Source of the DNA: Curtobacterium sp. MCBD17_035
GTDB lineage: Bacteria > Actinomycetota > Actinomycetes > Actinomycetales > Microbacteriaceae
Reading direction: 5' to 3'
DNA: 64,000 nucleotides
Assembly: GCF_003234815.2 (NCBI RefSeq)
Contig: NZ_CP126279.1
Location: forward strand, 3,100,001-3,164,000
Numbering within the stretch: position 1 is the stretch's first letter; each line of letters begins with the position of its first letter. Of this stretch, positions 1-64,000 are shown piece after piece. A program made the position numbers and the translations under genes. Below the pieces are notes generated by a model that did not search any database, was not told the DNA's origin, and saw only the letters and a program-made list of their open reading frames with translations.

Positions 1-730
1 CCACGAGCCGGTCCGGGGGATCGCGGCGGCCGCGGCACGCGGGTACGACGCGGCCTCCGGCGACGTGATCGCCCGCGTCGACGCGGACTCGGTGCTGCCG
101 TCCGACTGGGTCGACCGTGCGCTCCGGGCCTTCGAGGACCCGCGCGTGGTCGCGGTGACCGGACCAGGGCGGTTCCGGGACCTCGGCCCGATCCCGCGCG
201 CGTTCTGGCAGCTCGCGTACATGCGGGCGTACTTCGTGCTCATGTGGCTCGCGCTCGCACGACCGCCGGTCTTCGGCTCGAACACCGCGTTCACGCGCGC
301 GGCCTGGACCCGCGTGTCCGCACGCGTGGAGCGTCGTGACCCGGCGCTCCACGACGACGTCGACCTGAGCCTCCACCTCGACCCGGCATGGCGCGTCGTC
401 GTCGATCCGGGGTTGCGCGCCGAGATCTCGAGCGACCCGCTGCGGGACCGCCGCGGGCTGGTGGTCCGCACGCGCAAGGCGCTCCATACGCTCGGGTCAC
501 ACGGCCGCGCCGGACTCCCCTGGTACCGGTGGTTCCGGCGCGGGTTCACGATGCTCCGCGCACCCGCGGTCCCGAGCCGCGCGGTCGGGTGGCCGGGCTC
601 GCCAGTCGCCGCTGGTCAGACCCCCTCGGTTCCTGGCCTCCCTGAGCACGAGCCGAGACTGCGGGGCACCGACACCACTCCGGGCCATGATCGGGATGGT
701 GACGCGGCCCCCACGGCCGCGTCGCAGTGA
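1..730 (+). CDS. Family 2 glycosyltransferase, C-terminal part (cut by window start)
   Basis: The frame is already open at the first base of the window, so the N-terminus is missing; about 242 codons are visible. The motif RVDADS near the visible start matches the metal/nucleotide-sugar binding DxD region of GT-A fold family 2 enzymes. HDDVDLS further on fits the acidic acceptor-side motif of that family. One hydrophobic stretch (FWQLAYMRAYFVLMWLALA) suggests membrane association. The last 60 residues are low-complexity, Pro/Ala/Arg-rich and probably disordered. It probably transfers a sugar to a lipid or cell-wall glycan acceptor; the substrate cannot be read from this part. It ends in TGA 43 bases before a small acidic gene. 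Confidence 0.75.
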   Translation, partial: HEPVRGIAAAAARGYDAASGDVIARVDADSVLPSDWVDRALRAFEDPRVVAVTGPGRFRDLGPIPRAFWQLAYMRAYFVLMWLALARPPVFGSNTAFTRAAWTRVSARVERRDPALHDDVDLSLHLDPAWRVVVDPGLRAEISSDPLRDRRGLVVRTRKALHTLGSHGRAGLPWYRWFRRGFTMLRAPAVPSRAVGWPGSPVAAGQTPSVPGLPEHEPRLRGTDTTPGHDRDGDAAPTAASQ

Positions 731-772
731 CCCTCGACGGGCACACGTCCCGTCACACGGAAGGAGGCCGAC

Positions 773-895
773 ATGGCCCGCACGACATCGGAAGCCGGCG
801 GCGAGGACGAGGCGGACGCCACCACGCACGGTGGCATGGACGCGCCCTCGCAGGCCGAGGGTGAGGACCCGGACGAGGACTCGCCCACGATCTGA
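773..895 (+). CDS. Small acidic protein, 40 aa, function unknown
   Basis: Starts at ATG 773 behind a strong ribosome binding site (AAGGAGG at 761-767) and ends at TGA 893. The product is very acidic (GGEDEADA, EGEDPDEDS), has no hydrophobic segment and is likely disordered. A clear hairpin terminator follows at 909-940, so the ribosome binding site, frame and terminator together make a convincing small gene. No family is recognised. Confidence 0.6.
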   Translation: MARTTSEAGGEDEADATTHGGMDAPSQAEGEDPDEDSPTI

Positions 896-908
896 CCGAG
901 CACAGTAC

Positions 909-940
909 GAGGCCCCGGGTGCGGACGGATCCGGGGCCTC
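909..940 (+). terminator. Rho-independent-like hairpin terminator
   Basis: GAGGCCCCGG (909-918) pairs perfectly with CCGGGGCCTC (931-940) around a 12-nt loop. It lies 13 bases after the stop of the 40-aa gene and separates it from the convergent RHS/immunity pair. There is no strong T-run, as is usual in high-GC actinobacteria. Confidence 0.75.
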
Positions 941-1003
941 GGCTGTGTAGGTCCGGGTTGATCCCGCGATCGAACGGGGACTGCTGCATCTTGGGACTCT
1001 GGC

Positions 1004-1231
1004 CTAACGTCGTCGCCTCAGTTTCGCCGGCCCGAATACGAGGAGGAACGTCAGCCCCGCTCCCACCGCGACCGTCGCAGTGAGGAACGCAACCCATGAA
1101 CCCCACCCAGTCGATACAGAGGTAATGGTGAGAACTGCGAGGATCACGAGAACTGGCGTGAGGATTGCGCACACGATCGAGTTATAGCGCTTCCTTCCGT
1201 TAGCAGGCACTGGCCACCGATCCGATACCAT
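1004..1231 (-). CDS. Two-helix small membrane protein, candidate RHS immunity protein (75 aa)
   Basis: ATG at 1231 has a GGAG box about 7 nt upstream and lies inside the last codons of the RHS gene (32-base overlap), so the two are probably translationally coupled. The protein has a basic N-terminal stretch (ANGRKR), two hydrophobic helices (about residues 19-40 and 44-66, running into LTFLLVFGPAK) and a basic end (KLRRRR). In polymorphic toxin systems the immunity gene directly follows the toxin gene and is often small; here the toxin tip is itself hydrophobic, which fits a membrane-located immunity protein. The local base composition is about 59% G+C, lower than the flanks. The immunity role is inferred from position and composition only. 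Confidence 0.5.
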   Translation of the reverse strand: MVSDRWPVPANGRKRYNSIVCAILTPVLVILAVLTITSVSTGWGSWVAFLTATVAVGAGLTFLLVFGPAKLRRRR

Positions 1232-4200
1232 CTATCACTCCGTATGCTGACGCTCCAAATCCAATGACGCCGGCTACTCCCAGCGCCGTTGACCATCCGA
1301 GGGACGGGATCTCAGCGGCAACCGATCCAACAATTGCGACACCGGAGGCGATGAGCCCGAGGCTCGAGAACACGAGACCGGTGACGGCATGGCCGCACTG
1401 CGAAACACGACCGGTGGGATCCGAGCCGTTGATGGGATCGCAGCCGACGAACGCGTATCGGTTGGCGTTGCCTGGATCGAGGGGCGCGTCGAGGGTGTCC
1501 TCCTGCGTCCACCCGCCCGCGACGGGAAGGTACCAGCGTTGTCCGAACTTCACGAGCCCGTCGCCGGTGATCCGGATGCCGGACTTGTATCCGAAGGGCA
1601 AGTACTCGAACCACGGCGACGTACCGCCACTGACCACGGTCCGGTTCCCGTACGGATCGAACGACACCGCGTACGCCCGCTGGCCGTCGTCGGTGAGGAT
1701 CCCGACCGGGTTCCCGATCCCGTCCACCAGGTACAACCCGACCTGCAAGTCGGGGCTGATCGCGTCCAACACCTGTCCTGTGGTCGGGTCGTCGAAGAAG
1801 AACGACGTCTGCCCGGCGCTGGTTTGGGACTGCAGCTGCCCGCTCTTGCCGTACACGTACATGTACGAGTCCCCGCCCGGTGTGGTCTGGCTGAGCAGCT
1901 CGTTTTGGTCCGCGCCGGCGTAGGTGTACGTGGTGGTCTTCCCGCCCATGGTGGAGCTGGTCATCTGCTCCGCCCCGTTGTAGGTGTACGTCACGCCCGG
2001 TGATGCGGTCATGTTGCCCGCTGCGTCATACGTGTACCCGCTCGAGGTGATCTGGTTCGCCGCGTTGTACGTCAGGTTCTGCGACGAGGTCGCACTTCCC
2101 GTCTCCGCGGCACCGGTGCGGTCCCCGTTGCTGTTGTAGGAGTACGTCCAGGTCACGTTGCTGCTGCCGCCTGCCTGGGTGGCGCTGGTCAGCCGCGCCG
2201 CCGTGTACCCGTAGGTCGTGGTCTGATGCGAGATGTTGTCCGTGGCCAGCTGCAGCTCGCTGCGATCGTTGAGCTGGCTGGCCGCGGTCGGCTTCGCCGC
2301 CTGGACGCTGTCGCAGCTCGCCGACGCCGTCTTGAACTGGTAGCAGTACGAGGTGTCGAACACGAGCGAGTTGCTCGCATCCCCGGTGCCGGTCCAGGAC
2401 CGCACCCGGATCACCCGGCCGGAGGTGTCGTAGTCGGTGTGGGTGCGGCCCGTCCACGTCGTGTGCGCCGCGTTCGCGTTCACCCACGTGTCCGTGCGCC
2501 GGCCGTGGTCGTCGGTGGCATACACCTGTGTCTCGGTGCCGGAGGCGTTCGGCAGCGTCGTGGTCAGCAGGTAGTTGGCCGGGTCGTAGGTGTTGGTCGC
2601 CGTGCCACCGCCGGCGGACACGGTGAGCTCGTTCGAGGCCTTGTCGTACGTGTACGAGACTGTCCCGCCGCCGGCGGTGTTCACCGTCGACGTGAGCCGG
2701 TTCTGCTGGTCGTACGTGTTCGTGATCGTGCCAGTCGCCGAGGTCGACGAGGTCAGGTTCCCGTTGCCGTCGTACTGGTTCGACACCGCGTGGGTGCCGT
2801 CGGAGAACGATTCCGTCAGCTGCCGGTCATCGTTGTCGTACGTGAACGACGTCGTGTGGCTGTTGCCGTCCGTCTCGGACGCGAGCCGCCCGAACGCGTC
2901 GTACGTGTACGTCTTCACGCCCAGGGTCGTTCCCGTCGGCGGCGTCACGGTCGACAGCTGGTGGTTGCCGTCGTAGGCGTAGGTGGTCGGGTTCTTCGGG
3001 GTGCTGCCGCTGGCGGCGTTCCCCGGCGCGGTCGCGGTCTTCACCGTCCCGTCCGAGTTCCGCTCCACAGCAGCCTGCACGTTCGTGTCGCTGCCGGTGG
3101 AGGACGTCATCTGGTTGCCCTGCCCGTTGTAGGTCACGGTCGTCGTGTTCCCCGACCCATCCGTCGTCGAGGTCGGCAGATACGGGTTGGTGCTGTCCCC
3201 GTACGTCGCCGAGCTCGACGCGCCGGACGAGGACGCGACCTTGTCCAACGACTGGCCACTGTTCGACGTGTACGTACCGGTCGTGGTCGACGTGCTGTCC
3301 CCCGAGCCGACCTGGCTCTGCGACACGGCGTTGTTCGCCGCGTTGTACGACGCACTGCGCGTGTTCCCATCCGGATCCACCGCCTTCGTCACATCATGCG
3401 TGGACGCGTCGATCGTGTACGTCGTGTTCTTCACCGCCGACATCGTCTGCGACGAATCCGTGTCCGGACCCGCGACCTGCGTCTGGGTGCTCGACACGTA
3501 CGACAACCGCGTGACCGCGGTACCCGGCGACCCCGCCGTCGTGTTCCGCTGGTCGACCTCGGTGACCCGATCCGAGCTGTCGTACGTGAACGTCGTCACC
3601 CCGCCGTTCGGCGCCGTGACCGAGGTCAGGTCCTGGCCGGAGTACCCGAACGTCGTCGTCGCGCCGGTGGCATCCGTGTAGCCGACGATGTTGCCGTTGC
3701 CGTCCTTGCTGTACCGGATCGACCGCGTCGCCGAGCCGTTGGTCTGCGTGAACGTCGTCGCCCCGTTGCTGTACGCGACGTTCGCGACCCGTGCGCCGCT
3801 GATCGGCTTCCCGCTGCTGTCCGTGGTGACAGCGCCTGCCGTCGACACGATGCTCGCCAAGGTCGCACCGGAGTAGCTGAACGCGACGGCGTTGCTGTTC
3901 CCGTCGACCACCTTCGTCGGCTGGCCGTTGAGATTGAAGTGATCGACCTGCTTCGACGTCCATGACGTCAACGTGTACTCCGTCGACGACTTCGCCAGCG
4001 TCTGCTGCAAGCCCGCCGGCGTCGTGTACGAACCGTCAGCGTTGACCTTGAACAGCCACGTCGACCCATCCGGACCCGTGTAGATCACACCCGTGCTACC
4101 CGCCGACAGCGACCCGACGCCGTCGAGGGCGTACTGCCACCGGTTCGCCACCATGCCGATGCTGCTCGCCGTCTGCCAACCCCGCGAGTTGTACGCCGCA

Positions 4201-5639
4201 CCGATCGTCGTCGACGCGTTCACCCCCGGCAGCGACAACCCGCTGTTCCCGACCAACAGGTTCCCCGTCGCGACGTCCACCTGCGCACTCGTCTGATCAT
4301 CGATCCCGAAACTCAGATTCGTCGCCGACGGCCGCGACCCCGTCACGTTCGTGGTCGTGGGACCGGTCGGCAGGTTGTTGTACCAGCCCTGCAGCTCGAA
4401 GACGTAGTCCGTGCTGTCCCCGCTCCGGTTGTAGAGATCGATCTTGCCGTTGGACCCGACGGGCACGATCACGGTGTTGGTCCGGATCGAATCAGCACTG
4501 AAGTTGATGGACGTCGTTCCGGGCTTGGTCGCGCCATCCGCCCACGCGATCGCGTCGCCGGTGCTGTTCGCGGCATGCAGCGACGTCAGCGTCAACGCCA
4601 CCGCGGTCACCCCGGCGCCGACCGCAGGCACGCCAGCCTGCCCGGACACCTGAATGGCGCGGCTCGAGTTCGCAGCGATCGGGGTGTTCGGGCTGACCCG
4701 CGTGTCATAGACCGTGCCTGCGGCGGGCGTGAACACGCTCCCACCGCCGTTCGTCGCGGTGAAGTACCCCTGCACATCCACCGCGAGATCGATCGCGTTC
4801 ACGTCATCCGCGACGGTCAACTTGCCATCACTGCTCAACGCCACCTGCGCCGTCAGCGATGTCGGCACCCCCGCCGCGTACTGCAACGACCGCTGCGGCT
4901 TGCTCGTCCCCGCCGGATACGGCGTGATGTACCCGCCGTTCGCCGCCGGGATCACGATGAAGTTCGCAACCACCGCCGACGCACCCGCCGGCACACCACC
5001 ATTGCCCGTCACCTGGAACGTCACCGAACTGCCCGCCGCGATCTGCGCCTTCGACACCCCCGTGCCGTTCCGGGAATCCACGATCCGCGTGCCCGGCACC
5101 GACACGAACCCGCCCGCCGCCGTCCCATCGTCGTTCGCGGTGTAGTAGCCCTGCACGTCGATCACGAGATCCGTCACCACGTCCGATGCAACCTGGATCG
5201 TCCCATCGTCACCGACCGCGATCGTCGCCGTGTTCGACGTCGTCCCCAACCCACCACCGTCGAACACGAGCATCAACGCCGACGCCGTCGAGTCGTCCGG
5301 CCGGCCACGCACCTCGCCCTGCTGGGTCATGTTCACCGCGGTGACGTTCACCACGACCGCACCCACCCCAGACGTCGGCACACCCGCCTTGCCACCCACC
5401 TGGATCGACCGGTACCCACCCGCCGGCATCGCCGTCGAGTACCCACCCGTCCCGCTCCGCGTGTCCAAGATCCGGCCCGACGCCGCCACGAACCGACCAC
5501 CCGTCCCCGTGTCCGTCGCATCCGCGTGTGCCGGAGCCGGGGGCGTCACCGCCACCAACAGCGCCGCGACCAACGCGATGAGCACCGCCAGCGCTGCGCC
5601 GAACCGACCCCGAACAGACAACGACCCGAACGCACGCAT
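1200..5639 (-). CDS. Secreted RHS/YD-repeat protein with variable hydrophobic C-terminal tip (1479 aa)
   Basis: ATG 5639 gives an N-terminal signal peptide (hydrophobic core VLIALVAALLVAV, cleavage near APAHADA). A second ATG at 5651 is also possible; the frame upstream of that is only antisense to the neighbouring SDR gene. After the signal come three related modules of about 125 residues, each opening with a DTR/DSR motif (RILDTRSGTG, RIVDSRNGTG, TVYDTR). A long YD-repeat shell follows from about residue 410, with many YTYD, YDANGN-type motifs. The RHS core ends in YLPFGYKSG ... YAFVGCDPINGSDPTG. The last 69 residues after DPTG are hydrophobic and Gly/Ala-rich, and the DNA there drops to about 60% G+C. 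RHS proteins encapsulate a C-terminal toxin; this tip resembles no nuclease or deaminase I know and could act on membranes. Confidence 0.85.
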   Translation of the reverse strand: MRAFGSLSVRGRFGAALAVLIALVAALLVAVTPPAPAHADATDTGTGGRFVAASGRILDTRSGTGGYSTAMPAGGYRSIQVGGKAGVPTSGVGAVVVNVTAVNMTQQGEVRGRPDDSTASALMLVFDGGGLGTTSNTATIAVGDDGTIQVASDVVTDLVIDVQGYYTANDDGTAAGGFVSVPGTRIVDSRNGTGVSKAQIAAGSSVTFQVTGNGGVPAGASAVVANFIVIPAANGGYITPYPAGTSKPQRSLQYAAGVPTSLTAQVALSSDGKLTVADDVNAIDLAVDVQGYFTATNGGGSVFTPAAGTVYDTRVSPNTPIAANSSRAIQVSGQAGVPAVGAGVTAVALTLTSLHAANSTGDAIAWADGATKPGTTSINFSADSIRTNTVIVPVGSNGKIDLYNRSGDSTDYVFELQGWYNNLPTGPTTTNVTGSRPSATNLSFGIDDQTSAQVDVATGNLLVGNSGLSLPGVNASTTIGAAYNSRGWQTASSIGMVANRWQYALDGVGSLSAGSTGVIYTGPDGSTWLFKVNADGSYTTPAGLQQTLAKSSTEYTLTSWTSKQVDHFNLNGQPTKVVDGNSNAVAFSYSGATLASIVSTAGAVTTDSSGKPISGARVANVAYSNGATTFTQTNGSATRSIRYSKDGNGNIVGYTDATGATTTFGYSGQDLTSVTAPNGGVTTFTYDSSDRVTEVDQRNTTAGSPGTAVTRLSYVSSTQTQVAGPDTDSSQTMSAVKNTTYTIDASTHDVTKAVDPDGNTRSASYNAANNAVSQSQVGSGDSTSTTTGTYTSNSGQSLDKVASSSGASSSATYGDSTNPYLPTSTTDGSGNTTTVTYNGQGNQMTSSTGSDTNVQAAVERNSDGTVKTATAPGNAASGSTPKNPTTYAYDGNHQLSTVTPPTGTTLGVKTYTYDAFGRLASETDGNSHTTSFTYDNDDRQLTESFSDGTHAVSNQYDGNGNLTSSTSATGTITNTYDQQNRLTSTVNTAGGGTVSYTYDKASNELTVSAGGGTATNTYDPANYLLTTTLPNASGTETQVYATDDHGRRTDTWVNANAAHTTWTGRTHTDYDTSGRVIRVRSWTGTGDASNSLVFDTSYCYQFKTASASCDSVQAAKPTAASQLNDRSELQLATDNISHQTTTYGYTAARLTSATQAGGSSNVTWTYSYNSNGDRTGAAETGSATSSQNLTYNAANQITSSGYTYDAAGNMTASPGVTYTYNGAEQMTSSTMGGKTTTYTYAGADQNELLSQTTPGGDSYMYVYGKSGQLQSQTSAGQTSFFFDDPTTGQVLDAISPDLQVGLYLVDGIGNPVGILTDDGQRAYAVSFDPYGNRTVVSGGTSPWFEYLPFGYKSGIRITGDGLVKFGQRWYLPVAGGWTQEDTLDAPLDPGNANRYAFVGCDPINGSDPTGRVSQCGHAVTGLVFSSLGLIASGVAIVGSVAAEIPSLGWSTALGVAGVIGFGASAYGVIDGIGSVASAC

Positions 5640-5715
5640 GGATGCCCCCATCGGCAGAACCCCGATCGCCGGACGCGTCCTTCGTACCCCGCGCGTCCCA
5701 GCGAGAACATTCCGA

Positions 5716-5743
5716 ACAGTACGGGTACATGAACGATCGTCAG
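5716..5743 (-). promoter_or_regulatory. Putative promoter of the RHS gene
   Basis: On the minus strand CTGACG (5743-5738) is followed 16 bases later by TACTGT (5721-5716), an acceptable -35/-10 pair. It would leave a leader of about 60-70 nt before either RHS start. No operator is obvious. Moderately speculative. Confidence 0.35.
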
Positions 5744-5805
5744 GACCCCCATTCCGAGGGTCAGGGTCCGGCGCGACCAGCCTCGATCCAGGCGGGGCTC
5801 CGCGG

Positions 5806-6768
5806 TCAGCGCCGCGAACGACCGCCCGCGAGCGCGACGACCCCGACGGCAGCGGCACCGAGCACGACGGGCACCCACTTCCGCCGGGCACTCGCGCGCC
5901 ATCCGCCGTCGGTCGCGTTCGACGCGTCGTCGGGACCGTAGAGGTTGCCGTCGCTCGGGGCCCCGTGCCCACGGAGCGCGAAGATCTCGACGGCCGGGCG
6001 CGTGATCGCGTGGAACAGCGGCGGCAGCGCGAACTCGAGCGGCACGAGGGCTGCCTGCGCGAGCCCGACGTACGTGTTCCGCTTCGGGTGCACGACGGCC
6101 CGCATGATCGCCTTGGCAACGCGCTGCGGACCGACGACCGGCGGCATCGGGTGCGAGTTCTGGTTCGTGTAGTTCGCGCCGTGCTGGTAGATCGGGGTGT
6201 CGATCGTCGAGGGCAGCACCATCGGGAAGTGGATGTCGGTCCCGCGGAACTCGTCGCCGAGGACGTCCGCCAGGCCGAGCGCCGCGTGCTTGCTCGTCAC
6301 GTACGCCGACTGGTAGGGCGCGGACAGGAGCGACTGGATCGACCCGACGAGCACGTAGGTCCCCCGTCCGCGCTCCCGGAAGTGCGGGAGCACCGCCCGG
6401 ATCCCGTTGACGTGCCCGAACAGGTTCGTCTCGACCACCCGGCGGAACGCGTCGTCCGGCACCTGCTCGAACAATCCGTACGCGAACAGCGCGGCGTTCC
6501 CGACGAACACGTCGATGTGTCCGAACCGGGCGATGGTCGCCGCGACGAGCGCCCGGACCTGCTCGGCGTCGGACACGTCGGTGGGCACGGCGAGCGCCTC
6601 GGCTCCGCGAGCCCGGCACTCCTCGGCCGCGGCCTCCAGGCTCTCGCGTCCCCGGGCGGCGAGCACGACGTGTGCGCCGGCCTCGGCGAAGGCGTGGGCG
6701 GTCGCGCGGCCGATGCCGCTCGACGCCCCGGTGACCACGACGACCTGTCCTCGGAACCTGGATGTCAT
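5806..6768 (-). CDS. Short-chain dehydrogenase/reductase with C-terminal membrane anchor (320 aa)
   Basis: Classical SDR: the cofactor motif TGASSGIG lies near residues 13-20, with the NAxL-type motif GNAAL, the catalytic Ser in VGSIQS and YVTSK (Tyr-x-x-x-Lys). It is longer than a usual classical SDR (250 aa). The extra C-terminus includes a hydrophobic helix (VPVVLGAAAVGVVALAGG) followed by RSRR, suggesting anchoring to the inner face of the membrane. The substrate is unknown. It ends about 155 bases before the RHS start and is transcribed in the same direction. Confidence 0.85.
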   Translation of the reverse strand: MTSRFRGQVVVVTGASSGIGRATAHAFAEAGAHVVLAARGRESLEAAAEECRARGAEALAVPTDVSDAEQVRALVAATIARFGHIDVFVGNAALFAYGLFEQVPDDAFRRVVETNLFGHVNGIRAVLPHFRERGRGTYVLVGSIQSLLSAPYQSAYVTSKHAALGLADVLGDEFRGTDIHFPMVLPSTIDTPIYQHGANYTNQNSHPMPPVVGPQRVAKAIMRAVVHPKRNTYVGLAQAALVPLEFALPPLFHAITRPAVEIFALRGHGAPSDGNLYGPDDASNATDGGWRASARRKWVPVVLGAAAVGVVALAGGRSRR

Positions 6769-6826
6769 GCCGCTCGTCTACGCGAACCGGCTGGGGCCGC
6801 CTGAGCGCCCGGGGGACAACGCGACC

Positions 6827-7864
6827 TCAGGCGTGATCGGCCAGGAACGCGTCGAACTCCTCGATCGTCGGGTAGGACGACTGCGCGCCGAGCCGGGTGG
6901 CGGCGAACGCGCCGACCACGACCGCGAACCGAGCAGCGGTCACGAGGTCGTCTCCGGCCGCCAGCCGCATCGCCAGTGCGCCGGTGAACGCGTCGCCACA
7001 GCCCGTCGTGTCGACGGGGTCGACGCGGACGGACGGAACGCGGACGGGCTCCGCGCCGCGGTCGAGCACGACGCACCCGGCACTCCCGGTGGTCACGACC
7101 GCGCGGTCGACCCCGCGATCGGCCAGGAGGCCCGCGAGCCGCCCGACGTCCTCCGCACCGCCGTCCGCCGCGCCGTCGTCCGCCCCCGCGTCCGCCGCGG
7201 TGCATCCCGCCGGCGTCACGAGCTGCGCGGCCTCGTGCTCGTTGACGAGCAGCACGTCGGTCAGCGCGAGGAGTTCCTCGGGCACGGGCCCGAACGGCGA
7301 CAGGTTCGTCACGACCGTGGTCCCGGCGGCGTGGGCACGGCGGGCGGCCGCGAGTACGACCTCCATGTCGACCTCGAGGCAGAGTCCGAGCACGGCCGCG
7401 CCCGCGAACGCCCCGTGGGCGGCGTCGACGTCGGCGGCGGACAGCCGCCCGTTCGCCCCGGGCGAGACGACGATGGTGTTCTCGCCGGCGGCGTCCACGG
7501 TGATGACCGCGGTGCCGGTCGCGCTGCCCTCGAGCACGCGCACACCGGCGACGTCCACGCCGGCGTCGGCCACGGCACCGCGCAGGAGCTGGCCGTTCGC
7601 GTCGTCGCCCACGGCGCCGACGAGGGCGACGTCGCCGCCGAGCCGACCGGCCGCGACGGCCTGGTTGGCGCTCTTGCCGCCGGGCAGGATCCGCAGGTCC
7701 TCGCCGCGCAGGGTCTCGCCCGCGCGGGGGAACCGCGCGGTCCGGACGACCAGGTCCGCGTTGAGCGAGCCGACCACGACGACGCGGCCGCGGGCCTCCA
7801 GGACGTCCCGATCCGGAGCAGCGGTGCCGACCGTGTCCGCCCCGTCGGCCGGGAGGCCCGTCAC
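6827..7864 (-). CDS. rbsK: Ribokinase-type PfkB sugar kinase (345 aa)
   Basis: The GTG start at 7864 overlaps the TGA of the nucleoside hydrolase (GTGA), so translation is coupled. PfkB signature elements are present: VVVGSLNADLV at the N-terminus, the glycine pair GGKSANQAVAAGRLGG, and the C-terminal catalytic motif DTTGCGDAF with the active-site Asp. It phosphorylates ribose or a related furanose. Coming directly after a nucleoside hydrolase, it would trap the ribose released from nucleosides as ribose-5-phosphate. A short insertion rich in Ala/Asp (ADAGADDGAADGG) lies in the middle. The first 24 residues before GRVVVVG are low complexity. Confidence 0.88.
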   Translation of the reverse strand: MTGLPADGADTVGTAAPDRDVLEARGRVVVVGSLNADLVVRTARFPRAGETLRGEDLRILPGGKSANQAVAAGRLGGDVALVGAVGDDANGQLLRGAVADAGVDVAGVRVLEGSATGTAVITVDAAGENTIVVSPGANGRLSAADVDAAHGAFAGAAVLGLCLEVDMEVVLAAARRAHAAGTTVVTNLSPFGPVPEELLALTDVLLVNEHEAAQLVTPAGCTAADAGADDGAADGGAEDVGRLAGLLADRGVDRAVVTTGSAGCVVLDRGAEPVRVPSVRVDPVDTTGCGDAFTGALAMRLAAGDDLVTAARFAVVVGAFAATRLGAQSSYPTIEEFDAFLADHA

Positions 7865-8850
7865 GCGTCGATCCCGTCGGCGACGGCGACCGGGTCCGCG
7901 TCCCCCACGCCGCCCTCGCCGATCCGCTCGAGCGCGTCGACGACGAGGTCCCAGAACCGGTCGCGGTCGAGCTCGAGCGCGGCGGAGGTCCGGCAGTCCT
8001 CGGGCGCCGGCGCTCGCAGGTCGGCGACGGTCATGCCGGTGGTCAGGGTGCCGGTGGTCTCGACGGCGATGGGCATCCGCACGGCCCGGACGATCGTCGG
8101 GTCGATGACGTGCGCGACCGCGCAGGGGTCGTGCACGGGCGGGGCGTCGAACCCCTGCACGTCGCGGTACGCGTCGGCGAAGAACCCCATGAGCTCGTCG
8201 ACGAACCGAGCCGGCCGGGTGCCGAGTGCCGCGATGCGCGCGACGACGTCGGGGGTCGCGAGCGCCTGGTGGGTGAGGTCCAGCCCGACCATGACGACGT
8301 CCCAGCCCGCCGTGAACACGATCTGCGCGGCCTCGGGGTCGATCGCGATGTTGAACTCGGCGACGGGGGTCATGTTGCCGACGTGGACGCCGCCGCCCAT
8401 GAGGACGACCCGCTGGACCCGCTCGACGATCCGCGGCTCCTTGCGGACGGCGAGCGCGATGTTCGTCAGACCACCGACCGGCACGAGCGTGATCGTGCCC
8501 GGCTCGTGCGCCATGACGGTGTCGATGATGAGATCGACGGCGTGCCGGGGGTCGAGCTCGATCGACGGTTCGGGGAGGACGGGCCCGTCGAGCCCCGACT
8601 CCCCGTGGATGTCCGCGGCGTGCTCGATGGTCCGGACGAGCGGCCGGTCCGCGCCCGCCGCGAACGGCACGTCGGTGATCCCGGCGATCCGCGCGACGGC
8701 GAGCGCGTTCCGCGTCACCTTGGCGAGCGTCTGGTTGCCGACGACGGTGGTCACGGCGAGGAGCTCGATCTCGGGGTTGCCGTGGGCGAGCAGGATCGCC
8801 ACGGCGTCGTCGTGGCCCGGGTCGCAGTCGAGGATGATCTTCTGGGGCAT
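7861..8850 (-). CDS. Inosine/uridine-preferring nucleoside hydrolase (329 aa)
   Basis: The N-terminal DCDPGHDDA is the calcium-binding DxDxGxDD cluster of the nucleoside hydrolase (IUNH) family, and the length matches the family (about 310-330 aa). These enzymes cleave ribonucleosides to base plus ribose. HDPCAVAHV near the C-terminus matches the conserved HD segment that completes the calcium site. It sits 8 bases after an acetyltransferase gene and overlaps the ribokinase, forming a nucleoside salvage operon. Which nucleoside it prefers cannot be decided from sequence. Confidence 0.9.
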   Translation of the reverse strand: MPQKIILDCDPGHDDAVAILLAHGNPEIELLAVTTVVGNQTLAKVTRNALAVARIAGITDVPFAAGADRPLVRTIEHAADIHGESGLDGPVLPEPSIELDPRHAVDLIIDTVMAHEPGTITLVPVGGLTNIALAVRKEPRIVERVQRVVLMGGGVHVGNMTPVAEFNIAIDPEAAQIVFTAGWDVVMVGLDLTHQALATPDVVARIAALGTRPARFVDELMGFFADAYRDVQGFDAPPVHDPCAVAHVIDPTIVRAVRMPIAVETTGTLTTGMTVADLRAPAPEDCRTSAALELDRDRFWDLVVDALERIGEGGVGDADPVAVADGIDA

Positions 8851-8858
8851 GGCCGACC

Positions 8859-9347
8859 TCAGTCCAGCTGCTTGTCGAAGCAGATCGAGAACGGCATCGT
8901 GCGCGCGTACGCCGCGGAGTAGATCGGGATCCGACGCCAGCCGGTCTTGTCGTACAGGGCGACGGCCTCGGGCTGCTTGTCACCGGTCTGCAGGACGAGC
9001 CGGTGTGCGCCGACCTCGCGTCCGACGGCCTCCGACTCGGCCAGGAGGGCCGTGGCGGCACCCTGCCCGCGCGCCGCCGCGAGCACGATCAAGCGCTTGA
9101 GCTCGAGCTCGTCCCCGAGCCACCGCACCGCGATGTGCCCGACGGCCTCGCCGCGCTCGTCGACCGCGAGGATCGCCGTGACGACCGTCTCTGGATCGAC
9201 GTGGAGGGCACGCTCCCGCTCGGCGGCGCGCGCCGGGTCCTCGGTGCCGTCGCCGACCCCGTACCGGGCGTGCATGTCGTCGTCCATGGCGGCGCGGAGC
9301 GCGACGGCCCGCGGGTCCTCCCACGCGACGCGTTCGATGGTGATCAC
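8859..9347 (-). CDS. GNAT-family N-acetyltransferase (162 aa)
   Basis: GTG 9347 start with AGGATGG upstream. The GNAT acetyl-CoA binding motif is visible as LELKRLIVLAAARGQGAATALL (R/Q-x-x-G-x-A loop RGQGAA), followed by the typical LQTGDKQPEAVALYDKTGWRR. The acceptor is unknown. First gene of the operon with nucleoside hydrolase and ribokinase, 8 bases upstream of the hydrolase. Confidence 0.85.
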   Translation of the reverse strand: MITIERVAWEDPRAVALRAAMDDDMHARYGVGDGTEDPARAAERERALHVDPETVVTAILAVDERGEAVGHIAVRWLGDELELKRLIVLAAARGQGAATALLAESEAVGREVGAHRLVLQTGDKQPEAVALYDKTGWRRIPIYSAAYARTMPFSICFDKQLD

Positions 9348-9396
9348 GACGGACCATCCTCGCAGGTGCGGGCGGCCCTCCCGACCCGCACGCCGC

Positions 9397-9879
9397 TCAG
9401 CGGCGGTCGGTCAGGTCCTCGTCGACGACGTCGACCTCCTCGTGCCCGACGGTCTCGGTGAGCGACCGTTGCTCGGTCACCACGTCCGTGACCACGCGCA
9501 CACGCTCCACGGGGACGACGCGGGTGACGACCTCCACCTGCTCCTCGTGCAACACCAGCTCGATCGCGTCGCCCGAGCCGATCGGGAGGACCGTGCCCGC
9601 GTCGACGACGTCGGTCCCGTCGAGCGGCTCCTCCTCGACGCGGAGTTCCTCACGCCGCACGGTGACGGTGACGGTCCGCTCCTCGGACACGATCACCTTG
9701 CGGATCCGCACACGGCGCACCGGCACGGCCTCCGTGCGCACGACGAGCCGCTCCTCCGACCGGGTCACGGCGACATCGTCAGCGCCCGGGTCGAGGATGC
9801 GGTCCGCGCGTCCCGCGAGGGAGGTCCCGTCGATGGGGTCCTGGTCGTCCGGGTACGGCGTTGCGTCGACGTCGGTCAC
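9397..9879 (-). CDS. DUF2382 (YsnF/AvaK-like) stress-associated protein (160 aa)
   Basis: The product is built of alternating charged beta-like segments (RSEERLVVRTE, RRVRIRKVIVSEER, VTVRREELRVEEEPL), the hallmark of the DUF2382 domain found in YsnF-type stress proteins. The GTG start at 9879 lies 4 bases after the stop of the HAD phosphatase gene, so the two are probably co-transcribed. The biochemical role is unknown. Confidence 0.75.
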   Translation of the reverse strand: MTDVDATPYPDDQDPIDGTSLAGRADRILDPGADDVAVTRSEERLVVRTEAVPVRRVRIRKVIVSEERTVTVTVRREELRVEEEPLDGTDVVDAGTVLPIGSGDAIELVLHEEQVEVVTRVVPVERVRVVTDVVTEQRSLTETVGHEEVDVVDEDLTDRR

Positions 9880-9883
9880 GTCG

Positions 9884-10561
9884 TCACGCCCCCAGCTGTC
9901 CGATGGGGCTGTCGTCGATCCCGGCGAGGATCGCGGCCGGATCGTCGAACACGGCCACGGCCCCGGCCTCACGGAGCTCCGCCTCGGAGATGCCGCCGGA
10001 CAGCACGCCGATCGCGGCGACGCCGGCACGGCCCGCGGCGATGACGTCCCACTTGGAGTCACCGACCATGATCGCGTGGTCGGGATCGGCCCCGGAGCGC
10101 TCGAGCGCGAGCTGGATGATCCCGGGGTCCGGCTTCGCCTGCTCGACGTCACCGCCGCTCGTCACGACCTCGATCGTGTCCTCGATCTGCAGGAGCTCGC
10201 GGAGGATGGCGAGCTCGGCCTCGGGCGCGCTCGTCGCGAGGACGACCTTGTGCCCGCGGCGGGCGACCTCCTCGAGCAGGTCGTGCACGCCGGGCAGGAT
10301 GTGCAGCTCCTGGAAGTGCTCCCGGTAGTACGCCGTGTGGAACTCCTTCGCCTGCTTCGCGACGTCCGAGTCCGCGGAGCCCACGAGCTCTTCGAGGAGG
10401 CTCGACGAGTCCATGCCGATGCAGCGGTGGATGCGCCAGGCGTCGACGGGCTGCCCCGCTGCGTGGAAGGCACGCCACCAGGCGTCCACGTGGGGGTAGT
10501 TCGAGTCGGCGAGCGTGCCGTCGATGTCGAAGAGGACGGCGGTCGTGGGGTCGTCGGTCAT
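9884..10561 (-). CDS. HAD-superfamily hydrolase, phosphoglycolate-phosphatase-like (225 aa)
   Basis: ATG 10561 gives the usual family length. Motif I is FDIDGTLADS (nucleophile Asp), motif II lies in VVLATSAPEAE, the Lys of motif III in EQAKPDPG, and motif IV is MVGDSKWD. The helical cap sits between motifs I and II, as in subfamily IA phosphatases. It likely dephosphorylates a small phosphorylated metabolite. Co-directional with the DUF2382 gene downstream. Confidence 0.85.
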   Translation of the reverse strand: MTDDPTTAVLFDIDGTLADSNYPHVDAWWRAFHAAGQPVDAWRIHRCIGMDSSSLLEELVGSADSDVAKQAKEFHTAYYREHFQELHILPGVHDLLEEVARRGHKVVLATSAPEAELAILRELLQIEDTIEVVTSGGDVEQAKPDPGIIQLALERSGADPDHAIMVGDSKWDVIAAGRAGVAAIGVLSGGISEAELREAGAVAVFDDPAAILAGIDDSPIGQLGA

Positions 10562-10625
10562 GCTCCGAGCCAACTCCTCGACCGTCGTCCCCGTCGTCAG
10601 TGTCCTCAGGCTCGTCGTCCCCCGG

Positions 10626-11270
10626 TCAGAGTTCGACCGACTCGCCGACCGGGAGGGTCGACATCGGCACGCCGCCGAGGCCGTCCTCACCGAGGAACTG
10701 AACGGTCGACTGCTGCCCGGGCTCGCTGAGGAGCAGCTCGTGGATCTGGATGGCGCGCTCGGGACGGACCTCGCGGACGTAGTCGACGGCCTCCCGCATG
10801 TGCGACCACGGGCCGCTCGTCGGCATGAGCAGCGTCGGCACGGCGACCCCGGGCACGAGGTAGGCGTCGCCCGGGTGGAAGACGATGCCGTCGACGAGGT
10901 ACCCGACGTTCGGGATCGTCGGGATGTCCGGGTGGATGACGGCGTGGGTCTCGCCGAACACCCGCACCTCGACGGTGCCCACGGTGAACGTGTCGCCCGC
11001 GCCGACCGTCACGACCCGGCCGTCGTGGTCGCCGCCGATCTGGTCCGCGACACCCTCGGGCACGTAGGCGCGGAGCTCCGGGGCGGCGTCGAGTCCGGCG
11101 CGGAGGGCGTCGGTGTCGAGGTGGTCGAAGTGCTCGTGCGTGACGAGCACCGCCGTCGCGCCGCGCACGAGCTCGGCGGACTCGGGCGTGAACGTCCCGG
11201 GATCGATGACGATCGTCACGTCGTCCTGCTCGAGCACGACGGTCGCGTGGTTGTACTTCGTGAGCCGCAT
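10626..11270 (-). CDS. Metallo-beta-lactamase-fold hydrolase, UlaG-like (214 aa)
   Basis: ATG 11270 has a strong AGGAGG site directly upstream. The zinc motif THEHFDH (HxHxDH) lies near residues 50-56, with downstream metal ligands probably at ETHAVIHPD and HPGDAYL. The family hydrolyses diverse metabolites; the compact 210-residue form is common for UlaG/YcjY-like lactonase or hydrolase proteins. A perfect operator palindrome (11301-11319) sits 31 bases upstream of its start. Confidence 0.82.
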   Translation of the reverse strand: MRLTKYNHATVVLEQDDVTIVIDPGTFTPESAELVRGATAVLVTHEHFDHLDTDALRAGLDAAPELRAYVPEGVADQIGGDHDGRVVTVGAGDTFTVGTVEVRVFGETHAVIHPDIPTIPNVGYLVDGIVFHPGDAYLVPGVAVPTLLMPTSGPWSHMREAVDYVREVRPERAIQIHELLLSEPGQQSTVQFLGEDGLGGVPMSTLPVGESVEL

Positions 11271-11300
11271 GGGTCCTCCTGGTCGTTGGCGTCGGTCAAG

Positions 11301-11319
11301 TGTACAACCATGTTGTACA
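11301..11319. promoter_or_regulatory. Operator palindrome TGTACAAC-CAT-GTTGTACA
   Basis: A perfect 8-bp inverted repeat with a 3-nt centre, 31 bases upstream of the metallo-beta-lactamase start. Palindromes of this size are typical of MarR or TetR dimers, and a MarR gene lies immediately upstream, so autogenous or local control by that MarR protein is a reasonable inference. Confidence 0.65.
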
Positions 11320-11329
11320 CCTTCCTTCC

Positions 11330-11389
11330 GCGAGATCGCAGTCGTCGCCGTTCTGGCAACCGTCCAAGCGGCGACGACTGCGATCTCGC
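11330..11389. repeat. Palindromic intergenic element, copy A
   Basis: A perfect 21-bp inverted repeat (11330-11350 with 11369-11389) around an 18-nt centre. The outer 12 bases GCGAGATCGCAG recur in copies B and C, while the inner arm (TCGTCGCCG) differs. It lies between the end of the marR gene and the metallo-beta-lactamase gene and could terminate marR transcription, but its relatives lie in other contexts. Confidence 0.8.
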
Positions 11390-11412
11390 AGAGGGGAGGC
11401 GGGCGGTGCGGG

Positions 11413-11853
11413 TCAGCCGTCGGTGTGCTGCGCGATGCGGGCGAGGAGTTCGGGCATCCGCTCGAGCGCAGCCCGCTCGTCCGGGTCGAGCTCGGCGTCG
11501 ATCGCCCGCGCCATCCACGACGTCCGTGCCCGACGGTCCGCGGTGAGCGCGAGCCGTCCGGCTTCCGTGATGCCGATGACCGACGCACGCGCATCGGTCG
11601 CGCTGGCGGTGCGCGCGACGTGACCCAGGGCCTCCAGTTCGATGACGGTACGGCTCTGGCCCTGGTGGCGAACGCCGCGGCGCCGCGCCAGGTCGGCCGT
11701 CGTCATCGGACCCTCACGGTCGAGGTGACCGAGGGTGGCCGCGTGGGCCGGCGAGAGCGTGTCGGCGCGACCCCGACCGATGCGGACGAGGGTCCCGATC
11801 GCCGCCCGGAGGCGCTCCGCGAGCTCCTCGGTGCGGTCGTCGGTCCGGTCCAT
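11413..11853 (-). CDS. MarR-family transcriptional regulator (146 aa)
   Basis: Starts at ATG 11853. The winged-helix core is visible as HAATLGHLDREGPMTTADLARRRGV followed by VIELEALGHVARTASATDARASVIGITEAGR (recognition helix and wing), with terminal dimerisation helices. Length is typical for MarR. It is divergent from the phosphotransferase operon (126-base gap) and upstream of the metallo-beta-lactamase gene, whose promoter carries a matching palindrome. The ligand is unknown. Confidence 0.85.
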   Translation of the reverse strand: MDRTDDRTEELAERLRAAIGTLVRIGRGRADTLSPAHAATLGHLDREGPMTTADLARRRGVRHQGQSRTVIELEALGHVARTASATDARASVIGITEAGRLALTADRRARTSWMARAIDAELDPDERAALERMPELLARIAQHTDG

Positions 11854-11979
11854 GGGTCCGACGGTACTGCGCCCGGCTCCCCCAGGCGACGCGGGTGCGG
11901 GCGGTCCGAGGCAATCGATGACGCGTACCGTGTCGAACCACCACCAGGCCGCGACGCAGCGCGCCGGAAGGAGCACGGC

Positions 11980-13155
11980 ATGAGCACCGATCCCTGGGCA
12001 CCACACCACCTGGAACCCGCCGTCGCGGCGGCCCTCGACCGCAAGCGCGCACACCGTGGCACCACGACGTACGTCCTGAGCCAGCTCGACGACCTCGCCG
12101 CACGGCTCGACGCGTTCCTCGTGCGCCGCGTCGACGGGACGTTCTCGGTGCGGGACCTCGAACGGCTGCCGGGTGGCGCCTCGAAGGAGCAGTTCGTGTT
12201 CACGCTCGACCGCGTCGTCGACGGCGAGCCCCGCTCCGACCGCCTCGTGCTCCGGATGGACCCCCTCGGATCGCCGGTCGAGAGTTCGCGTCGACGGGAG
12301 GCCGACGTCCTGCGGATGGTGCACGGTGTCCTGCCCGTCCCCGAGCTGCACTGGGCCACCGACGACGCCGATGAGCTCGGCGCCCCGTCGCTCATCTCGG
12401 AGTTCGTGTCCGGCGTCACCGGCCCCGCCGATGCTCCGACCACCGCGTCCGGGCTCGGCGTCACGTACGGGCCGCGGCTCCGCCCGGTGCTCGCCGAGCA
12501 GTTCGTCGAGCACCTCGCCGCGCTCCACACCGTGGACTGGAGCGCGCACGAGCTCGAGGCGTTCGAACGCCCGCGTCCGGGGACCACCGACGCGCTCGAC
12601 TGGCGGCTCGCGGCGATCGACCGGGCGTGGGACGACGACGCCTTCGCGCCGCACCCCACCGTGGCACTCGTCCGCGACTGGCTGTGGCGGAACCGACCGA
12701 CGGTCGACACGGTCTCGGTCGTGCACGGGGACTACCGCAACGGCAACTTCCTGTTCGACGAGAAGAGCGGGCGTGTCACGGCCGTCCTGGACTGGGAGCT
12801 GACGTACCTCGGCGACCGGCACCACGACCTCGCCTACATCATGATGGAGGGCTGGGGCGAGCGGGACGAGGCCACCGGCACGTTCTGGTGCTCGGCTCTC
12901 GTCACCGAGGACGACCTCATCGCGCAGTACGAGGCACGGTCGGGCCTCAGCGTCGACCGCGAACGACTCCGCTACTACCTCGTGCTCAACATGTACTGGG
13001 CCATCGTCGCGCTCACGGCGGCGCTCCCCCGCAACGCCGCCGAGGAGCTCACACACCTCGCCGTCATGGGCAACTTCCTGACCGGCCTCGGCACCTACTA
13101 CATCGACCGCGTCAACGAGATCGTCGCGACCGAACCGATCGGAGCACCCGCGTGA
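11980..13155 (+). CDS. APH-like phosphotransferase (391 aa)
   Basis: ATG 11980 with GGAAGGAG upstream. The kinase catalytic loop is VVHGDYRNGNFLFD (HGDxxxxN) and the metal motif VLDWELTYLGD; the N-lobe begins LPGGASKEQFVFTL. This subgroup (ACAD10/aminoglycoside phosphotransferase-like) is often linked to lipid or acyl-CoA metabolism rather than antibiotic resistance. The TGA overlaps the GTG of the next gene and the whole three-gene unit is tightly coupled, so the kinase probably acts on the same unknown substrate as its partners. Confidence 0.82.
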   Translation: MSTDPWAPHHLEPAVAAALDRKRAHRGTTTYVLSQLDDLAARLDAFLVRRVDGTFSVRDLERLPGGASKEQFVFTLDRVVDGEPRSDRLVLRMDPLGSPVESSRRREADVLRMVHGVLPVPELHWATDDADELGAPSLISEFVSGVTGPADAPTTASGLGVTYGPRLRPVLAEQFVEHLAALHTVDWSAHELEAFERPRPGTTDALDWRLAAIDRAWDDDAFAPHPTVALVRDWLWRNRPTVDTVSVVHGDYRNGNFLFDEKSGRVTAVLDWELTYLGDRHHDLAYIMMEGWGERDEATGTFWCSALVTEDDLIAQYEARSGLSVDRERLRYYLVLNMYWAIVALTAALPRNAAEELTHLAVMGNFLTGLGTYYIDRVNEIVATEPIGAPA

Positions 13156-13721
13156 TCCCGTCCGTCGCCCAGCAGCTCCTCGCCGTCCGCCGGACCATGG
13201 CCACGACCGTGCTGCCCGCCATCGACCCCGCACAACCGTTCGCCGCCGAGCAGGCCGGGCTCATCCTCGCCACGCTCGACCGCGTGCTCGACGTGCAGGC
13301 CTCGGAGTACCGCTACGACGTCGTCGAGCACGCCGACGCCACCGCGCTCGAACAGGCACTCGCCGCGCTCGGGTCCGCGGACGCGCCGTCCGCGGGTGCC
13401 GACACCGGCGACGTGCGGGACGCCGACTCCGACGACACCGAGGCGCCCGACGACCTCGACGAGCTCCGTGCGAGCACCACGGCGGCCGCGAAGCGTGCGG
13501 AGCGACGCTTCCGGGACCTGCTCACCACGGACCGGGCGGACGCCGCACGGGCCCTCATGGCGCACGCCGCACGTCGGAGCACCGAGCGCGAGCTCGCGGC
13601 GGCCCGCATGACCGGGTTCCCGCACGCGGTGGGGTCGATCGCCGAGGTCCTGGCGCGGCAGGCGACCAGCTCGTTCGGGGACGTCGCGGTGCCGGCGGAC
13701 GGCGAGGTCACGACGCGATGA
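13152..13721 (+). CDS. DUF6285-like protein (189 aa)
   Basis: The GTG start at 13152 overlaps the preceding TGA (GTGA). Helical, Ala/Arg/Asp-rich protein: residues 5-45 (QQLLAVRRTMATTVLPAI ... ILATLDRVLD) resemble the domain that accompanies ACAD10-type phosphotransferases. The middle contains an acidic low-complexity loop (GDVRDADSDDTEAPDD). No catalytic motif is visible. Its function is unknown; the overlaps on both sides suggest a complex or shared pathway with its neighbours. Confidence 0.6.
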   Translation: MIPSVAQQLLAVRRTMATTVLPAIDPAQPFAAEQAGLILATLDRVLDVQASEYRYDVVEHADATALEQALAALGSADAPSAGADTGDVRDADSDDTEAPDDLDELRASTTAAAKRAERRFRDLLTTDRADAARALMAHAARRSTERELAAARMTGFPHAVGSIAEVLARQATSSFGDVAVPADGEVTTR

Positions 13722-14719
13722 TCACCGCCCGCGACCTCGACTACCACCCCCACGACCCGTCCGCGACGAACTGGGCCGAGACACTCGTGTGCGTGTTCAG
13801 CGTGCCCGAGGCGGGCATCCTCGGCAACGCCTACGTGCTCGTCCGTCCCGAGGTCGGCGCCGCGATCTCGTCGGTCGTCGTGCACGGTGGGTTCGCGACA
13901 CACGCGCACGACATGGACTTCGTCGACCCGCAGGTGCACATGCCGGCGCCCGAGCGCTTCTCCGACTTCACGTTGCCGAGCGGGCTGTCCCTGCACGCGG
14001 ACGCAGCGCCGCGGGACTTCTCGGTCCAGTACGAGAGCAACACCCCCGGCGCCTGCTCGCTCGACCTCCGGTTCGCCGCGATCGCCGACCCGTTCGACAC
14101 ACACGACCCCGCGCAGAACCCCCTCGTCGTCCCCGACGGAGCGATGGACACCGGCCTCGGCGACGTGTGGGCCAACGGGCACATGGACGCGGTCGGGCGT
14201 GTGACCGGCGAACTCGTGCTCCGCGGTCAGCGCTACGCGGTCGACTGCGTGGAGGGCATGGACCGGAGCTGGGGCCCTCGTACCGAGGTCGGCACCGCCG
14301 CGGCGGCGTGGATCCACGTGACGCTCGGCCCCGAGTTCGCGCTCCACGTCGCGATGGCGATGTCGATCGACGACGCCGGGGTGGTGCACTACGACGGCAT
14401 GCGGTTCGGCTACGTCGTCGAGGACGGCGAGCTGCACGGACTGACCGACGCGTCGGTCGAGGCCGCCCGCGTCGACATGGTGCCGGTGAGCAACCACATC
14501 ATGGCGACGGACGTCCGCGGCCGCCGGTACGAGTTCCACGGCAGCGCCGTCGGCGGGTACCCGTGGCACCAGTTCAGCCCGGCCTACGTCTGCTACCAGA
14601 GCCTCATGCGGTACGAGTCGGACGGCCGGGTCGGGTACGCCGAGCACGGTGACGTGTTCGGGATCGAGTACCTCGCCGCACGCCGATCAGCCGCGGGACG
14701 CCGGGCCCGCACGGCCTGA
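13718..14719 (+). CDS. AttH-like/lipocalin-type beta protein (DUF7064/7065-like), 333 aa
   Basis: Starts at ATG 13718 overlapping the preceding TGA (ATGA). The sequence is beta-rich with many aromatic residues and short charged turns (GQRYAVDCVEGMDRSWGPRTE, AWIHVTLGPEFALHVAMAMS), the pattern seen in AttH/CrtC-like double-lipocalin folds that hydrate or bind hydrophobic substrates. There is no signal peptide. Third member of the phosphotransferase operon; a bidirectional terminator follows. The specific reaction is not known. Confidence 0.6.
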   Translation: MITARDLDYHPHDPSATNWAETLVCVFSVPEAGILGNAYVLVRPEVGAAISSVVVHGGFATHAHDMDFVDPQVHMPAPERFSDFTLPSGLSLHADAAPRDFSVQYESNTPGACSLDLRFAAIADPFDTHDPAQNPLVVPDGAMDTGLGDVWANGHMDAVGRVTGELVLRGQRYAVDCVEGMDRSWGPRTEVGTAAAAWIHVTLGPEFALHVAMAMSIDDAGVVHYDGMRFGYVVEDGELHGLTDASVEAARVDMVPVSNHIMATDVRGRRYEFHGSAVGGYPWHQFSPAYVCYQSLMRYESDGRVGYAEHGDVFGIEYLAARRSAAGRRARTA

Positions 14720-14758
14720 CCGCCAGGCGGTCGCGCGGTCGGAGGACCAGCGCCGCAG

Positions 14759-14817
14759 GCGAGGGTGCACGACCCGCCGCACGCCATGAGCGGCAGCGGC
14801 GCGTCGTGCACCCTCGC
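14759..14817. terminator. Strong bidirectional terminator between convergent operons
   Basis: A perfect 15-bp stem (14759-14773 with 14803-14817, GCGAGGGTGCACGAC and complement) encloses a smaller GCCGC/GCGGC hairpin. It lies between the AttH-like gene (plus) and the DUF2795 gene (minus). Confidence 0.8.
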
Positions 14818-14831
14818 GGAGCGGACCGGCC

Positions 14832-15026
14832 TCAGTCGACGTCCGACACCGCGCTCGACACGGCGGTCGGCGCGTCGTACTCCTGGTCCGGGATCTGCTT
14901 GAGCGCGTTGAGCACGTCGTCGTCGGCGCCCTCCTTCTCGGCCGTCGAGACGATGGTGTCCTTCGAGGCGGGGTAGTCGATCCCGCTCAGGAACTTCTGG
15001 ATCTGGATCGGGTTCGGCGTTGCCAT
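14832..15026 (-). CDS. DUF2795 protein (64 aa)
   Basis: ATG 15026 with GAGGAG upstream. The sequence NPIQIQKFLSGIDYPASKDTIVSTAEKEGADDDVLNALKQIPD fits the small alpha-helical DUF2795 family common in actinobacteria, which has no assigned function. An acidic Ser/Ala-rich tail ends the protein. It lies 77 bases downstream of the glycosyltransferase operon and has its own ribosome binding site. Confidence 0.8.
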   Translation of the reverse strand: MATPNPIQIQKFLSGIDYPASKDTIVSTAEKEGADDDVLNALKQIPDQEYDAPTAVSSAVSDVD

Positions 15027-15103
15027 GGGGTTCTCCTCGTCGTTCGTTCCACCGGATGGTCGGACGACCACCCGTTCGTCACCCGGGAGGGACCGGGTGC
15101 GGC

Positions 15104-16009
15104 TCAGGGCTCCCGTCGTCCGACACCGAGCGCCTGCTCGGCGTCGATCGGGGGGAGGAGGACGTCCGGCGCGTCGACCGACCGGTCCGTCACGGTCGTC
15201 GGGGACTCGAGGTGCACGGCGCCCGACGGCACGATGCCGACGCCGCCCGCGCGCTCCATCACGCGCCACTGCGCGACGACGTCCTCGCCCGCGTGGCCCG
15301 TCGGGAGTTCCCGCCAGAAGTCGAAGCCGCCCGCGTCGAGGAGCACCGCGCGGTCGTACAGCACGCACGCGCCGACCCACGCGACCCGGTAGGGCACCCA
15401 CCCGCCGTGCGGGACGTCGAGGTCCGCGGCGATGTGGGCGAGGTTCGCGGCGTTGTGGAGCTGCCAGCGGTCGTGGCCGGGCGTGCCGCGCCGGATGACC
15501 TCCGGCACGACCGGCCCGTCCCACCGCTCGAACGTCGTCTGCTGGTGCGGTCGCCGGTCGTCGAGGTACGACAGCCCCTGCACCGCGGACCCGACGAACC
15601 CGCAGCCGAGCTGCCGGATCGCGTCGAGCATGCGGGCGATCGAGTCGCGCTCGAGCCACACGTCGTCGTCGAGGAACAGCACGTACGGCGCGGTCGCGTG
15701 CTCGAGCAGGAACTGCCGGTGCTCGGCGAGCCCGTGCCGCTCGGGGTGCCGCAGGACGAGCGGCTGGCGGCCCTGGGCCTCCAGGACGCGGAGCATCGCC
15801 TGCACGCTCGGGTCGGCGAGCGGCGCACCGTCGACCGACTGGTCGCTGAGGACGAGCCGGAACGTCGGCTCGTCCTGCCCGGCGAGCCCGGCGAGCGTCG
15901 TGGCGAGCTCGGTGACCCGTCCGGCGGTCGGCACGAGCACGTCGACCACGGGCTCCGGTGCCGGCCGGGAGGCCCGTCCCCACTCGCCCGACCAGCGTGC
16001 GGCCGTCAC
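15104..16009 (-). CDS. Family 2 glycosyltransferase (301 aa)
   Basis: GTG 16009 overlaps the hldE stop (GTGA). GT-A features: VDVLVPTAGRVTELATTL at the N-terminus, the DxD motif in VLFLDDDVWLE, and a later acidic segment GHAGEDVVAQWRVME that may hold the catalytic base. No transmembrane helix is present, so it is cytoplasmic. Because it shares an operon with hldE, it may act on a heptose-containing glycan, but its donor sugar is not determined by the sequence. Confidence 0.82.
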   Translation of the reverse strand: MTAARWSGEWGRASRPAPEPVVDVLVPTAGRVTELATTLAGLAGQDEPTFRLVLSDQSVDGAPLADPSVQAMLRVLEAQGRQPLVLRHPERHGLAEHRQFLLEHATAPYVLFLDDDVWLERDSIARMLDAIRQLGCGFVGSAVQGLSYLDDRRPHQQTTFERWDGPVVPEVIRRGTPGHDRWQLHNAANLAHIAADLDVPHGGWVPYRVAWVGACVLYDRAVLLDAGGFDFWRELPTGHAGEDVVAQWRVMERAGGVGIVPSGAVHLESPTTVTDRSVDAPDVLLPPIDAEQALGVGRREP

Positions 16010-17559
16010 GGGGTCGCCTCCGTCGCCGTGGGGGCGTCGTCCGCGTCGGTGACCGTCTCGGCCGCGGCGCGCTCGGCGGCCGCTCGCGCGGACTCGCGGA
16101 TGCGGCGGACGACGTCGGTCGTCGAGTGCTCGGCGACGTAGTCGACCATGACGACCTCACCACCGTAGGCACGGACGACCTCGGTCTCGGTGAGCATCTC
16201 GGGCGAGTAGTCGCCGCCCTTGACGTAGACGTCGGGCTGCAAGCGCTCGATGAGCGGCACGGGGGTGTCGGTCGGGAACACGGTGACCAGGTCGACCGAC
16301 GCGAGGGCCGCGAGGACGCCCGCACGGTCCTCCGCCGTGTTGATCGGCCGCTCCGGCCCCTTGAGCCGGCGGACCGAGTCGTCGTCGTTCACCGCGACGA
16401 CGAGCAGGTCGCCGAGCTCGCGGGCCTGTCGCAGGTACGAGGTGTGACCGCGGTGCACGACGTCGAAGCAGCCGTTCGTGAACACGACGCGGCGGCCCGC
16501 GGCCCGGGCGGCGGCGACGGCGTCGGCCAGGTCGTCGTGGTCGACGATCGTGTCGGCCGGGGCGGAGACCGAGGCGACCAGGGCCTCGGCGGTGCAGATC
16601 GAGGTGCCGGCCTCGCGGACGACGACGTCGGCGGCGGCCTGGGCGAACCGGGCGGCGTCGGCGAGGGGCGTCCCCGTGGCGAGCGCGACGGACACGGCGG
16701 CACAGAACGTGTCGCCGGCGCCGGACGCCTGCTGCTCGGACGCCGGCGTCGCGCGGGTGCGGACCGGGGTGGTGTCAGCGGCGGTGTCGCCGGGCAGCAG
16801 CACGGTGCCGTCCTTGTCGAGCGTGACGATGGCGTTCCGAGCACCGCTCGCGGTGAGGACGGCGTCGCGGAGGCCCTCGACGACCGCGGGGCGTGCGGAC
16901 CCCTGCCCGAGGGAACGGCCGAGGAGCTGCTCGGCCTCGCCACAGTTCGGCGTCACGAGGTCGGGGTGCAGGTCGTGCCAGCGGCCGAGGTCGTGCGCGT
17001 CGACGGCCACGGCGGCCGGACGGTCGCGCAGCACCGCGGGGACCACGGCCTCCGGGGTCGTTCCGAGCCCGTAGTCGCACACCACGACCGCGTCGGCACC
17101 GCGGATGCCGGCGGTCACGGCCCGGGCGAGGGCGATCGTGTCCTGCTCGGTCGGGGGATCGGCGATCTCGTCGACGCGGACGAGGATCCGGTCCCCGCCG
17201 ACGACCCGGGCCTTCGAGGTCGTGACGCCGTGCGAGACGGGCACCAGACCGGACACGTCGACACCGTCGGCCGCCAGCCGGGCGCGGAGGATCCTCCCGG
17301 CCTCGTCGTCACCGATCAGGCCGACCATGCGGACCTCCGCGCCGAGCGCCCGCGCGTTCACGGCGGTGTTCGCGGCACCACCGGGCACGTCGATGACCTC
17401 GGTGACGCGCACGACGGGGGCCGGGGCCTCCCGGCTCACCCGCTCGGCCTCACCGACGCTCCAGCGGTCGAGGATGACGTCCCCGACCACGACGACGAGC
17501 GGTCGCCGGTCCCGGGTGCGGTCCACGACCTCCCGGACGACGCGGAGGTCCCCACTCAC
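16006..17559 (-). CDS. hldE: Bifunctional heptose-7-phosphate kinase / heptose-1-phosphate adenylyltransferase (517 aa)
   Basis: The GTG start at 17559 overlaps the upstream ALDH stop. Residues about 1-330 are a PfkB kinase (VVVGDVILDRW, VPGGAANTAVNARALG, catalytic SGAGDTF). Residues about 370-500 are a nucleotidyltransferase with VVFTNGCFDVVHRGHTSYL (HxGH) and RLKGPERPIN. This is the canonical HldE layout; the enzyme makes ADP-D-glycero-beta-D-manno-heptose from heptose-7-phosphate together with GmhB. All key motifs are intact. The C-terminus carries an extra Ala/Asp-rich tail. A second hldE-like gene lies at 25790-27178. Confidence 0.92.
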   Translation of the reverse strand: MSGDLRVVREVVDRTRDRRPLVVVVGDVILDRWSVGEAERVSREAPAPVVRVTEVIDVPGGAANTAVNARALGAEVRMVGLIGDDEAGRILRARLAADGVDVSGLVPVSHGVTTSKARVVGGDRILVRVDEIADPPTEQDTIALARAVTAGIRGADAVVVCDYGLGTTPEAVVPAVLRDRPAAVAVDAHDLGRWHDLHPDLVTPNCGEAEQLLGRSLGQGSARPAVVEGLRDAVLTASGARNAIVTLDKDGTVLLPGDTAADTTPVRTRATPASEQQASGAGDTFCAAVSVALATGTPLADAARFAQAAADVVVREAGTSICTAEALVASVSAPADTIVDHDDLADAVAAARAAGRRVVFTNGCFDVVHRGHTSYLRQARELGDLLVVAVNDDDSVRRLKGPERPINTAEDRAGVLAALASVDLVTVFPTDTPVPLIERLQPDVYVKGGDYSPEMLTETEVVRAYGGEVVMVDYVAEHSTTDVVRRIRESARAAAERAAAETVTDADDAPTATEATP

Positions 17560-18989
17560 CGGTCGCTCCGGCGCGGCGCCGATTCGAGGTGCACGACCGT
17601 GGTCGTCGTCATCTCGTCGAGCAGGTGCGGGCCGTACCCGAAGCCGGCACCCGACGCACCACGCGGCTGGGCGCTGCCGCCCGGAGCGCCTCCGAACACG
17701 GCGTTCACCTTGACGGTGCCGACCGGGAGCTCGTCGCCGGCGCGGAGCGCGTGCTCCATGTCGTTCGTCAGGACCGTCGCGGCGAGGCCGTAGCGGTCGT
17801 CGGCGGCGAGGCGCAGTGCCTCGTCGAAGTCGTCGACGACCTGCACGGGCGCGATCGGGCCGAAGGTCTCCTCGTGCATGACGAGCATGTCGGGCGTGCA
17901 GTCGACGAGCACCGTCGCGGGGTAGAACGTGCCGACGCCGTCGGGGATGCTGCCGCCTGTGAGGACCCGGGCGCCCTTGGCGACCGCGTCGTCGACGTGC
18001 GACTGGACCACGTTGCGCATCCGCTCGTCGACCAGGGGGCCGTAGCCGTCGGCGTCGGTGGCGGTCTTCGCCTCGGCCTCGGCGACGAGCGCGGTGACGA
18101 ACGCGTCCGCGACCTCGCGGAGGACGTACACGCGCTCGACGCTCGTGCAGATCTGGCCGGTGTTGGCGAACGCGCCGAGCGCGGCCTGACCGGCGGCCCA
18201 CGCCGGGTCGACGTCGGCGTCGACCACGAGCGCGTCGTTCCCGCCGTTCTCGCGGATGACGTGGGCACGGGTGCGCAGGGCCATCTCGGCGAGGACGTCA
18301 CCCGTCGCGGTCGAGCCGACGTGCGCGTAGACGTCGATGCCGGGCTCGGCGAGCAGCGCCTCGCCCGTCGCGGCGTCACCCGTGATGCCGACGAGGACGC
18401 CCTCGGGCAGCGCCTCGGCCAGGATCTCGTTGAGGAGGGCCGCCGTGGCCGGGCAGCGCTCGCTCCCCTTGTGCACGACGGTGTCGCCGGAGACGATCGC
18501 GGCACCGAGGATCCCGCACGCGACGGCGACCGGGTCGTTCCAGGGCGTCAGCGCGAGGACCACGCCGCGGGGGTGCGGCTTGGCGGTGTCCGTCGCGCCG
18601 AACGAGCCCCGCAGGACCTCGCCGCGGTGCAGCGGGCCGAGCTCCGCGTACTGGATCAGCGTGTCGATGCCGGCCTGCACACCGCCGAGGGCGTCGCCGG
18701 GGACCTTGCCGGTCTCGCGGGTGTTGAGCGCCGCGAGTTCCTCGGCACGCTCCTGCAGGTGCAGCGCTGCGGCCTTGAGGACCGCACCACGCTGCCCCGG
18801 CGCCGTGCGGGACCAGGTCGCGAACGCCGTCCGCGCCCGCACGACCGCCTGCTCGATCTCCGCCGGGCTCGCGACCTCGACCCGGGAGGCGGTGCTGCCG
18901 TCGCGCGGGTCCGTCACCTCGATCACGCGGGGCGCGAGGCTGTCCTCGACGGTGGGCTCGGAGGGGGCGATCGCGGTGTCCAGGGCCAA
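17556..18989 (-). CDS. Aldehyde dehydrogenase (477 aa)
   Basis: I chose the TTG at 18989 because it has a strong AGAGGAG site 6-7 bases upstream and gives a normal length; ATGs at 19034 and 19049 would add a poorly conserved leader. Motifs: LTPWNDPVAVAC (cofactor loop), GSTATGD, ENGGND (general base Glu) and FANTGQICTSVERVYV with the nucleophilic Cys. It oxidises an unidentified aldehyde with NAD(P). First gene of an operon with hldE and a glycosyltransferase, joined by a GTGA overlap, so a sugar-derived aldehyde is possible. Confidence 0.88.
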   Translation of the reverse strand: MALDTAIAPSEPTVEDSLAPRVIEVTDPRDGSTASRVEVASPAEIEQAVVRARTAFATWSRTAPGQRGAVLKAAALHLQERAEELAALNTRETGKVPGDALGGVQAGIDTLIQYAELGPLHRGEVLRGSFGATDTAKPHPRGVVLALTPWNDPVAVACGILGAAIVSGDTVVHKGSERCPATAALLNEILAEALPEGVLVGITGDAATGEALLAEPGIDVYAHVGSTATGDVLAEMALRTRAHVIRENGGNDALVVDADVDPAWAAGQAALGAFANTGQICTSVERVYVLREVADAFVTALVAEAEAKTATDADGYGPLVDERMRNVVQSHVDDAVAKGARVLTGGSIPDGVGTFYPATVLVDCTPDMLVMHEETFGPIAPVQVVDDFDEALRLAADDRYGLAATVLTNDMEHALRAGDELPVGTVKVNAVFGGAPGGSAQPRGASGAGFGYGPHLLDEMTTTTVVHLESAPRRSDR

Positions 18990-19277
18990 GGGTGCTCCTC
19001 TGTCAGGGGGACGACCGGCCGAGGGCACGGTCATTGGGCGTTCCGTCATCGTCGACGCGCGCGGGCATCGGTCCGCACGTACCCACACTGCTCCTCCGTC
19101 CCGGGACTGTCCGCGATCGCGGCCTCCCTTCGGCTCGCCTGTCCCCCGACCACGGCCCGCCCTGGAGTCCGCATCCGGCGGGTGCGCGGGCGAGGAGTAC
19201 GGTGGACGAGCGTTCGCGTGAGGTGTGCCGGGAAGACTGGTCGGCGATCCGTCGACCGACCCTCCCGAGGAGATCCC
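18990..19277. other. Divergent intergenic region between ALDH operon and antiporter
   Basis: About 290 bases containing the promoters for both directions. A TACGGT box at 19198-19203 could be a -10 element for the rightward transcript that carries the leader peptide. I see no convincing operator, tRNA or further reading frame. Confidence 0.5.
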
Positions 19278-19313
19278 ATGTCACTCGCCCCACGAGCCGA
19301 GCGCTGCCCGTGA
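19278..19313 (+). CDS. 11-codon leader peptide before the antiporter
   Basis: ATG 19278 has a strong GAGGAG site 5 bases upstream and encodes MSLAPRAERCP. Its TGA overlaps the GTG start of the antiporter (CCGTGA). The antiporter GTG lacks a good ribosome binding site of its own, so translation of the short peptide could deliver ribosomes to it. This is inferred from layout only. Confidence 0.5.
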   Translation: MSLAPRAERCP

Positions 19314-20764
19314 GCGCGGACGACGCGTTCACCCTGGCGGTCGGGCTCGCCGGACTCGCCGCGGTCGCGGCCGTCGTCTCGAGTCGCCTCAGCACCCTCA
19401 TCCGCGTCCCGTCGCCCGCGCTGTTCCTCATCGCCGCGGTCGCGGCGTCGTCCTTCTTCCCCGTGCTCGAGACCGTTCCGCGCGTGCTCGACGAACACGT
19501 CGTCAGCGTCGCGCTGGTCTTCATCCTCTTCGACGGCGGCATGCACATCGGCTGGTCCCGGTTCCGGAACTCGCTCGGCCCCATCACCTGGCTCGGGGTC
19601 GCGGGGACCGCCGTGACCGCGGCGGGGGTCGCGCTCGCTGGACACCTCCTGCTCGAGCTCCCGTGGCAGCAGTCGTTGCTGCTCGGGGCCGCACTCGCCC
19701 CCACCGATCCCGCGGTCGTGTTCTCCGTGCTCGGCAAGCGCGAGATCTCGGGCCGCTCCGGCACGATCCTCGAGGGTGAGTCCGGCGCGAACGACCCGGT
19801 CGGCATCGCGTTGATGGTCAGCCTGCTCGCCGCGACCGGTGCCGGCCTCGACGCGGTGACCCAGGGCCTCCTGACGTTCGTGCTGCAACTCCTGATCGGC
19901 ACGGCCGTGGGCGTCCTCGGCGGCCTGACGCTCCGGTGGGCCCTGCAGCGCCTCGCGTTGCCGAACGAGGCGCTGCACTCGATCTGGACACTCGCATTCG
20001 CGGTCGTGCTCTACGCGGTGGGCACGCTCCTGCACGGGTCCGGGTTCCTCGCCGTGTTCCTCGCCGGCATCCTGATCGGCGACGTCCGCGCGCCGTTCAA
20101 GCGCGAGATCGACCGGTTCAGCTCGGGGTTCTCGAACCTGGCGGAGATCGTCGTGTTCACCCTGCTCGGCCTGAGCACCGACGTGACCGCGGTCGTCCGA
20201 CCCGATGTCCTCCTGCCGGGGCTCCTCATCGCGGCCCTGTTGATCCTCGTCGTCCGGCCGCTGTTCGTCGGTGCGCTGAGCATCCCCCTGCGCCTGCGGT
20301 GGGGTGAGCGCGCATTCGTGCTGTGGGCGGGACTCAAGGGGGCCGTGCCGATCCTGCTCGGACTCTCGATCCTCGCCTCGGGCGTGGCACACGCGGACCG
20401 GCTGTTCGGCATCATCTTCGTCGTGGTGGTGTGCTCGGTGGTGCTGCAGGGCGGTCTCGTCCCGTTCTTCGCCCGGCGGTTCCACATCCCGATGCGGGTG
20501 CGCGAGCCGGAGCCCTTCGCGGTCGGCATGCGTCTGACGGCGGAACCGGAGGGACTGCACCGCCATGTCGTCCAGCACGGGTCCGAGGCGGACGGTCGCC
20601 GCGTCGACGAGCTCCTCGACGGCGAGGACGGCTGGATCAGCGTCGTGCGTCGGCAGGGTCGGCTCATCCGGCTGCGGCGGGACACCGTCCTGCACGAGGG
20701 TGACGAGGTCCTCGCCCTCGCGGACGACGAGGGCGGTCTGGATCGGCTGTTCGACGCGCCCTGA
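19310..20764 (+). CDS. CPA-type K+ or Na+/H+ antiporter with C-terminal TrkA-C domain (484 aa)
   Basis: About 12 hydrophobic helices. The segment GAALAPTDPAVVFSVLG and GESGANDPVGIALMVSLLA carry the TDP and ND motifs of proton antiporters (the ND aspartate in helix 5 is the ion site). The soluble C-terminus (about residues 385-484, ending GDEVLALADDEGGLDRLF) resembles a TrkA-C/RCK-C ligand-binding domain, as in NhaP2/CvrA potassium/proton antiporters. Located in the membrane; extrudes cations in exchange for protons, likely gated by a nucleotide. Its start is coupled to an 11-codon leader. Confidence 0.88.
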   Translation: MSADDAFTLAVGLAGLAAVAAVVSSRLSTLIRVPSPALFLIAAVAASSFFPVLETVPRVLDEHVVSVALVFILFDGGMHIGWSRFRNSLGPITWLGVAGTAVTAAGVALAGHLLLELPWQQSLLLGAALAPTDPAVVFSVLGKREISGRSGTILEGESGANDPVGIALMVSLLAATGAGLDAVTQGLLTFVLQLLIGTAVGVLGGLTLRWALQRLALPNEALHSIWTLAFAVVLYAVGTLLHGSGFLAVFLAGILIGDVRAPFKREIDRFSSGFSNLAEIVVFTLLGLSTDVTAVVRPDVLLPGLLIAALLILVVRPLFVGALSIPLRLRWGERAFVLWAGLKGAVPILLGLSILASGVAHADRLFGIIFVVVVCSVVLQGGLVPFFARRFHIPMRVREPEPFAVGMRLTAEPEGLHRHVVQHGSEADGRRVDELLDGEDGWISVVRRQGRLIRLRRDTVLHEGDEVLALADDEGGLDRLFDAP

Positions 20765-20811
20765 GCGGGAGACGACCCGCGCACGGTGCGGCCGCGCGCC
20801 CGTGAGTCCGG

Positions 20812-21714
20812 TCAGCGCTGCGCGCCGGCCGCGGGCGCCAGCGCATCGAGGGCAGCGGTCTGCTCGGCCGTGAGCTCCACCGCGCCCGCCGCCAGGTTCT
20901 CCGCGAGGTGGTCGGCGTTCGCCGTTCCGGGGATCAGCAGCGTGTTCGGCGCGTGCCCGAGCAGCCAGGCCAGGCCGACCTGCGCCGGGGAGGCCCCCAG
21001 CTCGGCCGCGATCCGCTGCACCGCGGGTTCGTCCGTCACCTTCGGCAGGCCGGGGAATCCGCTGCCGAGCGGGAAGAACGGCACCCAGGCGATGTCCTCG
21101 GCGACGCAGAGCGTGAGCATCGCCTCGAACTCGCGGGCGACGAGGGAGTACGCGTTCTGCACGCAGACCACGCCGACCGGGAGCGCCCGCCGGAGGCTCT
21201 CGATCCGCACCGCGCTGAGCCCGATCCCGCCGATCAGCCCCTCGTCGCGCATCGCGGTCATCTCGGCCAGCTGGTCGTCGAGGTCGACGAGGTCCTCGTC
21301 CGGCACGGTGAGACCGGGGCCGATCTCGGGGCGGCGGAGGTTGACGACGTCGAGTCGATCGCGTCCGAGCGTGCGGAGGTTCGCCTCGACCTGCGCACGG
21401 AGTTCCTCCGGTCGCTGCGCCAGCACGAGCGGGATCGGCGCGTCGACGCGGACCGCTCCCACCTTGCTGACGACCGCCACGGCGTCCGAGGAACCGATCG
21501 CCCGACGGATGACGTCGTTCGCGACCCCGTCGCCGTAGAACTCGGCAGTGTCGATGTGGTCCACCCCGAGCTCGACGGCGTGACGGAGGAACGCTGCCCC
21601 GGCCTCCCGGTCGTCGTCGAACCGTTCGAGCGCCATCGCGCCGTACCCGATGCGAGCGATCGCGCGCCCGGCGAGCGTCGCCGTCCCTCCGGGGATCGTC
21701 GTGTGGTCTGCCAT
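20812..21714 (-). CDS. Aldo/keto reductase (300 aa)
   Basis: ATG 21714 with AGGAG 5 bases upstream (the adjacent ATG at 21717 is too close to that box). The AKR barrel is clear: DHIDTAEFYGDG (catalytic Asp and Tyr), VVSKVG (Lys), and LLIPGTANADHLAENL near the end. The usual His of the tetrad is replaced by Arg in VVNLRRPEIG, seen also in some actinobacterial relatives. It would reduce a small carbonyl compound with NADPH. Divergent from a TetR gene with two palindromic operators between them, so it is probably the target of that repressor. Confidence 0.88.
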   Translation of the reverse strand: MADHTTIPGGTATLAGRAIARIGYGAMALERFDDDREAGAAFLRHAVELGVDHIDTAEFYGDGVANDVIRRAIGSSDAVAVVSKVGAVRVDAPIPLVLAQRPEELRAQVEANLRTLGRDRLDVVNLRRPEIGPGLTVPDEDLVDLDDQLAEMTAMRDEGLIGGIGLSAVRIESLRRALPVGVVCVQNAYSLVAREFEAMLTLCVAEDIAWVPFFPLGSGFPGLPKVTDEPAVQRIAAELGASPAQVGLAWLLGHAPNTLLIPGTANADHLAENLAAGAVELTAEQTAALDALAPAAGAQR

Positions 21715-21738
21715 CATGGCTCCTGTCGTCGTCGGAAA

Positions 21739-21752
21739 CGGAGGATCCTCCG
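21739..21752. promoter_or_regulatory. TetR operator 1 (CGGAGGATCCTCCG)
   Basis: A perfect 14-bp palindrome 25 bases upstream of the aldo/keto reductase start. It is identical to operator 2 apart from the central two bases, and both are followed by CT. Confidence 0.75.
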
Positions 21753-21776
21753 CTCTCCGCGACGCTACCACCGATC

Positions 21777-21790
21777 CGGAGGTACCTCCG
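21777..21790. promoter_or_regulatory. TetR operator 2 (CGGAGGTACCTCCG)
   Basis: A perfect 14-bp palindrome ending two bases before the TTG start of the TetR gene, with its centre 38 bp from that of operator 1. Binding here would block translation initiation or a nearby promoter, giving autoregulation. Confidence 0.75.
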
Positions 21791-21792
21791 CT

Positions 21793-22365
21793 TTGTCGTC
21801 CGCTCCCCCGCCCGCGCGTCGTCTGCGCGCCGATGCCGCGCGCAACCGCGCCAGGATCATCGAGGTCGCACGCGCGTCCTTCACCGACACCGGCCAGGAC
21901 GCGTCGCTCGAGGGGATCGCGCGCGCCGCCGGCGTCGGGATCGGCACGCTCTACCGCCACTTCCCGACCCGCGAGGACCTGGTCGCCGCGGTCTACGACA
22001 CCGAGCTCACATCGGTCCTCGCCACCGTCGAGCCACTCCTCGCCCGCCACACGCCCGACGTCGCCCTGCGGACCTTCATGGACCGGTACGCCGCGTTCGT
22101 CGTCACGAAGCGCGGGATGGCCGAGACCCTCCGTGCCGGGGCCTTCCGCGATGCCGTCGGGAGCGCCCGGACCCGCGAGCGCGTCAACGCCGCGATCGCC
22201 ACGATCCTCGCCGCGGGGGCGGCCCTCGGCGTCCTGCGCCCGGCGGTCCCCGCCGACGACGTCACCGCCGCGCTGGTCGGGGTGTTCCTCGCGACCGCGG
22301 GCGTGGAGGACCAGGAGCAGGTCGGGCGGTTGCTCGACCTGCTCGTGTCGGGCCTCCGGCCCTGA
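21793..22365 (+). CDS. TetR-family repressor (190 aa)
   Basis: TTG 21793 start. The N-terminal HTH is RNRARIIEVARASFTDTGQDASLEGIARAAGVGIGTLYRHFPTREDLVAAV, a textbook TetR recognition helix. The C-terminal helical domain is typical of the SbtR-like group. It most likely represses itself and the divergent aldo/keto reductase through the paired CGGAGG-CCTCCG sites. Confidence 0.88.
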   Translation: MSSAPPPARRLRADAARNRARIIEVARASFTDTGQDASLEGIARAAGVGIGTLYRHFPTREDLVAAVYDTELTSVLATVEPLLARHTPDVALRTFMDRYAAFVVTKRGMAETLRAGAFRDAVGSARTRERVNAAIATILAAGAALGVLRPAVPADDVTAALVGVFLATAGVEDQEQVGRLLDLLVSGLRP

Positions 22366-22380
22366 CCGCGCGGCGCCACT

Positions 22381-22444
22381 TCGAACCGGCCCCGTCCGTT
22401 CGAACCGCGGAACACGGGTGTTCGACCGGCATCGGGCGGTTCGA
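22381..22444. repeat. Cluster of TTCGAACCG-type short repeats upstream of a GT9 gene
   Basis: TCGAACCG occurs at 22381 and 22400 and in inverted form (CGGTTCGA) at 22437. Between them lies GAACACGGGTGTTC (22410-22423), a perfect palindrome. The roughly 200-base gap between the TetR and GT9 genes has no other feature; these may be promoter or operator elements of the GT9 gene. Confidence 0.45.
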
Positions 22445-22564
22445 TCAGGAAGCGGCGCCCGCCGGCGACGTGACCGCGGCGCGCGGAACGCCACCCAGCG
22501 CCTCCCGGTAGACAGGAGGACGCACCCGCGCGCCGTTCGGCGTGCCGCACCACGAGGAGGCCCG

Positions 22565-23746
22565 GTGTTCCCGATCGGTCAAGCACAGCCCGCGTTCGAG
22601 GACGTCCGCGAGATCGCGGTCCTGCGCGGCGGCGGACTCGGGGACCTGCTGTTCGCCATGCCGGCGATCGACGCGCTCGCCGCCGCGTACCCGGAGGCCC
22701 GCATCACCCTCCTCGGCACGCCCATGGCCGCCGCGCTGCTCGCCGACCGGCCCTCGTCGATCGACGCCGTCGAGGTGCTCCCCGTGGCGCCGGGTGTCCG
22801 CGAGGTCGCCGGGCAGGAGTCCGACCCCGCCGAGGTCGACGCGTTCACCGCCCGACTGCACGGGCGCTTCGACCTCGCCGTCCAGGTGCACGGCGGCGGC
22901 CGGAACTCCAATCCGTTCCTGCTCCGCCTCGGCGCACGACACACCGTCGGCACCGCGACCGAGGACGCCGAGGTCCTCGAGCGCTGGGTCCGCTACGTCT
23001 ACTACCAGCACGAGGTGCTCCGGGCGCTCGAGGTCGCCGGGCTCGCCGGTGCCGCACCCGTCGTGCTCGATCCCGTCGTCCACGTGTCCGACGACGAGCG
23101 CGCGGCCGCCGTCGCCCGGATCGAGGACGCGATCGGCGCACCGCTCGCCGGGCGCCGGGTCGTCGCGGTCCACCCCGGCGCGACGGACCCCCGGCGCCGT
23201 TGGCCCGCGGAACGCTTCGCCGCGGTGGCGGCCGCCCGCATGGCCCAGGGCGACGTCGTCATCGTCGTCGGCGACGAGTCGGACCGGGAGGCGGCGATCA
23301 CCATCGCGCGCTCGGCCACCGACATCGCGGGTCCGGACAGCCCCGGGCAGATCGTCGACCTCGCGGGGGTGCTCGGCCTCGGGGAGCTCCCGGGGACGCT
23401 CGCGATCGCGGACGTCATGGTCGCCGACGACTCGGGGCCGCGGCACCTCGCGGTCGCGGTCGGCACCCGCACGGTCGGGATCTTCTGGTTCGGCAACGTC
23501 GTCAACGCGGCGCCGTTCGACCGGGGGCGCCACCGGGTCGAGATGAGCTTCACGACGCACTGCCCCGTGTGCGGCGTCGACGTCACCCAGGTCGGCTGGA
23601 CCGCGGAGCGCTGCGAGCACGACCCGTCGTTCGTGGCCGAGGTCGGGGTCGAGGTGGTGCTCGCCGACGTCGCGGACCTGCTGACGACCGCCCCGGCCGC
23701 CGAGCCCGTGGTCAGCGGCGCGGCGCGAGCAACCAGGGGCGGATGA
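22565..23746 (+). CDS. Glycosyltransferase family 9 (heptosyltransferase-like), 393 aa
   Basis: GTG 22565 with GAGGAGG upstream. The GT9 N-terminal signature RGGGLGDLLFAMPAI (GDxL) and the C-terminal donor-binding region AVHPGATDPRRRWPAERFAAV and VADDSGPRHLAVAVGTRTVGIF match the ADP-heptose:LPS heptosyltransferase family. Four cysteines in CPVCGVDVTQ ... ERCEHD near the C-terminus could bind a metal. Cytoplasmic. Given gmhA, hldE and gmhB nearby it is a candidate ADP-heptose-using enzyme. The 3' end overlaps the convergent next gene by 35 bases. Confidence 0.85.
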   Translation: MFPIGQAQPAFEDVREIAVLRGGGLGDLLFAMPAIDALAAAYPEARITLLGTPMAAALLADRPSSIDAVEVLPVAPGVREVAGQESDPAEVDAFTARLHGRFDLAVQVHGGGRNSNPFLLRLGARHTVGTATEDAEVLERWVRYVYYQHEVLRALEVAGLAGAAPVVLDPVVHVSDDERAAAVARIEDAIGAPLAGRRVVAVHPGATDPRRRWPAERFAAVAAARMAQGDVVIVVGDESDREAAITIARSATDIAGPDSPGQIVDLAGVLGLGELPGTLAIADVMVADDSGPRHLAVAVGTRTVGIFWFGNVVNAAPFDRGRHRVEMSFTTHCPVCGVDVTQVGWTAERCEHDPSFVAEVGVEVVLADVADLLTTAPAAEPVVSGAARATRGG

Positions 23747-24323
23747 GCCGCGTCACGAACGGCAGCACCCAGAACGTCATGACCGGCGTGAGGACGAGCG
23801 TCGTCAGCAGGACCTTCGGCACGGTCGGGAACGTCGACCAGAACGGCACGAACGTGGTCACGAGGAGCGTGAACACGAGGTTCACCGGGAAGAACCCGAG
23901 CCAGATCGACACCGCCTGCTTCCATCGCGGGGGTGCGCTGTCGGACGGCGCATCGCGCGGCACGTCGAACCACCCCTCGATCCCCGTGCGCTTCTCCACC
24001 CGGGACTCCACGACGAGGTCTCGGCCCTCGTCGAGCCACCGGAGGCGGTCGTCCGAGTTCTCCCACGTCGCCAGCGTCGTCGGGTCGGCGAACCGGTAGA
24101 GCATGTGCCACTCGCGCGAGGTCGCATGCGAGCGGACCCATCCGGACCCGAGGAACCCCGGGTAGCGATTGGCGAGGTTGACGCCCGACTGCACCCAGCG
24201 GGTGACCTCCGGGATCCGGTCGGGCTCGACGAGGCGGGTGATGGACACGGTGACGGGGAGGCCGATGGTCGCTTGTGGCGTGACGGCGTCCCCAGGCTCG
24301 GCTGGAGTCATGACGACGATCAT
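23712..24323 (-). CDS. Antibiotic-biosynthesis-monooxygenase-like domain protein with membrane helices (about 203 aa)
   Basis: Start uncertain: ATG 24323 or 24311. Residues about 20-110 form an ABM-type ferredoxin-like domain (VTVSITRLVEPDRIPEVTRWV ... YPGFLGSGW ... EWHMLYRFADPTTLATWENS), a fold used by small heme-degrading or quinone monooxygenases. Two C-terminal transmembrane helices follow (SIWLGFFPVNLVFTLLVTTF and VLLTTLVLTPVMTFWVLPFV). This domain-plus-helices layout occurs in actinobacterial proteins of unknown role. Confidence 0.7.
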   Translation of the reverse strand: MIVVMTPAEPGDAVTPQATIGLPVTVSITRLVEPDRIPEVTRWVQSGVNLANRYPGFLGSGWVRSHATSREWHMLYRFADPTTLATWENSDDRLRWLDEGRDLVVESRVEKRTGIEGWFDVPRDAPSDSAPPRWKQAVSIWLGFFPVNLVFTLLVTTFVPFWSTFPTVPKVLLTTLVLTPVMTFWVLPFVTRLIRPWLLAPRR

Positions 24324-24370
24324 CGCGCGCCCGTGTTTCCGCGGCGTGAACCGGTCGCCCCGTACGCGGC

Positions 24371-24428
24371 CGAGATCGCAGAACACGCCGCTCACCTCGC
24401 ACGGTGGACGGCGTGTTCTGCGATCTCG
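24371..24428. repeat. Palindromic intergenic element, copy B
   Basis: A perfect 20-bp inverted repeat (24371-24390 with 24409-24428) around an 18-nt centre that itself holds a CACC/GGTG stem. The arms begin CGAGATCGCAG, shared with copies A and C. Here the element lies in a divergent gap, upstream of both flanking genes, so it is not simply a terminator. Confidence 0.82.
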
Positions 24429-24502
24429 ACGATGTCGGCGTGGCCGCCCGCAGGTCAGGCGCTGAGGAACGGAACGGGGGCCACACGTGCCAGGATGCGG
24501 TC

Positions 24503-24826
24503 ATGTCCGAGAGGAACTCACCGCTACCGGCCCCCGGCACACCGCTCCCACCGCCGCGGTACCTCGCGCACCGACCCCTGGTCATGCTGTGGTCGACCAC
24601 CCTGGCGCTCGTCGTCACCGCGGTGGTGTTCTGGGTGCGGGCGCACCTCGACTTCACCGGGAGCGCCTACCACCAGGTGGACGCCACCGCGGGCTTCGTG
24701 ATGCTCGGCGTCGGGGTCGCGTTCGTCGGCCTGGCGGTCCTGACGGCGACGGTGTCCCTCGTGCTCCACGCGCTCGGACACCGACTGGTCGTGCCGAACC
24801 CGGACGCGGCTGACCCTCGTCCCTGA
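24503..24826 (+). CDS. Small membrane protein, two helices (107 aa)
   Basis: ATG 24503; a CAGGAT box 6 bases upstream could be the -10 element of a leaderless transcript, and there is no good ribosome binding site. The protein has a Pro-rich N-terminus (PLPAPGTPLPPP), two transmembrane helices (LVMLWSTTLALVVTAVVFWV and FVMLGVGVAFVGLAVLTATVSLVL) and a short hydrophilic tail. Function unknown. Confidence 0.7.
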   Translation: MSERNSPLPAPGTPLPPPRYLAHRPLVMLWSTTLALVVTAVVFWVRAHLDFTGSAYHQVDATAGFVMLGVGVAFVGLAVLTATVSLVLHALGHRLVVPNPDAADPRP

Positions 24827-24860
24827 CCGCCCCGCCCCCGGCCCGGCGCCTCCGGCCCCG

Positions 24861-24918
24861 CGAGATCGCAGAACACGCCGCTCACCTCGGAAGGTGAACG
24901 GCGTGTTCTGCGATCTGG
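24861..24918. repeat. Palindromic intergenic element, copy C
   Basis: Inverted repeat 24861-24880 with 24899-24918, 19 of 20 pairs, and an 18-nt centre with a perfect TCACCT/AGGTGA inner stem. The left arm is identical to that of copy B. It lies between convergent genes, where it could serve as a bidirectional terminator. A GC-rich run of GGAGGCC repeats follows at 24927-24988. Confidence 0.82.
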
Positions 24919-24987
24919 GCGGAACCGGGGGCCGGAGGCCGGAGGCCGGAGGCCGCGGCCGGAGGCCGCGGCCGGGCCGGGCCGGGG

Positions 24988-25692
24988 CTACGGCCAGCTG
25001 GGCTCCTCGGCCGGCATGATCGCGAGCTCGCGGATCTCGCACCCGGCGGGCTGGCTCAGGGCGAAGATGATCGCGTTCGCGACGTACTCCGGCTCGATGA
25101 GCTTGGCGTCCGGCCCCGGCTTGTACTGCTCGGTGCGGCCCTCGAAGAACGCGGTGCGCATGCCCGCGGGGATGATGTTCGTCACGCCGACGACGCCACG
25201 GGTCTCGGCCGCGAGCGCCTGGGAGAACCCGCGGACGCCGAACTTCGACGCGGAGTACGCGGTGCCGTCGCCGACGCCCTTGAGCGCCAGCGAGGACGAG
25301 ATGATGACGACGCGGCCGTTCGAGGCCTCGAGCGCGGGCAGGGCAGCGCGCACGGTCGCGGCGGTGCCGAGCAGGTTGACGCCGACGATGCGCTCCCAGT
25401 CGCCGGACGAGATGCCGCCGATCGGGGCCGGCTTGTCGATGCCCGCGGCGGTGACGACGGCGTCGAGGCCACCGTGACGCTCGGCGGCGTCACGCACGGC
25501 CTGCTCGGTGGCGGCGGTGTCGGTGACGTCGACGGCCACGCTGTCCCACTCGCTCGGGACCGCGTCGGTCTTCAGGTCGAGCACGATCGGGGTGCCGCCC
25601 GCCTCGGCGACGGCGGCGGCGACGGCGGCACCGAGGCCGCTCGCACCGCCGGTGACGAGCACGCGGCCGATGGGCGTGGTGGGGATGGGCAT
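24988..25692 (-). CDS. Short-chain dehydrogenase/reductase (234 aa)
   Basis: ATG 25692 behind GAAAGGAAC. Classical SDR: TGGASGLG cofactor motif, VTAAG, Ser in IISSSLAL and YSASK catalytic pair. It is a classical short SDR, not the extended type expected of the ADP-heptose epimerase HldD. It is the last gene of the heptose operon direction, 97 bases after the second hldE, with its own ribosome binding site; whether it modifies the sugar is unknown. Confidence 0.83.
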   Translation of the reverse strand: MPIPTTPIGRVLVTGGASGLGAAVAAAVAEAGGTPIVLDLKTDAVPSEWDSVAVDVTDTAATEQAVRDAAERHGGLDAVVTAAGIDKPAPIGGISSGDWERIVGVNLLGTAATVRAALPALEASNGRVVIISSSLALKGVGDGTAYSASKFGVRGFSQALAAETRGVVGVTNIIPAGMRTAFFEGRTEQYKPGPDAKLIEPEYVANAIIFALSQPAGCEIRELAIMPAEEPSWP

Positions 25693-25789
25693 GGGTGTTC
25701 CTTTCGGTTCTGCGGTCGGACGGGAGGCGCGACGGCGGACGGCTGCCGCGCCTCCCGGCCGGACGTGGTCGGGATGGTGCGCGCTCGCG

Positions 25790-27178
25790 CTACCCGACGC
25801 GTTCGAGGGCGGCAGCGAGCCGCGTGGTGGAGCGCCCCGGGTGGAACGGCACGGTGACGACGCGGCCACCCCACTCGGCGAGGGTCCGGGACTCCGGGAG
25901 CTCGTCGGCGGAGTAGTCGCCGCCCTTCGCCCAGACGTCGGGCTGGAAGCGGCGGAGGGCCTCGTCGGGCGTCGACTCGTCGAACACGATGACGGCGTCG
26001 ACGCAGTCGAGCGCGAGGAGGAGCTCGACGCGGTCCTCCTGCGTCATGATCGGCCGGTCGGGGCCCTTGAGCCCGCGGACGGAGCTGTCCGAGTTGAGGC
26101 AGACCACGAGGCAGTCGCCCAGCGCTCGGGCGGCTGACAGGGTGCGGGCGTGGCCGGCGTGGAGCAGGTCGAAGCAGCCACCGGTCGCGACCACGGTGCC
26201 GCCCGCGGCGCGGACGTCGTGGGCGACCCGGATGGCGTCCCGGTCACTGCCCGGCACGGTGACCGGTGCGGGAGGCGCGAGGAGCGACGCGACGCCGCCC
26301 GCGGCCAGGTAGGCGGAGGCGTCGGCGACACCCGCCGCGACGGCGTCCTCGGTCGAGGCGCCCTGCGCGAGCGCGACGGCGACGCCGGCCGCGAGCCGAT
26401 CACCGGCGCCACAGGGGTCGCCCGCGGTGACGGAGGGCGCGGGGACGAAGCGGGAGTCGCCGGCGTCGGTGCGGAGCAACGCGCCCTTCTCGCCCATCGT
26501 GACGGCGACCGCGTGGGCGGACCAGTCGGCGACGAGCTGCTCGCCGGCGGCCGTGGCGAAGGGCACGCCGGAGCCGGTCGCGCCGGAGAAGCCCCGGGCC
26601 TCCGCGGCGTTCGGGGTGGCGACCGCGATGCCCGGGACCGGCTGCGCGCCCTTCGGGTGCGGGTCCCACACGACGGGGGTGGTCTCGGCGACGCGGGTCA
26701 GGGCCTCCCGGAGCGCGGGAGCGGCGGCGAGGCCACGGCCGTAGTCGGCGACGACGATCGCGTCGGCGCCCTCGAGCGCGGCGGTCATGTCCGCGGTCAC
26801 ATCCGGCACGGGCGGCGTCGCGCAGGCCTCGTCGATGCGGACGAGCGCGTGGTCGCCGACACGCACGCGGGTCTTGACGGGGGTCGCGACGCCGGAGTCC
26901 CCGGCGACGACGCGGACGCCGGGCATGCCGTCCCGGAGCTCGGCGCCCCGGTCGTCCTGGCCGAGGACGGTGACGAGCGTGACGTCGTGGCCGTCGCGCG
27001 CGAGCATGGTCGCGACGAGCCCGGCACCACCGGCGCGGCGGACCTCGTCCTGCACGTCGAGCACGGGCACGGGCGCGTCGGGGCTGAGGCGCTCCGAGGT
27101 CCCGGTGACGTCGACGTCGAGCAGGGTGTCGCCGACGACGACGATCCGCGTGCGGGTGGTGTCCGTGCGGGCGTTCAT
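25790..27178 (-). CDS. hldE: Second HldE-type bifunctional kinase/adenylyltransferase (462 aa)
   Basis: ATG 27178 overlaps the gmhA stop (ATGA). The N-terminal PfkB domain starts RIVVVGDTLLDVDV; the usual GGAANVA segment reads GGAGLVA and the catalytic motif reads CGAGDRL (Asp kept, Thr/Ser replaced by Arg). The C-terminal nucleotidyltransferase is canonical: ATGGCFDLLHAGHARTL (HxGH) and GLKGPDRPIM. It is 55 residues shorter than the first HldE. The adenylyltransferase half looks fully active, while the kinase half is divergent and may have a different sugar or reduced activity. Directly downstream of gmhA, so it is probably the pathway copy for this cluster. Confidence 0.88.
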   Translation of the reverse strand: MNARTDTTRTRIVVVGDTLLDVDVTGTSERLSPDAPVPVLDVQDEVRRAGGAGLVATMLARDGHDVTLVTVLGQDDRGAELRDGMPGVRVVAGDSGVATPVKTRVRVGDHALVRIDEACATPPVPDVTADMTAALEGADAIVVADYGRGLAAAPALREALTRVAETTPVVWDPHPKGAQPVPGIAVATPNAAEARGFSGATGSGVPFATAAGEQLVADWSAHAVAVTMGEKGALLRTDAGDSRFVPAPSVTAGDPCGAGDRLAAGVAVALAQGASTEDAVAAGVADASAYLAAGGVASLLAPPAPVTVPGSDRDAIRVAHDVRAAGGTVVATGGCFDLLHAGHARTLSAARALGDCLVVCLNSDSSVRGLKGPDRPIMTQEDRVELLLALDCVDAVIVFDESTPDEALRRFQPDVWAKGGDYSADELPESRTLAEWGGRVVTVPFHPGRSTTRLAAALERVG

Positions 27179-27813
27179 CGGCGGCCTCCCCGGAGTCCCT
27201 TGAGCGCGGGCTCCATGGCCCGGCAGAGTGCGTGCACGAGGACGAGCTGGGCCTCCTGCACGTTGGCGGAGGGCCCGTCGATGCAGATCGCGTCGTCGAC
27301 GACCTCGGCGAGGGGGTTCGGGCGTGATCCGGTCATCGCCCAGGTGCGGACGCCGATGGAGCGGGCGGCACGGGCTGCGTTGAGCAGGTTCTCGCTCTTG
27401 CCGCTCGTCGAGAGCAGCACGAGGACGTCGCCGGCGCGGGCGTGCGCGTGCACCTGGCGGGCGAAGACGTGTTCGTAGCCGTAGTCGTTCCCGATCGCGG
27501 TGACCGCGGAGGACTCGGCGTGCAACGAGATCGCACTGAAGGCGGGACGGTCCCCGTCGAACCGGCCGACGAGCTCGCTCGTCAGGTGCTGCGCCTCCGC
27601 CGCGGAGCCGCCGTTGCCGGCCGCGAGGAGCCGCTGGCCCCGGCCGAGCCGCGACGCGAGGTCGTCGGCCCACGCCGCGATGTGGTCGCCGTGCTCGGCG
27701 AGGGACGCGATGACCGGGACGGACGCGGCGATGTGGTCGAGGACGAGCGACGCGCTCGAGGCTGGCTCGTCCGACGTCGGCCGAGCGGTGGTGGCGGGCA
27801 GGTCGATGGTCAT
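27175..27813 (-). CDS. gmhA: SIS-domain sedoheptulose-7-phosphate isomerase, GmhA-like (212 aa)
   Basis: ATG 27813 overlaps the preceding stop (ATGA). SIS fold: [22 protein letters not shown] (the GNGGSA and HL-ELxGRF segments typical of GmhA), [37 protein letters not shown] and [13 protein letters not shown]. GmhA converts sedoheptulose-7-phosphate to D-glycero-D-manno-heptose-7-phosphate, the first step to ADP-heptose. It lies between a GT4 gene and hldE in a strictly overlapping operon. Confidence 0.9.
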
Positions 27814-29120
27814 CGGAGGGTCCTTCCGGCGGTGCCCAGGGGGGCGGGGTCGAGCGTGGGGACGGCACCGGCACGGCGACGTCCGGGACGGGTGGAACGG
27901 CGACCGGTGATGCGGTCGTACACCCGCTCGGAGTCGGTGGCGATGCGCGCCCACGAGTAGCGGGACTCGACCCGCTCGCGGCCGGCGCGGCCGAACGCCA
28001 CGCGACGGTCGGGGTCGTCGAGGATCGCGGCGACGGCCTCGGCGACCGCGGCGGCGTCCCGCGGCGGCACGTGCAGGCCGGTGGCGTCCTCGACGACGGT
28101 GTCGATGAGGCCGCCGACGCTCGACGCGACGACCGGGACGCCGCAGGCCATGGCCTCGAGCGGCACGATCCCGAACGGCTCGTACCACGGGGCGCACACG
28201 ACGACGTCGGCACTCCGGAGGACGGTCGGGATCTCGCGCTGGGACAGCTGGCCGCGGAACGTCACGTGGTCCCGCACGCCGAGCCGGGTGGCCAGGGCGT
28301 CGAGACGCTGGTACTCCGGGTCGTCCACGAGGTCGGCCCCGGCGGTCCCCGCCCCACCGACGATGACGAGTTCGACGTCGCGGCCCGCGTGCACGAGGCG
28401 GGCGAGCGCGTCGATCGTCGTGCCGACGCCCTTGCGCTGCACGAGCCGGGAGGCCGTGACGACCCGGTGCCGTCGGCTGCGGACCTCGGTCAGGCCGTCC
28501 GGCGTGAACGCGTCGACGTCGACCCCGCAGGGCACGACCGAGATGCTGCGGTTCGGGATGCCGAGGGCCTTGAGCTCGAACGCCTCGTCGGAGCACGTCG
28601 CGATGACCTGGTCGGCGCGGCGCCCGACCTCCGGTTCGAGCCACTCGCGCTCGTTCGGGCTGGTGTCGGCCGAGCCCTGGTGGCGGCGCTTCACGACGCC
28701 GAGCGCGTGGTACGTGTGCACGACGGGGATGCGCGGTCCGTCGCTGTGGGCACCGAGCTGCTGTGCTGCGTCGAGGGCCGCGAGCCCGGACATCCAGAAG
28801 TGGCTGTGCACGATGTCGGGGCGGTCGACGGTCCACGCGGCGACGAGGAACGAGGCGAACTGCCCCATGTACTGGAGCAGGTCGTCCTTCGGCAGGCGTT
28901 CGGCCGGCCCGGCGTCGACGTGCACGACGTCCACACCGGGGCGGAGCGACACCCGGCGCGGCAGGGTCGCGTCGTCGCGCCGCGTGTAGACCGTCACCTG
29001 GTGCCCGCGGTCGGCGAGCGCCCCGGACAGGGCTGCGACGTGGACGTTCTGGCCGCCGGCGTCGACGCCCCCGAGCGTGGCCAGCGGGCTGGCGTGCTCC
29101 GAGACCATGGCGATCTTCAT
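27810..29120 (-). CDS. Family 4 glycosyltransferase (436 aa)
   Basis: ATG 29120 overlaps the preceding stop. The GT-B layout is clear: the N-terminal loop [19 protein letters not shown], acceptor-side [12 protein letters not shown] and HTYHALG, then a donor domain with [11 protein letters not shown] and the E-x7-E motif in [20 protein letters not shown]. It resembles MshA/sucrose-phosphate-synthase-type GT4 enzymes. It probably adds a sugar to the glycan made by this cluster; donor and acceptor are not known. The C-terminus has a basic Arg-rich tail. Confidence 0.87.
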
Positions 29121-30184
29121 GCGCGGTTCCTTCCGTCGGTGCCATCGGCGACCGGGGCTGCGCCGACCAGGTCGGTGAGCGGTGCCGGGGCCGGTGCGGA
29201 TCGGTGGTGTGCTGCGAGGTGACGCTCCTGCACGCCGTCGAGGAGGTCGTCCCAGTCGCCGAGGAATCGCTCCAGGGAGTGGCGCGCGAGCACGGCCTCC
29301 CGGGCGACGAGGCCGCGGCGACGCGCCTCGTCGGGGTCGGCGACGAGGTGTCGGGCGGTGGCGACGAGGTCTTCGACGTCGGTCGAGATCGCGCCAGCCT
29401 CGGCGGGGACCGCACGGGCCGCCTCGGTCGTGCCGAGGACGAGCACCGGCATCGCCATGTGCATCGCCTCGAGCAGGGACAGCCCGAGCGAGGTCCAGCG
29501 GTTGAGGTGCAGGTAGGCGCGGCGCTCGGCGAGCTGCGTGTGCATCGGGTCGGGCTTGACGTCCCCCATCACGCCGAGCCGGTCCGGACCGAGTCCGAGG
29601 GCGTCCGGGAGCTGGTCGGTGCCCATCCCGAACGCGTCGACGGGAGCGACCGCCGCGAACCGCGGCACGAGGTCGGTCCCGGCGACGCGCGTCCGGCGGA
29701 CGGGCTCGTTGACCACGACCCCGAACCGCTCGAGCGTGCCGGTGTACCGCGGACCGGGGTCGACGACGCCGTGTTCGATCACCGTCGTGGCGGTCGTGCC
29801 GCAGTCCCACATGAGGGCGTTGAAGTGCGTGACGTGCGCGATGAGGACGTCGTCCCGGTCGCGCAGCGGATGCAGGGACGCGGGGACGTCGACCCGCGGG
29901 GCGTTGTGCTCGACGAAGACCACCGGGACGTCGCGGCCGAGACGGGCACCGAGCAGGCGTTCGGCCTCGGCGAACTCTTCGGTGCGCTGCAGGACGACGA
30001 CGTCGACGTCGGCGTCGCGCACGGCCTCCGGCGCGATCTCGACGACGTTCTCGGGCCAGAGCCGGTCGGCGCGACCGAGGCCCCAGGCGTCACGGGCGGG
30101 GGTGGTGGGGACGAGGTAGTCGTGCTGACCCCGGACGAACGCGTCCATCCAGCCGCCGTGCACGTGCCACACCAGGATCCGCAC
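29117..30184 (-). CDS. GT-B glycosyltransferase, GT4-like (355 aa)
   Basis: GTG 30184 with AGGAGG 7 bases upstream; first gene of the operon. It starts [12 protein letters not shown] like actinobacterial cell-surface glycosyltransferases, and the donor-domain motif is [22 protein letters not shown], a GT4-like segment with the conserved Glu. The N-terminal half is divergent. No membrane helix. The stop overlaps the next glycosyltransferase start (ATGA). The sugar is unknown, but co-transcription with gmhA and hldE points to a heptose-containing product. Confidence 0.78.
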
Positions 30185-30207
30185 GCCATACCTCCTGCTC
30201 GTCCGTC

Positions 30208-30241
30208 CCCGGCTGAGGGAACGCCGGGAATTCGGACGATA
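30208..30241 (-). promoter_or_regulatory. Putative promoter and 5' hairpin of the gmhA-hldE operon
   Basis: On the minus strand an extended -10 (GCGTATCGT, box 30241-30236) precedes the first glycosyltransferase by about 50 bases. A CCCGGC/GCCGGG hairpin (30208-30228) would lie at the very 5' end of the transcript or end the upstream GT9 transcript. No clear -35 element is seen. Confidence 0.35.
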
Positions 30242-30281
30242 CGCACTCCTCCTGCTGCTCGCCTCCCGGTGGGACTGCTTC

Positions 30282-31340
30282 TCAGGAGTGTTGTACCCCG
30301 GACGTGCCCCGTTCCCAGCCAGCGAGGCGCGCGCACGCGGCGACCACGGCCTCCGGGTCGACGGAGCGGAGGCACGGGTGTCCCGGCACCGGACACTCGC
30401 GGGCGCGGCTCAGTCGGCAGGGCGCCTGCTGGTCGCCGAGCAGTTCCACGGGCACGCCGTAGGGCGCCCACCGGACCGCGGGCACCACCGGCGAGAACAG
30501 ACTGACGATCGGGACCCCGACGGCCGCCGCGAGGTGGGCCGGACCCGTGTTCCCGACGACGACGACCTCGGCGCCCGCGAGCACCGACGCCAGTGCCGCC
30601 GGGCTCGTCCGGCCCCCGAGGTCGATGCCCGAGGCCCCTGCGGCGGCGGCCGTGAGGTCACGCTCGCCCGGGCTGCCGGTCACGACCACGGTGTGTCCGA
30701 GGGCGGCGAGCCGCTCCACGAGCGCGGCGTGCAGGTCGACCGGCCACGACCGCGCCGGGACGCTCGCGCCGGGGTGGACCACGACGTACGGTCCGAGCCC
30801 GTCGAGCTCCGGGGGCAGGTCCGCCGGGTCGTGGACGACCGCGAGCCGACCGTCGTCCCCGTCCGGCAGCGCGTACCCCGCCGCTCGGGCGATCTCCAGC
30901 GCACGCTCGGGTTCGGGCTGGTCCTCGGGAAAGTCCTCGCCGGGCCGGAGTCGCACGTCGAGCAGTGCCCCCGCGTGGTCGACCGACGCCCCGGTGATCC
31001 TCGCGACCCCCGCCAGGCGGAGGAGGAGCGCGACCGGGAGGGGCGACTGGTGGAACGAGGTGAGGACGATGGCCTCGTCGGGCCGGGCCTCCTGGACGAT
31101 CGCGTCGAACTCGGCGAGCATCGCGGCGTCGACCGGCCGGTCGGTCTCGGTGATCCAGGGACAGGCCCAGACCCGGAGCTCGTCCACGCCCGGCAGGAGC
31201 CGCCCCGCGGGAGCCCCCTGCGGGCCGCAGAGCATCCACACCTCGGTGTCCGGAGCCGCCGCGACGGCCCGGACCGCGGGTCCGCCGACGAGGACGTCCC
31301 CGAAGCTGTCGAGCCGGACGACGAGGACCCGGCGCGTCAC
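30282..31340 (-). CDS. Glycosyltransferase family 9 (heptosyltransferase-like), 352 aa
   Basis: GTG 31340 overlaps the gmhB stop (GTGA). GT9 signature VRLDSFGDVLVGGPAVRAV at the N-terminus and the donor-site segments VVHPGASVPARSWPVDLHAALVERL and VVVGNTGPAHLAAAVGVPIVSLFSPVVP. A C-terminal Cys-rich segment (CRLSRARECPVPGHPCLRSV) may be structural or metal-binding. Its direct coupling to gmhB, the phosphatase of the ADP-heptose pathway, makes heptose transfer the best guess for its activity. Confidence 0.87.
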   Translation of the reverse strand: MTRRVLVVRLDSFGDVLVGGPAVRAVAAAPDTEVWMLCGPQGAPAGRLLPGVDELRVWACPWITETDRPVDAAMLAEFDAIVQEARPDEAIVLTSFHQSPLPVALLLRLAGVARITGASVDHAGALLDVRLRPGEDFPEDQPEPERALEIARAAGYALPDGDDGRLAVVHDPADLPPELDGLGPYVVVHPGASVPARSWPVDLHAALVERLAALGHTVVVTGSPGERDLTAAAAGASGIDLGGRTSPAALASVLAGAEVVVVGNTGPAHLAAAVGVPIVSLFSPVVPAVRWAPYGVPVELLGDQQAPCRLSRARECPVPGHPCLRSVDPEAVVAACARLAGWERGTSGVQHS

Positions 31341-31960
31341 CGCCCGGTCCCGGCGCGTTCCGCCGCCGCGCGTTCCGCCCCGGCGCGCTCCGCCCGTGCG
31401 GCGAGGTCACCCTGGCGGCCGTGGCGCAGCGAGTGGAGCACGAGCGCGACCGCGTCGACGAGCGACTCCGTGGCGACGTCCGCCTCGTCGATCTCCTCGG
31501 CCCGGGTGACCTCGGTGGGAACGAGGATGCCGGCCGCTCCCGCGTTGCGCGCCGCGCCCATGTCCGCGCCGATGTCCCCGATGACGACGCACTCCTCGGG
31601 CGCGACGCCGAGGCGTTCCGCGGCGTTGACGACCATCCCCGGACGGGGCTTCCGGCAGTCGCAGTCGTCGTCCGGACCGTGCGGGCAGACCTCCCACACG
31701 TCGAACGGACCGATGAGCTCGTCCACCCGGGCGTTCACCGCGTCGACCTGGTCGCGGGTGGCGGTCCCCCGGGCGATCGCCGACTGGTTCGTCACGACAC
31801 CGACCGCGACCCCCGCGGCACGGAGCGCCTGGACCGCGCGGCGGGCCCCCGGCACCGGCTCCACGAGGTCCGGGTCCGTGTTGTAGGGCACGTCGACCAC
31901 GAGGGTGCCGTCGCGGTCGAAGAGGACAGCGCGAGGGGGGCGGTGCGTGCGCAGGCTCAT
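31337..31960 (-). CDS. gmhB: D-glycero-D-manno-heptose-1,7-bisphosphate 7-phosphatase (207 aa)
   Basis: HAD phosphatase of the histidinol-phosphatase/GmhB type: FDRDGTLVVDVPYNTDP (motif I with double Asp), GVVTNQSAIARG, the zinc-binding loop CPHGPDDDCDCRKPRPG (Cys-x-His and Cys-x-Cys) and VIGDIGADMGAARNAG. This loop is the hallmark of the family. It removes the 7-phosphate between the kinase and adenylyltransferase steps of HldE. The C-terminus is an Ala/Arg/Glu repeat tail (AERAGAERAAAERAG), probably disordered or helical. Confidence 0.9.
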   Translation of the reverse strand: MSLRTHRPPRAVLFDRDGTLVVDVPYNTDPDLVEPVPGARRAVQALRAAGVAVGVVTNQSAIARGTATRDQVDAVNARVDELIGPFDVWEVCPHGPDDDCDCRKPRPGMVVNAAERLGVAPEECVVIGDIGADMGAARNAGAAGILVPTEVTRAEEIDEADVATESLVDAVALVLHSLRHGRQGDLAARAERAGAERAAAERAGTGR

Positions 31961-32050
31961 GCACCGATTCGTACCCGGTCCGGCCGGTCCCCGTCACGTG
32001 CCCGGCGCGTCGAGCGAGGCGGGGCGCGGGCGGGTGCCCGTCACGCCCGG

Positions 32051-32056
32051 TAGCGT
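32051..32056 (+). promoter_or_regulatory. -10 box of a leaderless promoter (TAGCGT)
   Basis: TAGCGT lies 6 bases before the GTG start of the GT9 gene at 32063, with no ribosome binding site between. This spacing is typical of leaderless actinobacterial transcripts, where transcription starts at the start codon. Confidence 0.55.
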
Positions 32057-32062
32057 CGACCC

Positions 32063-33031
32063 GTGCCCGCACTCCCCGCCCTGCCGCCGTCGGACGGCCG
32101 CCCCGAGCTCGTCGTGCTCCGCGCGATCAAGCTCGGTGACATCCTCATCGCCGTGCCCGCGCTGCACGCACTGCGCCGCGCGTACCCGGAGCACCGCATG
32201 ACGCTCGCGACCACCGCGTGGCTCGCCCCGATCGTCGAGCTGCTGCCGGGGGTCGACGTGCACCTGGCGCAGCAGGGCCTCGACCACGACATGCCGATCG
32301 AACCCGGCACCGTCGACGTGGCGGTGAACCTGCACGGCTCCGGCGGGGAGTCCCGCGCGATCATCGCGCACCTGGAGGCCCGGCACACCATCAAGCACGC
32401 CGCGCACGGTGAGGACGGGCTGCCCTGGCTCGACGGCATGCACGAGCGGGAGCGGTGGATCCGCCTCGTCCGCGCCTTCGGGATCGAGGGCGACCCGGAC
32501 GAGGTCGACATCCGCGTGCCGGACCTCGAGCCCGCGGTCCGGGACGCCGCCGTCGTGCACGTCGGCGCGTTCTACGGCGCGCGGCACTGGCCGGTCGAGC
32601 GGTTCGCCGCGGTCGCCCGTGCGCTCGCGGCCCAGGGACTCGACGTCGTCGTGACGGGAGGCGCGGACGACGTCGACCGCGCCACCGCCGTCGCCGAGGG
32701 GGCCGGCCTGGCACCGGCCGCCGTGCTGGCGGGCCGGCTCGACCTGCAGGAGTTCGCCGCGGTCATCGCCGCCGCGCACGTCGTCGTGACCGTCGACACG
32801 GGCGCCGCGCACCTGGCGTCGGCGTACCACGTGCCGAGCGTCGTGCTGTTCGGCCCGGCGCCGCCGGAGGAGTGGGGCCCGCCGGCCTCTGGTCCGCACG
32901 TCGTGCTGACGGACGCGAGCGTCCGCCGGGGTGACGTGTTCGCGACGGAGCCCGACCCGGCCCTCCTGGCGGTCACGGTCGACGACGTCCTGGAGGCGGT
33001 GGCGGAGGTCACGGCGCGCGTCGCGTCCTGA
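32063..33031 (+). CDS. Glycosyltransferase family 9 (heptosyltransferase-like), 322 aa
   Basis: GTG 32063, probably leaderless. GT9 signature VVLRAIKLGDILIAVPALHALRR; donor region VVHVGAFYGARHWPVERFAAV and VVTVDTGAAHLASAYHVPSVVLFGPAPPEEWGP. Third GT9 protein in 10 kb, divergent from gmhB across a 102-base gap. It is likely another transferase of the same surface glycan. Donor specificity is inferred from context. Confidence 0.86.
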   Translation: MPALPALPPSDGRPELVVLRAIKLGDILIAVPALHALRRAYPEHRMTLATTAWLAPIVELLPGVDVHLAQQGLDHDMPIEPGTVDVAVNLHGSGGESRAIIAHLEARHTIKHAAHGEDGLPWLDGMHERERWIRLVRAFGIEGDPDEVDIRVPDLEPAVRDAAVVHVGAFYGARHWPVERFAAVARALAAQGLDVVVTGGADDVDRATAVAEGAGLAPAAVLAGRLDLQEFAAVIAAAHVVVTVDTGAAHLASAYHVPSVVLFGPAPPEEWGPPASGPHVVLTDASVRRGDVFATEPDPALLAVTVDDVLEAVAEVTARVAS

Positions 33032-33097
33032 CCGCGGGTCGGCACCAGCCCACAGCTGCGTCCGGTGCGGGCTCCCCCTCGGCTACCCTGGTCGGCC

Positions 33098-33619
33098 ATG
33101 AGCACGACCGACGACGGAGCAGCGGATCGGGCACGCAACGAGACCCGGTCGGAGCGGTACGACCGGAACTGGCGCGACATGCAGCAGGAGCTGCGGATCG
33201 TGCAGACGGGCACCCAGATCCTCGCCGGGTTCCTGCTCACGCTGCCGTTCCAACAGCGCTTCAGCATCCTCGACGACGGTGAGATCGCGATCTACCTCGT
33301 GCTCGTCATCCTCGCGGCCGGCATCACGATCCTGGCGCTGGGCGCGGTCTCGACCCACCGCCTCCTGTTCGGGCAGCGGCAGAAGCACGACCTCGTGCGC
33401 TTCGGCAACCGGATCCTCATCGCCTGTCTCGTCATGAGCGCGCTGCTGTTCGCGGGCACGGTCCTGTTCGTGTTCGACGTCGTCCTGGGACACACGATGG
33501 GTGTGATCGGCGGCGTCGTCGTGTTCGTCGCGACCGCGGTGCTCTGGATCGGGGTGCCCCTGGCGGCCCGGCGGACTCGCCAGGACGACCAGGAGGACGG
33601 CGAGGTGCCTCGGAGCTGA
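33098..33619 (+). CDS. DUF6328 membrane protein (173 aa)
   Basis: ATG 33098 lies 8 bases after a TACCCT -10 box (33084-33089), suggesting a leaderless transcript. The N-terminal NETRSERYDRNWRDMQQELRIVQTGTQILAGFLLTLPFQQRF is the conserved DUF6328 segment, followed by helices IYLVLVILAAGITILALGA, ILIACLVMSALLFAGTVLFVFDVVL and VIGGVVVFVATAVLWIGVPL. Four membrane segments in all, ending in an acidic tail. Function unknown; common in actinobacteria. Confidence 0.75.
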   Translation: MSTTDDGAADRARNETRSERYDRNWRDMQQELRIVQTGTQILAGFLLTLPFQQRFSILDDGEIAIYLVLVILAAGITILALGAVSTHRLLFGQRQKHDLVRFGNRILIACLVMSALLFAGTVLFVFDVVLGHTMGVIGGVVVFVATAVLWIGVPLAARRTRQDDQEDGEVPRS

Positions 33620-33627
33620 TCGCGGCG

Positions 33628-33652
33628 GACCCGCGGCCAGAGCCCCGCGGTC
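33628..33652. terminator. Short hairpin between convergent genes
   Basis: GACCCGCGG (33628-33636) pairs with CCGCGGTC (33645-33652) with one bulged base and an 8-nt loop. It sits at the junction of the DUF6328 gene and the convergent SDR gene. Confidence 0.5.
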
Positions 33653-34418
33653 AGAGCCCGACGCTGCCCTGCGAGATCCCGCCGTCGACGGTGACGGTGG
33701 TGCTCGTCATGTACCCGGCCTTGCCGGACGCGAGGAAGACGACGACCTCGGCGATCTCCCTCGGCTCGGCGAGGCGACCGAGCGGGATCGCGGCGTCGAG
33801 TTGCGCGAGCTTCTCGGCGTCCGAGGTCGTCGCGGTGTTGATCGGCGTGTCCACGGCGCCGGGCGCGATGTTCACCATGCGGATGCCGTGGGGCCCGAGC
33901 TCGACGCCACCGCTCCGGGCGAGCATCCGCATGCCGCCCTTGGCGACGCAGTAGGCGAGGTTGCCCGGCATCGGCCAGTCCTCGTGCACGCTCGAGATGT
34001 TGAGGATGAGCCCGCCGCCGCCCTGCGCCACGAACTGCTTCGCCGCCGCCTGCGAGCCGAAGAACGCGCTCTTCATGTTGATCGCCATGACGCGGTCGTA
34101 GCCCTCCTCGGTCTCCTCGAGCAGGGACTTGCGGTCCTCGACACCCGCGTTGTTCACGAGCACGTCGAGCCGCCCGTAGGTGTCGACCGCGGTCTGCACC
34201 ATGCGGTGCAGGTCGTCGGCCTTCGTGATGTCCGCCTCGACGCCGACGGCCTTGCCACCGGCCTGCTCGATCTTCGCGATGAGGGCGTCCGTCGCCTCGG
34301 GGTGCACGACGTAGTCGATGACGATGTTGGCCCCCTCGGCGGCCGCGGCGAGGCAGATCTGCTCGCCGATCCCGCTGTTGCCACCCGTGACCACGATCGT
34401 CGTTCCGTCCAGCAACAT
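33651..34418 (-). CDS. SDR-family oxidoreductase, glucose-1-dehydrogenase-like (255 aa)
   Basis: Classical SDR: TGGNSGIG, VNNAG, Ser in ILNISSVHEDW, and YCVAK (Tyr-x-x-x-Lys with Cys-Val between). C-terminal VVFLASGKAGYMTSTTVTVDGG is the typical closing segment of this subfamily, which reduces sugars or small keto compounds. Cytoplasmic. Its gene stands alone, next to ku. Confidence 0.87.
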   Translation of the reverse strand: MLLDGTTIVVTGGNSGIGEQICLAAAAEGANIVIDYVVHPEATDALIAKIEQAGGKAVGVEADITKADDLHRMVQTAVDTYGRLDVLVNNAGVEDRKSLLEETEEGYDRVMAINMKSAFFGSQAAAKQFVAQGGGGLILNISSVHEDWPMPGNLAYCVAKGGMRMLARSGGVELGPHGIRMVNIAPGAVDTPINTATTSDAEKLAQLDAAIPLGRLAEPREIAEVVVFLASGKAGYMTSTTVTVDGGISQGSVGL

Positions 34419-34534
34419 CTCGGTCTCCTCGCTCCGTCGAGCCGTCGAGCAGGCGCTCGGACCAGCGCCGCCGAACGTACGCGCGGAGTGCTGCCGCCCG
34501 ACCTCGGGCGAGCGACCGTCGGGTGAAGGACCGC

Positions 34535-35569
34535 TCAGCTGGCCTTCTTCGAGCGGGACCGAGCGGCAGGCACCTTCTTCTCGCCCTTCGCACCCGCGGT
34601 CGACGACGACGCCTTCGCGGCGGACGTCTTCGACGACGCCTTCGCGGCGGACGTCTTCGACGACGCCTTCGAGGCCGCCTTCCCGGCCGGTGCCTTCCGC
34701 CGCGGCTCGGGGTCGTCCTCGGCCGCGTCGTCGTCCGCCGCGTCGTCATCGGCCGATCGACCACCCCGGCTCGACCGGGAGGCGCGGTTCCGGTCGACCG
34801 ACGCGCGCAACGCCGCCATGAGGTCGATGACGTCACCGCCGTCGCCCTCGTCCTCGTCCGGCTGCTCACCGAAGGTCGCGGCGGTGTCGACGTCGTCGCC
34901 CGCTTCGAGCTTCGCGTCGATGAGCTGCTGCAGCTGCTCCTGGTACTCGTCGGTGTACTTGCTCGGGTCGTAGTCGGTGGACATGCTGTCGACGAGTGAG
35001 GACGACATCTTCAGCTCGTTCGCCGAGACCTTGACGTCCGTGTCGAGGGCCTTGAAGTCGGCTGCGCGGACCTCGTCCCCCCACAGCAGCCCCTGCAGGA
35101 CGAGGACGTCGTCGTGCACCCGAAGGGCACCGAGCCGGGTCTTCTGCCGGAGCGTGAACTGCACGATGGCGGTCCGGTCGGTGCGATCGAGGGTCTCGCG
35201 GAGCAGGACGTAGGCCTTGGGCGACCGCGAGTCCGGCTCGAGGTAGTAGGACTTCTCGTACGAGATCGGGTCCACCTGGTCGCTCGGCACGAACTCGAGC
35301 ACCTCGATCTCGTGGGACTGCTCCTCGGGCAGCGTCTTCAGGTCGTCCGCGGTGAGCACGACCGTCTTGTCGCCGTCGTCGTAGGCGCGCTGGATGTGCT
35401 CGTAGTCGACGTCGTGACCGAGCTCGCACACGCGCTTGTACCGGATGCGGCCGTTGTCCTCGTCGTGGACCTGGTGCAGCGCGATGTCGTGGGTCTCCGT
35501 CGCCGCGTAGACCTTGATCGGCACGTTGACCAGCCCGAACGCGATGGAGCCCTTCCAGATCGACCTCAT
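34535..35569 (-). CDS. ku: Non-homologous end-joining protein Ku (344 aa)
   Basis: The bacterial Ku core begins MRSIWKGSIAFGLVNVPIKVYAATE and contains the expected RYKRVCELGHDVDYEHI, VLLRETLDRTDRTAIVQFTLRQKTRLGALRVHDDVLVLQGLLW. It binds broken DNA ends and recruits LigD, whose gene lies 4.5 kb away on the other strand. The C-terminal tail (about residues 255-344) is acidic then Lys/Ala/Ser-rich, with direct repeats of SKTSAAKAS, a histone-like DNA-binding extension found in some actinobacterial Ku proteins. Confidence 0.95.
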   Translation of the reverse strand: MRSIWKGSIAFGLVNVPIKVYAATETHDIALHQVHDEDNGRIRYKRVCELGHDVDYEHIQRAYDDGDKTVVLTADDLKTLPEEQSHEIEVLEFVPSDQVDPISYEKSYYLEPDSRSPKAYVLLRETLDRTDRTAIVQFTLRQKTRLGALRVHDDVLVLQGLLWGDEVRAADFKALDTDVKVSANELKMSSSLVDSMSTDYDPSKYTDEYQEQLQQLIDAKLEAGDDVDTAATFGEQPDEDEGDGGDVIDLMAALRASVDRNRASRSSRGGRSADDDAADDDAAEDDPEPRRKAPAGKAASKASSKTSAAKASSKTSAAKASSSTAGAKGEKKVPAARSRSKKAS

Positions 35570-35675
35570 GGGGCCATGATGCCCGTGCTCGGGTCAGGGC
35601 GCACCGGTTCTCCGCGGACCACCAGCGGGACGGGATCTGAAAGGCCCTTGCAGATCAGCGGGATGGACCGTACGA

Positions 35676-35694
35676 TCCGAAAGCCTCTTTCAGA
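35676..35694. promoter_or_regulatory. Operator-like inverted repeat TCCGAAAG-CCT-CTTTCAGA
   Basis: Seven of eight positions pair around a 3-nt centre, 17 bases before the start of the HTH regulator gene. A third half-site TCTGAAAG lies at 35636-35643. It probably binds the regulator encoded immediately downstream. Confidence 0.6.
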
Positions 35695-35710
35695 CCAGGA
35701 CGGAGCACAC

Positions 35711-36334
35711 GTGGACGAGCACGAGCAGGCCGACCGGACCCCGAGGGCGGAACACCGCCCGGACATCAGCGACCCCGCCGTCCTCGACGCACTCGCTCAC
35801 CCCGTGCGCCTCGACGTCCTCGCCTACCTCATGTCCGCCGGACCCGCGACCGCCTCGGAGTGCGCTCGTGCGGTCGGGGACTCGCCCTCGAACTGCAGCT
35901 ACCACCTCCGCGTCCTCGCCGCGCACGGACTCGTCGAGCCTGCGCACGCCACCGACGGCCGGACACGCCCCTGGCGCGCGACGATCACCGGGTTCACGAA
36001 CGACGACACCGATCCCGCCGACCGTGTCGGCCTCGACGCGATGCTCGCCGCGGCGCTCCAGCTCGACCACCAGCTGGCGCGCGAGCACCTCCGCACTCGG
36101 GACACGCTCCCCGAGGTCTGGCGCTCGGCGGACGTGCACGCCCAGTACGGACTCCGGATCACCCCCGACGAACTCGCCGACGTCGTCGCCAGGATCGACG
36201 CGATCGTGCGCCCGTACATCGCGCCGATCCGCGACGTCGCGCCCGCCGACGCCGCACACGTCCACGTGACACTCACCGCCTTCCCGCGGCCCGGCTTCGA
36301 CCCAGCCGCCGCACGGTCCGGCCCCGCCGCATGA
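35711..36334 (+). CDS. ArsR-like winged-helix regulator (207 aa)
   Basis: GTG 35711 with a GGAG box. Residues about 20-100 form a winged helix: DPAVLDALAHPVRLDVLAYLMSAGPATASECARAVGDSPSNCSYHLRVLAAHGLVEPA, as in ArsR/HTH_20 proteins, without obvious metal-binding cysteine pairs. The C-terminal half is helical and probably binds a ligand or dimerises. Its stop overlaps the MFS gene start (ATGA), so it most likely controls the transporter through the repeat at 35676-35694. Confidence 0.83.
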   Translation: MDEHEQADRTPRAEHRPDISDPAVLDALAHPVRLDVLAYLMSAGPATASECARAVGDSPSNCSYHLRVLAAHGLVEPAHATDGRTRPWRATITGFTNDDTDPADRVGLDAMLAAALQLDHQLAREHLRTRDTLPEVWRSADVHAQYGLRITPDELADVVARIDAIVRPYIAPIRDVAPADAAHVHVTLTAFPRPGFDPAAARSGPAA

Positions 36335-37854
36335 CCACCCGCACCGCGCCCCGGCCGGGAGGCCCGGCACCAGGCCGCCTCGCGGGCTCCGCGCTCGCGG
36401 TCCCCGCGTTCCGACGTCTGTGGACCGCGGGCGTCGTGTCCGACGGCGGAGACTGGCTCCTGTTCGTCGCGCTGCCGCTCGTCGTCCTCCGGCTGAGCGG
36501 CTCGGCGCTGACGACGTCCGTCGCGTTCCTCCTCGAACTGCTCCCGCCGATCCTCCTGGCACCGGTGGTGCCGCGGATCCTCGCCCGGACCGACCCCCGG
36601 CGGCTGATGGTGACCGTGAACGTCGTCCAGGCCTGCGGGCTGGTGCCGCTGCTCCTGGTGGGTGGGAAGGGCCTGCCGGCCGGCACCGCGCTGACCGTCG
36701 TGTGCGCGGTGATCGTGCTGCAGGCGGTGTGCAGTGCGGTGTTCGAGCCCGCGAAGAACACCCTGCTCCCGACGCTCGTCGGTCCCGACCGCGTGGTGTC
36801 CGCCAACGCGCTCGTCGGGCTGAACCAGGACGTCGGTCGGCTGGTCGGCGGGCCGCTCGGCGGCGTGCTCCTCGTCGTCGGGGACCTGCCGCTCGTGGCG
36901 GGCGTGGACCTCGCCACGTACGTCGTGTCGGCCGTCGTGCTGGCGGGGCTCCCGCGACCCGGGCCGGCAGTGGCGACGACGGACCACGCCGTCCGCGCGG
37001 CAGGTGCGGCCGGCGCGGCGGAGGCGGCCGGCGCGGCGGAGGCGGCCGGTGCGGCGGAGGCGGCCGGCGCGGCGGAGGCGGCCGGCGCGGCGGAGGCGGC
37101 CGGCGCGGCGGAGGCGGCCGGTGCGGCGGAGGCGGCCGGTGCGGCGGAGGCGGCCGGTGCGGCGGAGGCGGCCGGTGCGGCGGAGGCGGCCGGTGCGGCG
37201 GAGGCGGCGGTCCGCGTCCCGACGTCGTCCGCGTCCCGGCGTCGTCCGCAGGGCCTCCTCCGCGCATTCCGCGACCCCGCCACGCGCGGCGCACTCGCCG
37301 TCGTCACGACCGCATCCATCGCCCAGGGGATGTTCGTCGTCCTCTTCGTGTTCTTCGTGCGCGACCGGCTCGGCGGCTCGGACGCCGACGTCGGCCTGCT
37401 CCGGGGTGTCCAGGCGGTCGGTGCGATCGGCGCGGGCCTCGTGCTCGCCGCGATCGCCGGTCGGGTCCGCGTCCGTCGGATCGCACTGCTCGGACTCGTC
37501 GGGTTCGCCGGACTCACCGTCGTCGCCTGGAACGCGTCGTTCGCGACGCACGCGCTCTGGCTGTACGTCGTGCTCTTCGCCCTGGTCGGTGCTCCGGGGG
37601 TCGTCATGGGGTCCGGGCTCACGAGCCTGCTGCAGCTGGGGGCGTCGGCCGCGGCACGGCCTGCCGTGTTCGCCGCGCTCGGTCTCGGCGTCGCGGTCGG
37701 GCAGGGCGTCGGCCTGCTCGCGGCTGGAGCGCTCCAGGCCGTCGTCGGCACGATGCCGTTGCTCGAGGTCCAGGCCGGCGTGTACGTGCTCGCGATGGCG
37801 CTCGGGTTCGTGACGCTCCCCCGTGGCGCCGACGTCGCCCGCAGGGAGCGTTGA
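36331..37854 (+). CDS. MFS transporter with an Ala/Gly/Glu repeat in the central loop (507 aa)
   Basis: Twelve-helix major facilitator of the enterobactin-exporter/macrolide-efflux-like (MFS_3/DUF) type: FRRLWTAGVVSDGGDWLLFVALPLVVLRL at helix 1, ARTDPRRLM in the loop between helices 2 and 3, FEPAKNTLLPTLVGPDRVVSANAL after helix 4. The cytoplasmic loop between the two halves (about residues 225-291) is an 11-fold AAGAAE repeat. Probably a drug or small-molecule exporter under the upstream regulator. The substrate is unknown. Confidence 0.85.
   Translation: MTTRTAPRPGGPAPGRLAGSALAVPAFRRLWTAGVVSDGGDWLLFVALPLVVLRLSGSALTTSVAFLLELLPPILLAPVVPRILARTDPRRLMVTVNVVQACGLVPLLLVGGKGLPAGTALTVVCAVIVLQAVCSAVFEPAKNTLLPTLVGPDRVVSANALVGLNQDVGRLVGGPLGGVLLVVGDLPLVAGVDLATYVVSAVVLAGLPRPGPAVATTDHAVRAAGAAGAAEAAGAAEAAGAAEAAGAAEAAGAAEAAGAAEAAGAAEAAGAAEAAGAAEAAGAAEAAGAAEAAVRVPTSSASRRRPQGLLRAFRDPATRGALAVVTTASIAQGMFVVLFVFFVRDRLGGSDADVGLLRGVQAVGAIGAGLVLAAIAGRVRVRRIALLGLVGFAGLTVVAWNASFATHALWLYVVLFALVGAPGVVMGSGLTSLLQLGASAAARPAVFAALGLGVAVGQGVGLLAAGALQAVVGTMPLLEVQAGVYVLAMALGFVTLPRGADVARRER
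37006..37203 (+). repeat. In-frame 18-nt minisatellite, 11 copies
   Basis: Eleven perfect-length units GCGGCCGGYGCGGCGGAG (Y = C or T) run without interruption inside the MFS gene and encode AAGAAE. The third codon's last base is the only variation. Because the unit is a multiple of three, copy-number change would lengthen or shorten the loop without a frameshift. Confidence 0.92.
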
Positions 37855-37867
37855 CCGGACGCGAGGG

Positions 37868-38122
37868 TCAGTCGCCCGTCAGCGGGCGGCCGAACTCCAC
37901 GCGCACCTCAAGCGTCGACTCGTCGACGTTGAGCCAGACGGCGGCGATGTCGAGCGCTGCGGCCGCGACGTCGCCGTCCCGCTCCACCTGGCCCAGCGCG
38001 ATGATCGGCTCGCCTCCCAGCGGGCTCGGCGACGTCAACTCCGGGAGTTCCACGGTCCACCACGCCCCGTCGGGCCGAGCGATGGCCCGCAGGACACGGA
38101 CCGGATGCGCTGCGATCGTCAT
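37868..38122 (-). CDS. HicB-like/DUF1902-type small protein (84 aa)
   Basis: ATG 38122 preceded by GGAGGAGGAGGAAC. The sequence VRVLRAIARPDGAWWTVELPELTSPSP ... VAAAALDIAAVWLNVDESTLEVRVEFG has the compact beta-beta-beta-alpha-beta pattern of HicB N-terminal domains. No DNA-binding tail and no HicA partner within 200 bases on either strand, so an antitoxin role is doubtful. It may be a stand-alone protein of unknown function. Confidence 0.6.
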   Translation of the reverse strand: MTIAAHPVRVLRAIARPDGAWWTVELPELTSPSPLGGEPIIALGQVERDGDVAAAALDIAAVWLNVDESTLEVRVEFGRPLTGD

Positions 38123-38324
38123 GTCGTTCCTCCTCCTCCGCTCGGCGCCATCCCGGCGGCACCCGCCCGTGCTCCCGGAGGAACCCGGCACGTCGCGGTC
38201 CTTCTGGGGTTTCGGCACCAGGCTATCTGCGGCCGTTGCCGATTCCGACACATCACATTCCACCGCGGTGTGGACAGCTGCCGCAGAGACCTCTCTGGTG
38301 AGGAACCGGGTCGCTCCGCCCGCG

Positions 38325-39065
38325 TCAGGCTGCCGCGCGGATCTCCTCGAGCACCGCCAGCAGCGCGGCGAAGGCCGGGTGCGCGGGGTCGATGACGTCC
38401 ATGTGGTCACCGGGGACCACGCGGACCGAGGCGTCCTGTCCGGCCGCTCGCGCCGCGGCGACGTACGCGTCGGACTGGTTCATGGGGACGACGTCATCGC
38501 GGTCGCCGTGGACGATGCGGACCGGCAGGTCCGGGACGACCCGCGTCGCCGGGTCGGCCGCCGCGTACCGGTCGGGGTGGGCCGCGGATGTGCCGCCGAG
38601 GAAGTCCACCACCGCGCCGCCGCCGATGCGGTCCGCTTCGCCGAGCCGCAGGTCGAGCGCACCGGCCAGGCTGACGGCGCCCTCGAGCGGCAGCACGGCG
38701 TCCGGGCGGGACAGCGCCCACACCGCGAGGTGACCGCCCGCGCTGTGGCCGACCGTCAGGACCGGTCCCGGGTCGACGGCCAGTGACGCGGCGACGACGA
38801 CGAGGTGCTCGATCGCGGCCGCGGTGTCGTCGAGCGTGCCCGGCCAGCCGCCACCGTTCGGCAGCTGCCGGTACTCGATCCGCCACACGTTCCAGCCCCG
38901 ACCCACGAGCGCCTCGGCGAGCGGGGCGGGTCCGTCGAAGTAGTCCGGGGTGCCCCGCCAGAAGCCGCCGTGGATCAGGATGACCGTCCCGCGTGCCGGG
39001 GCCTCGGCGACGTGGAACACGCCGTACTGCATGGGATCGTCGCCGTACTCGGAACGCTCTGGCAT
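38325..39065 (-). CDS. Alpha/beta hydrolase, BD-FAE/kynurenine-formamidase-like (246 aa)
   Basis: ATG 39065. Oxyanion motif ILIHGGFWRG, nucleophile elbow VGHSAGGH (GxSxG), Asp in VHGDRDDVV and His in VPGDHMDVIDPAH complete the triad. HGGFW is characteristic of the kynurenine formamidase/BD-FAE group, which cleaves small esters or formamides. No signal peptide. It is divergent from an SDR gene (135-base gap) and appears monocistronic. Confidence 0.87.
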   Translation of the reverse strand: MPERSEYGDDPMQYGVFHVAEAPARGTVILIHGGFWRGTPDYFDGPAPLAEALVGRGWNVWRIEYRQLPNGGGWPGTLDDTAAAIEHLVVVAASLAVDPGPVLTVGHSAGGHLAVWALSRPDAVLPLEGAVSLAGALDLRLGEADRIGGGAVVDFLGGTSAAHPDRYAAADPATRVVPDLPVRIVHGDRDDVVPMNQSDAYVAAARAAGQDASVRVVPGDHMDVIDPAHPAFAALLAVLEEIRAAA

Positions 39066-39200
39066 GGACACGACCGTACTCGGGGCGCGCCCTCTCCCCA
39101 CCGGTCCTGCACACGCCGGAGCGCCACCCGCTCCCCGTCGTGCGACCGATCGCGCCGGAGGCTCCGAGCAGCGACCACATCCGGCGTGTTCGATGGCCGC

Positions 39201-40091
39201 ATGAGCCAGCTCGACAAGCAGGACCCCCGGACACAGTTCCCCCAGCCCCCGTACCCGCCGCAGTCGCAGGAGCTCCCGGGCGGCACGAACGCGATGGACC
39301 CGAAGCCGGACCACGGCGAGACCAGCTACGTCGGCACCGGCCGGATGCCGGGCTACCGAGTGCTCGTGACCGGTGCCGACTCGGGCATCGGCCGGGCCGC
39401 GGCGATCGCGATGGCGAAGGAGGGCGCGGACGTCGCCCTGAACGCGCTGCCCGAGGAGCAGGAGGACCTCGAGGAGGTCCGCGACGTCATCGGCGACCTC
39501 GGCCGGAAGGCGGTGATCCTGCCCGGGGACCTCACCGACGAGGCCACGTGTGAGCGGATCGTGGCCGAGGCGGTCAGCACCCTCGGAGGCCTCGACTCGC
39601 TCGTGCTCGTGGCCGGCCACCAGAAGGTCAACGAGGACATCACGACGACGAGCACCGAGGACTTCGACCTGACGGTCAAGGTGAACCTCTACGCCATGTT
39701 CTGGCTCTGCCGAGCCGCGGTCCCACACATGGCCCCCGGCTCGACCATCGTCACCACCGCCTCCGTCGCGGCGTACCAGCCGCAGACCCGGCTCCTCGAC
39801 TACGGCATGACCAAGGCCGGCATCATCACCTTCACGAACGGCCTCGCCGGTCAGCTCGCGAGCAAGGGCATCCGCGCGAACTGCATCGTCCCCGGGCCGA
39901 TCTGGACACCGTTGCAGCCCGCGTCGTACGACAGCGCCGAGATCGAGCACTACGGCGAGGGCACACCGTTCGGGCGGCCGGGCCAACCGGTCGAGCTCGG
40001 AGCGGCGTACGTGCACCTGGCCGGCCCCGAGTCGAGCTACACGTCCGGGTCGACGCTGACGATCGCGGGGGCGACGGGCATGGCGCTGTAG
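39201..40091 (+). CDS. SDR-family oxidoreductase, YghA/YhdF-like stress type (296 aa)
   Basis: ATG 39201. A proline-rich N-terminal extension (PQPPYPPQSQELPGGTNAMDPKPDHGETSY) precedes the Rossmann core, as in YghA/YhdF general-stress SDRs. Motifs: TGADSGIG, VAGH in place of NNAG, Ser in TTASVAAYQ and YGMTK. C-terminal YTSGSTLTIAGATGMAL is typical. It lies two bases upstream of ligD and is probably co-transcribed with it. Confidence 0.86.
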   Translation: MSQLDKQDPRTQFPQPPYPPQSQELPGGTNAMDPKPDHGETSYVGTGRMPGYRVLVTGADSGIGRAAAIAMAKEGADVALNALPEEQEDLEEVRDVIGDLGRKAVILPGDLTDEATCERIVAEAVSTLGGLDSLVLVAGHQKVNEDITTTSTEDFDLTVKVNLYAMFWLCRAAVPHMAPGSTIVTTASVAAYQPQTRLLDYGMTKAGIITFTNGLAGQLASKGIRANCIVPGPIWTPLQPASYDSAEIEHYGEGTPFGRPGQPVELGAAYVHLAGPESSYTSGSTLTIAGATGMAL

Positions 40092-40093
40092 CG

Positions 40094-42640
40094 ATGGCCG
40101 GGACGACGACGCGCGGCCGGACGATCACGGTCGGCGACCGCCGCATCACGCTGACGAACCTGGACAAGGTGCTCTACCCGGAGACGGGGACGACGAAGGG
40201 CGACGTCATCGCCTACTACGTCGAGGTGGCGCCGTGGATGATCCCGCACGCGAAGGACCGCCCGCTGACCCGGAAGCGCTGGGCGAACGGCGTCGAGGGC
40301 TCCGTGTTCTTCGAGAAGAACCTGCCTGACAGCGCCCCGGACTGGATCCGCCACCGGGTCGTCCACCACAAGGACCACGACATCGAGTACCCGCTGCTCG
40401 ACGACGTCGCGACCCTGACCTGGGTCGCCCAGCAGGCCGCCCTCGAACTCCACGTGCCGCAGTGGCGATTCGACGCCGATGGCACGCCCATGCGCCCGGA
40501 CCGGCTGGTCCTCGACCTCGACCCGGGCGAGGGTGTGGGCCTCCGCGAATGCGTCGAGGTGGCGCACGCGGCCCGGGAGCTCCTGCACGGTGCCGGCCTC
40601 GAACCGATGCCCGTCACGAGCGGCAGCAAGGGGATCCACCTGTACGCGGCGCTCGACGGCTCGTCGACGTCCGCGCAGGTCAGTGAGGTGGCGCACGAAC
40701 TCGCCCGCGCACTCGAACAGGACATGCCGGACCTCGTGCTGTCGCAGATGTCCCGCGCCGCCCGCAACGGCAAGGTGTTCGTCGACTGGTCGCAGAACAA
40801 CGGCAACAAGACCACCATCGCCCCGTACTCGCTCCGTGGCCGCGCCCAGCCGACGGTGGCCGCGCCCCGCACCTGGGACGAGCTCGACGACCCCGACCTC
40901 CGGCACCTGACGATGGCCGAGGTCGTCGAGCGCCTCCACACCATCGGCGACCCCCTGCACCCGGTCGCCGCCGCCGCGCTCGCGGTCGGGAGGCCCGACC
41001 ACGGTCACTGGGAGAGCAACCGGAACCCGGACGGCTCGTTCAAGGAGGACGAGCCGAACCGCGCACACCGGACCGAGCAGCCGGGAGGCGCGGCACCGGA
41101 CCGCCTCGCCACCTACCGCTCGATGCGCGACGCCTCCCGGACGCCGGAGCCCGTGCCGCAGGGCGCCCCGACCGTCCGCACCGACGGTCGGCCGACGTTC
41201 GTCATCCAGGAACACCACGCGAGCCGGCTCCACTACGACTTCCGACTCGAGCACGACGGCGTGCTCGTCAGCTGGTCCCTGCCGAAGGGCGAGCCCGAGG
41301 ACCCGGGCCAGAACCACCTGGCCGTGCAGACCGAGGACCACCCGCTCGAGTACGGGGGCTTCGAGGGCACGATCCCGAAGGGCGAGTACGGCGGCGGCAG
41401 CGTCACCATCTGGGACCACGGCACGTACGAGCTCGAGAAGTGGCGCGAGGGCCAGGAGGTCATCGTCACCCTGCACGGCGTCGGCCGCGGGACCCGCCGA
41501 CTCGCGCTCCTGCACACCCGCGGGCGCGGCGGGGACGAACGGAACTGGCTGATCCACCGGACGAAGCAGCAGCCCGAGGGGCTCGACCACGGCGACGCCG
41601 CGGTGGGGGCGACGTCCGCGCCGGAGTCCCCCCGGTCCTCCCGACCGCCCGCGGCGACGGCGCCGCCAGCGGACACCGACGCGACCGAGCGGTTCCGTCC
41701 GATGCTCGCGAGCCCGGCGAAGACCCCGGGCGCGCTCACGCCGGACCGGTGGGCCTTCGAGATGAAGTGGGACGGCATCCGTGCGATCGCCGAGGTCCGC
41801 GACGGACACGTCCGCCTGACCAGCCGGAACGGGAACGACCTGACGAGCCAGTACCCCGAACTCCGTGCCCTCGCCGACCAGGTCGGGGTCGACGCGGTCC
41901 TCGACGGCGAGATCGTCGCACTGGACGACCGTGGCCGTCCGGACTTCAGCGACCTCCAGAACCGCATGGGGCTGTCGCGCGCCCGGGACGTCGAGCACGG
42001 GATGCGCACCACCCCGGTGCGGTTCGAGGTGTTCGACGTGCTCGAGGCGGACGGGCACGACCTGACGCGCGTTCCGTACGACCACCGCCGGGAGGCACTG
42101 GCCACCGTCGTCGAACCCGGGGGCCCGATCGACGTCCCCCCGGCCGCCGACGGAACGCTCGACGACGCCATGGACGAGAGCCGTCGCCGCGGCCTGGAGG
42201 GCGTGGTCGCCAAGCGACGCGACTCCCGCTACTCGACCGGCCGCCGCTCCGATGCCTGGGTGAAGATCAAGCACCACGCCACGCAGGAGGTCGTGGTCGG
42301 CGGTTGGAAGCCCGGCACCGGACGCCGCGCGGGCGGGGTGGGCTCGCTCCTCCTCGGGATCCCCGACGGGGACCGCCTGCGCTACGTCGGCAAGGTGGGC
42401 ACCGGGTTCCGGGACCGCGACCTCGACGAGATCGAGGCGGTCCTCGGCCCCCTGGCCCGGGCCGACCCGCCCTTCGCCGACGTGCCCCGGGCGGACGCCC
42501 GGGATGCGCGATGGGTCGATCCCGTCCGGGTCGGCGAGGTCGAGTTCGCGGAGTGGACGAACGGCGACCGGCTGCGGCAGCCCTCGTGGCGGGGATGGCG
42601 GACGGACAAGGACCCCGGGGACGTGGTCCGCGAGTCCTGA
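40094..42640 (+). CDS. ligD: Multifunctional DNA ligase LigD: polymerase, 3'-phosphoesterase, ligase (848 aa)
   Basis: ATG 40094, two bases after the SDR stop. Domains run POL-PE-LIG as in Mycobacterium. The primase-polymerase (about residues 10-290) has TLTNLDKVLYPETGTTKGDV, LVLDLDPGEGVG (metal aspartates) and SGSKGIHLYA. The phosphoesterase (about 360-480) has HHASRLHYDFRLEHDG and VSWSLPKG. The ligase (about 535-848) has FEMKWDGIRA with the adenylated Lys, DGEIVALD and GVVAKRRDS. With Ku it repairs double-strand breaks by end joining. A Pro/Ala linker separates PE and LIG. Confidence 0.95.
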   Translation: MAGTTTRGRTITVGDRRITLTNLDKVLYPETGTTKGDVIAYYVEVAPWMIPHAKDRPLTRKRWANGVEGSVFFEKNLPDSAPDWIRHRVVHHKDHDIEYPLLDDVATLTWVAQQAALELHVPQWRFDADGTPMRPDRLVLDLDPGEGVGLRECVEVAHAARELLHGAGLEPMPVTSGSKGIHLYAALDGSSTSAQVSEVAHELARALEQDMPDLVLSQMSRAARNGKVFVDWSQNNGNKTTIAPYSLRGRAQPTVAAPRTWDELDDPDLRHLTMAEVVERLHTIGDPLHPVAAAALAVGRPDHGHWESNRNPDGSFKEDEPNRAHRTEQPGGAAPDRLATYRSMRDASRTPEPVPQGAPTVRTDGRPTFVIQEHHASRLHYDFRLEHDGVLVSWSLPKGEPEDPGQNHLAVQTEDHPLEYGGFEGTIPKGEYGGGSVTIWDHGTYELEKWREGQEVIVTLHGVGRGTRRLALLHTRGRGGDERNWLIHRTKQQPEGLDHGDAAVGATSAPESPRSSRPPAATAPPADTDATERFRPMLASPAKTPGALTPDRWAFEMKWDGIRAIAEVRDGHVRLTSRNGNDLTSQYPELRALADQVGVDAVLDGEIVALDDRGRPDFSDLQNRMGLSRARDVEHGMRTTPVRFEVFDVLEADGHDLTRVPYDHRREALATVVEPGGPIDVPPAADGTLDDAMDESRRRGLEGVVAKRRDSRYSTGRRSDAWVKIKHHATQEVVVGGWKPGTGRRAGGVGSLLLGIPDGDRLRYVGKVGTGFRDRDLDEIEAVLGPLARADPPFADVPRADARDARWVDPVRVGEVEFAEWTNGDRLRQPSWRGWRTDKDPGDVVRES

Positions 42641-42644
42641 CGGG

Positions 42645-42839
42645 TCAGGCGCCGGGCGCGGGTTCCTCCGCAGCGGCACCGCCACCGGTCACCGGCAGTC
42701 CCGAGTCGTCGCCGGTCTGGTCGTCCTCGGTGGGCTCCAGCCGTTCGGCGACGAAGTGCTTCGCGTCGTCGATGGCGTCCTGGCTCCGCTGCAGCGGGCG
42801 CTCGTCGGCCTGCTCGGCGGGGTGCTGGTCGTCGCTCAT
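42645..42839 (-). CDS. Small acidic hydrophilic protein (64 aa)
   Basis: ATG 42839 has CAGGAGG upstream. Highly charged, Gln/Asp/Glu-rich (MSDDQHPAEQADERPLQRSQDAIDDAKHFVAERLEPTEDDQTGDDSG) with one possible amphipathic helix and a Gly/Ala/Pro tail. No family is recognised. It is convergent with ligD, ending 4 bases from the ligD stop. Confidence 0.6.
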   Translation of the reverse strand: MSDDQHPAEQADERPLQRSQDAIDDAKHFVAERLEPTEDDQTGDDSGLPVTGGGAAAEEPAPGA

Positions 42840-42917
42840 GTGGGCCTCCTGATCGTCGGTCTGGATCCCCGTCGACGCTACGCGGGCCGACACGGCCGTG
42901 CCCGTGTCGGCGCGCTC

Positions 42918-42940
42918 GGGCGCGTCGGACGAGCGCGCCC
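42918..42940 (-). terminator. Hairpin after the TIM-barrel gene
   Basis: GGGCGCG (42918-42924) pairs with CGCGCCC (42934-42940). It lies 4 bases after the stop of the minus-strand sugar isomerase-like gene. Confidence 0.5.
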
Positions 42941-42943
42941 GCG

Positions 42944-43885
42944 TCAGATCGGTGTGTACGGCAGGTCGGCGTCCACCGCCGAGGCGGGCGCGGACGACGA
43001 GGGCATCGGTGGCGCGGCGGGCGCCCCGATCGCGTCGGCCGCGTCGAGGACCGCCCGGCTCGCCGCGGCCGCCGTACGCAGGGCGTCCGCCGCGGACATG
43101 CCGTCAGTCACCGCGGTCCGGACCTCGACGCCCCAGGGCTCACCGTGGCCGAGCTCGCGGGCGACGTGCACGAACGCGGGGAGGTCTCCCAGGCCGCCGC
43201 CGGGGAGCGCGCGTCGGTCTCCGGCCCGTGTCGACACCGAATCGGGGCCGGCGGCGTCCGAGAGCTCGACGGCGAACAGGAACGCGGGGTCGATGGCGGC
43301 GCGGAGGGACGCGACGGTGGAGCCGCCGGCGACGGCGTGGGCGATGTCGAGCACGAGGCCACCGTTCGGGTGCCCCGCCTGCTGGACGAACCGCGCCGCA
43401 CGTTCCGTGGTGCCGAGGTTCGACGTCGGGGCTGCCGACAGCACGACCTGCGCCCCGACCTGCTCCGCCTGTGCGGCGAGGGCGAGCCAGTCGTCGGCCA
43501 TCGTGGTGGGGGAGGTCATGGGCGTCGTCGTGTCCGCGGCGACGACGATCTGCGCCGCCCCGAGCGCGGCCGCCGCCTCGAACACGACCATCCGGTCCAG
43601 GTCGCTCACGGCGCGTCGGTCCCCCGTGGTCCACCAGTCCTCGAGCGTCCCGAGCTGGACCCAGACCAGGCCGACGTCGTCGAGGACCCGGCGCAGTGCC
43701 TCCAGGCCGATCGTGACGCGCGTCTCGTGGAGGTCCTCGAGTCCCAACCCGATGCCGGAGAACCCGGCCCGGGCGACCGCACGGATGCGCTCGGCGACGG
43801 GGAGCGCGCCGAGCGCGTCCGTCCCGGAGCGCGCGTCCGCGACCGCGGGTGCCCAGCACCGCGCGAGCAGGTCGTGTTCATCCAT
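42944..43885 (-). CDS. Sugar phosphate isomerase/epimerase-like TIM barrel (313 aa)
   Basis: ATG 43885 with GGAGGG upstream. AP-endonuclease-2/xylose-isomerase-like fold: RAVARAGFSGIGLGLEDLHE, LGAAQIVVAADTT, GLVLDIAHAVAGG (metal-ligand region) and WGVEVRTAVTDGM (C-terminal Glu region). Members interconvert or epimerise sugars or cyclitols. The C-terminus has a Pro/Ser/Ala-rich tail. Monocistronic, terminator downstream. Confidence 0.78.
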   Translation of the reverse strand: MDEHDLLARCWAPAVADARSGTDALGALPVAERIRAVARAGFSGIGLGLEDLHETRVTIGLEALRRVLDDVGLVWVQLGTLEDWWTTGDRRAVSDLDRMVVFEAAAALGAAQIVVAADTTTPMTSPTTMADDWLALAAQAEQVGAQVVLSAAPTSNLGTTERAARFVQQAGHPNGGLVLDIAHAVAGGSTVASLRAAIDPAFLFAVELSDAAGPDSVSTRAGDRRALPGGGLGDLPAFVHVARELGHGEPWGVEVRTAVTDGMSAADALRTAAAASRAVLDAADAIGAPAAPPMPSSSAPASAVDADLPYTPI

Positions 43886-43999
43886 GTCGACCCTCCGTCC
43901 GTGCGCCTCCGGCGTCGTGGCCTTGCTACTCCCCACGCCTCGGGAGCACCCCCAGGAGCCGGAGCCGCTGGGGCGGCCGGAGACGACGGGGAAGGCGCC

Positions 44000-44881
44000 T
44001 CACGGCAGCACGATGCGGAGCACGCCGGGTCGACCCGCCGGCACGACCGTCAGTCGCACGCCGCCCGCGTCCGCGAGGAACACCTCGTCGACGCCGGAAG
44101 CACCGATCGCCGCGGTCCCGTCGGCCCCGACGTGCCAGGTCTGGTCCGCGCTGCCGTCCGGGTCCCGCAGGTCGACGACCGGGTTCGCCCAGGGGCTCGA
44201 CGGGCGCATGCGCGTGAGGCAGCGTCCGGCGTCGTCGTGGATCGACCCGATCGCGTCGGCGACCGGCCCCGGGTCGAACGGGAACCGGAAGCACGCCGCT
44301 GCCGCCAGGGCGTCCGCGAGGGGACCCCGTGCGGCGACGACGCCGTCGGGCCCGATCGCGACGTGGACGCCGGTCGCGTCGTCGCGGAGCACGAACGGGC
44401 GCGGGCGCGGCGGTTCGACCACCGTGAACACGCCCCGACCGGTCGAGCCGGACGCCGTGTGCCGTCCGACGACCGCGAAGACGCCGGGCACGGTCCCCGC
44501 GCCGAGTCCGGCGCAGCGTGCGATGCCGGCCGCGTCGGTCCGGAGCGTCCGGATGGTGGCGCCGTCCTCGAACGTGGGCCCGGCGCCCTCGACCACGGCG
44601 AGCACCTCGGCTTCGACCGGGACGCCCTCGCGGGTGAGTCGCAGCGCCACGTCGCTCAGGTCGGCTCCGGTCGGGCGGGTGGTCGGCTCGGGGACCATGA
44701 CGTCGAGCGTGTGCGTCGGGCTCGACGCGTGGGCCGGCGTCGCGACGACGACGCCGATGGCGGGGAGGCCCCAGGCGGCCCCGAGGAGGAGCCGACGTCG
44801 TCCGGGCCCCGGTCGTCTGCGGGTCGCGGTGACGGCGTCCGCGTCCGCGTCCGTGTCCGTGTCCGTGTCCGTGTCCACCAT
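44000..44881 (-). CDS. Tat-exported secreted protein of unknown function (293 aa)
   Basis: ATG 44881 with GAGGGGGAC upstream. Residues 3-15 are a DT/DA repeat (DTDTDTDTDADADA), then RRRPGPGRRRLLLGAAWGLPAIGVVVATPAHA, a long Arg-rich signal with hydrophobic core and AxA cleavage site, consistent with Tat export. The mature part has two beta-sandwich-like segments; the first (SPTHTLDVMVPEPTTRPTGADLSDVALRLTREG) resembles Ig-like domains of actinobacterial surface proteins. No enzyme motif is visible. Confidence 0.6.
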   Translation of the reverse strand: MVDTDTDTDTDADADAVTATRRRPGPGRRRLLLGAAWGLPAIGVVVATPAHASSPTHTLDVMVPEPTTRPTGADLSDVALRLTREGVPVEAEVLAVVEGAGPTFEDGATIRTLRTDAAGIARCAGLGAGTVPGVFAVVGRHTASGSTGRGVFTVVEPPRPRPFVLRDDATGVHVAIGPDGVVAARGPLADALAAAACFRFPFDPGPVADAIGSIHDDAGRCLTRMRPSSPWANPVVDLRDPDGSADQTWHVGADGTAAIGASGVDEVFLADAGGVRLTVVPAGRPGVLRIVLP

Positions 44882-45060
44882 GTCGTCCCCCTCCGTCCCC
44901 GGCTCCCCCGCCGGGCATCGACGCTGCAGCGCCCTCCGCGCCGGCGGGACGTGTCTAGCGGACGGCGCGCCACGCGGCGTCCGGGCGCACGCCACGGCGG
45001 CTCGGCACGCCCCGCCGCTCATCCACCGGTTCACCCGGCGGGTGACGCAGTGATCCGGGA

Positions 45061-45120
45061 CAGGACGACGGACGGGAGGGACGGGGCGAGCCGCCACCGT
45101 CCCTCCCGTCCGTCGTCCTG
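45061..45120 (-). terminator. Very strong terminator hairpin (24-bp perfect stem)
   Basis: 45061-45084 pairs perfectly with 45097-45120 (arms begin CAGGACGACGGACGGGAGGG) around a 12-nt loop, 13 bases downstream of the aldo/keto reductase stop on the minus strand. Confidence 0.85.
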
Positions 45121-45133
45121 GAGCGGAGCGCGC

Positions 45134-46012
45134 TTACGCGCCGGCCTTCGAGAGGGCCTCGAACTCGTCGTCCGTCAGGTCGATGAGCGCGCCCGCGAGG
45201 TTGTCCTCGAGGTGGGCGACGCTCGACGTGCCCGGGATCGGCAGCATCACCGGCGAGCGCTTGAGCAGCCACGCGAGCGCGAGCTGCGACGGGGTCGCGT
45301 CGTGCTGCTTCGCGAGCTCGGACAGCGGGCTGCCCTCGCCTGAGAGCTGCCCGGTCGCCAGCGGGAACCACGGGATGAACCCGATGCCCTGCTCCTCCGA
45401 CCAGTCGAGCAGTTCCTCGGAGGACCGGTTCGACAGGTTGTACAGGTTCTGCACGGTGACGATCGTGGCGATCTCCTGCGCCGCCTTCACCTCGTCGACA
45501 CTGACCTCGCTGAGGCCGATGTGACGGATCTTGCCCTCGTCCTGGAGCTTCGCCAGCTCGCCGATCTGGTCCTCGAGCGGGACCTTCGGGTCGATGCGGT
45601 GCAGCTGGAAGAGGTCGATGCGCTCGAGGCCGAGGCGGCGGAGGCTCATCTCGGCCTCCTGGCGCAGGTACTCCGGGCGACCGACCGGCGGCCACTCGTT
45701 CGGGCCGGTCCGGGTGAGGCCGGCCTTCGTGGCGATGACGATGTCGTCACCGTAGGGGTGCAGGGCCTCGCGGAGGAGCTCCTCGGCGACGTACGGACCG
45801 TAGCTGTCCGCCGTGTCGAAGAAGTCGACCCCGAGCTCCACGGAGCGCTTGAGGACGCGGATCGCCTCGTCGTGGTCCTTCGGCGGTCCCCAGACGCCGG
45901 GGCCGGTCAGCTGCATCGTGCCGTAGCCGAGGCGGTGCACCTCGAGGTCACCGCCGATGCGGAAGGTGCCGCTCGCTGCGGCGGGGCGGTTCGAGTCGGT
46001 TGCGGTGGTCAT
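45134..46012 (-). CDS. Aldo/keto reductase (292 aa)
   Basis: ATG 46012. Full AKR tetrad: [13 protein letters not shown] (Asp, Tyr), IATKAGL (Lys), [10 protein letters not shown] (His). C-terminal [28 protein letters not shown] binds the NADPH phosphate. Unlike the reductase at 20812 the catalytic His is intact. Likely reduces small aldehydes or ketones. Ends in a very strong terminator. Confidence 0.92.
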
Positions 46013-46335
46013 GCTCAGGGGTTCTCCCTCTCGTCGACGGTCCGGGTGCTCCGTCTTCGACGGACGCCCCGGGGGTACCGCGGTCCGGTGTACTCCTGGT
46101 GCACCGTCCGTGCCTGGGGCAACGTGTCGTCCGTCGGCGCATTCCCCGGGCGCGAGCCGCGCGTGGCGGGTGAGACAGCCGAGCGGGCGGCTGCCGACGG
46201 TGGTGACGGGGCAGGTGATCTCCTGCTGCTGACGCCCGGACCCCCGGCAGAACGCCAGGCGCGGCCCCAGGGCGGACCTACCGTCGTGCAGGACCCGGCG
46301 CGACCGCCGCGTCCGCTGACCGGAAGGGAACGCCT
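46013..46335. other. Divergent intergenic region, AKR to tatA
   Basis: About 320 bases. I see a small CCGTC/GACGG hairpin (46052-46064) in the AKR leader but no convincing -35/-10 pair, operator or conserved reading frame. Promoters for both flanking genes must lie here. Confidence 0.4.
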
Positions 46336-46518
46336 GTGTTCATGGGCCTCACGGGACTCCACCTGCTCATCATCGTCGGCGTGGTGGTCCTGCTGTTCGG
46401 CGCCACCCGGCTGCCTGCGCTCGCGAAGGGCCTCGGCGCGTCGCTGCGGATCCTCAAGCAGGAGAGCCGGGCGGACGACCATGCCGAGGTCACGCCGCGG
46501 GACGAGGACGGGGCCTGA
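46336..46518 (+). CDS. tatA: Twin-arginine translocase subunit TatA (60 aa)
   Basis: GTG 46336 is chosen because AAGGGA lies 7 bases upstream; ATG 46342 is the alternative. One transmembrane helix ([27 protein letters not shown]) followed by an amphipathic helix ([10 protein letters not shown]) and a charged tail is the TatA plan; the FG hinge is present. TatA oligomers form the membrane passage for folded Tat substrates; two probable Tat proteins are encoded close by (44000-44881 and 47345-47887). tatC is not in the window. Confidence 0.88.
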
Positions 46519-46542
46519 CCGCTCCCTGCCGCCGCCCGTTCG

Positions 46543-47250
46543 TCACCGGCTCGCCCACCGGATGCCGCGCTCGACGATGGTCCGGACGCTCGGGTGCGCG
46601 AGGACCTCGGGGTCGTGGCCCGGTGTCGCGACGAACACCCGTCCGGCGCCCCACTCGCGGGTCCACACCGCGGGACACGTCACCGGTCGGTGCCACGGGT
46701 CGCCCGGCCGGGCCGCCAGGGTCGTCGTGGCGAGCACGTCCGAGGCGCCGTCGGTCAGCACCCAGTACTGCTCGGTGGTCAGCGTGAAGTCGTCGAGCCC
46801 GGCGACGATCGGGTGGTCCCGGCGATCCGGCGCGATGACGATCTGGTGCTCGATGAAGAAGTCGGCGCCGTCGTCCCGCCGATCAGCGACCGGTCTGCCC
46901 GGGTGCGTGGCGAACTGCCCGCCGACGAGGTGCAGGTAGTCGGCGCTCACCCGGAAGGAGTCCACGACGCCGCCGTGCCAGCCCGCCAATCCCGTGCCCC
47001 GCTCGACGGCGGCGGCGAGGCCCCGGACGGCCGCGTCGCTCGCGGTGCCCATCGACACGCACTGCAGGACGAGGTCGACCGCAGCCATCACGGACTCGTC
47101 GGCGTAGACCTCCGGGTCGTCCTCGATCCGCACCTCGTACCCCGTGTCGCGGAGGAACGGGAGGAACGCGTCCGTCGCCGCGACGGGATGGTGGCCGGGC
47201 CAGCCGCCGCGGACGACGAGCGCGTGCTTGTTGACGTCGATGTCGGACAT
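46543..47250 (-). CDS. ThuA-domain protein (235 aa)
   Basis: ATG 47250. ThuA/class I glutamine-amidotransferase-like fold: ALVVRGGWPGHHPVAATDAFLPFL, LAGWHGGVVDSFRVSADYLHLVGGQFATHPG and VTCPAVWTREWGAGRVFVATPGHDPEVL (catalytic-like GH segments). ThuA proteins are linked to trehalose and other sugar use in Rhizobium. The gene is separate from any sugar transporter here. Confidence 0.85.
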   Translation of the reverse strand: MSDIDVNKHALVVRGGWPGHHPVAATDAFLPFLRDTGYEVRIEDDPEVYADESVMAAVDLVLQCVSMGTASDAAVRGLAAAVERGTGLAGWHGGVVDSFRVSADYLHLVGGQFATHPGRPVADRRDDGADFFIEHQIVIAPDRRDHPIVAGLDDFTLTTEQYWVLTDGASDVLATTTLAARPGDPWHRPVTCPAVWTREWGAGRVFVATPGHDPEVLAHPSVRTIVERGIRWASR

Positions 47251-47344
47251 GGTCCCGATCATGGCCTGCCCGGACGGATGGCGTCCGTCCTGGGCCCTCC
47301 CGTCCTCGCGCACCGAGCGGCGACGAGGCCCGGTGCGAGCGGGA

Positions 47345-47887
47345 TCAGTACTTCGGCCGAGCGAACTTGTACTTGCCGGTGCTGTCCCACGGGTCCTCGT
47401 ACAGCTTCACGTGGTTGGTGGAAGCGGTGCCCGTGCCGGCGTTCCCCTCGACGGTGCGGATGTGTCCGTCGCTGTGGGAGCGGACCAGTCCGATGTGACC
47501 GACTCCGTAGTACCAGATGATGTCCCCCTGGCGGACGTTCGCGGCGGAGACGGGGGTGCAGAGGTCGTAGAACGCCTCGGAGCTGCGGCTGAACCCGGTG
47601 TCGGTCCCGCGGAGGCACCAGCTGACGAACGTGGCACACCAGTCGGCGCTCGTGTCGTACTTCGATGTCCAGATCGCGTTCATCTGCGCGAGGGTGTTGC
47701 CCTCGTAGCTCTTGGCGAGGGTGATGACGTCGGCAGGGGTGGTGGGAGCGGCCGCGGAGGCCCGCTGGGCGGGTCCGGCGAAGGCCGCCACGGTGGCGAG
47801 GGAGAGACCGCCCGCCCCGAGGATGAGTGCGCGTCGGCTGAGCGACCCGGAGGTCGTTGCGGTGATGGTGTTGTCGTCCATGCGCAT
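47345..47887 (-). CDS. Secreted CHAP-domain amidase (180 aa)
   Basis: Start ATG 47887 or 47881. A Tat-type signal (SLSRRALILGAGGLSLATVAAFAGPAQRASA) precedes a CHAP/NlpC-like domain: ADWCATFVSWCLRGTDTGFS with the catalytic Cys (WCATFVSW), then GDIIWYYGVGHIGLVRSH with the catalytic His. Such proteins cut peptide bonds in peptidoglycan. Exported by the Tat system, whose TatA subunit is encoded 0.8 kb away. Confidence 0.85.
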   Translation of the reverse strand: MRMDDNTITATTSGSLSRRALILGAGGLSLATVAAFAGPAQRASAAAPTTPADVITLAKSYEGNTLAQMNAIWTSKYDTSADWCATFVSWCLRGTDTGFSRSSEAFYDLCTPVSAANVRQGDIIWYYGVGHIGLVRSHSDGHIRTVEGNAGTGTASTNHVKLYEDPWDSTGKYKFARPKY

Positions 47888-48020
47888 GAACCTGGCACCG
47901 GCGAGAATGGCTCACAAGTCGGCCGAAGATGCGTCTGGCGAGGAACGGTCGGCAGGGACATGATGAGGAGAACGCGGCCGCGCGAGCCGACCGACACCGT
48001 GGTCGGGCGAGCCGGCCCGA

Positions 48021-48090
48021 CGTCAGCCGGCCGCGGTGACGAGCGTCAGCCGGCCGAGGGTGACGAGCGTCACCTGGCCGCGGTGACGAC
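48021..48090. repeat. Three tandem copies of a 23-24 nt unit containing a stop codon
   Basis: Units start at 48021, 48044 and 48068 (CGTCAGCCGGCCGCGGTGAC, CGTCAGCCGGCCGAGGGTGA, CGTCACCTGGCCGCGGTGAC). The third contains the stop codon and last codons of the NmrA-like gene; the other two lie just downstream, as if the gene's end had been duplicated twice. Confidence 0.75.
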
Positions 48091-48933
48091 CTCCCGGAGC
48101 ACGTCCTGCGCGGACCTCGGCGCGCGGCCCAGGAGCTCCCCGAGCATCGGGTCCGTCCCCGCGAACCACCCCTGTTCCGCCGCCAGGTACATGCCGAGCA
48201 GGAACCGCACCATCGGCTCCTGCTGTCCACCGGCCACGGCACGCTCGACCCAGACGTCGTCATCGACGACCTCGAACCGGACCTCGTTCCCGACGAGGTC
48301 CGAGGCGGTCCGGGTGAGGTCGGCGAACGTCGGCGCCTCCGGAGCGGTGATGGTCACGGGGCCCTCGACGGGTTCGTCGAGCAGCAGGATCGCTGCGGCC
48401 GCCTCGGCCGCGTCCTCGCGCGCGGTCCACGACACCGGACCGTCGGCCGGGATCGACACCACACCGGTCCGCTGCCACGGTCCCAGGAGCCACTGCAGGC
48501 TGTGGGCGTAGAAGCCGTTCCGGAGCGACGTCCAGGGCAGCCCGGACGACGCGAGCATGTCCTCGGTCGCAGCGTGGTGTCGCGCCGGCACGAACGGCGA
48601 CGCTGCTCCGGCACCCTGATGGCTGGTGTAGAGCACGTGCCCGACCCCGGCGGTGATCGCTGCCTCCACGGCGTTCCGGTGTTGGCTGATCGTGTCGCCC
48701 GCCGGGTCGTTCGACGAGACCAGGAGCAAGTGGTCCGCGCTGGCGAAGGCCGCCGGCAGCCCCGCCGGATCGTCGTAGTCGCCCTGGCGGACCGTCACGC
48801 CGCGCTCGGCGAAGCGTGCGGCCCTCGCCGGGTCGCGCGTGACGACGGTCAGTTCCGACGCGGGGAGGTGCTGGAGCAGGTGGTCGACGGTCGCGCCGTT
48901 CAGGGCGCCGGTCGCCCCGGTGATGGTGATCAT
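48070..48933 (-). CDS. NmrA/QorB-like NAD(P)H-binding oxidoreductase (287 aa)
   Basis: Atypical SDR: MITITGATGALNGATVDHLL cofactor motif, DPARAARFAERGVTVRQGDYDDPAGL and LLLVSSNDPAGDTISQHRNAVEAAITAGVGHVLYTSHQGA, as in quinone-type reductases (QorB) and redox sensors (NmrA). No YxxxK pair. Divergent from a TetR gene; paired repeats between them suggest this is the regulated target. Confidence 0.88.
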   Translation of the reverse strand: MITITGATGALNGATVDHLLQHLPASELTVVTRDPARAARFAERGVTVRQGDYDDPAGLPAAFASADHLLLVSSNDPAGDTISQHRNAVEAAITAGVGHVLYTSHQGAGAASPFVPARHHAATEDMLASSGLPWTSLRNGFYAHSLQWLLGPWQRTGVVSIPADGPVSWTAREDAAEAAAAILLLDEPVEGPVTITAPEAPTFADLTRTASDLVGNEVRFEVVDDDVWVERAVAGGQQEPMVRFLLGMYLAAEQGWFAGTDPMLGELLGRAPRSAQDVLREVVTAAR

Positions 48934-48948
48934 GGTGGATCCCTCTCA

Positions 48949-48984
48949 TATCGATGGAAACGCTTTGTTAGTATCAGTGGAAAC
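48949..48984. promoter_or_regulatory. Paired direct repeats in the divergent NmrA/TetR promoter region
   Basis: TATCGATGGAAAC (48949-48961) and TATCAGTGGAAAC (48972-48984) are direct repeats spaced 23 bp. They lie 16 bases upstream of the oxidoreductase start, in a locally AT-rich stretch, and are candidate binding sites for the divergent TetR protein. On the minus strand TTGCTA and TGATAC nearby could be promoter elements. Confidence 0.55.
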
Positions 48985-49040
48985 ACCACCACCGTAGCAA
49001 CAGGATCACGTCGGAAGCAACGGCGCGTTATCGTCGATAC

Positions 49041-49778
49041 GTGGACGACGCCCCCGAGCCCCGCCTCGACGTGCGGATGCGCATCATGACCGCAGCCGCC
49101 GAGCTCCTGCACGACGAAGGCGCCGTCGCTGTCACCACGAGAGCGGTGGCCGAGCGAGCTGGCGTCCAGGCTCCGACGATCTACCGGCTCTTCGGCGACA
49201 AGGACGGGTTGCTCGACGCGGTCGCCGAGCACGCGATGACCACGTTCAGCGCGACGAAGGCGGCAGCCGTCGACGCGGTCACCGGTGTCGACCCCGTCGC
49301 GGACCTCCGCGCGGGGTGGGCGATGACCATCGCCTTCGGACTCGCCAACCCGGACCTGTTCGTGATCATGAGCGACCCGCGTCGAGGGCGGGACTCCCCC
49401 GCGGTCGCCGCCGGGATCCGGCTGCTCGAGGAGCGCCTCCGTCGGGTCGCCGCGGCCGGGAGGCTCGCGGTGCGCGAGCGGGACGCGGTCCGGCTCATGC
49501 ACGCGGCCGGCTTGGGCGCCGTGCTCGCCATCCTGGACGAGCCGGCGGACGAGCGCGACCCGCGGTTGGCCGACGTCGTCTTCGACGCCGTCATGACGCA
49601 GGTCCTGGCTCCGGAGCCGGCTGACGAGGGTCCCCGAGGCACGTCCGGTGTCCGGACCGCCGCCATCACCCTCCGTGCCTCCATCGACGAGCTCGGCGCA
49701 CTCTCGTCGGCCGAACGGGGCGTGCTCGCCGAGTGGCTCGACCGGATCGTCGACCACGACCCGCCCACGTCGCGGTAG
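49041..49778 (+). CDS. TetR-family regulator (245 aa)
   Basis: GTG 49041 lies 6 bases after a TATCGT box (49029-49034), suggesting a leaderless transcript. N-terminal HTH: RIMTAAAELLHDEGAVAVTTRAVAERAGVQAPTIYRLFGDKDGLLDAV. The C-terminal domain is longer than usual. Divergent from the NmrA-like oxidoreductase, which it probably represses. Confidence 0.88.
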   Translation: MDDAPEPRLDVRMRIMTAAAELLHDEGAVAVTTRAVAERAGVQAPTIYRLFGDKDGLLDAVAEHAMTTFSATKAAAVDAVTGVDPVADLRAGWAMTIAFGLANPDLFVIMSDPRRGRDSPAVAAGIRLLEERLRRVAAAGRLAVRERDAVRLMHAAGLGAVLAILDEPADERDPRLADVVFDAVMTQVLAPEPADEGPRGTSGVRTAAITLRASIDELGALSSAERGVLAEWLDRIVDHDPPTSR

Positions 49779-49840
49779 CACCGGGCCGGCCGGAGTCCGG
49801 CCCGCCCGCGGTTCTGCCGAGCCGGGATGGCCCGCCTGCC

Positions 49841-49846
49841 TATCCT
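49841..49846 (+). promoter_or_regulatory. -10 box of a leaderless promoter (TATCCT)
   Basis: TATCCT ends 6 bases before the GTG start of the permease gene at 49853, and no ribosome binding site is present. Confidence 0.55.
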
Positions 49847-49852
49847 GACCCG

Positions 49853-50878
49853 GTGACGAGTTCCCCCGTCCGCGTCCCCCGGTCGCGGTCCCGGTCCCGG
49901 GCCGGCTCGGGCCCCGTGCTCGTGCTCGTGCTCGTCGGTGCGCTCCTCGCCGCGCGGGTGGTCACCACCGGCGACAGCACGGCCGGGCTGCCCGACGAGC
50001 TGCAGGACTTCCTGACGCTCGCGATCAGCGTCGTGGTCGAGTCGCTGCCGTTCGTGGTGCTGGGGATCCTCCTGTCCATCGTCGTCGAGGTGTGGGTGCC
50101 GCACGGCGTGCTGGAACGGGTCCTGCCGGCACGCCCGGTCCCGCGTCGGGCGGTGATCTCCCTGATCGGCATGCTCTTCCCGGTGTGCGAGTGCGGGAAC
50201 GTCCCGTTGGCGCGAGGGTTGATGCTGCGCGGGTTCTCGCCAGCGGAGGCGACGACGTTCCTCGTCGCGGCGCCGATCCTCAACCCGCTCGTCATCGTCA
50301 GCACGGCGCAGGCGTTCGGGTGGTCGGGATGGATCCTGCCCGTCCGGATCATCGGCGGCTTCGTCGTGGCGAACGTCGTCGGATGGGTCGTCGCAGCGCA
50401 CCGCCGACCCTCCGAGCTCCTGGTGCCCGCGTTCGAGGCCCGGTGCCGTGTGGAGGCCGGCGGGCAGGCGCGTGGGAGCCGGTGGGCGGAGAGCGCATCG
50501 CACTTCGGCGGCGAGACGGCGACGATGATGCCCGCGCTGTTCGTCGGGGCAGCGGTCGCCGCCGCGATCCAGGTCGCGGTGCCCCGGAGCACGCTCATCG
50601 CGATCGGCAGCGACCCGGTGCTGTCGGTCCTGGCGATGATGCTGTTGGCGATGACGGTGTCGCTCTGCTCGAACGTCGACGCCTTCTTCGCGCTCTCGTT
50701 CGCCTCGACGTTCCTGCCCGGGTCGATCACGGCGTTCCTGCTCATCGGGCCGATCATCGACGTCAAGATGATCGCGCTGCTCCGCACCACCTTCCGCACC
50801 CGGTTCATCGGCACACTCGCCGTCATCTGCGTCCTGTTCGCCGCATCGGTGGGGTTGGTGATGGATGTCCTCGTCTGA
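49853..50878 (+). CDS. Permease, YcgR/DUF318 (YraQ) family (341 aa)
   Basis: GTG 49853. Eight or so membrane helices. The signature GMLFPVCECGNVPLARGLMLRGFSPAEATTFLVAAPILNPLVIVST is the CECG-containing conserved motif of the DUF318/YraQ permeases. A second half repeats the pattern (SLCSNVDAFFALSFASTFLPGS). In Bacillus subtilis the homologous ycgR-ycgQ pair is linked to zinc-responsive control. The transported species is unknown. Overlaps the next gene by 14 bases. Confidence 0.85.
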   Translation: MTSSPVRVPRSRSRSRAGSGPVLVLVLVGALLAARVVTTGDSTAGLPDELQDFLTLAISVVVESLPFVVLGILLSIVVEVWVPHGVLERVLPARPVPRRAVISLIGMLFPVCECGNVPLARGLMLRGFSPAEATTFLVAAPILNPLVIVSTAQAFGWSGWILPVRIIGGFVVANVVGWVVAAHRRPSELLVPAFEARCRVEAGGQARGSRWAESASHFGGETATMMPALFVGAAVAAAIQVAVPRSTLIAIGSDPVLSVLAMMLLAMTVSLCSNVDAFFALSFASTFLPGSITAFLLIGPIIDVKMIALLRTTFRTRFIGTLAVICVLFAASVGLVMDVLV

Positions 50879-51677
50879 ACGTCGACGGGTGCTGTTCGGG
50901 CTCGGCTCGGTGCTCGCGCTCGCCGTCGCCACACTCTGGCTCGGAGCGGCCGGTCATCTCGACCTCTACATCAATCCGCGGTACGGGGTGTTCACGATGG
51001 TGCTCGCCGCCATCGCGGTCGTCGCCGCCGCGGCCGGTCTGTCGGCGGTCGCATGGCAGAGCGCGCACCCACACCTCGAACGGGGTCATGGGCACGGGGA
51101 CGACGTGACGGTCGTGCCCGACGGCAGCAGCGGGCGGGGTGCTGCACGGTCCCTGCGCGTCGTGGCGGTCGCCGTCGCAGTGGTCGTCACGGTCGGCATC
51201 AGCACGGCGATGTTCGTGCTCCCGCCGACGACGCTGTCGGCGCGGACGGCCCAGCAGCGCAGCGTCGACTCGGGCAGCCTCTCGACCGCCACGGGCTCCG
51301 GCGGCGCCGTCGCGTTGCTCGGCAGCGGCTCCGTCGACACGTCGGAGTACGGCGTGAAGGACTGGGCCGCGCTCATCCGTCAGACGACGGACACGAGCGC
51401 CCTCGTCGGGAAGCGCCTCCGCCTCACGGGGTTCGTCGTGCCCGACACGGACGGCGGCTTCACGCTGACCCGGTTCGTGATCAGCTGTTGTGCCGTCGAC
51501 GCCCAGCCCGTCGGCGTGGGCGTGGTCACGGACGGATCCGTGCCGGCGGCGAACCAGTGGGTGACGGTGTCCGGCGCGCTCGCGGCGAACCCGGACGCCG
51601 GGTCCGACGTACCGCTGGTGATCCGCGCCGCCACGGTCGAGCAGGTGCAGCGACCATCGGATCCGTATGAGTACTGA
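50865..51677 (+). CDS. TIGR03943/DUF1980 protein, YcgQ-like (270 aa)
   Basis: Begins inside the end of the permease gene (overlap 50865-50878), a strong sign of coupling. Two or three N-terminal helices (LFGLGSVLALAVATLWLG, VFTMVLAAIAVVAAAAGLSAV, VVAVAVAVVVTVGISTAMFVL), a Ser/Thr-rich linker, then an extracytoplasmic domain with GKRLRLTGFVVPDTDGGFTLTRFVISCCAVDAQPVGV, the characteristic conserved block (CC pair) of the TIGR03943 family. Always found with the DUF318 permease. Confidence 0.87.
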   Translation: MSSSERRRVLFGLGSVLALAVATLWLGAAGHLDLYINPRYGVFTMVLAAIAVVAAAAGLSAVAWQSAHPHLERGHGHGDDVTVVPDGSSGRGAARSLRVVAVAVAVVVTVGISTAMFVLPPTTLSARTAQQRSVDSGSLSTATGSGGAVALLGSGSVDTSEYGVKDWAALIRQTTDTSALVGKRLRLTGFVVPDTDGGFTLTRFVISCCAVDAQPVGVGVVTDGSVPAANQWVTVSGALAANPDAGSDVPLVIRAATVEQVQRPSDPYEY

Positions 51678-53076
51678 CGTCCGCGGTACTCCTGCCCCCG
51701 GCCGCCCCCTCCGACGCCGATTCGTCGCGGTCGTCGCGGTGCTCGCGCTGATCGGAGCCCTGGCGGCGATCGTCGGCTCGCATCAGGGCCCGCGCCTCCG
51801 CTCCGTGTCGTACTCGGCGACCGACCTCGTCTCCCGTCCCGCGCAGCGCCTGATCCTCACCGCGAACCAGGCACTGCAGCGGGTCGCACCGTCCGACGTC
51901 GTCGTGTCCCCCGCCGCAGCGCACACGGTGACCTCGAGCGGGAACACGGTCGCGGTGCAGTTCGACGGCCCGTTGGCGTACGACCGCACCTACGCGGTCG
52001 TCGTGCGGCACGTCCGGGCGCCCGGGCAAGCCGCGACGTCCGACCTGCGCACGACCATCCACACGGGCACCACCGACGTCCTCGCGCTCGTCCCGGGCAC
52101 GAACGGTGCACACGATCGCATCGTCAGCCGTGGCCTCGCCACCGGGGGCACGGACACCGTGTTCCAGGGCACCGGCATCACCGGGTTCGCACGCCTCGCC
52201 CGGTCCCTCGTCGTGCTCAGCGACACGGCCGACGGCACCTCGAGCATCGACATCGTGCCGCTCGCCGACGGGCGGCAGGACCCGGCCGTCCCGGTCGAGC
52301 ACATCACCATGCCCACCGCACGGGGGCACGCGTCGGCGCTCCACGCCGCCGACGACGGCGCGTCGTTCGGCTTCGTGTACGCCGACACGACGACGGGTCG
52401 CTCGCAGGACGTCGGGCTCTACGACGTCGACCTCACCGGCACGCACATGCCGACCGCGATCGCGGCGGACGGGAGGCCCACCACGGGTGCCACCCCGATG
52501 ACGGTGCGCCAGTGGGCGTACGTCCCGCGGACCGAGAGCGCGCTCGTCAGGACGACCGATGACGGCCTCGTGCTCGTGGACATGAGCGGACGGACCGACG
52601 CGGCGCGGCTCGGGTCCGCGACGTACGTCCACGGCTTCGTGGGAACCGGCACGACCGCCGTCGTGGAGACCGGGGACGCCATCGTCCGGCTCGACCTGAC
52701 CGACGGCGACCGGGCCGCCCTCACGGCACCGGCCGCGAGCACCAGGGCGCAGTACCTGGGGCGGATCGGCGCGCTCACGGGCTCCTCCTACGTCCGCCTC
52801 GTCGGCGACGTCCGCACGGACGGGACCATCGCCGCCCGACTCGTCCGCGTCGACGGCGAGCACGTCTCGGACCTGCAGGTCCACATCCCGTCCGACGCCA
52901 GCGTCACCGCGGTCTGTCCCTCACCGAACGGTCAGTTCCTCGCGATCACCACGCGGACGGCCGACTCGTCGTTGGTGAGCGTCGTCGACGCCACGTCCGG
53001 CGCCCTCGAGGCGAGCCTCGACGGCGTGACCCTCGACTGGTGTGCCGCGCTCCCCTCCAGCGCCGACGCCGGGTGA
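51667..53076 (+). CDS. Membrane-anchored beta-propeller-like surface protein (469 aa)
   Basis: Overlaps the previous gene by 11 bases (ATG 51667). A basic N-terminus and one helix (FVAVVAVLALIGALAAIVGS) anchor an extracytoplasmic part that first shows a Big/Ig-like segment (VVSPAAAHTVTSSGNTVAVQFDGPLAYDRTYAVVVRHV) and then repeated 4-strand blades typical of a propeller (FARLARSLVVLSDTADGTSSIDIVPL, YVHGFVGTGTTAVVETGDAIVRLDL). It probably works with the YcgR/YcgQ pair at the cell surface. Ligand unknown. Confidence 0.72.
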   Translation: MSTDVRGTPAPGRPLRRRFVAVVAVLALIGALAAIVGSHQGPRLRSVSYSATDLVSRPAQRLILTANQALQRVAPSDVVVSPAAAHTVTSSGNTVAVQFDGPLAYDRTYAVVVRHVRAPGQAATSDLRTTIHTGTTDVLALVPGTNGAHDRIVSRGLATGGTDTVFQGTGITGFARLARSLVVLSDTADGTSSIDIVPLADGRQDPAVPVEHITMPTARGHASALHAADDGASFGFVYADTTTGRSQDVGLYDVDLTGTHMPTAIAADGRPTTGATPMTVRQWAYVPRTESALVRTTDDGLVLVDMSGRTDAARLGSATYVHGFVGTGTTAVVETGDAIVRLDLTDGDRAALTAPAASTRAQYLGRIGALTGSSYVRLVGDVRTDGTIAARLVRVDGEHVSDLQVHIPSDASVTAVCPSPNGQFLAITTRTADSSLVSVVDATSGALEASLDGVTLDWCAALPSSADAG

Positions 53077-53086
53077 CGGTCGGGGC

Positions 53087-53404
53087 TCACGTCGCGTCGA
53101 CCCCGTCAGCGGCCTCGATGACCTCGACCGAGGCCACCGAGAACCCGAGGGGCACTTGTCCCAGCGCGCTCAACAGTGCGCCCCGGGTGTCGGCGCTCTC
53201 GGCCTCGATGAGTCGTCGCTCGCTCGACACGACGACGAGCCGCACCCGATGCGTCGTCGACGGAGCGCTCCCGTGATGCTCCGGCGTCCGTCGCGGACCG
53301 TCGAGTCCGGCCGGACGAGGAGGTACCGGCAGCGGCGGACCCGGCACGCGGCCGCCGAACATCCGCGTGATCACCGCCCCGAACCGGGTTCCGCTGCGCG
53401 CCAT
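53087..53404 (-). CDS. Hypothetical protein (105 aa), downstream of the COG0523-like gene
   Basis: ATG 53404, 8 bases after the COG0523-like stop. The N-terminal half is Pro/Gly/Arg-rich and probably disordered. The C-terminal half (HRVRLVVVSSERRLIEAESADTRGALLSALGQVPLGFSVASVEVIEAADG) looks like a small alpha-beta unit. No family is recognised. Its place behind a putative zinc-regulated gene suggests a role in zinc scarcity. Confidence 0.55.
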   Translation of the reverse strand: MARSGTRFGAVITRMFGGRVPGPPLPVPPRPAGLDGPRRTPEHHGSAPSTTHRVRLVVVSSERRLIEAESADTRGALLSALGQVPLGFSVASVEVIEAADGVDAT

Positions 53405-53412
53405 ACGACCCC

Positions 53413-54483
53413 CTAGTGGTGGTGTTCCGTGGGCCATGCCGGGAAGGGGTCGTCGTATGTCGCCCACTCCATCGGCCCCGCGAGGAGTTCCGCGTCCGTG
53501 ACCAAGCTGCGGTCGAGGGTGCTGATGATCCGGTGGCGATCGAGGTCCTCCCCGAAGAGGACCAGCTCCTGTCCGGCAGGAGCATTCCGTGCCCAGGTGG
53601 ACATTCCGGTCGGATCGAGCGCGACGGTGTCGCCGGCGCTCCGCCACGACCCGATCTGGTCGGCGCGGGTCGCGAGTTGGACCAAGCCCCGCGATCGAGC
53701 GATCCGGCCGACTCGTCCGGGCGTCAACTGCTTGTCGACGGCGTCGAAGAGCCGTCCGGGGTGGAAGGGGCGCGGATCACGGAACACGATCGCCTCGACG
53801 CCGTACCGGGGTCCCGGCTGCGTGGCCGGGTCGGCGAGGGCGTGCATCCAGCCCATCCGTTCCCCGAGTCGACGAGCACACCACCGCCCGCTCGCCCCCG
53901 TCCGTCGGGAGGACATCGCGCTCGGGCTCCGGACCACGGTCGCACCGGGGTTGAGCTGTTCGAGGACGCCGAGGGCGCTGCGGAGGGACGCGGGGCCGAT
54001 GTCGTCCGCATCGCTGAGGACGATCACCGTCGCGAACTCGATCTGCGAGGCCAGTCGTTCCGCAGTGACGTAGTCGTCCAGCGGGGACGGTGCGAGCGAC
54101 AGGAGCCACCGCTCGATGTCCTGCACCGCCACGACCGTCATCAGGTCGTGTAGCTCCACGGGGGTCCCTTCCGCCCGTCGGCTCTCGAACTCGGTCTCCA
54201 GCACGAACCCGATCTCCATCACGTCCGCGGCCTCCTCCAGCTCGACGATGGAGCGACCGGTGGCACCGGCTCGGGCCGACTCCAGGATCCGGTCGGCCAG
54301 GACCAAGGCGAACTCGCCGCTGTCCTCGGTACCGTCGTCGACCTCGACCGGTGCTCGGCGCGGTGCTCCGCTCAGTCGCCGGCTGACCTGTCGTCGGTCA
54401 GCGGCGCGCAGGCCGCTGACCAAGGTCACCCGGAGGACGGCGCCGTCCGGATGTGCAGACCCGAGTTCGTTCCGTGGCTCCAT
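53413..54483 (-). CDS. COG0523/CobW-like protein with lost GTPase motifs (356 aa)
   Basis: ATG 54483. The overall plan matches COG0523 zinc chaperones: N-terminal P-loop region (about residues 15-40), [11 protein letters not shown], the [11 protein letters not shown] segment, and a C-terminal CobW_C domain ([24 protein letters not shown] ... [30 protein letters not shown]) ending in HHH. But the Walker A GxxGxGKT is replaced by [11 protein letters not shown], NKxD by SDAD, and the GCxxC metal motif is absent. Either a non-GTPase paralogue or a decayed gene with an intact frame. The Zur-type palindrome 54498-54512 lies 15 bases upstream. Confidence 0.78.
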
Positions 54484-54497
54484 TGCCCCTACTCTAG

Positions 54498-54512
54498 TGA
54501 GAAACGTTCTCA
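54498..54512. promoter_or_regulatory. Zur box TGAGAA-ACG-TTCTCA
   Basis: A perfect 6-bp inverted repeat with a 3-nt centre, extended by CTA/TAG on the outside, midway between the divergent COG0523-like gene and rpmJ. Size and shape match actinobacterial Zur boxes (TGAAAA-nnn-TTTTCA type). Both flanking genes are classic Zur targets, which supports the assignment. Confidence 0.8.
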
Positions 54513-54523
54513 GTAGGAGGATC

Positions 54524-54646
54524 ATGAAGGTCAGGAACTCACTCAAGTCGCTGAAGCAGCTCCCGGGCGCGCAGGTCGTACGCCGCCGAGGTCGCACGTT
54601 CGTCATCAACAAGCTCAACCCGCGCGGGAAGGGGCGCCAGGGGTGA
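54524..54646 (+). CDS. rpmJ: Ribosomal protein bL36, zinc-independent paralogue (40 aa)
   Basis: ATG 54524 behind [46 protein letters not shown] is the C-minus form (YkgO type): the four zinc-binding cysteine/histidine positions of ordinary L36 are missing. Cells make it under zinc starvation so that zinc can be released from the standard ribosomal protein. The Zur box upstream fits this. A separate housekeeping rpmJ must lie elsewhere in the genome. Confidence 0.92.
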
Positions 54647-54667
54647 GTGCGACCTGATCATCTTCCG

Positions 54668-54704
54668 TGCACGTATTGCTACTCGTGCATGCTTGCTCTA
54701 GTGT
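54668..54704 (+). promoter_or_regulatory. Promoter with dyad operator before the His-rich peptide
   Basis: TTGCTA (54676-54681) and TAGTGT (54699-54704) with a 17-base spacer form a good promoter. A perfect TGCACG/CGTGCA dyad (54668-54673 with 54684-54689) spans the -35 region, and GTGCA-TTGCT motifs repeat at 54667 and 54685. This is a plausible site for the ArsR protein encoded downstream, in which case zinc would induce the peptide. Confidence 0.6.
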
Positions 54705-54742
54705 CGGGGTCACGTCAACCGACTGATCGAAGGAGCACCACC

Positions 54743-54898
54743 ATGACCGAGCAGGAAACCGTCGCCGAGCACACCGTCACCGAGCACCACCACGAGGACG
54801 GCTGCGGTCACGAGGCAGTGCGGCACGAGGACCACGTGGACTACGTACACGAAGGCCACAAGCACGCCGAGCACGGCGACCACTACGACGAGCACTGA
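54743..54898 (+). CDS. Histidine-rich metal-binding peptide (51 aa)
   Basis: ATG 54743 with AAGGAG upstream. 13 of 51 residues are His, with many Asp/Glu (EHHHEDGCGHEAVRHEDH, HEGHKHAEHGDHYDEH) and one Cys, so it would bind zinc or a similar metal with several sites. No signal peptide, so probably a cytoplasmic metal buffer. Similar small His-rich proteins occur beside arsR-zur loci in actinobacteria; the specific role is inferred. Confidence 0.7.
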   Translation: MTEQETVAEHTVTEHHHEDGCGHEAVRHEDHVDYVHEGHKHAEHGDHYDEH

Positions 54899-54906
54899 GA
54901 CCCTCC

Positions 54907-54942
54907 GCCCGGGGGTAGGGCCAACCCGCCGGACCCCCGGGC
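54907..54942 (+). terminator. Hairpin terminator after the His-rich peptide gene
   Basis: GCCCGGGGGT (54907-54916) pairs perfectly with ACCCCCGGGC (54933-54942) around a 16-nt loop, 8 bases after the stop codon. Confidence 0.78.
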
Positions 54943-54979
54943 GTTGCCCGTCGGTATGCACATCTGCTTACATCGCCAG

Positions 54980-55270
54980 GTGACCGATCATCGAGTGAGC
55001 ATCGCGGCGGAACTCTTCAAGGCCCTCTCCTCGCCGGCCCGCCTCCGGGTGCTGGTCGCCCTCATCGAGGCGCCCTGCGACGTGTCGTCGCTCGCTGCGC
55101 AGACCGAGCTGTCGCAACCGCTGGTCTCGCAGCACCTCCGCACCCTGCGACTCGCCGGGCTCGTGGAGGTCGAGCGCATCGGGCGGAACGCCGTGTACTC
55201 ACTCCGGGACGAGCACGTCGCGCACATCGTCAGCGATGCGCTCACGCACGTCGGCGAAGCCGCGGCGTGA
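54980..55270 (+). CDS. ArsR/SmtB-family metal-sensing repressor (96 aa)
   Basis: GTG 54980 is preferred because it gives the standard start (MTDHRVSIAAELFKALSSPARLRVLVALIEAP) and a TTACAT box lies 6 bases upstream; ATG 54956 is the alternative. Winged helix: CDVSSLAAQTELSQPLVSQHLRTLRLAGLVEVERIGRNAVYSL, then DEHVAHIVSDALTHVGEAA, whose Asp/His residues in the last helix match the alpha-5 zinc site of SmtB/CzrA sensors. Followed by zur, the same order as the Rv2358-zur operon of Mycobacterium tuberculosis. Confidence 0.87.
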   Translation: MTDHRVSIAAELFKALSSPARLRVLVALIEAPCDVSSLAAQTELSQPLVSQHLRTLRLAGLVEVERIGRNAVYSLRDEHVAHIVSDALTHVGEAAA

Positions 55271-55341
55271 GTGCCCGTTCAGCTGCACGTGCGACCCTGC
55301 CTCCTCAGCACCACCGAGCGTCCGAGACCCGAGAGGCGTCC

Positions 55342-55761
55342 ATGACCGAAGCACCCGTGGGGAAGAAACCCCAGCGGCAGACCGCCCAGAAGACGGCCAT
55401 CCGCGACGCCCTGCGAGGCGTGCGGTCCTTCATCAGCGCGCAGGACCTGCACGAGGTCCTCCGCGCAGACGGCAGCTCGGTCGGCCTCGCCACGGTGTAC
55501 CGCAACCTCAGCGACATGGCGGTGAACGGCGAGGCGGACGTCCTCCAGGCCGAGCCCGGCGTCCAGCTGTACCGGTTCTGCGGCGATGCCCACCACCATC
55601 ACCTGTACTGCGTCAGCTGCGGTCGCACCGTCGAGATCGAAGCACCGATCGAGGACTGGGTCGACACGGTCGCCGCTGAGCACGGGTTCTCCCGCGTGCG
55701 CCACGTGGTCGACATCTTCGGGGTGTGCGACGACTGCCGCGCACGCGGCGTCGGAGCGTAG
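55342..55761 (+). CDS. zur: Zinc uptake regulator Zur (Fur family), 139 aa
   Basis: ATG 55342 with GAGAGG upstream. Fur-family winged helix (TAIRDALRGVRSFISAQDLHEVLRADGSSVGLATVYRNLSDMAVNGEADV) followed by the metal-sensing part: FCGDAHHHHLYCVSCGRTVEIE, with the His cluster and CxxC, and HVVDIFGVCDDC with the second CxxC of the structural zinc site. Position after an ArsR gene and next to zinc importer genes supports Zur rather than Fur. It probably binds the TGAGAA-TTCTCA boxes in this region when zinc is plentiful. Confidence 0.9.
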   Translation: MTEAPVGKKPQRQTAQKTAIRDALRGVRSFISAQDLHEVLRADGSSVGLATVYRNLSDMAVNGEADVLQAEPGVQLYRFCGDAHHHHLYCVSCGRTVEIEAPIEDWVDTVAAEHGFSRVRHVVDIFGVCDDCRARGVGA

Positions 55762-55788
55762 GGCGCCTCGGGCCGGGGCACGTCTCGC

Positions 55789-56172
55789 TCAACCGCGCAC
55801 CGAGCAGGCGCTGCACCTCCCGTGTATGGTCAGCGCAGCATTCTCCTCGAAGAACGCGAGGCATGGTCCGGGGTGCTGTCGTGGGTCCGCGACCTCGCTC
55901 GTGCGCCCGCACGTGTCGCACACCAGGAGGTCCCGGTCGGGGAGCCGGTACAGGACCTCGCCGCCGACGTACGCCTCGGTCAGCGCTCGCTCACGCGCCA
56001 GAGCGTGGAGCTCCCGGTAGACCGTCGAGAGTCCGATCCGTACCCCACGCGCACGGATCCGCGCGAACACGGACTGTGCCGACGCCGGCGCATCATGTTC
56101 GACCAGTGCGGCGAGGACGCTCGCGCGATACCGGTGGCCGCGCGGTCGATCCCCGGCCCACTCCGTCGACAC
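55789..56172 (-). CDS. Second Fur-family regulator (127 aa)
   Basis: Start uncertain: GTG 56172, or TTG 56175 with a GGATGG box. The wing domain HRYRASVLAALVEHDAPASAQSVFARIRARGVRIGLSTVYRELHALARERALTEAYV is Fur-like; the sensor half has LLVCDTCGRTSEVADP (CxxC), then HGRCSACSVRG (second CxxC), but the HHHH segment of typical Zur is reduced to RDLLVCD. It may sense zinc or another metal. Divergent from the zinc-binding lipoprotein gene, so it could share control of the importer. Confidence 0.82.
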   Translation of the reverse strand: MSTEWAGDRPRGHRYRASVLAALVEHDAPASAQSVFARIRARGVRIGLSTVYRELHALARERALTEAYVGGEVLYRLPDRDLLVCDTCGRTSEVADPRQHPGPCLAFFEENAALTIHGRCSACSVRG

Positions 56173-56254
56173 CAACCGACACCATCCGTCCGTGGAACAA
56201 TCGGGAACGACTCCCGTTACCAACACGCTCCAACGTGCCGTAGTCTGCATCTAT

Positions 56255-56269
56255 CGATAAGCGTTCTCA
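56255..56269. promoter_or_regulatory. Zur-like box upstream of the zinc importer
   Basis: CGATAA-GCG-TTCTCA matches the perfect box at 54498-54512 in 12 of 15 positions. It lies 41 bases before the lipoprotein start in the gap shared with the second Fur gene. Confidence 0.6.
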
Positions 56270-56309
56270 ACAGAGCGCGCGGGTGGGACGCGGTCCCTGG
56301 ATTGGATGG

Positions 56310-57236
56310 ATGTCAGTGCGCATCAAGAGATTGGCGGCGCTCGGCGTCGCGGCCCTGGCCGTGACCGGTGCTCTCACCGGGTGCTCGCAGTCGGCGAGCG
56401 GGGGGAGCGACGGCAAGATCGTCGTCGTCGGCGCGGAGAACGAGTACTCGGACGTCGCCGCACAGATCGGGGGCAAGTACGTCTCGGCCAAGGCGATCAT
56501 GAGCAACCCGAACACCGACCCGCACACCTTCGAGGCCAGCGCGAGCGTGGCGAAGGAGCTCAGCTCGGCCCAGATCCTCGTCCAGAACGGGCTCGGGTAC
56601 GACGACTTCATGACCAAGCTCGCCAAGGCGTCGCCGAACTCGAGCCGGAAGGTCATCGTCGCGCAGGACGTGCTCGGCCTTCCCGACAGCACGCGGAATC
56701 CGCACCTCTGGTACGACCCGAAGACGATGCCGGCGGTCGCCAAGCGCATCGCCGCCGATCTCGGAGCGCTGCAGCCCTCGCACAAGCAGTACTTCCAGGA
56801 CAACCTGACGACGTTCAACCGGTCGCTCGAGACGTGGACGAACCAGCTCGCGTCGTTCAAGCAGACCCACGCCAACGCACCCGTCGCCGTGACGGAGCCC
56901 GTCGCGGACTACGCGCTGCAGGCCGCCGGAGTCGACGTCGAGACACCCTGGTCCCTGCAGGCAGCGATCATGAACGACACCGACCCGAGCCCACAGAACT
57001 CGGCGGCGCAGGACGCGCTGTTCACCGGCAAGCACGTCAAGGCGTTCCTCTACAACCAGCAGGTCACCGACTCGATCACCTCGCACTACCTGTCCCTCGC
57101 TCACGACAACGGGATCCCCGTCGTCGGCGTGTACGAGACGATGCCGACGGGCTACCACTACCAGAAGTGGATGGAAGCCGAGTTGACCGCGCTGCAGAAG
57201 GCGCTCACCAGCGGCACGTCCACCGAGAAGCTGTGA
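56310..57236 (+). CDS. znuA: Zinc ABC transporter substrate-binding lipoprotein (308 aa)
   Basis: ATG 56310. Signal peptide with lipobox LTGC (cysteine near residue 24). Cluster A-I metal-binding family: VVVGAENEYSDVAAQIGGKYV, DPHTFEASASVAKELSSAQILVQNGLGYDDF, NPHLWYDPKTMPAVAKRIAADL (metal His), TEPVADYALQAAGVDV and a final metal-ligand region GVYETMPTGYHYQKWM. It captures zinc (or manganese) outside the membrane and hands it to the permeases encoded downstream. No His-rich loop. Coupled to the ATPase gene by GTGA. Confidence 0.88.
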   Translation: MSVRIKRLAALGVAALAVTGALTGCSQSASGGSDGKIVVVGAENEYSDVAAQIGGKYVSAKAIMSNPNTDPHTFEASASVAKELSSAQILVQNGLGYDDFMTKLAKASPNSSRKVIVAQDVLGLPDSTRNPHLWYDPKTMPAVAKRIAADLGALQPSHKQYFQDNLTTFNRSLETWTNQLASFKQTHANAPVAVTEPVADYALQAAGVDVETPWSLQAAIMNDTDPSPQNSAAQDALFTGKHVKAFLYNQQVTDSITSHYLSLAHDNGIPVVGVYETMPTGYHYQKWMEAELTALQKALTSGTSTEKL

Positions 57237-58084
57237 CCGGTCGGACCGACAGCGACGTCCCGGGCGGGGTCCTCTCCGCCCGGGACGTCCGCGTCGTGAT
57301 GTCAGGGGCCCTCGTCCTCGACGGGGTCGACCTCGACGTGCAGCCCGGTGAGTTCGTCGGACTCATCGGCGCGAACGGCGCGGGGAAGACCACGCTGCTG
57401 CGCGTCCTGCTCGGCATCCTCCGACCCACCCACGGTGCCGTGCGTCGACCCGAGCGCAAGGCGAGCACGCACGGCATCGGGTACCTCCCCCAGAAGGTCG
57501 CGCTCGACCCCGACACGCCTCTCAGGGCACGCGACGTCGTCGCACTCGGTCTCGACGGCGGGCGGTTGGGCCTCCCGATCCGTCGTCGCGCGGTGCAGGA
57601 ACGCGTGACCGCGGTCCTCCACGCCGTCGGCGCAGCCGCGTTCGCCGACCAGCGGATCGGACAGCTCTCCGGAGGCCAGCAGCAGCGCGTGCTCCTCGCG
57701 CACGCACTCATCAGCGAGCCGGCGCTGCTGCTCCTCGACGAACCCCTGGCGAACCTCGATCCGGCCAGCGCCCACGACATCGTCCGTCTCCTGGACACGC
57801 TCCGCCGTGATCGCGACGTCGCGATCGTGATGACCGCGCACGACATCAACGTCCTCATGCCGGTGATGGACCGCGTGGTGTACCTGGCGAACGGCCGCGC
57901 CGTCACCGGCGACCCCGGATCCGTCGTCCGGAGCGACGTCCTCTCGCGCCTGTACGGTCGACCGATCCGGGTGATCGAGGCCGAAGGCCGGGTGATGGTG
58001 CTCGCGGACGACCGGGATCCCGCATCTGACCTCGCGTCCCCTGGCCTCGAGTCGGTGTCGAGACCCAACGGAACCCCCGCATGA
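57233..58084 (+). CDS. znuC: Zinc ABC transporter ATP-binding protein (283 aa)
   Basis: GTG 57233 overlaps the lipoprotein stop. ABC motifs: Walker A IGANGAGKTTL, Q-loop YLPQKVAL, signature LSGGQQQRVLLAHAL, Walker B LLLLDEPLANLD and H-loop TAHDIN. It powers the two permeases that follow. The C-terminus has a hydrophilic tail (DDRDPASDLASPG) not common in ZnuC. Overlaps the next start by ATGA. Confidence 0.92.
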   Translation: MTGRTDSDVPGGVLSARDVRVVMSGALVLDGVDLDVQPGEFVGLIGANGAGKTTLLRVLLGILRPTHGAVRRPERKASTHGIGYLPQKVALDPDTPLRARDVVALGLDGGRLGLPIRRRAVQERVTAVLHAVGAAAFADQRIGQLSGGQQQRVLLAHALISEPALLLLDEPLANLDPASAHDIVRLLDTLRRDRDVAIVMTAHDINVLMPVMDRVVYLANGRAVTGDPGSVVRSDVLSRLYGRPIRVIEAEGRVMVLADDRDPASDLASPGLESVSRPNGTPA

Positions 58085-59013
58085 TCCCCGCCTCGGTGAT
58101 CGGCGGATTCCTCGGCAGCCCCACCATCCACACCGCACTGGTGGTCGGTGGCTTCGTCGCCCTGGTCACCGGGATCGTCGGCGTGTTCACGATCGTGCGC
58201 GGCCAGTCGTTCGCGGGACACGCGCTCGCCGACCTCGGAGCCGTCGGCGGATCCGGCGCGTTCCTCATCGGCATCAGCCAGGTGTGGGGGTTCATCGGTG
58301 CCGGCGTCCTCGCAGCACTGCTCATGGAGCTCATCGGCGTCCGTCGTCTGCAGGGTCGCGACGTCTCGACCGGCATCGTCTTCGGCTTCGGACTCGGTCT
58401 GACGGCGCTGTTCCTGTACTGGAGCACCACCATCGGCGGCTCGAGCAACGCAGCCGTGTCCGTGCTGTTCGGATCCCTCTTCGTCATCGCTCATGACGTC
58501 ATCCCGCTCGTGGTCGGACTCAGCGTCGTCGCCCTCGCCCTCGTCGCGGCGACGTACCGGTGGCTGCTCATGGAATCGCTCGATCACGGCCTGGCAGCAG
58601 CACGCGGTGTCCCCGTTCGCATCACCGGCATCGTGTTCCTCGTCGCGCTCGCCCTCGCGGTGGAGCTGTCGTCACTGACGATCGGCGCCATCCTGTCGAC
58701 CGCGCTCCTCATCGGTCCCGCCGCGACGGCGCTGCTGCTGACCCGACGCTTCGGGACCGCGGTCCTCGTGTCGGCCGCTCTCGCGGTCCTCAGCACCTGG
58801 GCGGGGTGCTTCGTCTCCTTCGAGAGCTACTCCTGGGCGGGCCACGACGGCAACTGGCCCGTCAGCTTCTGCATCGTCGCCATCATCCTCGTCGTCTACC
58901 TCGCGATCCGCGTCGGAGTGGCAGTGCGACGTCATCGGATGTGGAAACCGGCGCGCGTCGGGTCAGTTCGCGGCTCGTCCCGCGCGCAGGACACCGAGGA
59001 GGTGCTGCCCTGA
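58081..59013 (+). CDS. znuB: Zinc ABC transporter permease, first subunit (310 aa)
   Basis: ATG 58081 overlaps the ATPase stop (ATGA). Eight to nine helices of the ABC-3 family: ALVVGGFVALVTGIVGVFTIVRGQSFAGHALADLGAVGGSGAFLIG and VELSSLTIGAILSTALLIGPAATALLL. The FAGHAL motif is the ABC-3 family signature. Probably forms a heterodimer with the next protein. Confidence 0.9.
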   Translation: MIPASVIGGFLGSPTIHTALVVGGFVALVTGIVGVFTIVRGQSFAGHALADLGAVGGSGAFLIGISQVWGFIGAGVLAALLMELIGVRRLQGRDVSTGIVFGFGLGLTALFLYWSTTIGGSSNAAVSVLFGSLFVIAHDVIPLVVGLSVVALALVAATYRWLLMESLDHGLAAARGVPVRITGIVFLVALALAVELSSLTIGAILSTALLIGPAATALLLTRRFGTAVLVSAALAVLSTWAGCFVSFESYSWAGHDGNWPVSFCIVAIILVVYLAIRVGVAVRRHRMWKPARVGSVRGSSRAQDTEEVLP

Positions 59014-59816
59014 TGTTCGCACCGTTCATGCTCAACGCCTGGCTCGCCGGGACGATCGTCGCCCTCATCGCCGGGATCGTCGGCTTCTTCGTCGTCCTCC
59101 GAGGAAACTCGTTCCTCGCCCACGCCGTACCCCACGGTGCATTCGCCGGAGCGGCAGGAGCCGTGCTCATCGGCGTCGACCCACTGATCGGACTCGGCGT
59201 GTTCGCAGCCGGCGGCGCGTTCATGATCTCGGCGCTCGGGCGGCGCGCTCGCAGTGACGTGGTCACCGCGCTCACCCTCGTCTCGATGCTCGGCCTCGGA
59301 GCGCTGTTCCTCAGCCGATCCACCGAGTACTCCGCCGAGGTGTTCGCGCTCCTGTTCGGCCAGATCCTCGGTGTCTCGAGCCTCGAGATCACGCCCATGA
59401 TCATCCTCGGGGCGGTCTGCCTCATCACCCTGGGCGTCGTCTACCGGCCGTTGCTCCTCGCATCGACACTGCCGGACACCGCGCCGTCGCGCGGCGTCTC
59501 ACCGCAGGCGATGTCGATCCTGTTCGGCCTCATCCTCGCCTGCGCGACCACGATGAGCGTGCCCATCGTCGGGGCGCTCCTGATGTTCGCGCTCCTCGTC
59601 GGACCGCCCGCCGCCGCGCGCTTCGTCACCAGACGGCCGGCGACCGCGATCCCGCTGTCGGCCGCGCTCGCGGTCGCAGCGGTGTGGGGAGCGATCTCGC
59701 TCGCGTACGTGACCGATTGGCCCGTCGGGTTCTTCGTCACCGCCATCAGCGCCCTGATGTACCTGGCCGGGCGCCTGGCCACGGTGAGACCGACGCGCGG
59801 CCGGACGGCAGCATGA
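59013..59816 (+). CDS. Zinc ABC transporter permease, second subunit (267 aa)
   Basis: ATG 59013 overlaps the first permease stop (TGATG). ABC-3 family again: GTIVALIAGIVGFFVVLRGNSFLAHAVPHGAFAGAAGAVLIGVDP and CATTMSVPIVGALLMFALLVGPPAAARF. Many actinobacterial metal importers have two such subunits. Last gene of the importer operon. Confidence 0.9.
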   Translation: MFAPFMLNAWLAGTIVALIAGIVGFFVVLRGNSFLAHAVPHGAFAGAAGAVLIGVDPLIGLGVFAAGGAFMISALGRRARSDVVTALTLVSMLGLGALFLSRSTEYSAEVFALLFGQILGVSSLEITPMIILGAVCLITLGVVYRPLLLASTLPDTAPSRGVSPQAMSILFGLILACATTMSVPIVGALLMFALLVGPPAAARFVTRRPATAIPLSAALAVAAVWGAISLAYVTDWPVGFFVTAISALMYLAGRLATVRPTRGRTAA

Positions 59817-59867
59817 CGTCCCTCCGACACGCTCCTCGCCGTCGTGGTCCCGCCCCCGATGGTCAGG

Positions 59868-60185
59868 TCAGCGTGAACTCGTCCCTCCGCCCGCCAGGGC
59901 TGCGGTCCTGGCGGTGATGTCCGCGACGAACGCTCTCGTGTCTGCCGCGAAGGGGCCGTCGAGGTCGTCGCCGAGTTCGTCGTCGTCCGCGTCGAGGACG
60001 AGCAGCGGACGGCCAGACGCCACGTGCACGCTCCTGGTCGTCCCACAGCCGCATCGGTCGAACGTGGGGACGTCGACGCGATCGGTGCGGGCGTTCCGAG
60101 CGAGTGCATCGGCGTAGTCGCACACGGTGCGAGCAACGGCGTCGGCCACGAGGATGAACACCGGCCCGCGGACGAGGTGCTTCAT
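59868..60185 (-). CDS. Hypothetical protein (105 aa), coupled to a 30-aa peptide gene
   Basis: ATG 60185 overlaps the stop of the 30-aa gene (ATGA). Sequence: MKHLVRGPVFILVADAVARTVCDYADALARNARTDRVDVPTFDRCGCGTTRSVHVASGRPLLVLDADDDELGDDLDGPF...; it contains a CGCG motif and an acidic segment. No family is recognised. Position beside the zinc importer and the Zur-like half-site upstream suggest a link to zinc supply. Confidence 0.6.
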   Translation of the reverse strand: MKHLVRGPVFILVADAVARTVCDYADALARNARTDRVDVPTFDRCGCGTTRSVHVASGRPLLVLDADDDELGDDLDGPFAADTRAFVADITARTAALAGGGTSSR

Positions 60186-60274
60186 CGCGCTCGCCCGTCC
60201 GTCGCCGCGCCGCTCCGGGTCTCGGACCGATCGAGGACGTGCGAGGGATTCGTGCTGAACGGGAGACGTGCCAT
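60182..60274 (-). CDS. 30-aa peptide gene upstream of the 105-aa gene
   Basis: ATG 60274 has GGAGG 5-6 bases upstream. The product is MARLPFSTNPSHVLDRSETR followed by a Gly/Ala/Arg-rich end (SGAATDGRAR). Its TGA overlaps the next ATG, the arrangement seen throughout the window for real operons. It may be a leader that couples translation of the 105-aa gene. Upstream lie TGAGAACGT (60294-60302) and TGAAAGGCTTTCA (60325-60337). Confidence 0.5.
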   Translation of the reverse strand: MARLPFSTNPSHVLDRSETRSGAATDGRAR

Positions 60275-60293
60275 GCCGACCTCCGGCCGTGGG

Positions 60294-60302
60294 TGAGAAC
60301 GT
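60294..60302. promoter_or_regulatory. Half Zur box TGAGAACGT before the 30-aa gene
   Basis: On the minus strand this reads ACGTTCTCA, identical to nine bases of the perfect Zur box; the full 15-mer matches in 11 positions. It begins 20 bases upstream of the ATG. Functional status unknown. Confidence 0.45.
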
Positions 60303-60324
60303 CACCCTTCGGCAGCGCTGGACG

Positions 60325-60337
60325 TGAAAGGCTTTCA
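60325..60337. promoter_or_regulatory. Palindrome TGAAAGGCTTTCA
   Basis: A perfect 6-bp dyad around one base, 51 bases upstream of the 30-aa gene. It is two bases shorter than a Zur box and resembles the TCTGAAAG half-sites near 35640, so its regulator is unclear. Confidence 0.5.
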
Positions 60338-60391
60338 TGCCGCTCCACGTGACGGTATCCCTGCTCCCTGACCGCCCCGCCGGTCCGGGCG

Positions 60392-62584
60392 TCATCCGCT
60401 CTGCTGCATCAGCGCAGCACGGAGCACGCGCGCCAGGGCGACGGAGTAGGCCACGGTCAGGTGCCCGCCGTCCGCGCGCACGACGATCCCGCCGACGGCC
60501 GCCGGACAGTGCATCGCACGATCGCAGAACCACGAGGCGGTGTCCACGAAGGAGGCCCGCGGCACGTCCGCCAGCCCGCGCCGCTCGGCCGCTCGCTTCG
60601 GTGCCCACGTCGCCGGTGGCGTCGACAGGCAGGTCGCCGGGCCGGCGACCCGGACCGCGCAGGCGCTGACGGGCGTCCCCTCCGGTGGCGACCCGAGCAG
60701 GACGACCCGGGCGCCGTCGCCCGTCAGGCGCCGGGCGAGGAGGCGCGTGCCGTCGCTCCACACACGACCCCGGGCGGCGGCGGGCTGCCGGTCGTACCCG
60801 CCGGCGGCGGAGGACGCGACCACCAGGTCGGGCCGGAGCCGATGGACCTCGGCGAGCGCGGCCTCCCGGGCGGCGTCGCACGAGGTCGCGAAGGCGGGGC
60901 GGCGGCCCGCGTCGGTGGTCGTCACGATCGATGCCGGGCAGCTCTCCAGGCCGATCCCGACGACGCGCCAGCCCCGACCGCGGACGGCGTCGACGATGCC
61001 CGGCAGCCAGCTGATGGCGATCGAGTCGCCGACCACCACCAGGGTCCGCGCAGCGTGACCGTCGGAGAACGTGCAGCGGGTCGCCGCAGCGGTCAGCGTG
61101 CTCGGCGTCGTCGCGACGGGGTCGTTGAGACAGCCGTCGGCCTGCAGCCGTCGAGCCGCCGCGGCCGCCGCACTCACCTGGTCCAGGTCGGGGACGGTCG
61201 CGCCCCACGCGCCGTCGTCGACCGCCGCGCGCACCGCCCGCTGCAGCGCGGTCGCGGATCGGAAGGACGCCACGTGCTGCGGGCCCGGGTCCGGCAGGTC
61301 GTCCACGCCCGTCAGGCGCCCCGGCGCGACGAACTGCGCGGCCGACAGCGCGAGCACGAGCGCGGAGACGAGTGCGACGACGAGCGTGCCACGGGTGGTC
61401 CGCAGCCGACCCGGCTGGGCGCGCACGGGCCTCCCGGGCGTGCCGGGACGGGGGCCGGGGCGTGTGCGCCCGTACCGGAAGGGCCGCTCGACGAACCGGA
61501 CGGTGAGGACGGCGAGCACCAGGGTGATCCCGAGGGCGACCGTGGGCACGACGGCTCGGCTGCGTGGTGCGACGGCGTGCAGGAACGACCACACCGGCAG
61601 GTGCCAGAGGTAGAGCGCGTAGGACCAACGGCCGACCGCTCGGCTGACCGGGTTGGTGAGCGCCGCGAGCACCCGCGGCGCTGCGGTCGCGCCGCAGAGG
61701 ACCACCCCCGCGGCGCCGAGGACCGGGAGCGCGGCGGCCGGTCCGGGGAACGGCATGCTGGGGGTGTCGACGGCCCCGGCCAGGAGCACGGCGGCCAGCC
61801 CCGCCGCGGTCACCACGCTCGCCGCGCCGACACGGAGCCGAGCGGCGACGCGTGGCTCGGCCACCGCCGCGGCGGCTCCCACACCGAGTTCCCAGGCGCG
61901 TGACTCGAACGAGAAGTACGACCAGTCGGGCTTCGCCCGGGTCTCCCAGCAGGCGATCGCGAACGACACGGCGCAGCCCACCCCGAGTGCGATCGACAGC
62001 ACTCGGTCGACGATCCGCTCGCTGGTGCCGCGATCGGCGAGGACGCCGGGACGCCGGGACCGGCGGCGTCCGAGGGCGACCGCGCCGACGACGACCCACG
62101 GCCAGAACACGTAGAACTGCTCCTCGACCGCGAGTGACCAGAAGTGCTGCAGCGGCGAGGCCGCCCCGCTGTCCCCGAAGTAGTCCGTGGCGGCACGGAT
62201 GAGATGCCAGTTCTGGACCATGAGCATCGAGGCGACGCCGTCCCACGTGACCGCGCTCGCCCGCGCCAGGTGGTCGACGGCCCAGGCCAGGGCGACCGTG
62301 ACGAGCACGGTGAGCGCCGCGGCCGGCAGCACGCGCCGTGCCCGCCGGAGCGCGAACGCGGCGAGGTCGACCGTGCCGGTCGCACGGGCCTCCCGGAGCA
62401 ACCCCGTCGTGATGACGAACCCGGAGACGACGAAGAACACGTCGACACCGACGAACCCGCCGACCGGTCGACCCAGCACGTGGGCCGCGACGACGAGTGC
62501 GACCGCGATGCCCCGGAACCCCTCGATGTCCGGACGGAACGGCGCGGCGCCGACGTGCCCGGAGGGATCCACAGCACGACGCAC
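60392..62584 (-). CDS. OafA/YrhL-type acyltransferase with C-terminal SGNH-like domain (730 aa)
   Basis: GTG 62584. N-terminal acyltransferase-3 domain with about ten helices: FRPDIEGFRGIAVALVVAAHVLGRPVGGFVGVDVFFVVSGFVI (the FRxxExxRGxA and FFVxSGF motifs) and HFWSLAVEEQFYVFWP. The C-terminal third (about residues 470-730) resembles an SGNH hydrolase: VVVGDSIAISWLPG (GDSxxxxW) and a late ADGGHLTVAYS, the D/H-containing block. Such proteins O-acetylate cell-surface polysaccharides. The acceptor could be the glycan made by the glycosyltransferase genes upstream, although nothing links them directly. Confidence 0.9.
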   Translation of the reverse strand: MRRAVDPSGHVGAAPFRPDIEGFRGIAVALVVAAHVLGRPVGGFVGVDVFFVVSGFVITTGLLREARATGTVDLAAFALRRARRVLPAAALTVLVTVALAWAVDHLARASAVTWDGVASMLMVQNWHLIRAATDYFGDSGAASPLQHFWSLAVEEQFYVFWPWVVVGAVALGRRRSRRPGVLADRGTSERIVDRVLSIALGVGCAVSFAIACWETRAKPDWSYFSFESRAWELGVGAAAAVAEPRVAARLRVGAASVVTAAGLAAVLLAGAVDTPSMPFPGPAAALPVLGAAGVVLCGATAAPRVLAALTNPVSRAVGRWSYALYLWHLPVWSFLHAVAPRSRAVVPTVALGITLVLAVLTVRFVERPFRYGRTRPGPRPGTPGRPVRAQPGRLRTTRGTLVVALVSALVLALSAAQFVAPGRLTGVDDLPDPGPQHVASFRSATALQRAVRAAVDDGAWGATVPDLDQVSAAAAAARRLQADGCLNDPVATTPSTLTAAATRCTFSDGHAARTLVVVGDSIAISWLPGIVDAVRGRGWRVVGIGLESCPASIVTTTDAGRRPAFATSCDAAREAALAEVHRLRPDLVVASSAAGGYDRQPAAARGRVWSDGTRLLARRLTGDGARVVLLGSPPEGTPVSACAVRVAGPATCLSTPPATWAPKRAAERRGLADVPRASFVDTASWFCDRAMHCPAAVGGIVVRADGGHLTVAYSVALARVLRAALMQQSG

Positions 62585-62937
62585 GGCAGCGATGCTCCGT
62601 CACGACCGGGAGGCCCGGCGCGGCTCCGCCACGGATCGCGCGTCCCGAGGACGGGGGCGTCACCCCACGGTTCACCCGGCGCGCTCGACACCCGTCCCCG
62701 CGCGTACCGAACACTCGGACGGCGCGCGCGGGGCGGGGCACCACGACCGCCGTGGGCGTCCCCCCACTGGTACGTCCACGCGGTCCCGCAGCTCTCGGGT
62801 CGAGCCGCTGCGTGTCCTGGAAGGATTCCACAGGACGGTCGTCCAGGGCAATCCTCCGTGGGGATGATCCCGTCCGAGCGCCCACCCAGTTCGGGGGACC
62901 CTGCCGCGGCGGCCGTCGCCGCGCTACCGTTCTGCCC
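62585..62937. other. Divergent intergenic region, acyltransferase to TetR
   Basis: About 350 bases. TGGAA-GGA-TTCCA (62818-62830) is an inverted repeat that extends outward to TCCTG/CAGGA and could be an operator. A TACCGT box (62925-62930), 7 bases before the TetR ATG, suggests a leaderless transcript. No RNA gene or further coding frame is apparent. Confidence 0.5.
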
Positions 62938-63699
62938 ATGGGCATCCGCGAGGACCAGCGACGCCGCACCCGGTGGACGATCCTGCTCGCGGCGGCCGCC
63001 GAGTTCGAGGAACGGGGGTACGAGGCCACCTCGTACGCATCCGTCGCCGCCCGCGCCGACGTCGCGAAGAGCCTCGTGAGCTACCACTTCGCGTCGAAGA
63101 CCGACCTGGTCGACGACCTGTTCGCGATCGCGTACGAGAACGGCGTGTTCGCCGCGGCCCCGGTCGACCTCGACGCACCCCTCGACGAACTGGCGCGGTC
63201 GACGGTCCACGTCGCGATCCAGGAGGAGTCGAACGTGATCGCGCGGGCGGCCATGCGCCTGCAACGTGAGGCGCCGCTCATCCCGACACGGATGCCCCCG
63301 CCCTACCTCGGCTGGGTCGGGCGCTGCCGGAACGCCCTGACCCGCGCGATCGCGCTCGGGCAGCTCCCGGCGTGCACCGACGTGCCGTTCGAGGCCCGCA
63401 TGCTCGTCGCGCAGTTCGCGGGCGTGCGCGAGGTCACGACCGCGCTCGGCGACCACGAGGGTTTCGCCGCGAGCGCGGCCGTCGGGACCCTGGACCGCTT
63501 CGCGACGATGGGCGCGTCGGCCGACGCGCTCCTGCGGGCAGCGGGTCGTTCCGCCAGCGCGATCCGGGAGGCCGGGCTCACCGGTGCGGACCGCGTCGCC
63601 AGCCGGTACGAACACGTGGGCAGCGGGCAGGGGCGCTCGGGTCAGTCCACGACGACCCCGAGGGCGCGAGCGAACGAGGTCGCCAGCAACGCGGACTGA
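62938..63699 (+). CDS. TetR-family regulator (253 aa)
   Basis: ATG 62938, probably leaderless. HTH: RWTILLAAAAEFEERGYEATSYASVAARADVAKSLVSYHFASKTDLVDDL, resembling gamma-butyrolactone-receptor-type (ScbR-like) members in the SYHFxSK motif. The C-terminal domain is long, and the last 50 residues are hydrophilic. The 3' end overlaps the convergent pentapeptide-repeat gene by 58 bases. Target unknown. Confidence 0.86.
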   Translation: MGIREDQRRRTRWTILLAAAAEFEERGYEATSYASVAARADVAKSLVSYHFASKTDLVDDLFAIAYENGVFAAAPVDLDAPLDELARSTVHVAIQEESNVIARAAMRLQREAPLIPTRMPPPYLGWVGRCRNALTRAIALGQLPACTDVPFEARMLVAQFAGVREVTTALGDHEGFAASAAVGTLDRFATMGASADALLRAAGRSASAIREAGLTGADRVASRYEHVGSGQGRSGQSTTTPRARANEVASNAD

Positions 63700-64000
63700 A
63701 CCTCGGACACGGTCGCACCGCGGAGCGCCGCCGCGTCCGCGACGACCGCGACGTCGGCGCCTCGGAGGTCGACGTCCCGGAGGCGGGACCCCGCTGCGGA
63801 GAGCTCGTGGATCCGACAGCCCGGGAACGCGACGCGGTCGGCCACGACGCCGCCGAGGTCGAGTTCCTCGATCGTGCAGTCCTCGAACGTGACGTCACGG
63901 AGGGTCGCGGCACGCAGGTTGACGAACCCGAGCTTGGCGCCGATGACGCGGACGTCGTCGAACGTCGAGTCGTACCACTCGGCCGACCCGATCCGGCCGG
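63642..64000 (-). CDS. Pentapeptide-repeat protein, C-terminal part (cut by window end)
   Basis: The frame is open to the end of the window; about 119 codons are visible. The sequence shows repeated A(D/N)LxX-like steps (WYDSTFDDVRVIGAKLGFVNLRAATLRDVTFEDCTIEELDLGGVV ... RLRDVDLRGADVAVV), the pattern of a right-handed beta-helix of pentapeptide repeats. Such proteins are mostly of unknown function; some bind DNA gyrase. N-terminus missing. Confidence 0.8.
   Translation of the reverse strand, partial: GRIGSAEWYDSTFDDVRVIGAKLGFVNLRAATLRDVTFEDCTIEELDLGGVVADRVAFPGCRIHELSAAGSRLRDVDLRGADVAVVADAAALRGATVSEVQSALLATSFARALGVVVD

What the first reader, a model, noticed from the sequence alone, without database searches (positions are those of the whole stretch)
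15104..33031. ADP-heptose pathway and three GT9 transferases in a Gram-positive-type genome
gmhA (27175), gmhB (31337) and two hldE genes (16006, 25790) cover sedoheptulose-7-phosphate to ADP-D-glycero-beta-D-manno-heptose. Three GT9 heptosyltransferase-like proteins (22565, 30282, 32063) and three further glycosyltransferases are interleaved and mostly translationally coupled. Heptose is the LPS core sugar of Gram-negatives, while everything else here points to an actinobacterium without LPS. The likely product is a heptose-containing surface glycan, and the intermediates are known innate-immune signals in animals.
Basis: partly seen in the sequence, partly recalled or inferred. Interest (0 to 1): 0.75.

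Follow-up and report, generated by a model that had tools for sequence, protein, structure and literature searches.

The report
Actinobacterial heptose-glycoside locus, two HldE types
A Gram-positive bacterium of the Curtobacterium kind carries a conserved twelve-gene set for making and attaching seven-carbon sugars best known from Gram-negative LPS, with two distinct versions of the key activating enzyme; what it builds is still unidentified.

Summary
All named genes lie at the stated coordinates in a Curtobacterium-type actinobacterium without LpxC. All three GT9 and both HldE genes found in the 3.46-Mb genome sit in this locus.

The locus is widespread. In 75 of 80 named relatives the genes present keep this order; 30 have all twelve. 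GT9 and HldE occur in the same 68 of 398 family genomes. There are two modules: A (GmhB-GT9b-GT4b-GT4-GmhA-HldE2-SDR-GT9c), found across Actinomycetes, elsewhere often with a carbamoyltransferase; and B (GT9a-ALDH-HldE1-GT2).

The HldE genes are two old clades, not a recent duplication. In HldE2 the kinase-motif Asn is Leu (124 of 124), TNG becomes TGG (125 of 125), and it mostly carries the published STTR5 arginine linked to broad NTP use. HldE1 is canonical at the first two sites.

NDP-heptose synthesis in actinobacteria is already in print. I found no paper describing this two-enzyme locus or its product, but the library held is partial. No export, priming or polymerising gene lies among the twelve, so 'surface glycan' is unproven; a heptoside assembled in the cytoplasm fits as well.

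The parts
15104..15949 (-). GT2 glycosyltransferase (module B)
   Evidence: PF00535 54 bits; in 35 of 80 named loci
16006..17559 (-). HldE1: canonical-type heptose-7-P kinase + nucleotidyltransferase (module B)
   Evidence: PfkB + CTP_transf_like, TIGR02199 over cut-off; clade with support 99; Asn64 and Asn362 (TNG) kept, His478 at the STTR5 arginine position
17556..18989 (-). Aldehyde dehydrogenase, overlaps HldE1 by 4 bases (module B)
   Evidence: PF00171 366 bits; in 53 of 80 named loci
22565..23746 (+). GT9a heptosyltransferase-like (module B)
   Evidence: PF01075 81 bits; own clade, support 99; in 63 of 80 named loci
24988..25692 (-). Classical short-chain dehydrogenase, conserved beside HldE2 (module A)
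   Evidence: PF00106 133 bits; in 78 of 80 named loci
25790..27178 (-). HldE2: divergent kinase + nucleotidyltransferase, STTR5 motif FHPGRSTT (module A)
   Evidence: PfkB + CTP_transf_like; clade with support 100; Leu54, Gly333, Arg449; AlphaFold model nearest to HldA 4e8y
27175..27813 (-). GmhA sedoheptulose-7-P isomerase
   Evidence: SIS_2 82 bits, gmhA model 148.5 bits; aligns with solved GmhA structures; fused to HldE2 in five relatives
27810..29120 (-). GT4 glycosyltransferase, nearest to a sucrose-phosphate synthase and MshA
   Evidence: PF00534/PF13439; 6kih and 3c4q by sequence
29117..30184 (-). GT4b, GT-B-fold glycosyltransferase
   Evidence: PF13524 27.6 bits against 25; model pLDDT 91 matches PimB' and BshA folds
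30282..31340 (-). GT9b heptosyltransferase-like
   Evidence: PF01075 79 bits; matches WaaC structures; own clade
31337..31960 (-). GmhB heptose-1,7-bisphosphate phosphatase
   Evidence: HAD-IIIA over cut-off, GmhB models below cut-off; aligns with solved GmhB incl. the CPH...CDCRKP stretch
32063..33031 (+). GT9c heptosyltransferase-like
   Evidence: PF01075 92 bits; matches 3tov and WaaF; own clade
14832..15026 (-). DUF2795 small protein, frequent neighbour of GT2, membership uncertain
   Evidence: PF11387 81 bits; neighbour in a good number but not all of the loci laid out

Best explanation
This is a conserved actinobacterial NDP-heptose and heptosyltransferase locus of two co-inherited modules. 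Module A: GmhA isomerises sedoheptulose-7-P, the HldE2 kinase makes the 1,7-bisphosphate, GmhB removes the 7-phosphate, and the HldE2 nucleotidyltransferase makes an NDP-heptose (with the STTR5 motif, probably CDP or UDP as well as ADP). GT9b and GT9c add heptose, and GT4 and GT4b add other sugars, to a small or lipid acceptor in the cytoplasm. Module B (HldE1, GT9a, GT2, ALDH) supplies a second, canonical ADP-heptose route and adds a further heptose. The product is a heptose-containing oligosaccharide glycoside or glycolipid, not LPS. Shown: gene families, conserved order, co-occurrence, two clades with fixed residue differences, no export gene among the twelve. Inferred: substrates, nucleotide preference, division of labour between the GT9s, and the product.
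For: Gene families. All GT9 and HldE matches of the genome lie in this locus. GT9 (E up to 1e-10) and HldE (E up to 1e-20) occur in the same 68 of 398 family genomes, none holding only one; in the class sample of 394, HldE is in 97, GT9 in 106, both in 93. Gene order: of 80 named loci, the best of at least 582, 75 are collinear for the genes present; GmhA and HldE2 in 80, HldE1 in 68. HldE1 and HldE2 are separate clades (99 and 100), seven Gram-negative HldE falling on the HldE1 side. Their distances correlate over 80 loci (r 0.913, no shuffle of 500 as high), and over 76 loci after near-duplicates are dropped (r 0.904, none of 500), so they travel together. Fixed differences: kinase-motif Asn in HldE1 93 of 93 and outgroups 7 of 7, Leu in HldE2 124 of 124; TNG Asn in 94 of 94 and 7 of 7, Gly in HldE2 125 of 125; STTR5 Arg in 116 of 125 HldE2 and 29 of 93 HldE1, gaps left out (the same picture on 89 HldE1 and 118 HldE2 that differ by over 5%). 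GmhA is fused to HldE2 in L196, L199, L210, L227 and Streptomyces sp. FR1, tying GmhA to HldE2. GT9a, b and c are three clades. No LpxC; no multi-span protein among the twelve.
Against: Most enzymes are below NCBI's equivalog cut-offs, so exact substrates are unproven. The STTR5 split is not clean: 29 of 93 HldE1 also have Arg, 9 of 125 HldE2 do not, and 36 of 125 HldE2 have Ala for the motif's Gly. Five family genomes (G008, G068, G125, G273, G364) have HldE1 only and no GmhA in the locus; each has a GmhA-like SIS protein elsewhere, beside genes that look catabolic (neighbour sizes in five loci, first residues read in one of them, L273; not scanned), so the HldE1 substrate there is open. In the class sample 13 genomes have GT9 without HldE and 4 have HldE without GT9. 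Three class-level loci (L190, L197, L200) with HldE2 show neither a separate nor a fused GmhA by my gene calls. No acceptor is known.
Confidence: 0.62

Rival explanations
1. One reading: the locus makes a heptose-containing cell-surface polysaccharide (capsule or wall glycopolymer) that is exported by machinery encoded elsewhere in the genome.
For: Six glycosyltransferases (three GT9, two GT4, one GT2) in one locus; class-wide conservation suits an envelope component. Export genes elsewhere in the genome were not searched for.
Against: No priming transferase, flippase, polymerase or ABC exporter among the twelve genes, and no multi-span protein; GT4 and GT4b are nearest to enzymes that glycosylate small or lipid acceptors such as hexose phosphate, inositol, malate or phosphatidylinositol mannoside (acceptors recalled). 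Patchy presence, 68 of 398 family genomes.
Confidence: 0.25
2. The locus makes a specialised metabolite carrying heptose, like septacidin or hygromycin B in Streptomyces.
For: Heptose in an actinobacterial natural product, septacidin, is in print (PMC11573728 and PMC11461863, text read). Carbamoyltransferase and SDR/ALDH genes recall tailoring enzymes of antibiotic clusters.
Against: HldE relatives in 26 of 85 family genera and 48 of 138 class genera, in the same gene neighbourhood in the loci laid out; I saw no gene family outside the twelve (and the carbamoyltransferase and epimerase) recurring beside it, but most neighbours were not scanned.
Confidence: 0.1
3. HldE1 and HldE2 kinases act on different sugar phosphates, so the cell activates two different heptoses (or a heptose and another sugar) with interchangeable nucleotidyltransferases.
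For: Asn to Leu in the PfkB sugar-site motif is fixed in HldE2. In four lineages one nucleotidyltransferase domain is lost while both kinases stay: G323 (HldE1), G053, G179 and G599 (HldE2); in the 173 loci compared no kinase was lost with its nucleotidyltransferase kept.
Against: Only four events, and a stop or frameshift always removes the C-terminal domain first, so the bias may be mechanical. GmhA fused to HldE2 suggests HldE2 takes the ordinary heptose-7-P.
Confidence: 0.3
4. The enzymes act on sugars other than heptose; the names are inherited from homology only.
For: Scores below curated equivalog cut-offs.
Against: Isomerase, kinase, phosphatase, nucleotidyltransferase and GT9 genes occur together; I recall no other pathway that uses this set.
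Confidence: 0.07

Closest known systems
HldE / GmhA / GmhB ADP-heptose pathway of Gram-negative LPS (with WaaC/WaaF GT9 transferases)
   Same: All four enzyme families by homology and three GT9 proteins with the GD and [DN]-[ST]-G-x-x-H stretches
   Different: No LpxC, no HldD over cut-off, two HldE types, extra SDR, ALDH and GT4 genes; GT9s far below the LPS heptosyltransferase equivalog cut-offs
Tridomain NDP-heptose synthetases of actinobacteria (Tang et al. 2022, title seen only; the tridomain order described in PMC11573728)
   Same: GmhA fused to the HldE2 type occurs in L196, L199, L210, L227 and Streptomyces sp. FR1; HldE2 of the window is in the same clade
   Different: In the window the isomerase is a separate gene overlapping HldE2 by 4 bases, and a second HldE type is present
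STTR5 nucleotidyltransferases that also make CDP- and UDP-heptose (Tang et al. 2024, known here through the commentaries PMC11573728 and PMC11461863)
   Same: Window HldE2 has FHPGRSTT, an exact match to (F/L)XXGRSTT (sequence; counts)
   Different: Window HldE1 has YVAEHSTT, no match; activity untested
Septacidin and hygromycin B heptose biosynthesis in Streptomyces (Tang et al. 2018, title seen only)
   Same: Sedoheptulose-7-phosphate-derived heptose in an actinobacterium
   Different: No nucleoside or aminoglycoside scaffold gene among the twelve; present in many genera

Membership tests
HldE (bifunctional heptose-7-P kinase / heptose-1-P nucleotidyltransferase) | PfkB kinase fused to cytidylyltransferase-like domain | tested here: met
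   Both proteins
HldE (bifunctional heptose-7-P kinase / heptose-1-P nucleotidyltransferase) | GAGD catalytic stretch of the kinase and HxGH of the nucleotidyltransferase (motif roles recalled) | tested here: met
   HldE1 GAGDTF/HRGH, HldE2 GAGDRL/HAGH (sequences; relatives)
HldE (bifunctional heptose-7-P kinase / heptose-1-P nucleotidyltransferase) | Conserved Asn in the GGxxN sugar-site motif (role recalled) | tested here: inconclusive
   Met by HldE1 (Asn64), not met by HldE2 (Leu54; Leu in 124 of 124 of its clade)
HldE (bifunctional heptose-7-P kinase / heptose-1-P nucleotidyltransferase) | NCBIfam NF008454 equivalog cut-off 521 bits | tested here: not met
   368.5 and 269.1 bits; hence called HldE-type
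GT9 heptosyltransferases | PF01075 above gathering score | tested here: met
   81.2, 78.8, 92.5 bits against 22
LPS heptosyltransferase I/II/III | Curated equivalog cut-offs (TIGR02193, TIGR02195, TIGR02201) | tested here: not met
   Best 94.2 bits against 185.3
LPS core locus | Lipid A synthesis in the same genome (LpxC) | tested here: not met
   No PF03331 match in a 99.86% complete genome; rings in 4 of 14 controls
Tridomain NDP-heptose synthetase | Isomerase, kinase and nucleotidyltransferase in one chain | tested here: not met
   Separate gmhA and hldE2 in the window; fusions only in relatives
STTR5 heptose nucleotidyltransferase | (F/L)XXGRSTT motif | tested here: met
   HldE2 FHPGRSTT; HldE1 does not have it
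STTR5 heptose nucleotidyltransferase | Use of CTP and UTP as well as ATP | not testable with these tools
   Needs an enzyme assay

The most novel reading that the evidence does not exclude
A widespread, previously unassigned actinobacterial heptose glycoconjugate built from two separately activated heptose donors: an NTP-promiscuous HldE2 (CDP-/UDP-heptose) feeding GT9b/GT9c and a canonical ADP-type HldE1 feeding GT9a. In Microbacteriaceae and their Micrococcaceae-like relatives the second heptose module takes the place of the carbamoyl decoration that other actinomycete lineages keep. This would give CDP- or UDP-heptose its first physiological role.
Probability: 0.25. Interest if true: 0.8.

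Novelty: new variant of a known kind. Interest (0 to 1): 0.52.

Why it matters
Heptose nucleotides trigger ALPK1 in vertebrates, and authors of that work write that the roles of heptose in many producers, and of CDP- and UDP-heptose, remain unknown and that genes beside the heptose enzymes may give hints (PMC11573728, text read). This locus gives such neighbours: a fixed set of transferases, an SDR, an ALDH, two HldE clades and, in other lineages, a carbamoyltransferase, in culturable genera such as Arthrobacter where gene removal should be feasible. It also gives simple residue markers that tell the two HldE types apart.

Tried and rejected
Recent duplication of HldE: rejected, the two copies are separate clades and Gram-negative HldE falls on the HldE1 side (unrooted, quick tree). 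Gram-negative contamination or a freshly acquired LPS locus: rejected by named relatives and class-wide clades and absence of LpxC. HldE1 acting without any GmhA in some genomes: not shown; GmhA-like SIS proteins, none over the curated cut-off, were found in 15 of 15 genomes asked, outside the locus in the HldE1-only ones. A hidden HldD: nine sub-cut-off SDR matches only. Domain loss as proof of two substrates: kept as a weak hint only. The promoter and terminator scan gave nothing above shuffles. Rfam and tRNA scans of the window were empty. Gene calling failed on some named loci (blank or near-blank rows), so counts of named loci come from tblastn. My script had counted L184 as collinear because it skipped genes on the other strand; the recount gives 75 of 80, not 76. 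Class-level carbamoyltransferase and epimerase counts used 16 of the 39 class-level loci of over 10 kb fetched. One search asked 24 genomes of my choice: the 17 without a hit are the test; the 7 with a hit had been chosen because one search had already shown the gene there, so they are a positive control, not a count.
Full report
WHAT IS THERE. The conserved locus is GT2 (15104-15949), HldE1 (16006-17559), ALDH (17556-18989), GT9a (22565-23746, + strand), SDR (24988-25692), HldE2 (25790-27178), GmhA (27175-27813), GT4 (27810-29120), GT4b (29117-30184), GT9b (30282-31340), GmhB (31337-31960) and GT9c (32063-33031, + strand). Five junctions overlap by 4 bases: HldE1/ALDH, HldE2/GmhA, GmhA/GT4, GT4/GT4b and GT9b/GmhB. 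The 3.6 kb between ALDH and GT9a hold an Na/H exchanger, an aldo-keto reductase and a TetR regulator, and two small genes lie between GT9a and SDR. I saw no such genes at these places in the other Curtobacterium loci laid out, so they look like insertions.

HOST. The window is bases 3100001-3164000 of contig 1 of a 3.46-Mb, 99.86% complete genome. The closest named HldE2 genes are from Curtobacterium (76-81% identity), family Microbacteriaceae. LpxC is not found. No gene passes the HldD model. The three GT9 and two HldE matches of the genome are all in this locus.

CONSERVATION. In 398 family genomes, drawn evenly from a larger group, an HldE relative (E up to 1e-20) is found in 68, from 26 of 85 genera. 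GT9 (E up to 1e-10) is found in 68, and these are the same 68, none with one alone. Genomes are related, so the p-value printed there overstates the case; the exact match of the two lists does not depend on it. In 394 class genomes HldE is in 97 (48 of 138 genera), GT9 in 106, both in 93; 4 have HldE only and 13 GT9 only. I laid out 40 loci of 37 family genomes. One of them (L064) gave no gene calls; tblastn later found HldE2 there. Among 80 named loci, the best of at least 582 found with HldE2, GmhA and HldE2 are in 80; GmhB, GT9b, GT4, GT4b and SDR in 78; HldE1 in 68; GT9a in 63; GT9c in 63; ALDH in 53; GT2 in 35. In 75 of the 80 the genes present are collinear and 30 have all twelve; in four exceptions GT2 has moved to the far end, and in L184 GT4b and GT9c lie otherwise. 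Some of the 80 are cut by contig ends. The named genera include Curtobacterium, Rathayibacter, Clavibacter, Arthrobacter, Paenarthrobacter, Leucobacter, Brevibacterium and Aeromicrobium.

TWO MODULES. Of the 39 class-level loci that I laid out, 29 show HldE2 only, 6 both types and 4 HldE1 only; three of the four were picked for HldE1 and their genomes carry HldE2 elsewhere. In these lineages module A is often joined by a NodU-like carbamoyltransferase (12 of 16 loci looked at) and an NAD-epimerase of the dTDP-glucose-dehydratase/UDP-xylose-synthase kind (13 of 16) (two proteins of each scanned, all below their curated cut-offs). A named example is Streptomyces fungicidicus plasmid p1, whose record names the carbamoyltransferase. 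The carbamoyltransferase is absent from 17 of 17 carriers asked from the window's family and from f2, a same-order family whose HldE genes group with Arthrobacter. It was found again in the 7 positive controls, at 67-75% identity to the query in the six that are not its own genome. Five family genomes, G008, G068, G125, G273 and G364, have HldE1 but no HldE2.

TWO HldE TYPES. A 98-row tree (quick IQ-TREE, SH-aLRT only, unrooted) makes HldE1 (32 rows) and HldE2 (54 rows) one side of a branch each, supports 99 and 100, and places seven Gram-negative HldE (Pseudomonadota and Planctomycetota) with HldE1. On an alignment of 228 different sequences the kinase-motif Asn is Asn in 93 of 93 HldE1 and 7 of 7 outgroups but Leu in 124 of 124 HldE2 (one gap in each type not counted); the TNG Asn of the nucleotidyltransferase is Asn in 94 of 94 and 7 of 7 but Gly in 125 of 125. 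With sequences under 5% apart dropped the counts are 88 of 88, 117 of 117, 89 of 89 and 118 of 118. Rows were assigned to types by whole-length profile score; the profiles include these sites, so the assignment is not wholly independent of them. The published STTR5 arginine, a marker of CTP/UTP use (PMC11573728 and PMC11461863; the article text of both was shown to me, part of the reference lists not), is present in 116 of 125 HldE2 and in 29 of 93 HldE1, one gap left out. In the window HldE2 has the exact motif and HldE1 does not. Pairwise distances of the two proteins correlate at 0.913 over 80 loci and 0.904 over 76 without near-duplicates, with no shuffle of 500 as high in either: they are inherited together. 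GmhA is fused to HldE2 in four class-level loci and in Streptomyces sp. FR1, the tridomain form known in print. Three class-level loci with HldE2 show no GmhA, fused or separate, in my calls (L190, L197, L200).

A HINT ON DIVISION OF LABOUR. Where both types exist, four lineages lost one nucleotidyltransferase domain and kept both kinases: G323 lost that of HldE1; G053, G179 and G599 lost that of HldE2. In the 173 loci compared none lost a kinase and kept its nucleotidyltransferase. This fits interchangeable nucleotidyltransferases and non-redundant kinases, but the number is small and truncation naturally takes the C-terminal domain.

TRANSFERASES. The three GT9 are three clades, each with support 99, in a 71-row tree, and match WaaC, WaaF or 3tov by sequence. 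All three have the GD stretch near the N-terminus in the window. GT4 is nearest to a sucrose-phosphate synthase and to MshA. GT4b has no sequence match in the PDB at E below 0.1, but its model (pLDDT 91) matches GT4 enzymes such as PimB' and BshA at TM about 0.65. HldE2's model (pLDDT 85) is nearest to HldA of Burkholderia cenocepacia. No member of the locus looks like a multi-span membrane protein; ALDH, GT9b and GT9c each have one stretch just over the hydropathy threshold, against 7 and 8 in two transporter controls.

WHAT IT DOES. The best reading is cytoplasmic assembly of a heptose-containing oligosaccharide on a small or lipid acceptor with donors from two HldE types. The SDR beside HldE2 could act as a 6-epimerase in place of HldD, and the ALDH could oxidise a sugar carbonyl; both are guesses from position only.

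WHAT IS KNOWN. [quoted passage not shown] neither full text was held. Searches of the held open-access library for heptose with Curtobacterium (no paper), NDP-heptose with actinobacteria (3 papers), heptose with carbamoyltransferase, Streptomyces, glycosyltransferase and gene cluster (1 paper), actinobacteria with heptosyltransferase, heptose and cell wall (7 papers), septacidin with heptose (12 papers, 10 listed) and a wider search (166 papers, 20 listed) gave, from titles and abstract starts, no paper that describes this locus or its product. Most subscription journals are not in that library, so absence there is weak evidence.

Noticed in passing
window 53413-59816: Zinc-type regulon: CobW_C protein, a ribosomal protein L36, a 51-aa His-rich small protein without Pfam match, a Fur-family regulator and a ZnuA-type binding protein, with an ArsR-like regulator and ABC transporter genes judged by look only.
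   Followed up: partly
window 34535-35569 and 40094-42640: Ku-like and LigD-like genes (judged by look, not scanned) near each other, as in bacterial end joining.
   Followed up: no
window 1200-5585: 1461-aa RHS-repeat protein with lower GC at codon position 1 than its neighbours.
   Followed up: no
L074 (G132) and L078 (G185): Another HldE-GmhA pair in two family genomes that falls with the Gram-negative outgroups in the tree, so probably acquired separately.
   Followed up: partly
L272-L277: GmhA-like SIS proteins in what look like catabolic neighbourhoods (ROK-type kinase, LacI-type regulator and a large GH38-like protein read from first residues in L273 and in part in L277; the rest by size only; not scanned) in genomes without GmhA in the heptose locus.
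   Followed up: partly
L198, L192, L202, L194, L286: A NodU-like carbamoyltransferase, 67-75% identical across families, beside module A in many lineages outside the window's family: a possible 'carbamoyl-heptose' decoration.
   Followed up: partly
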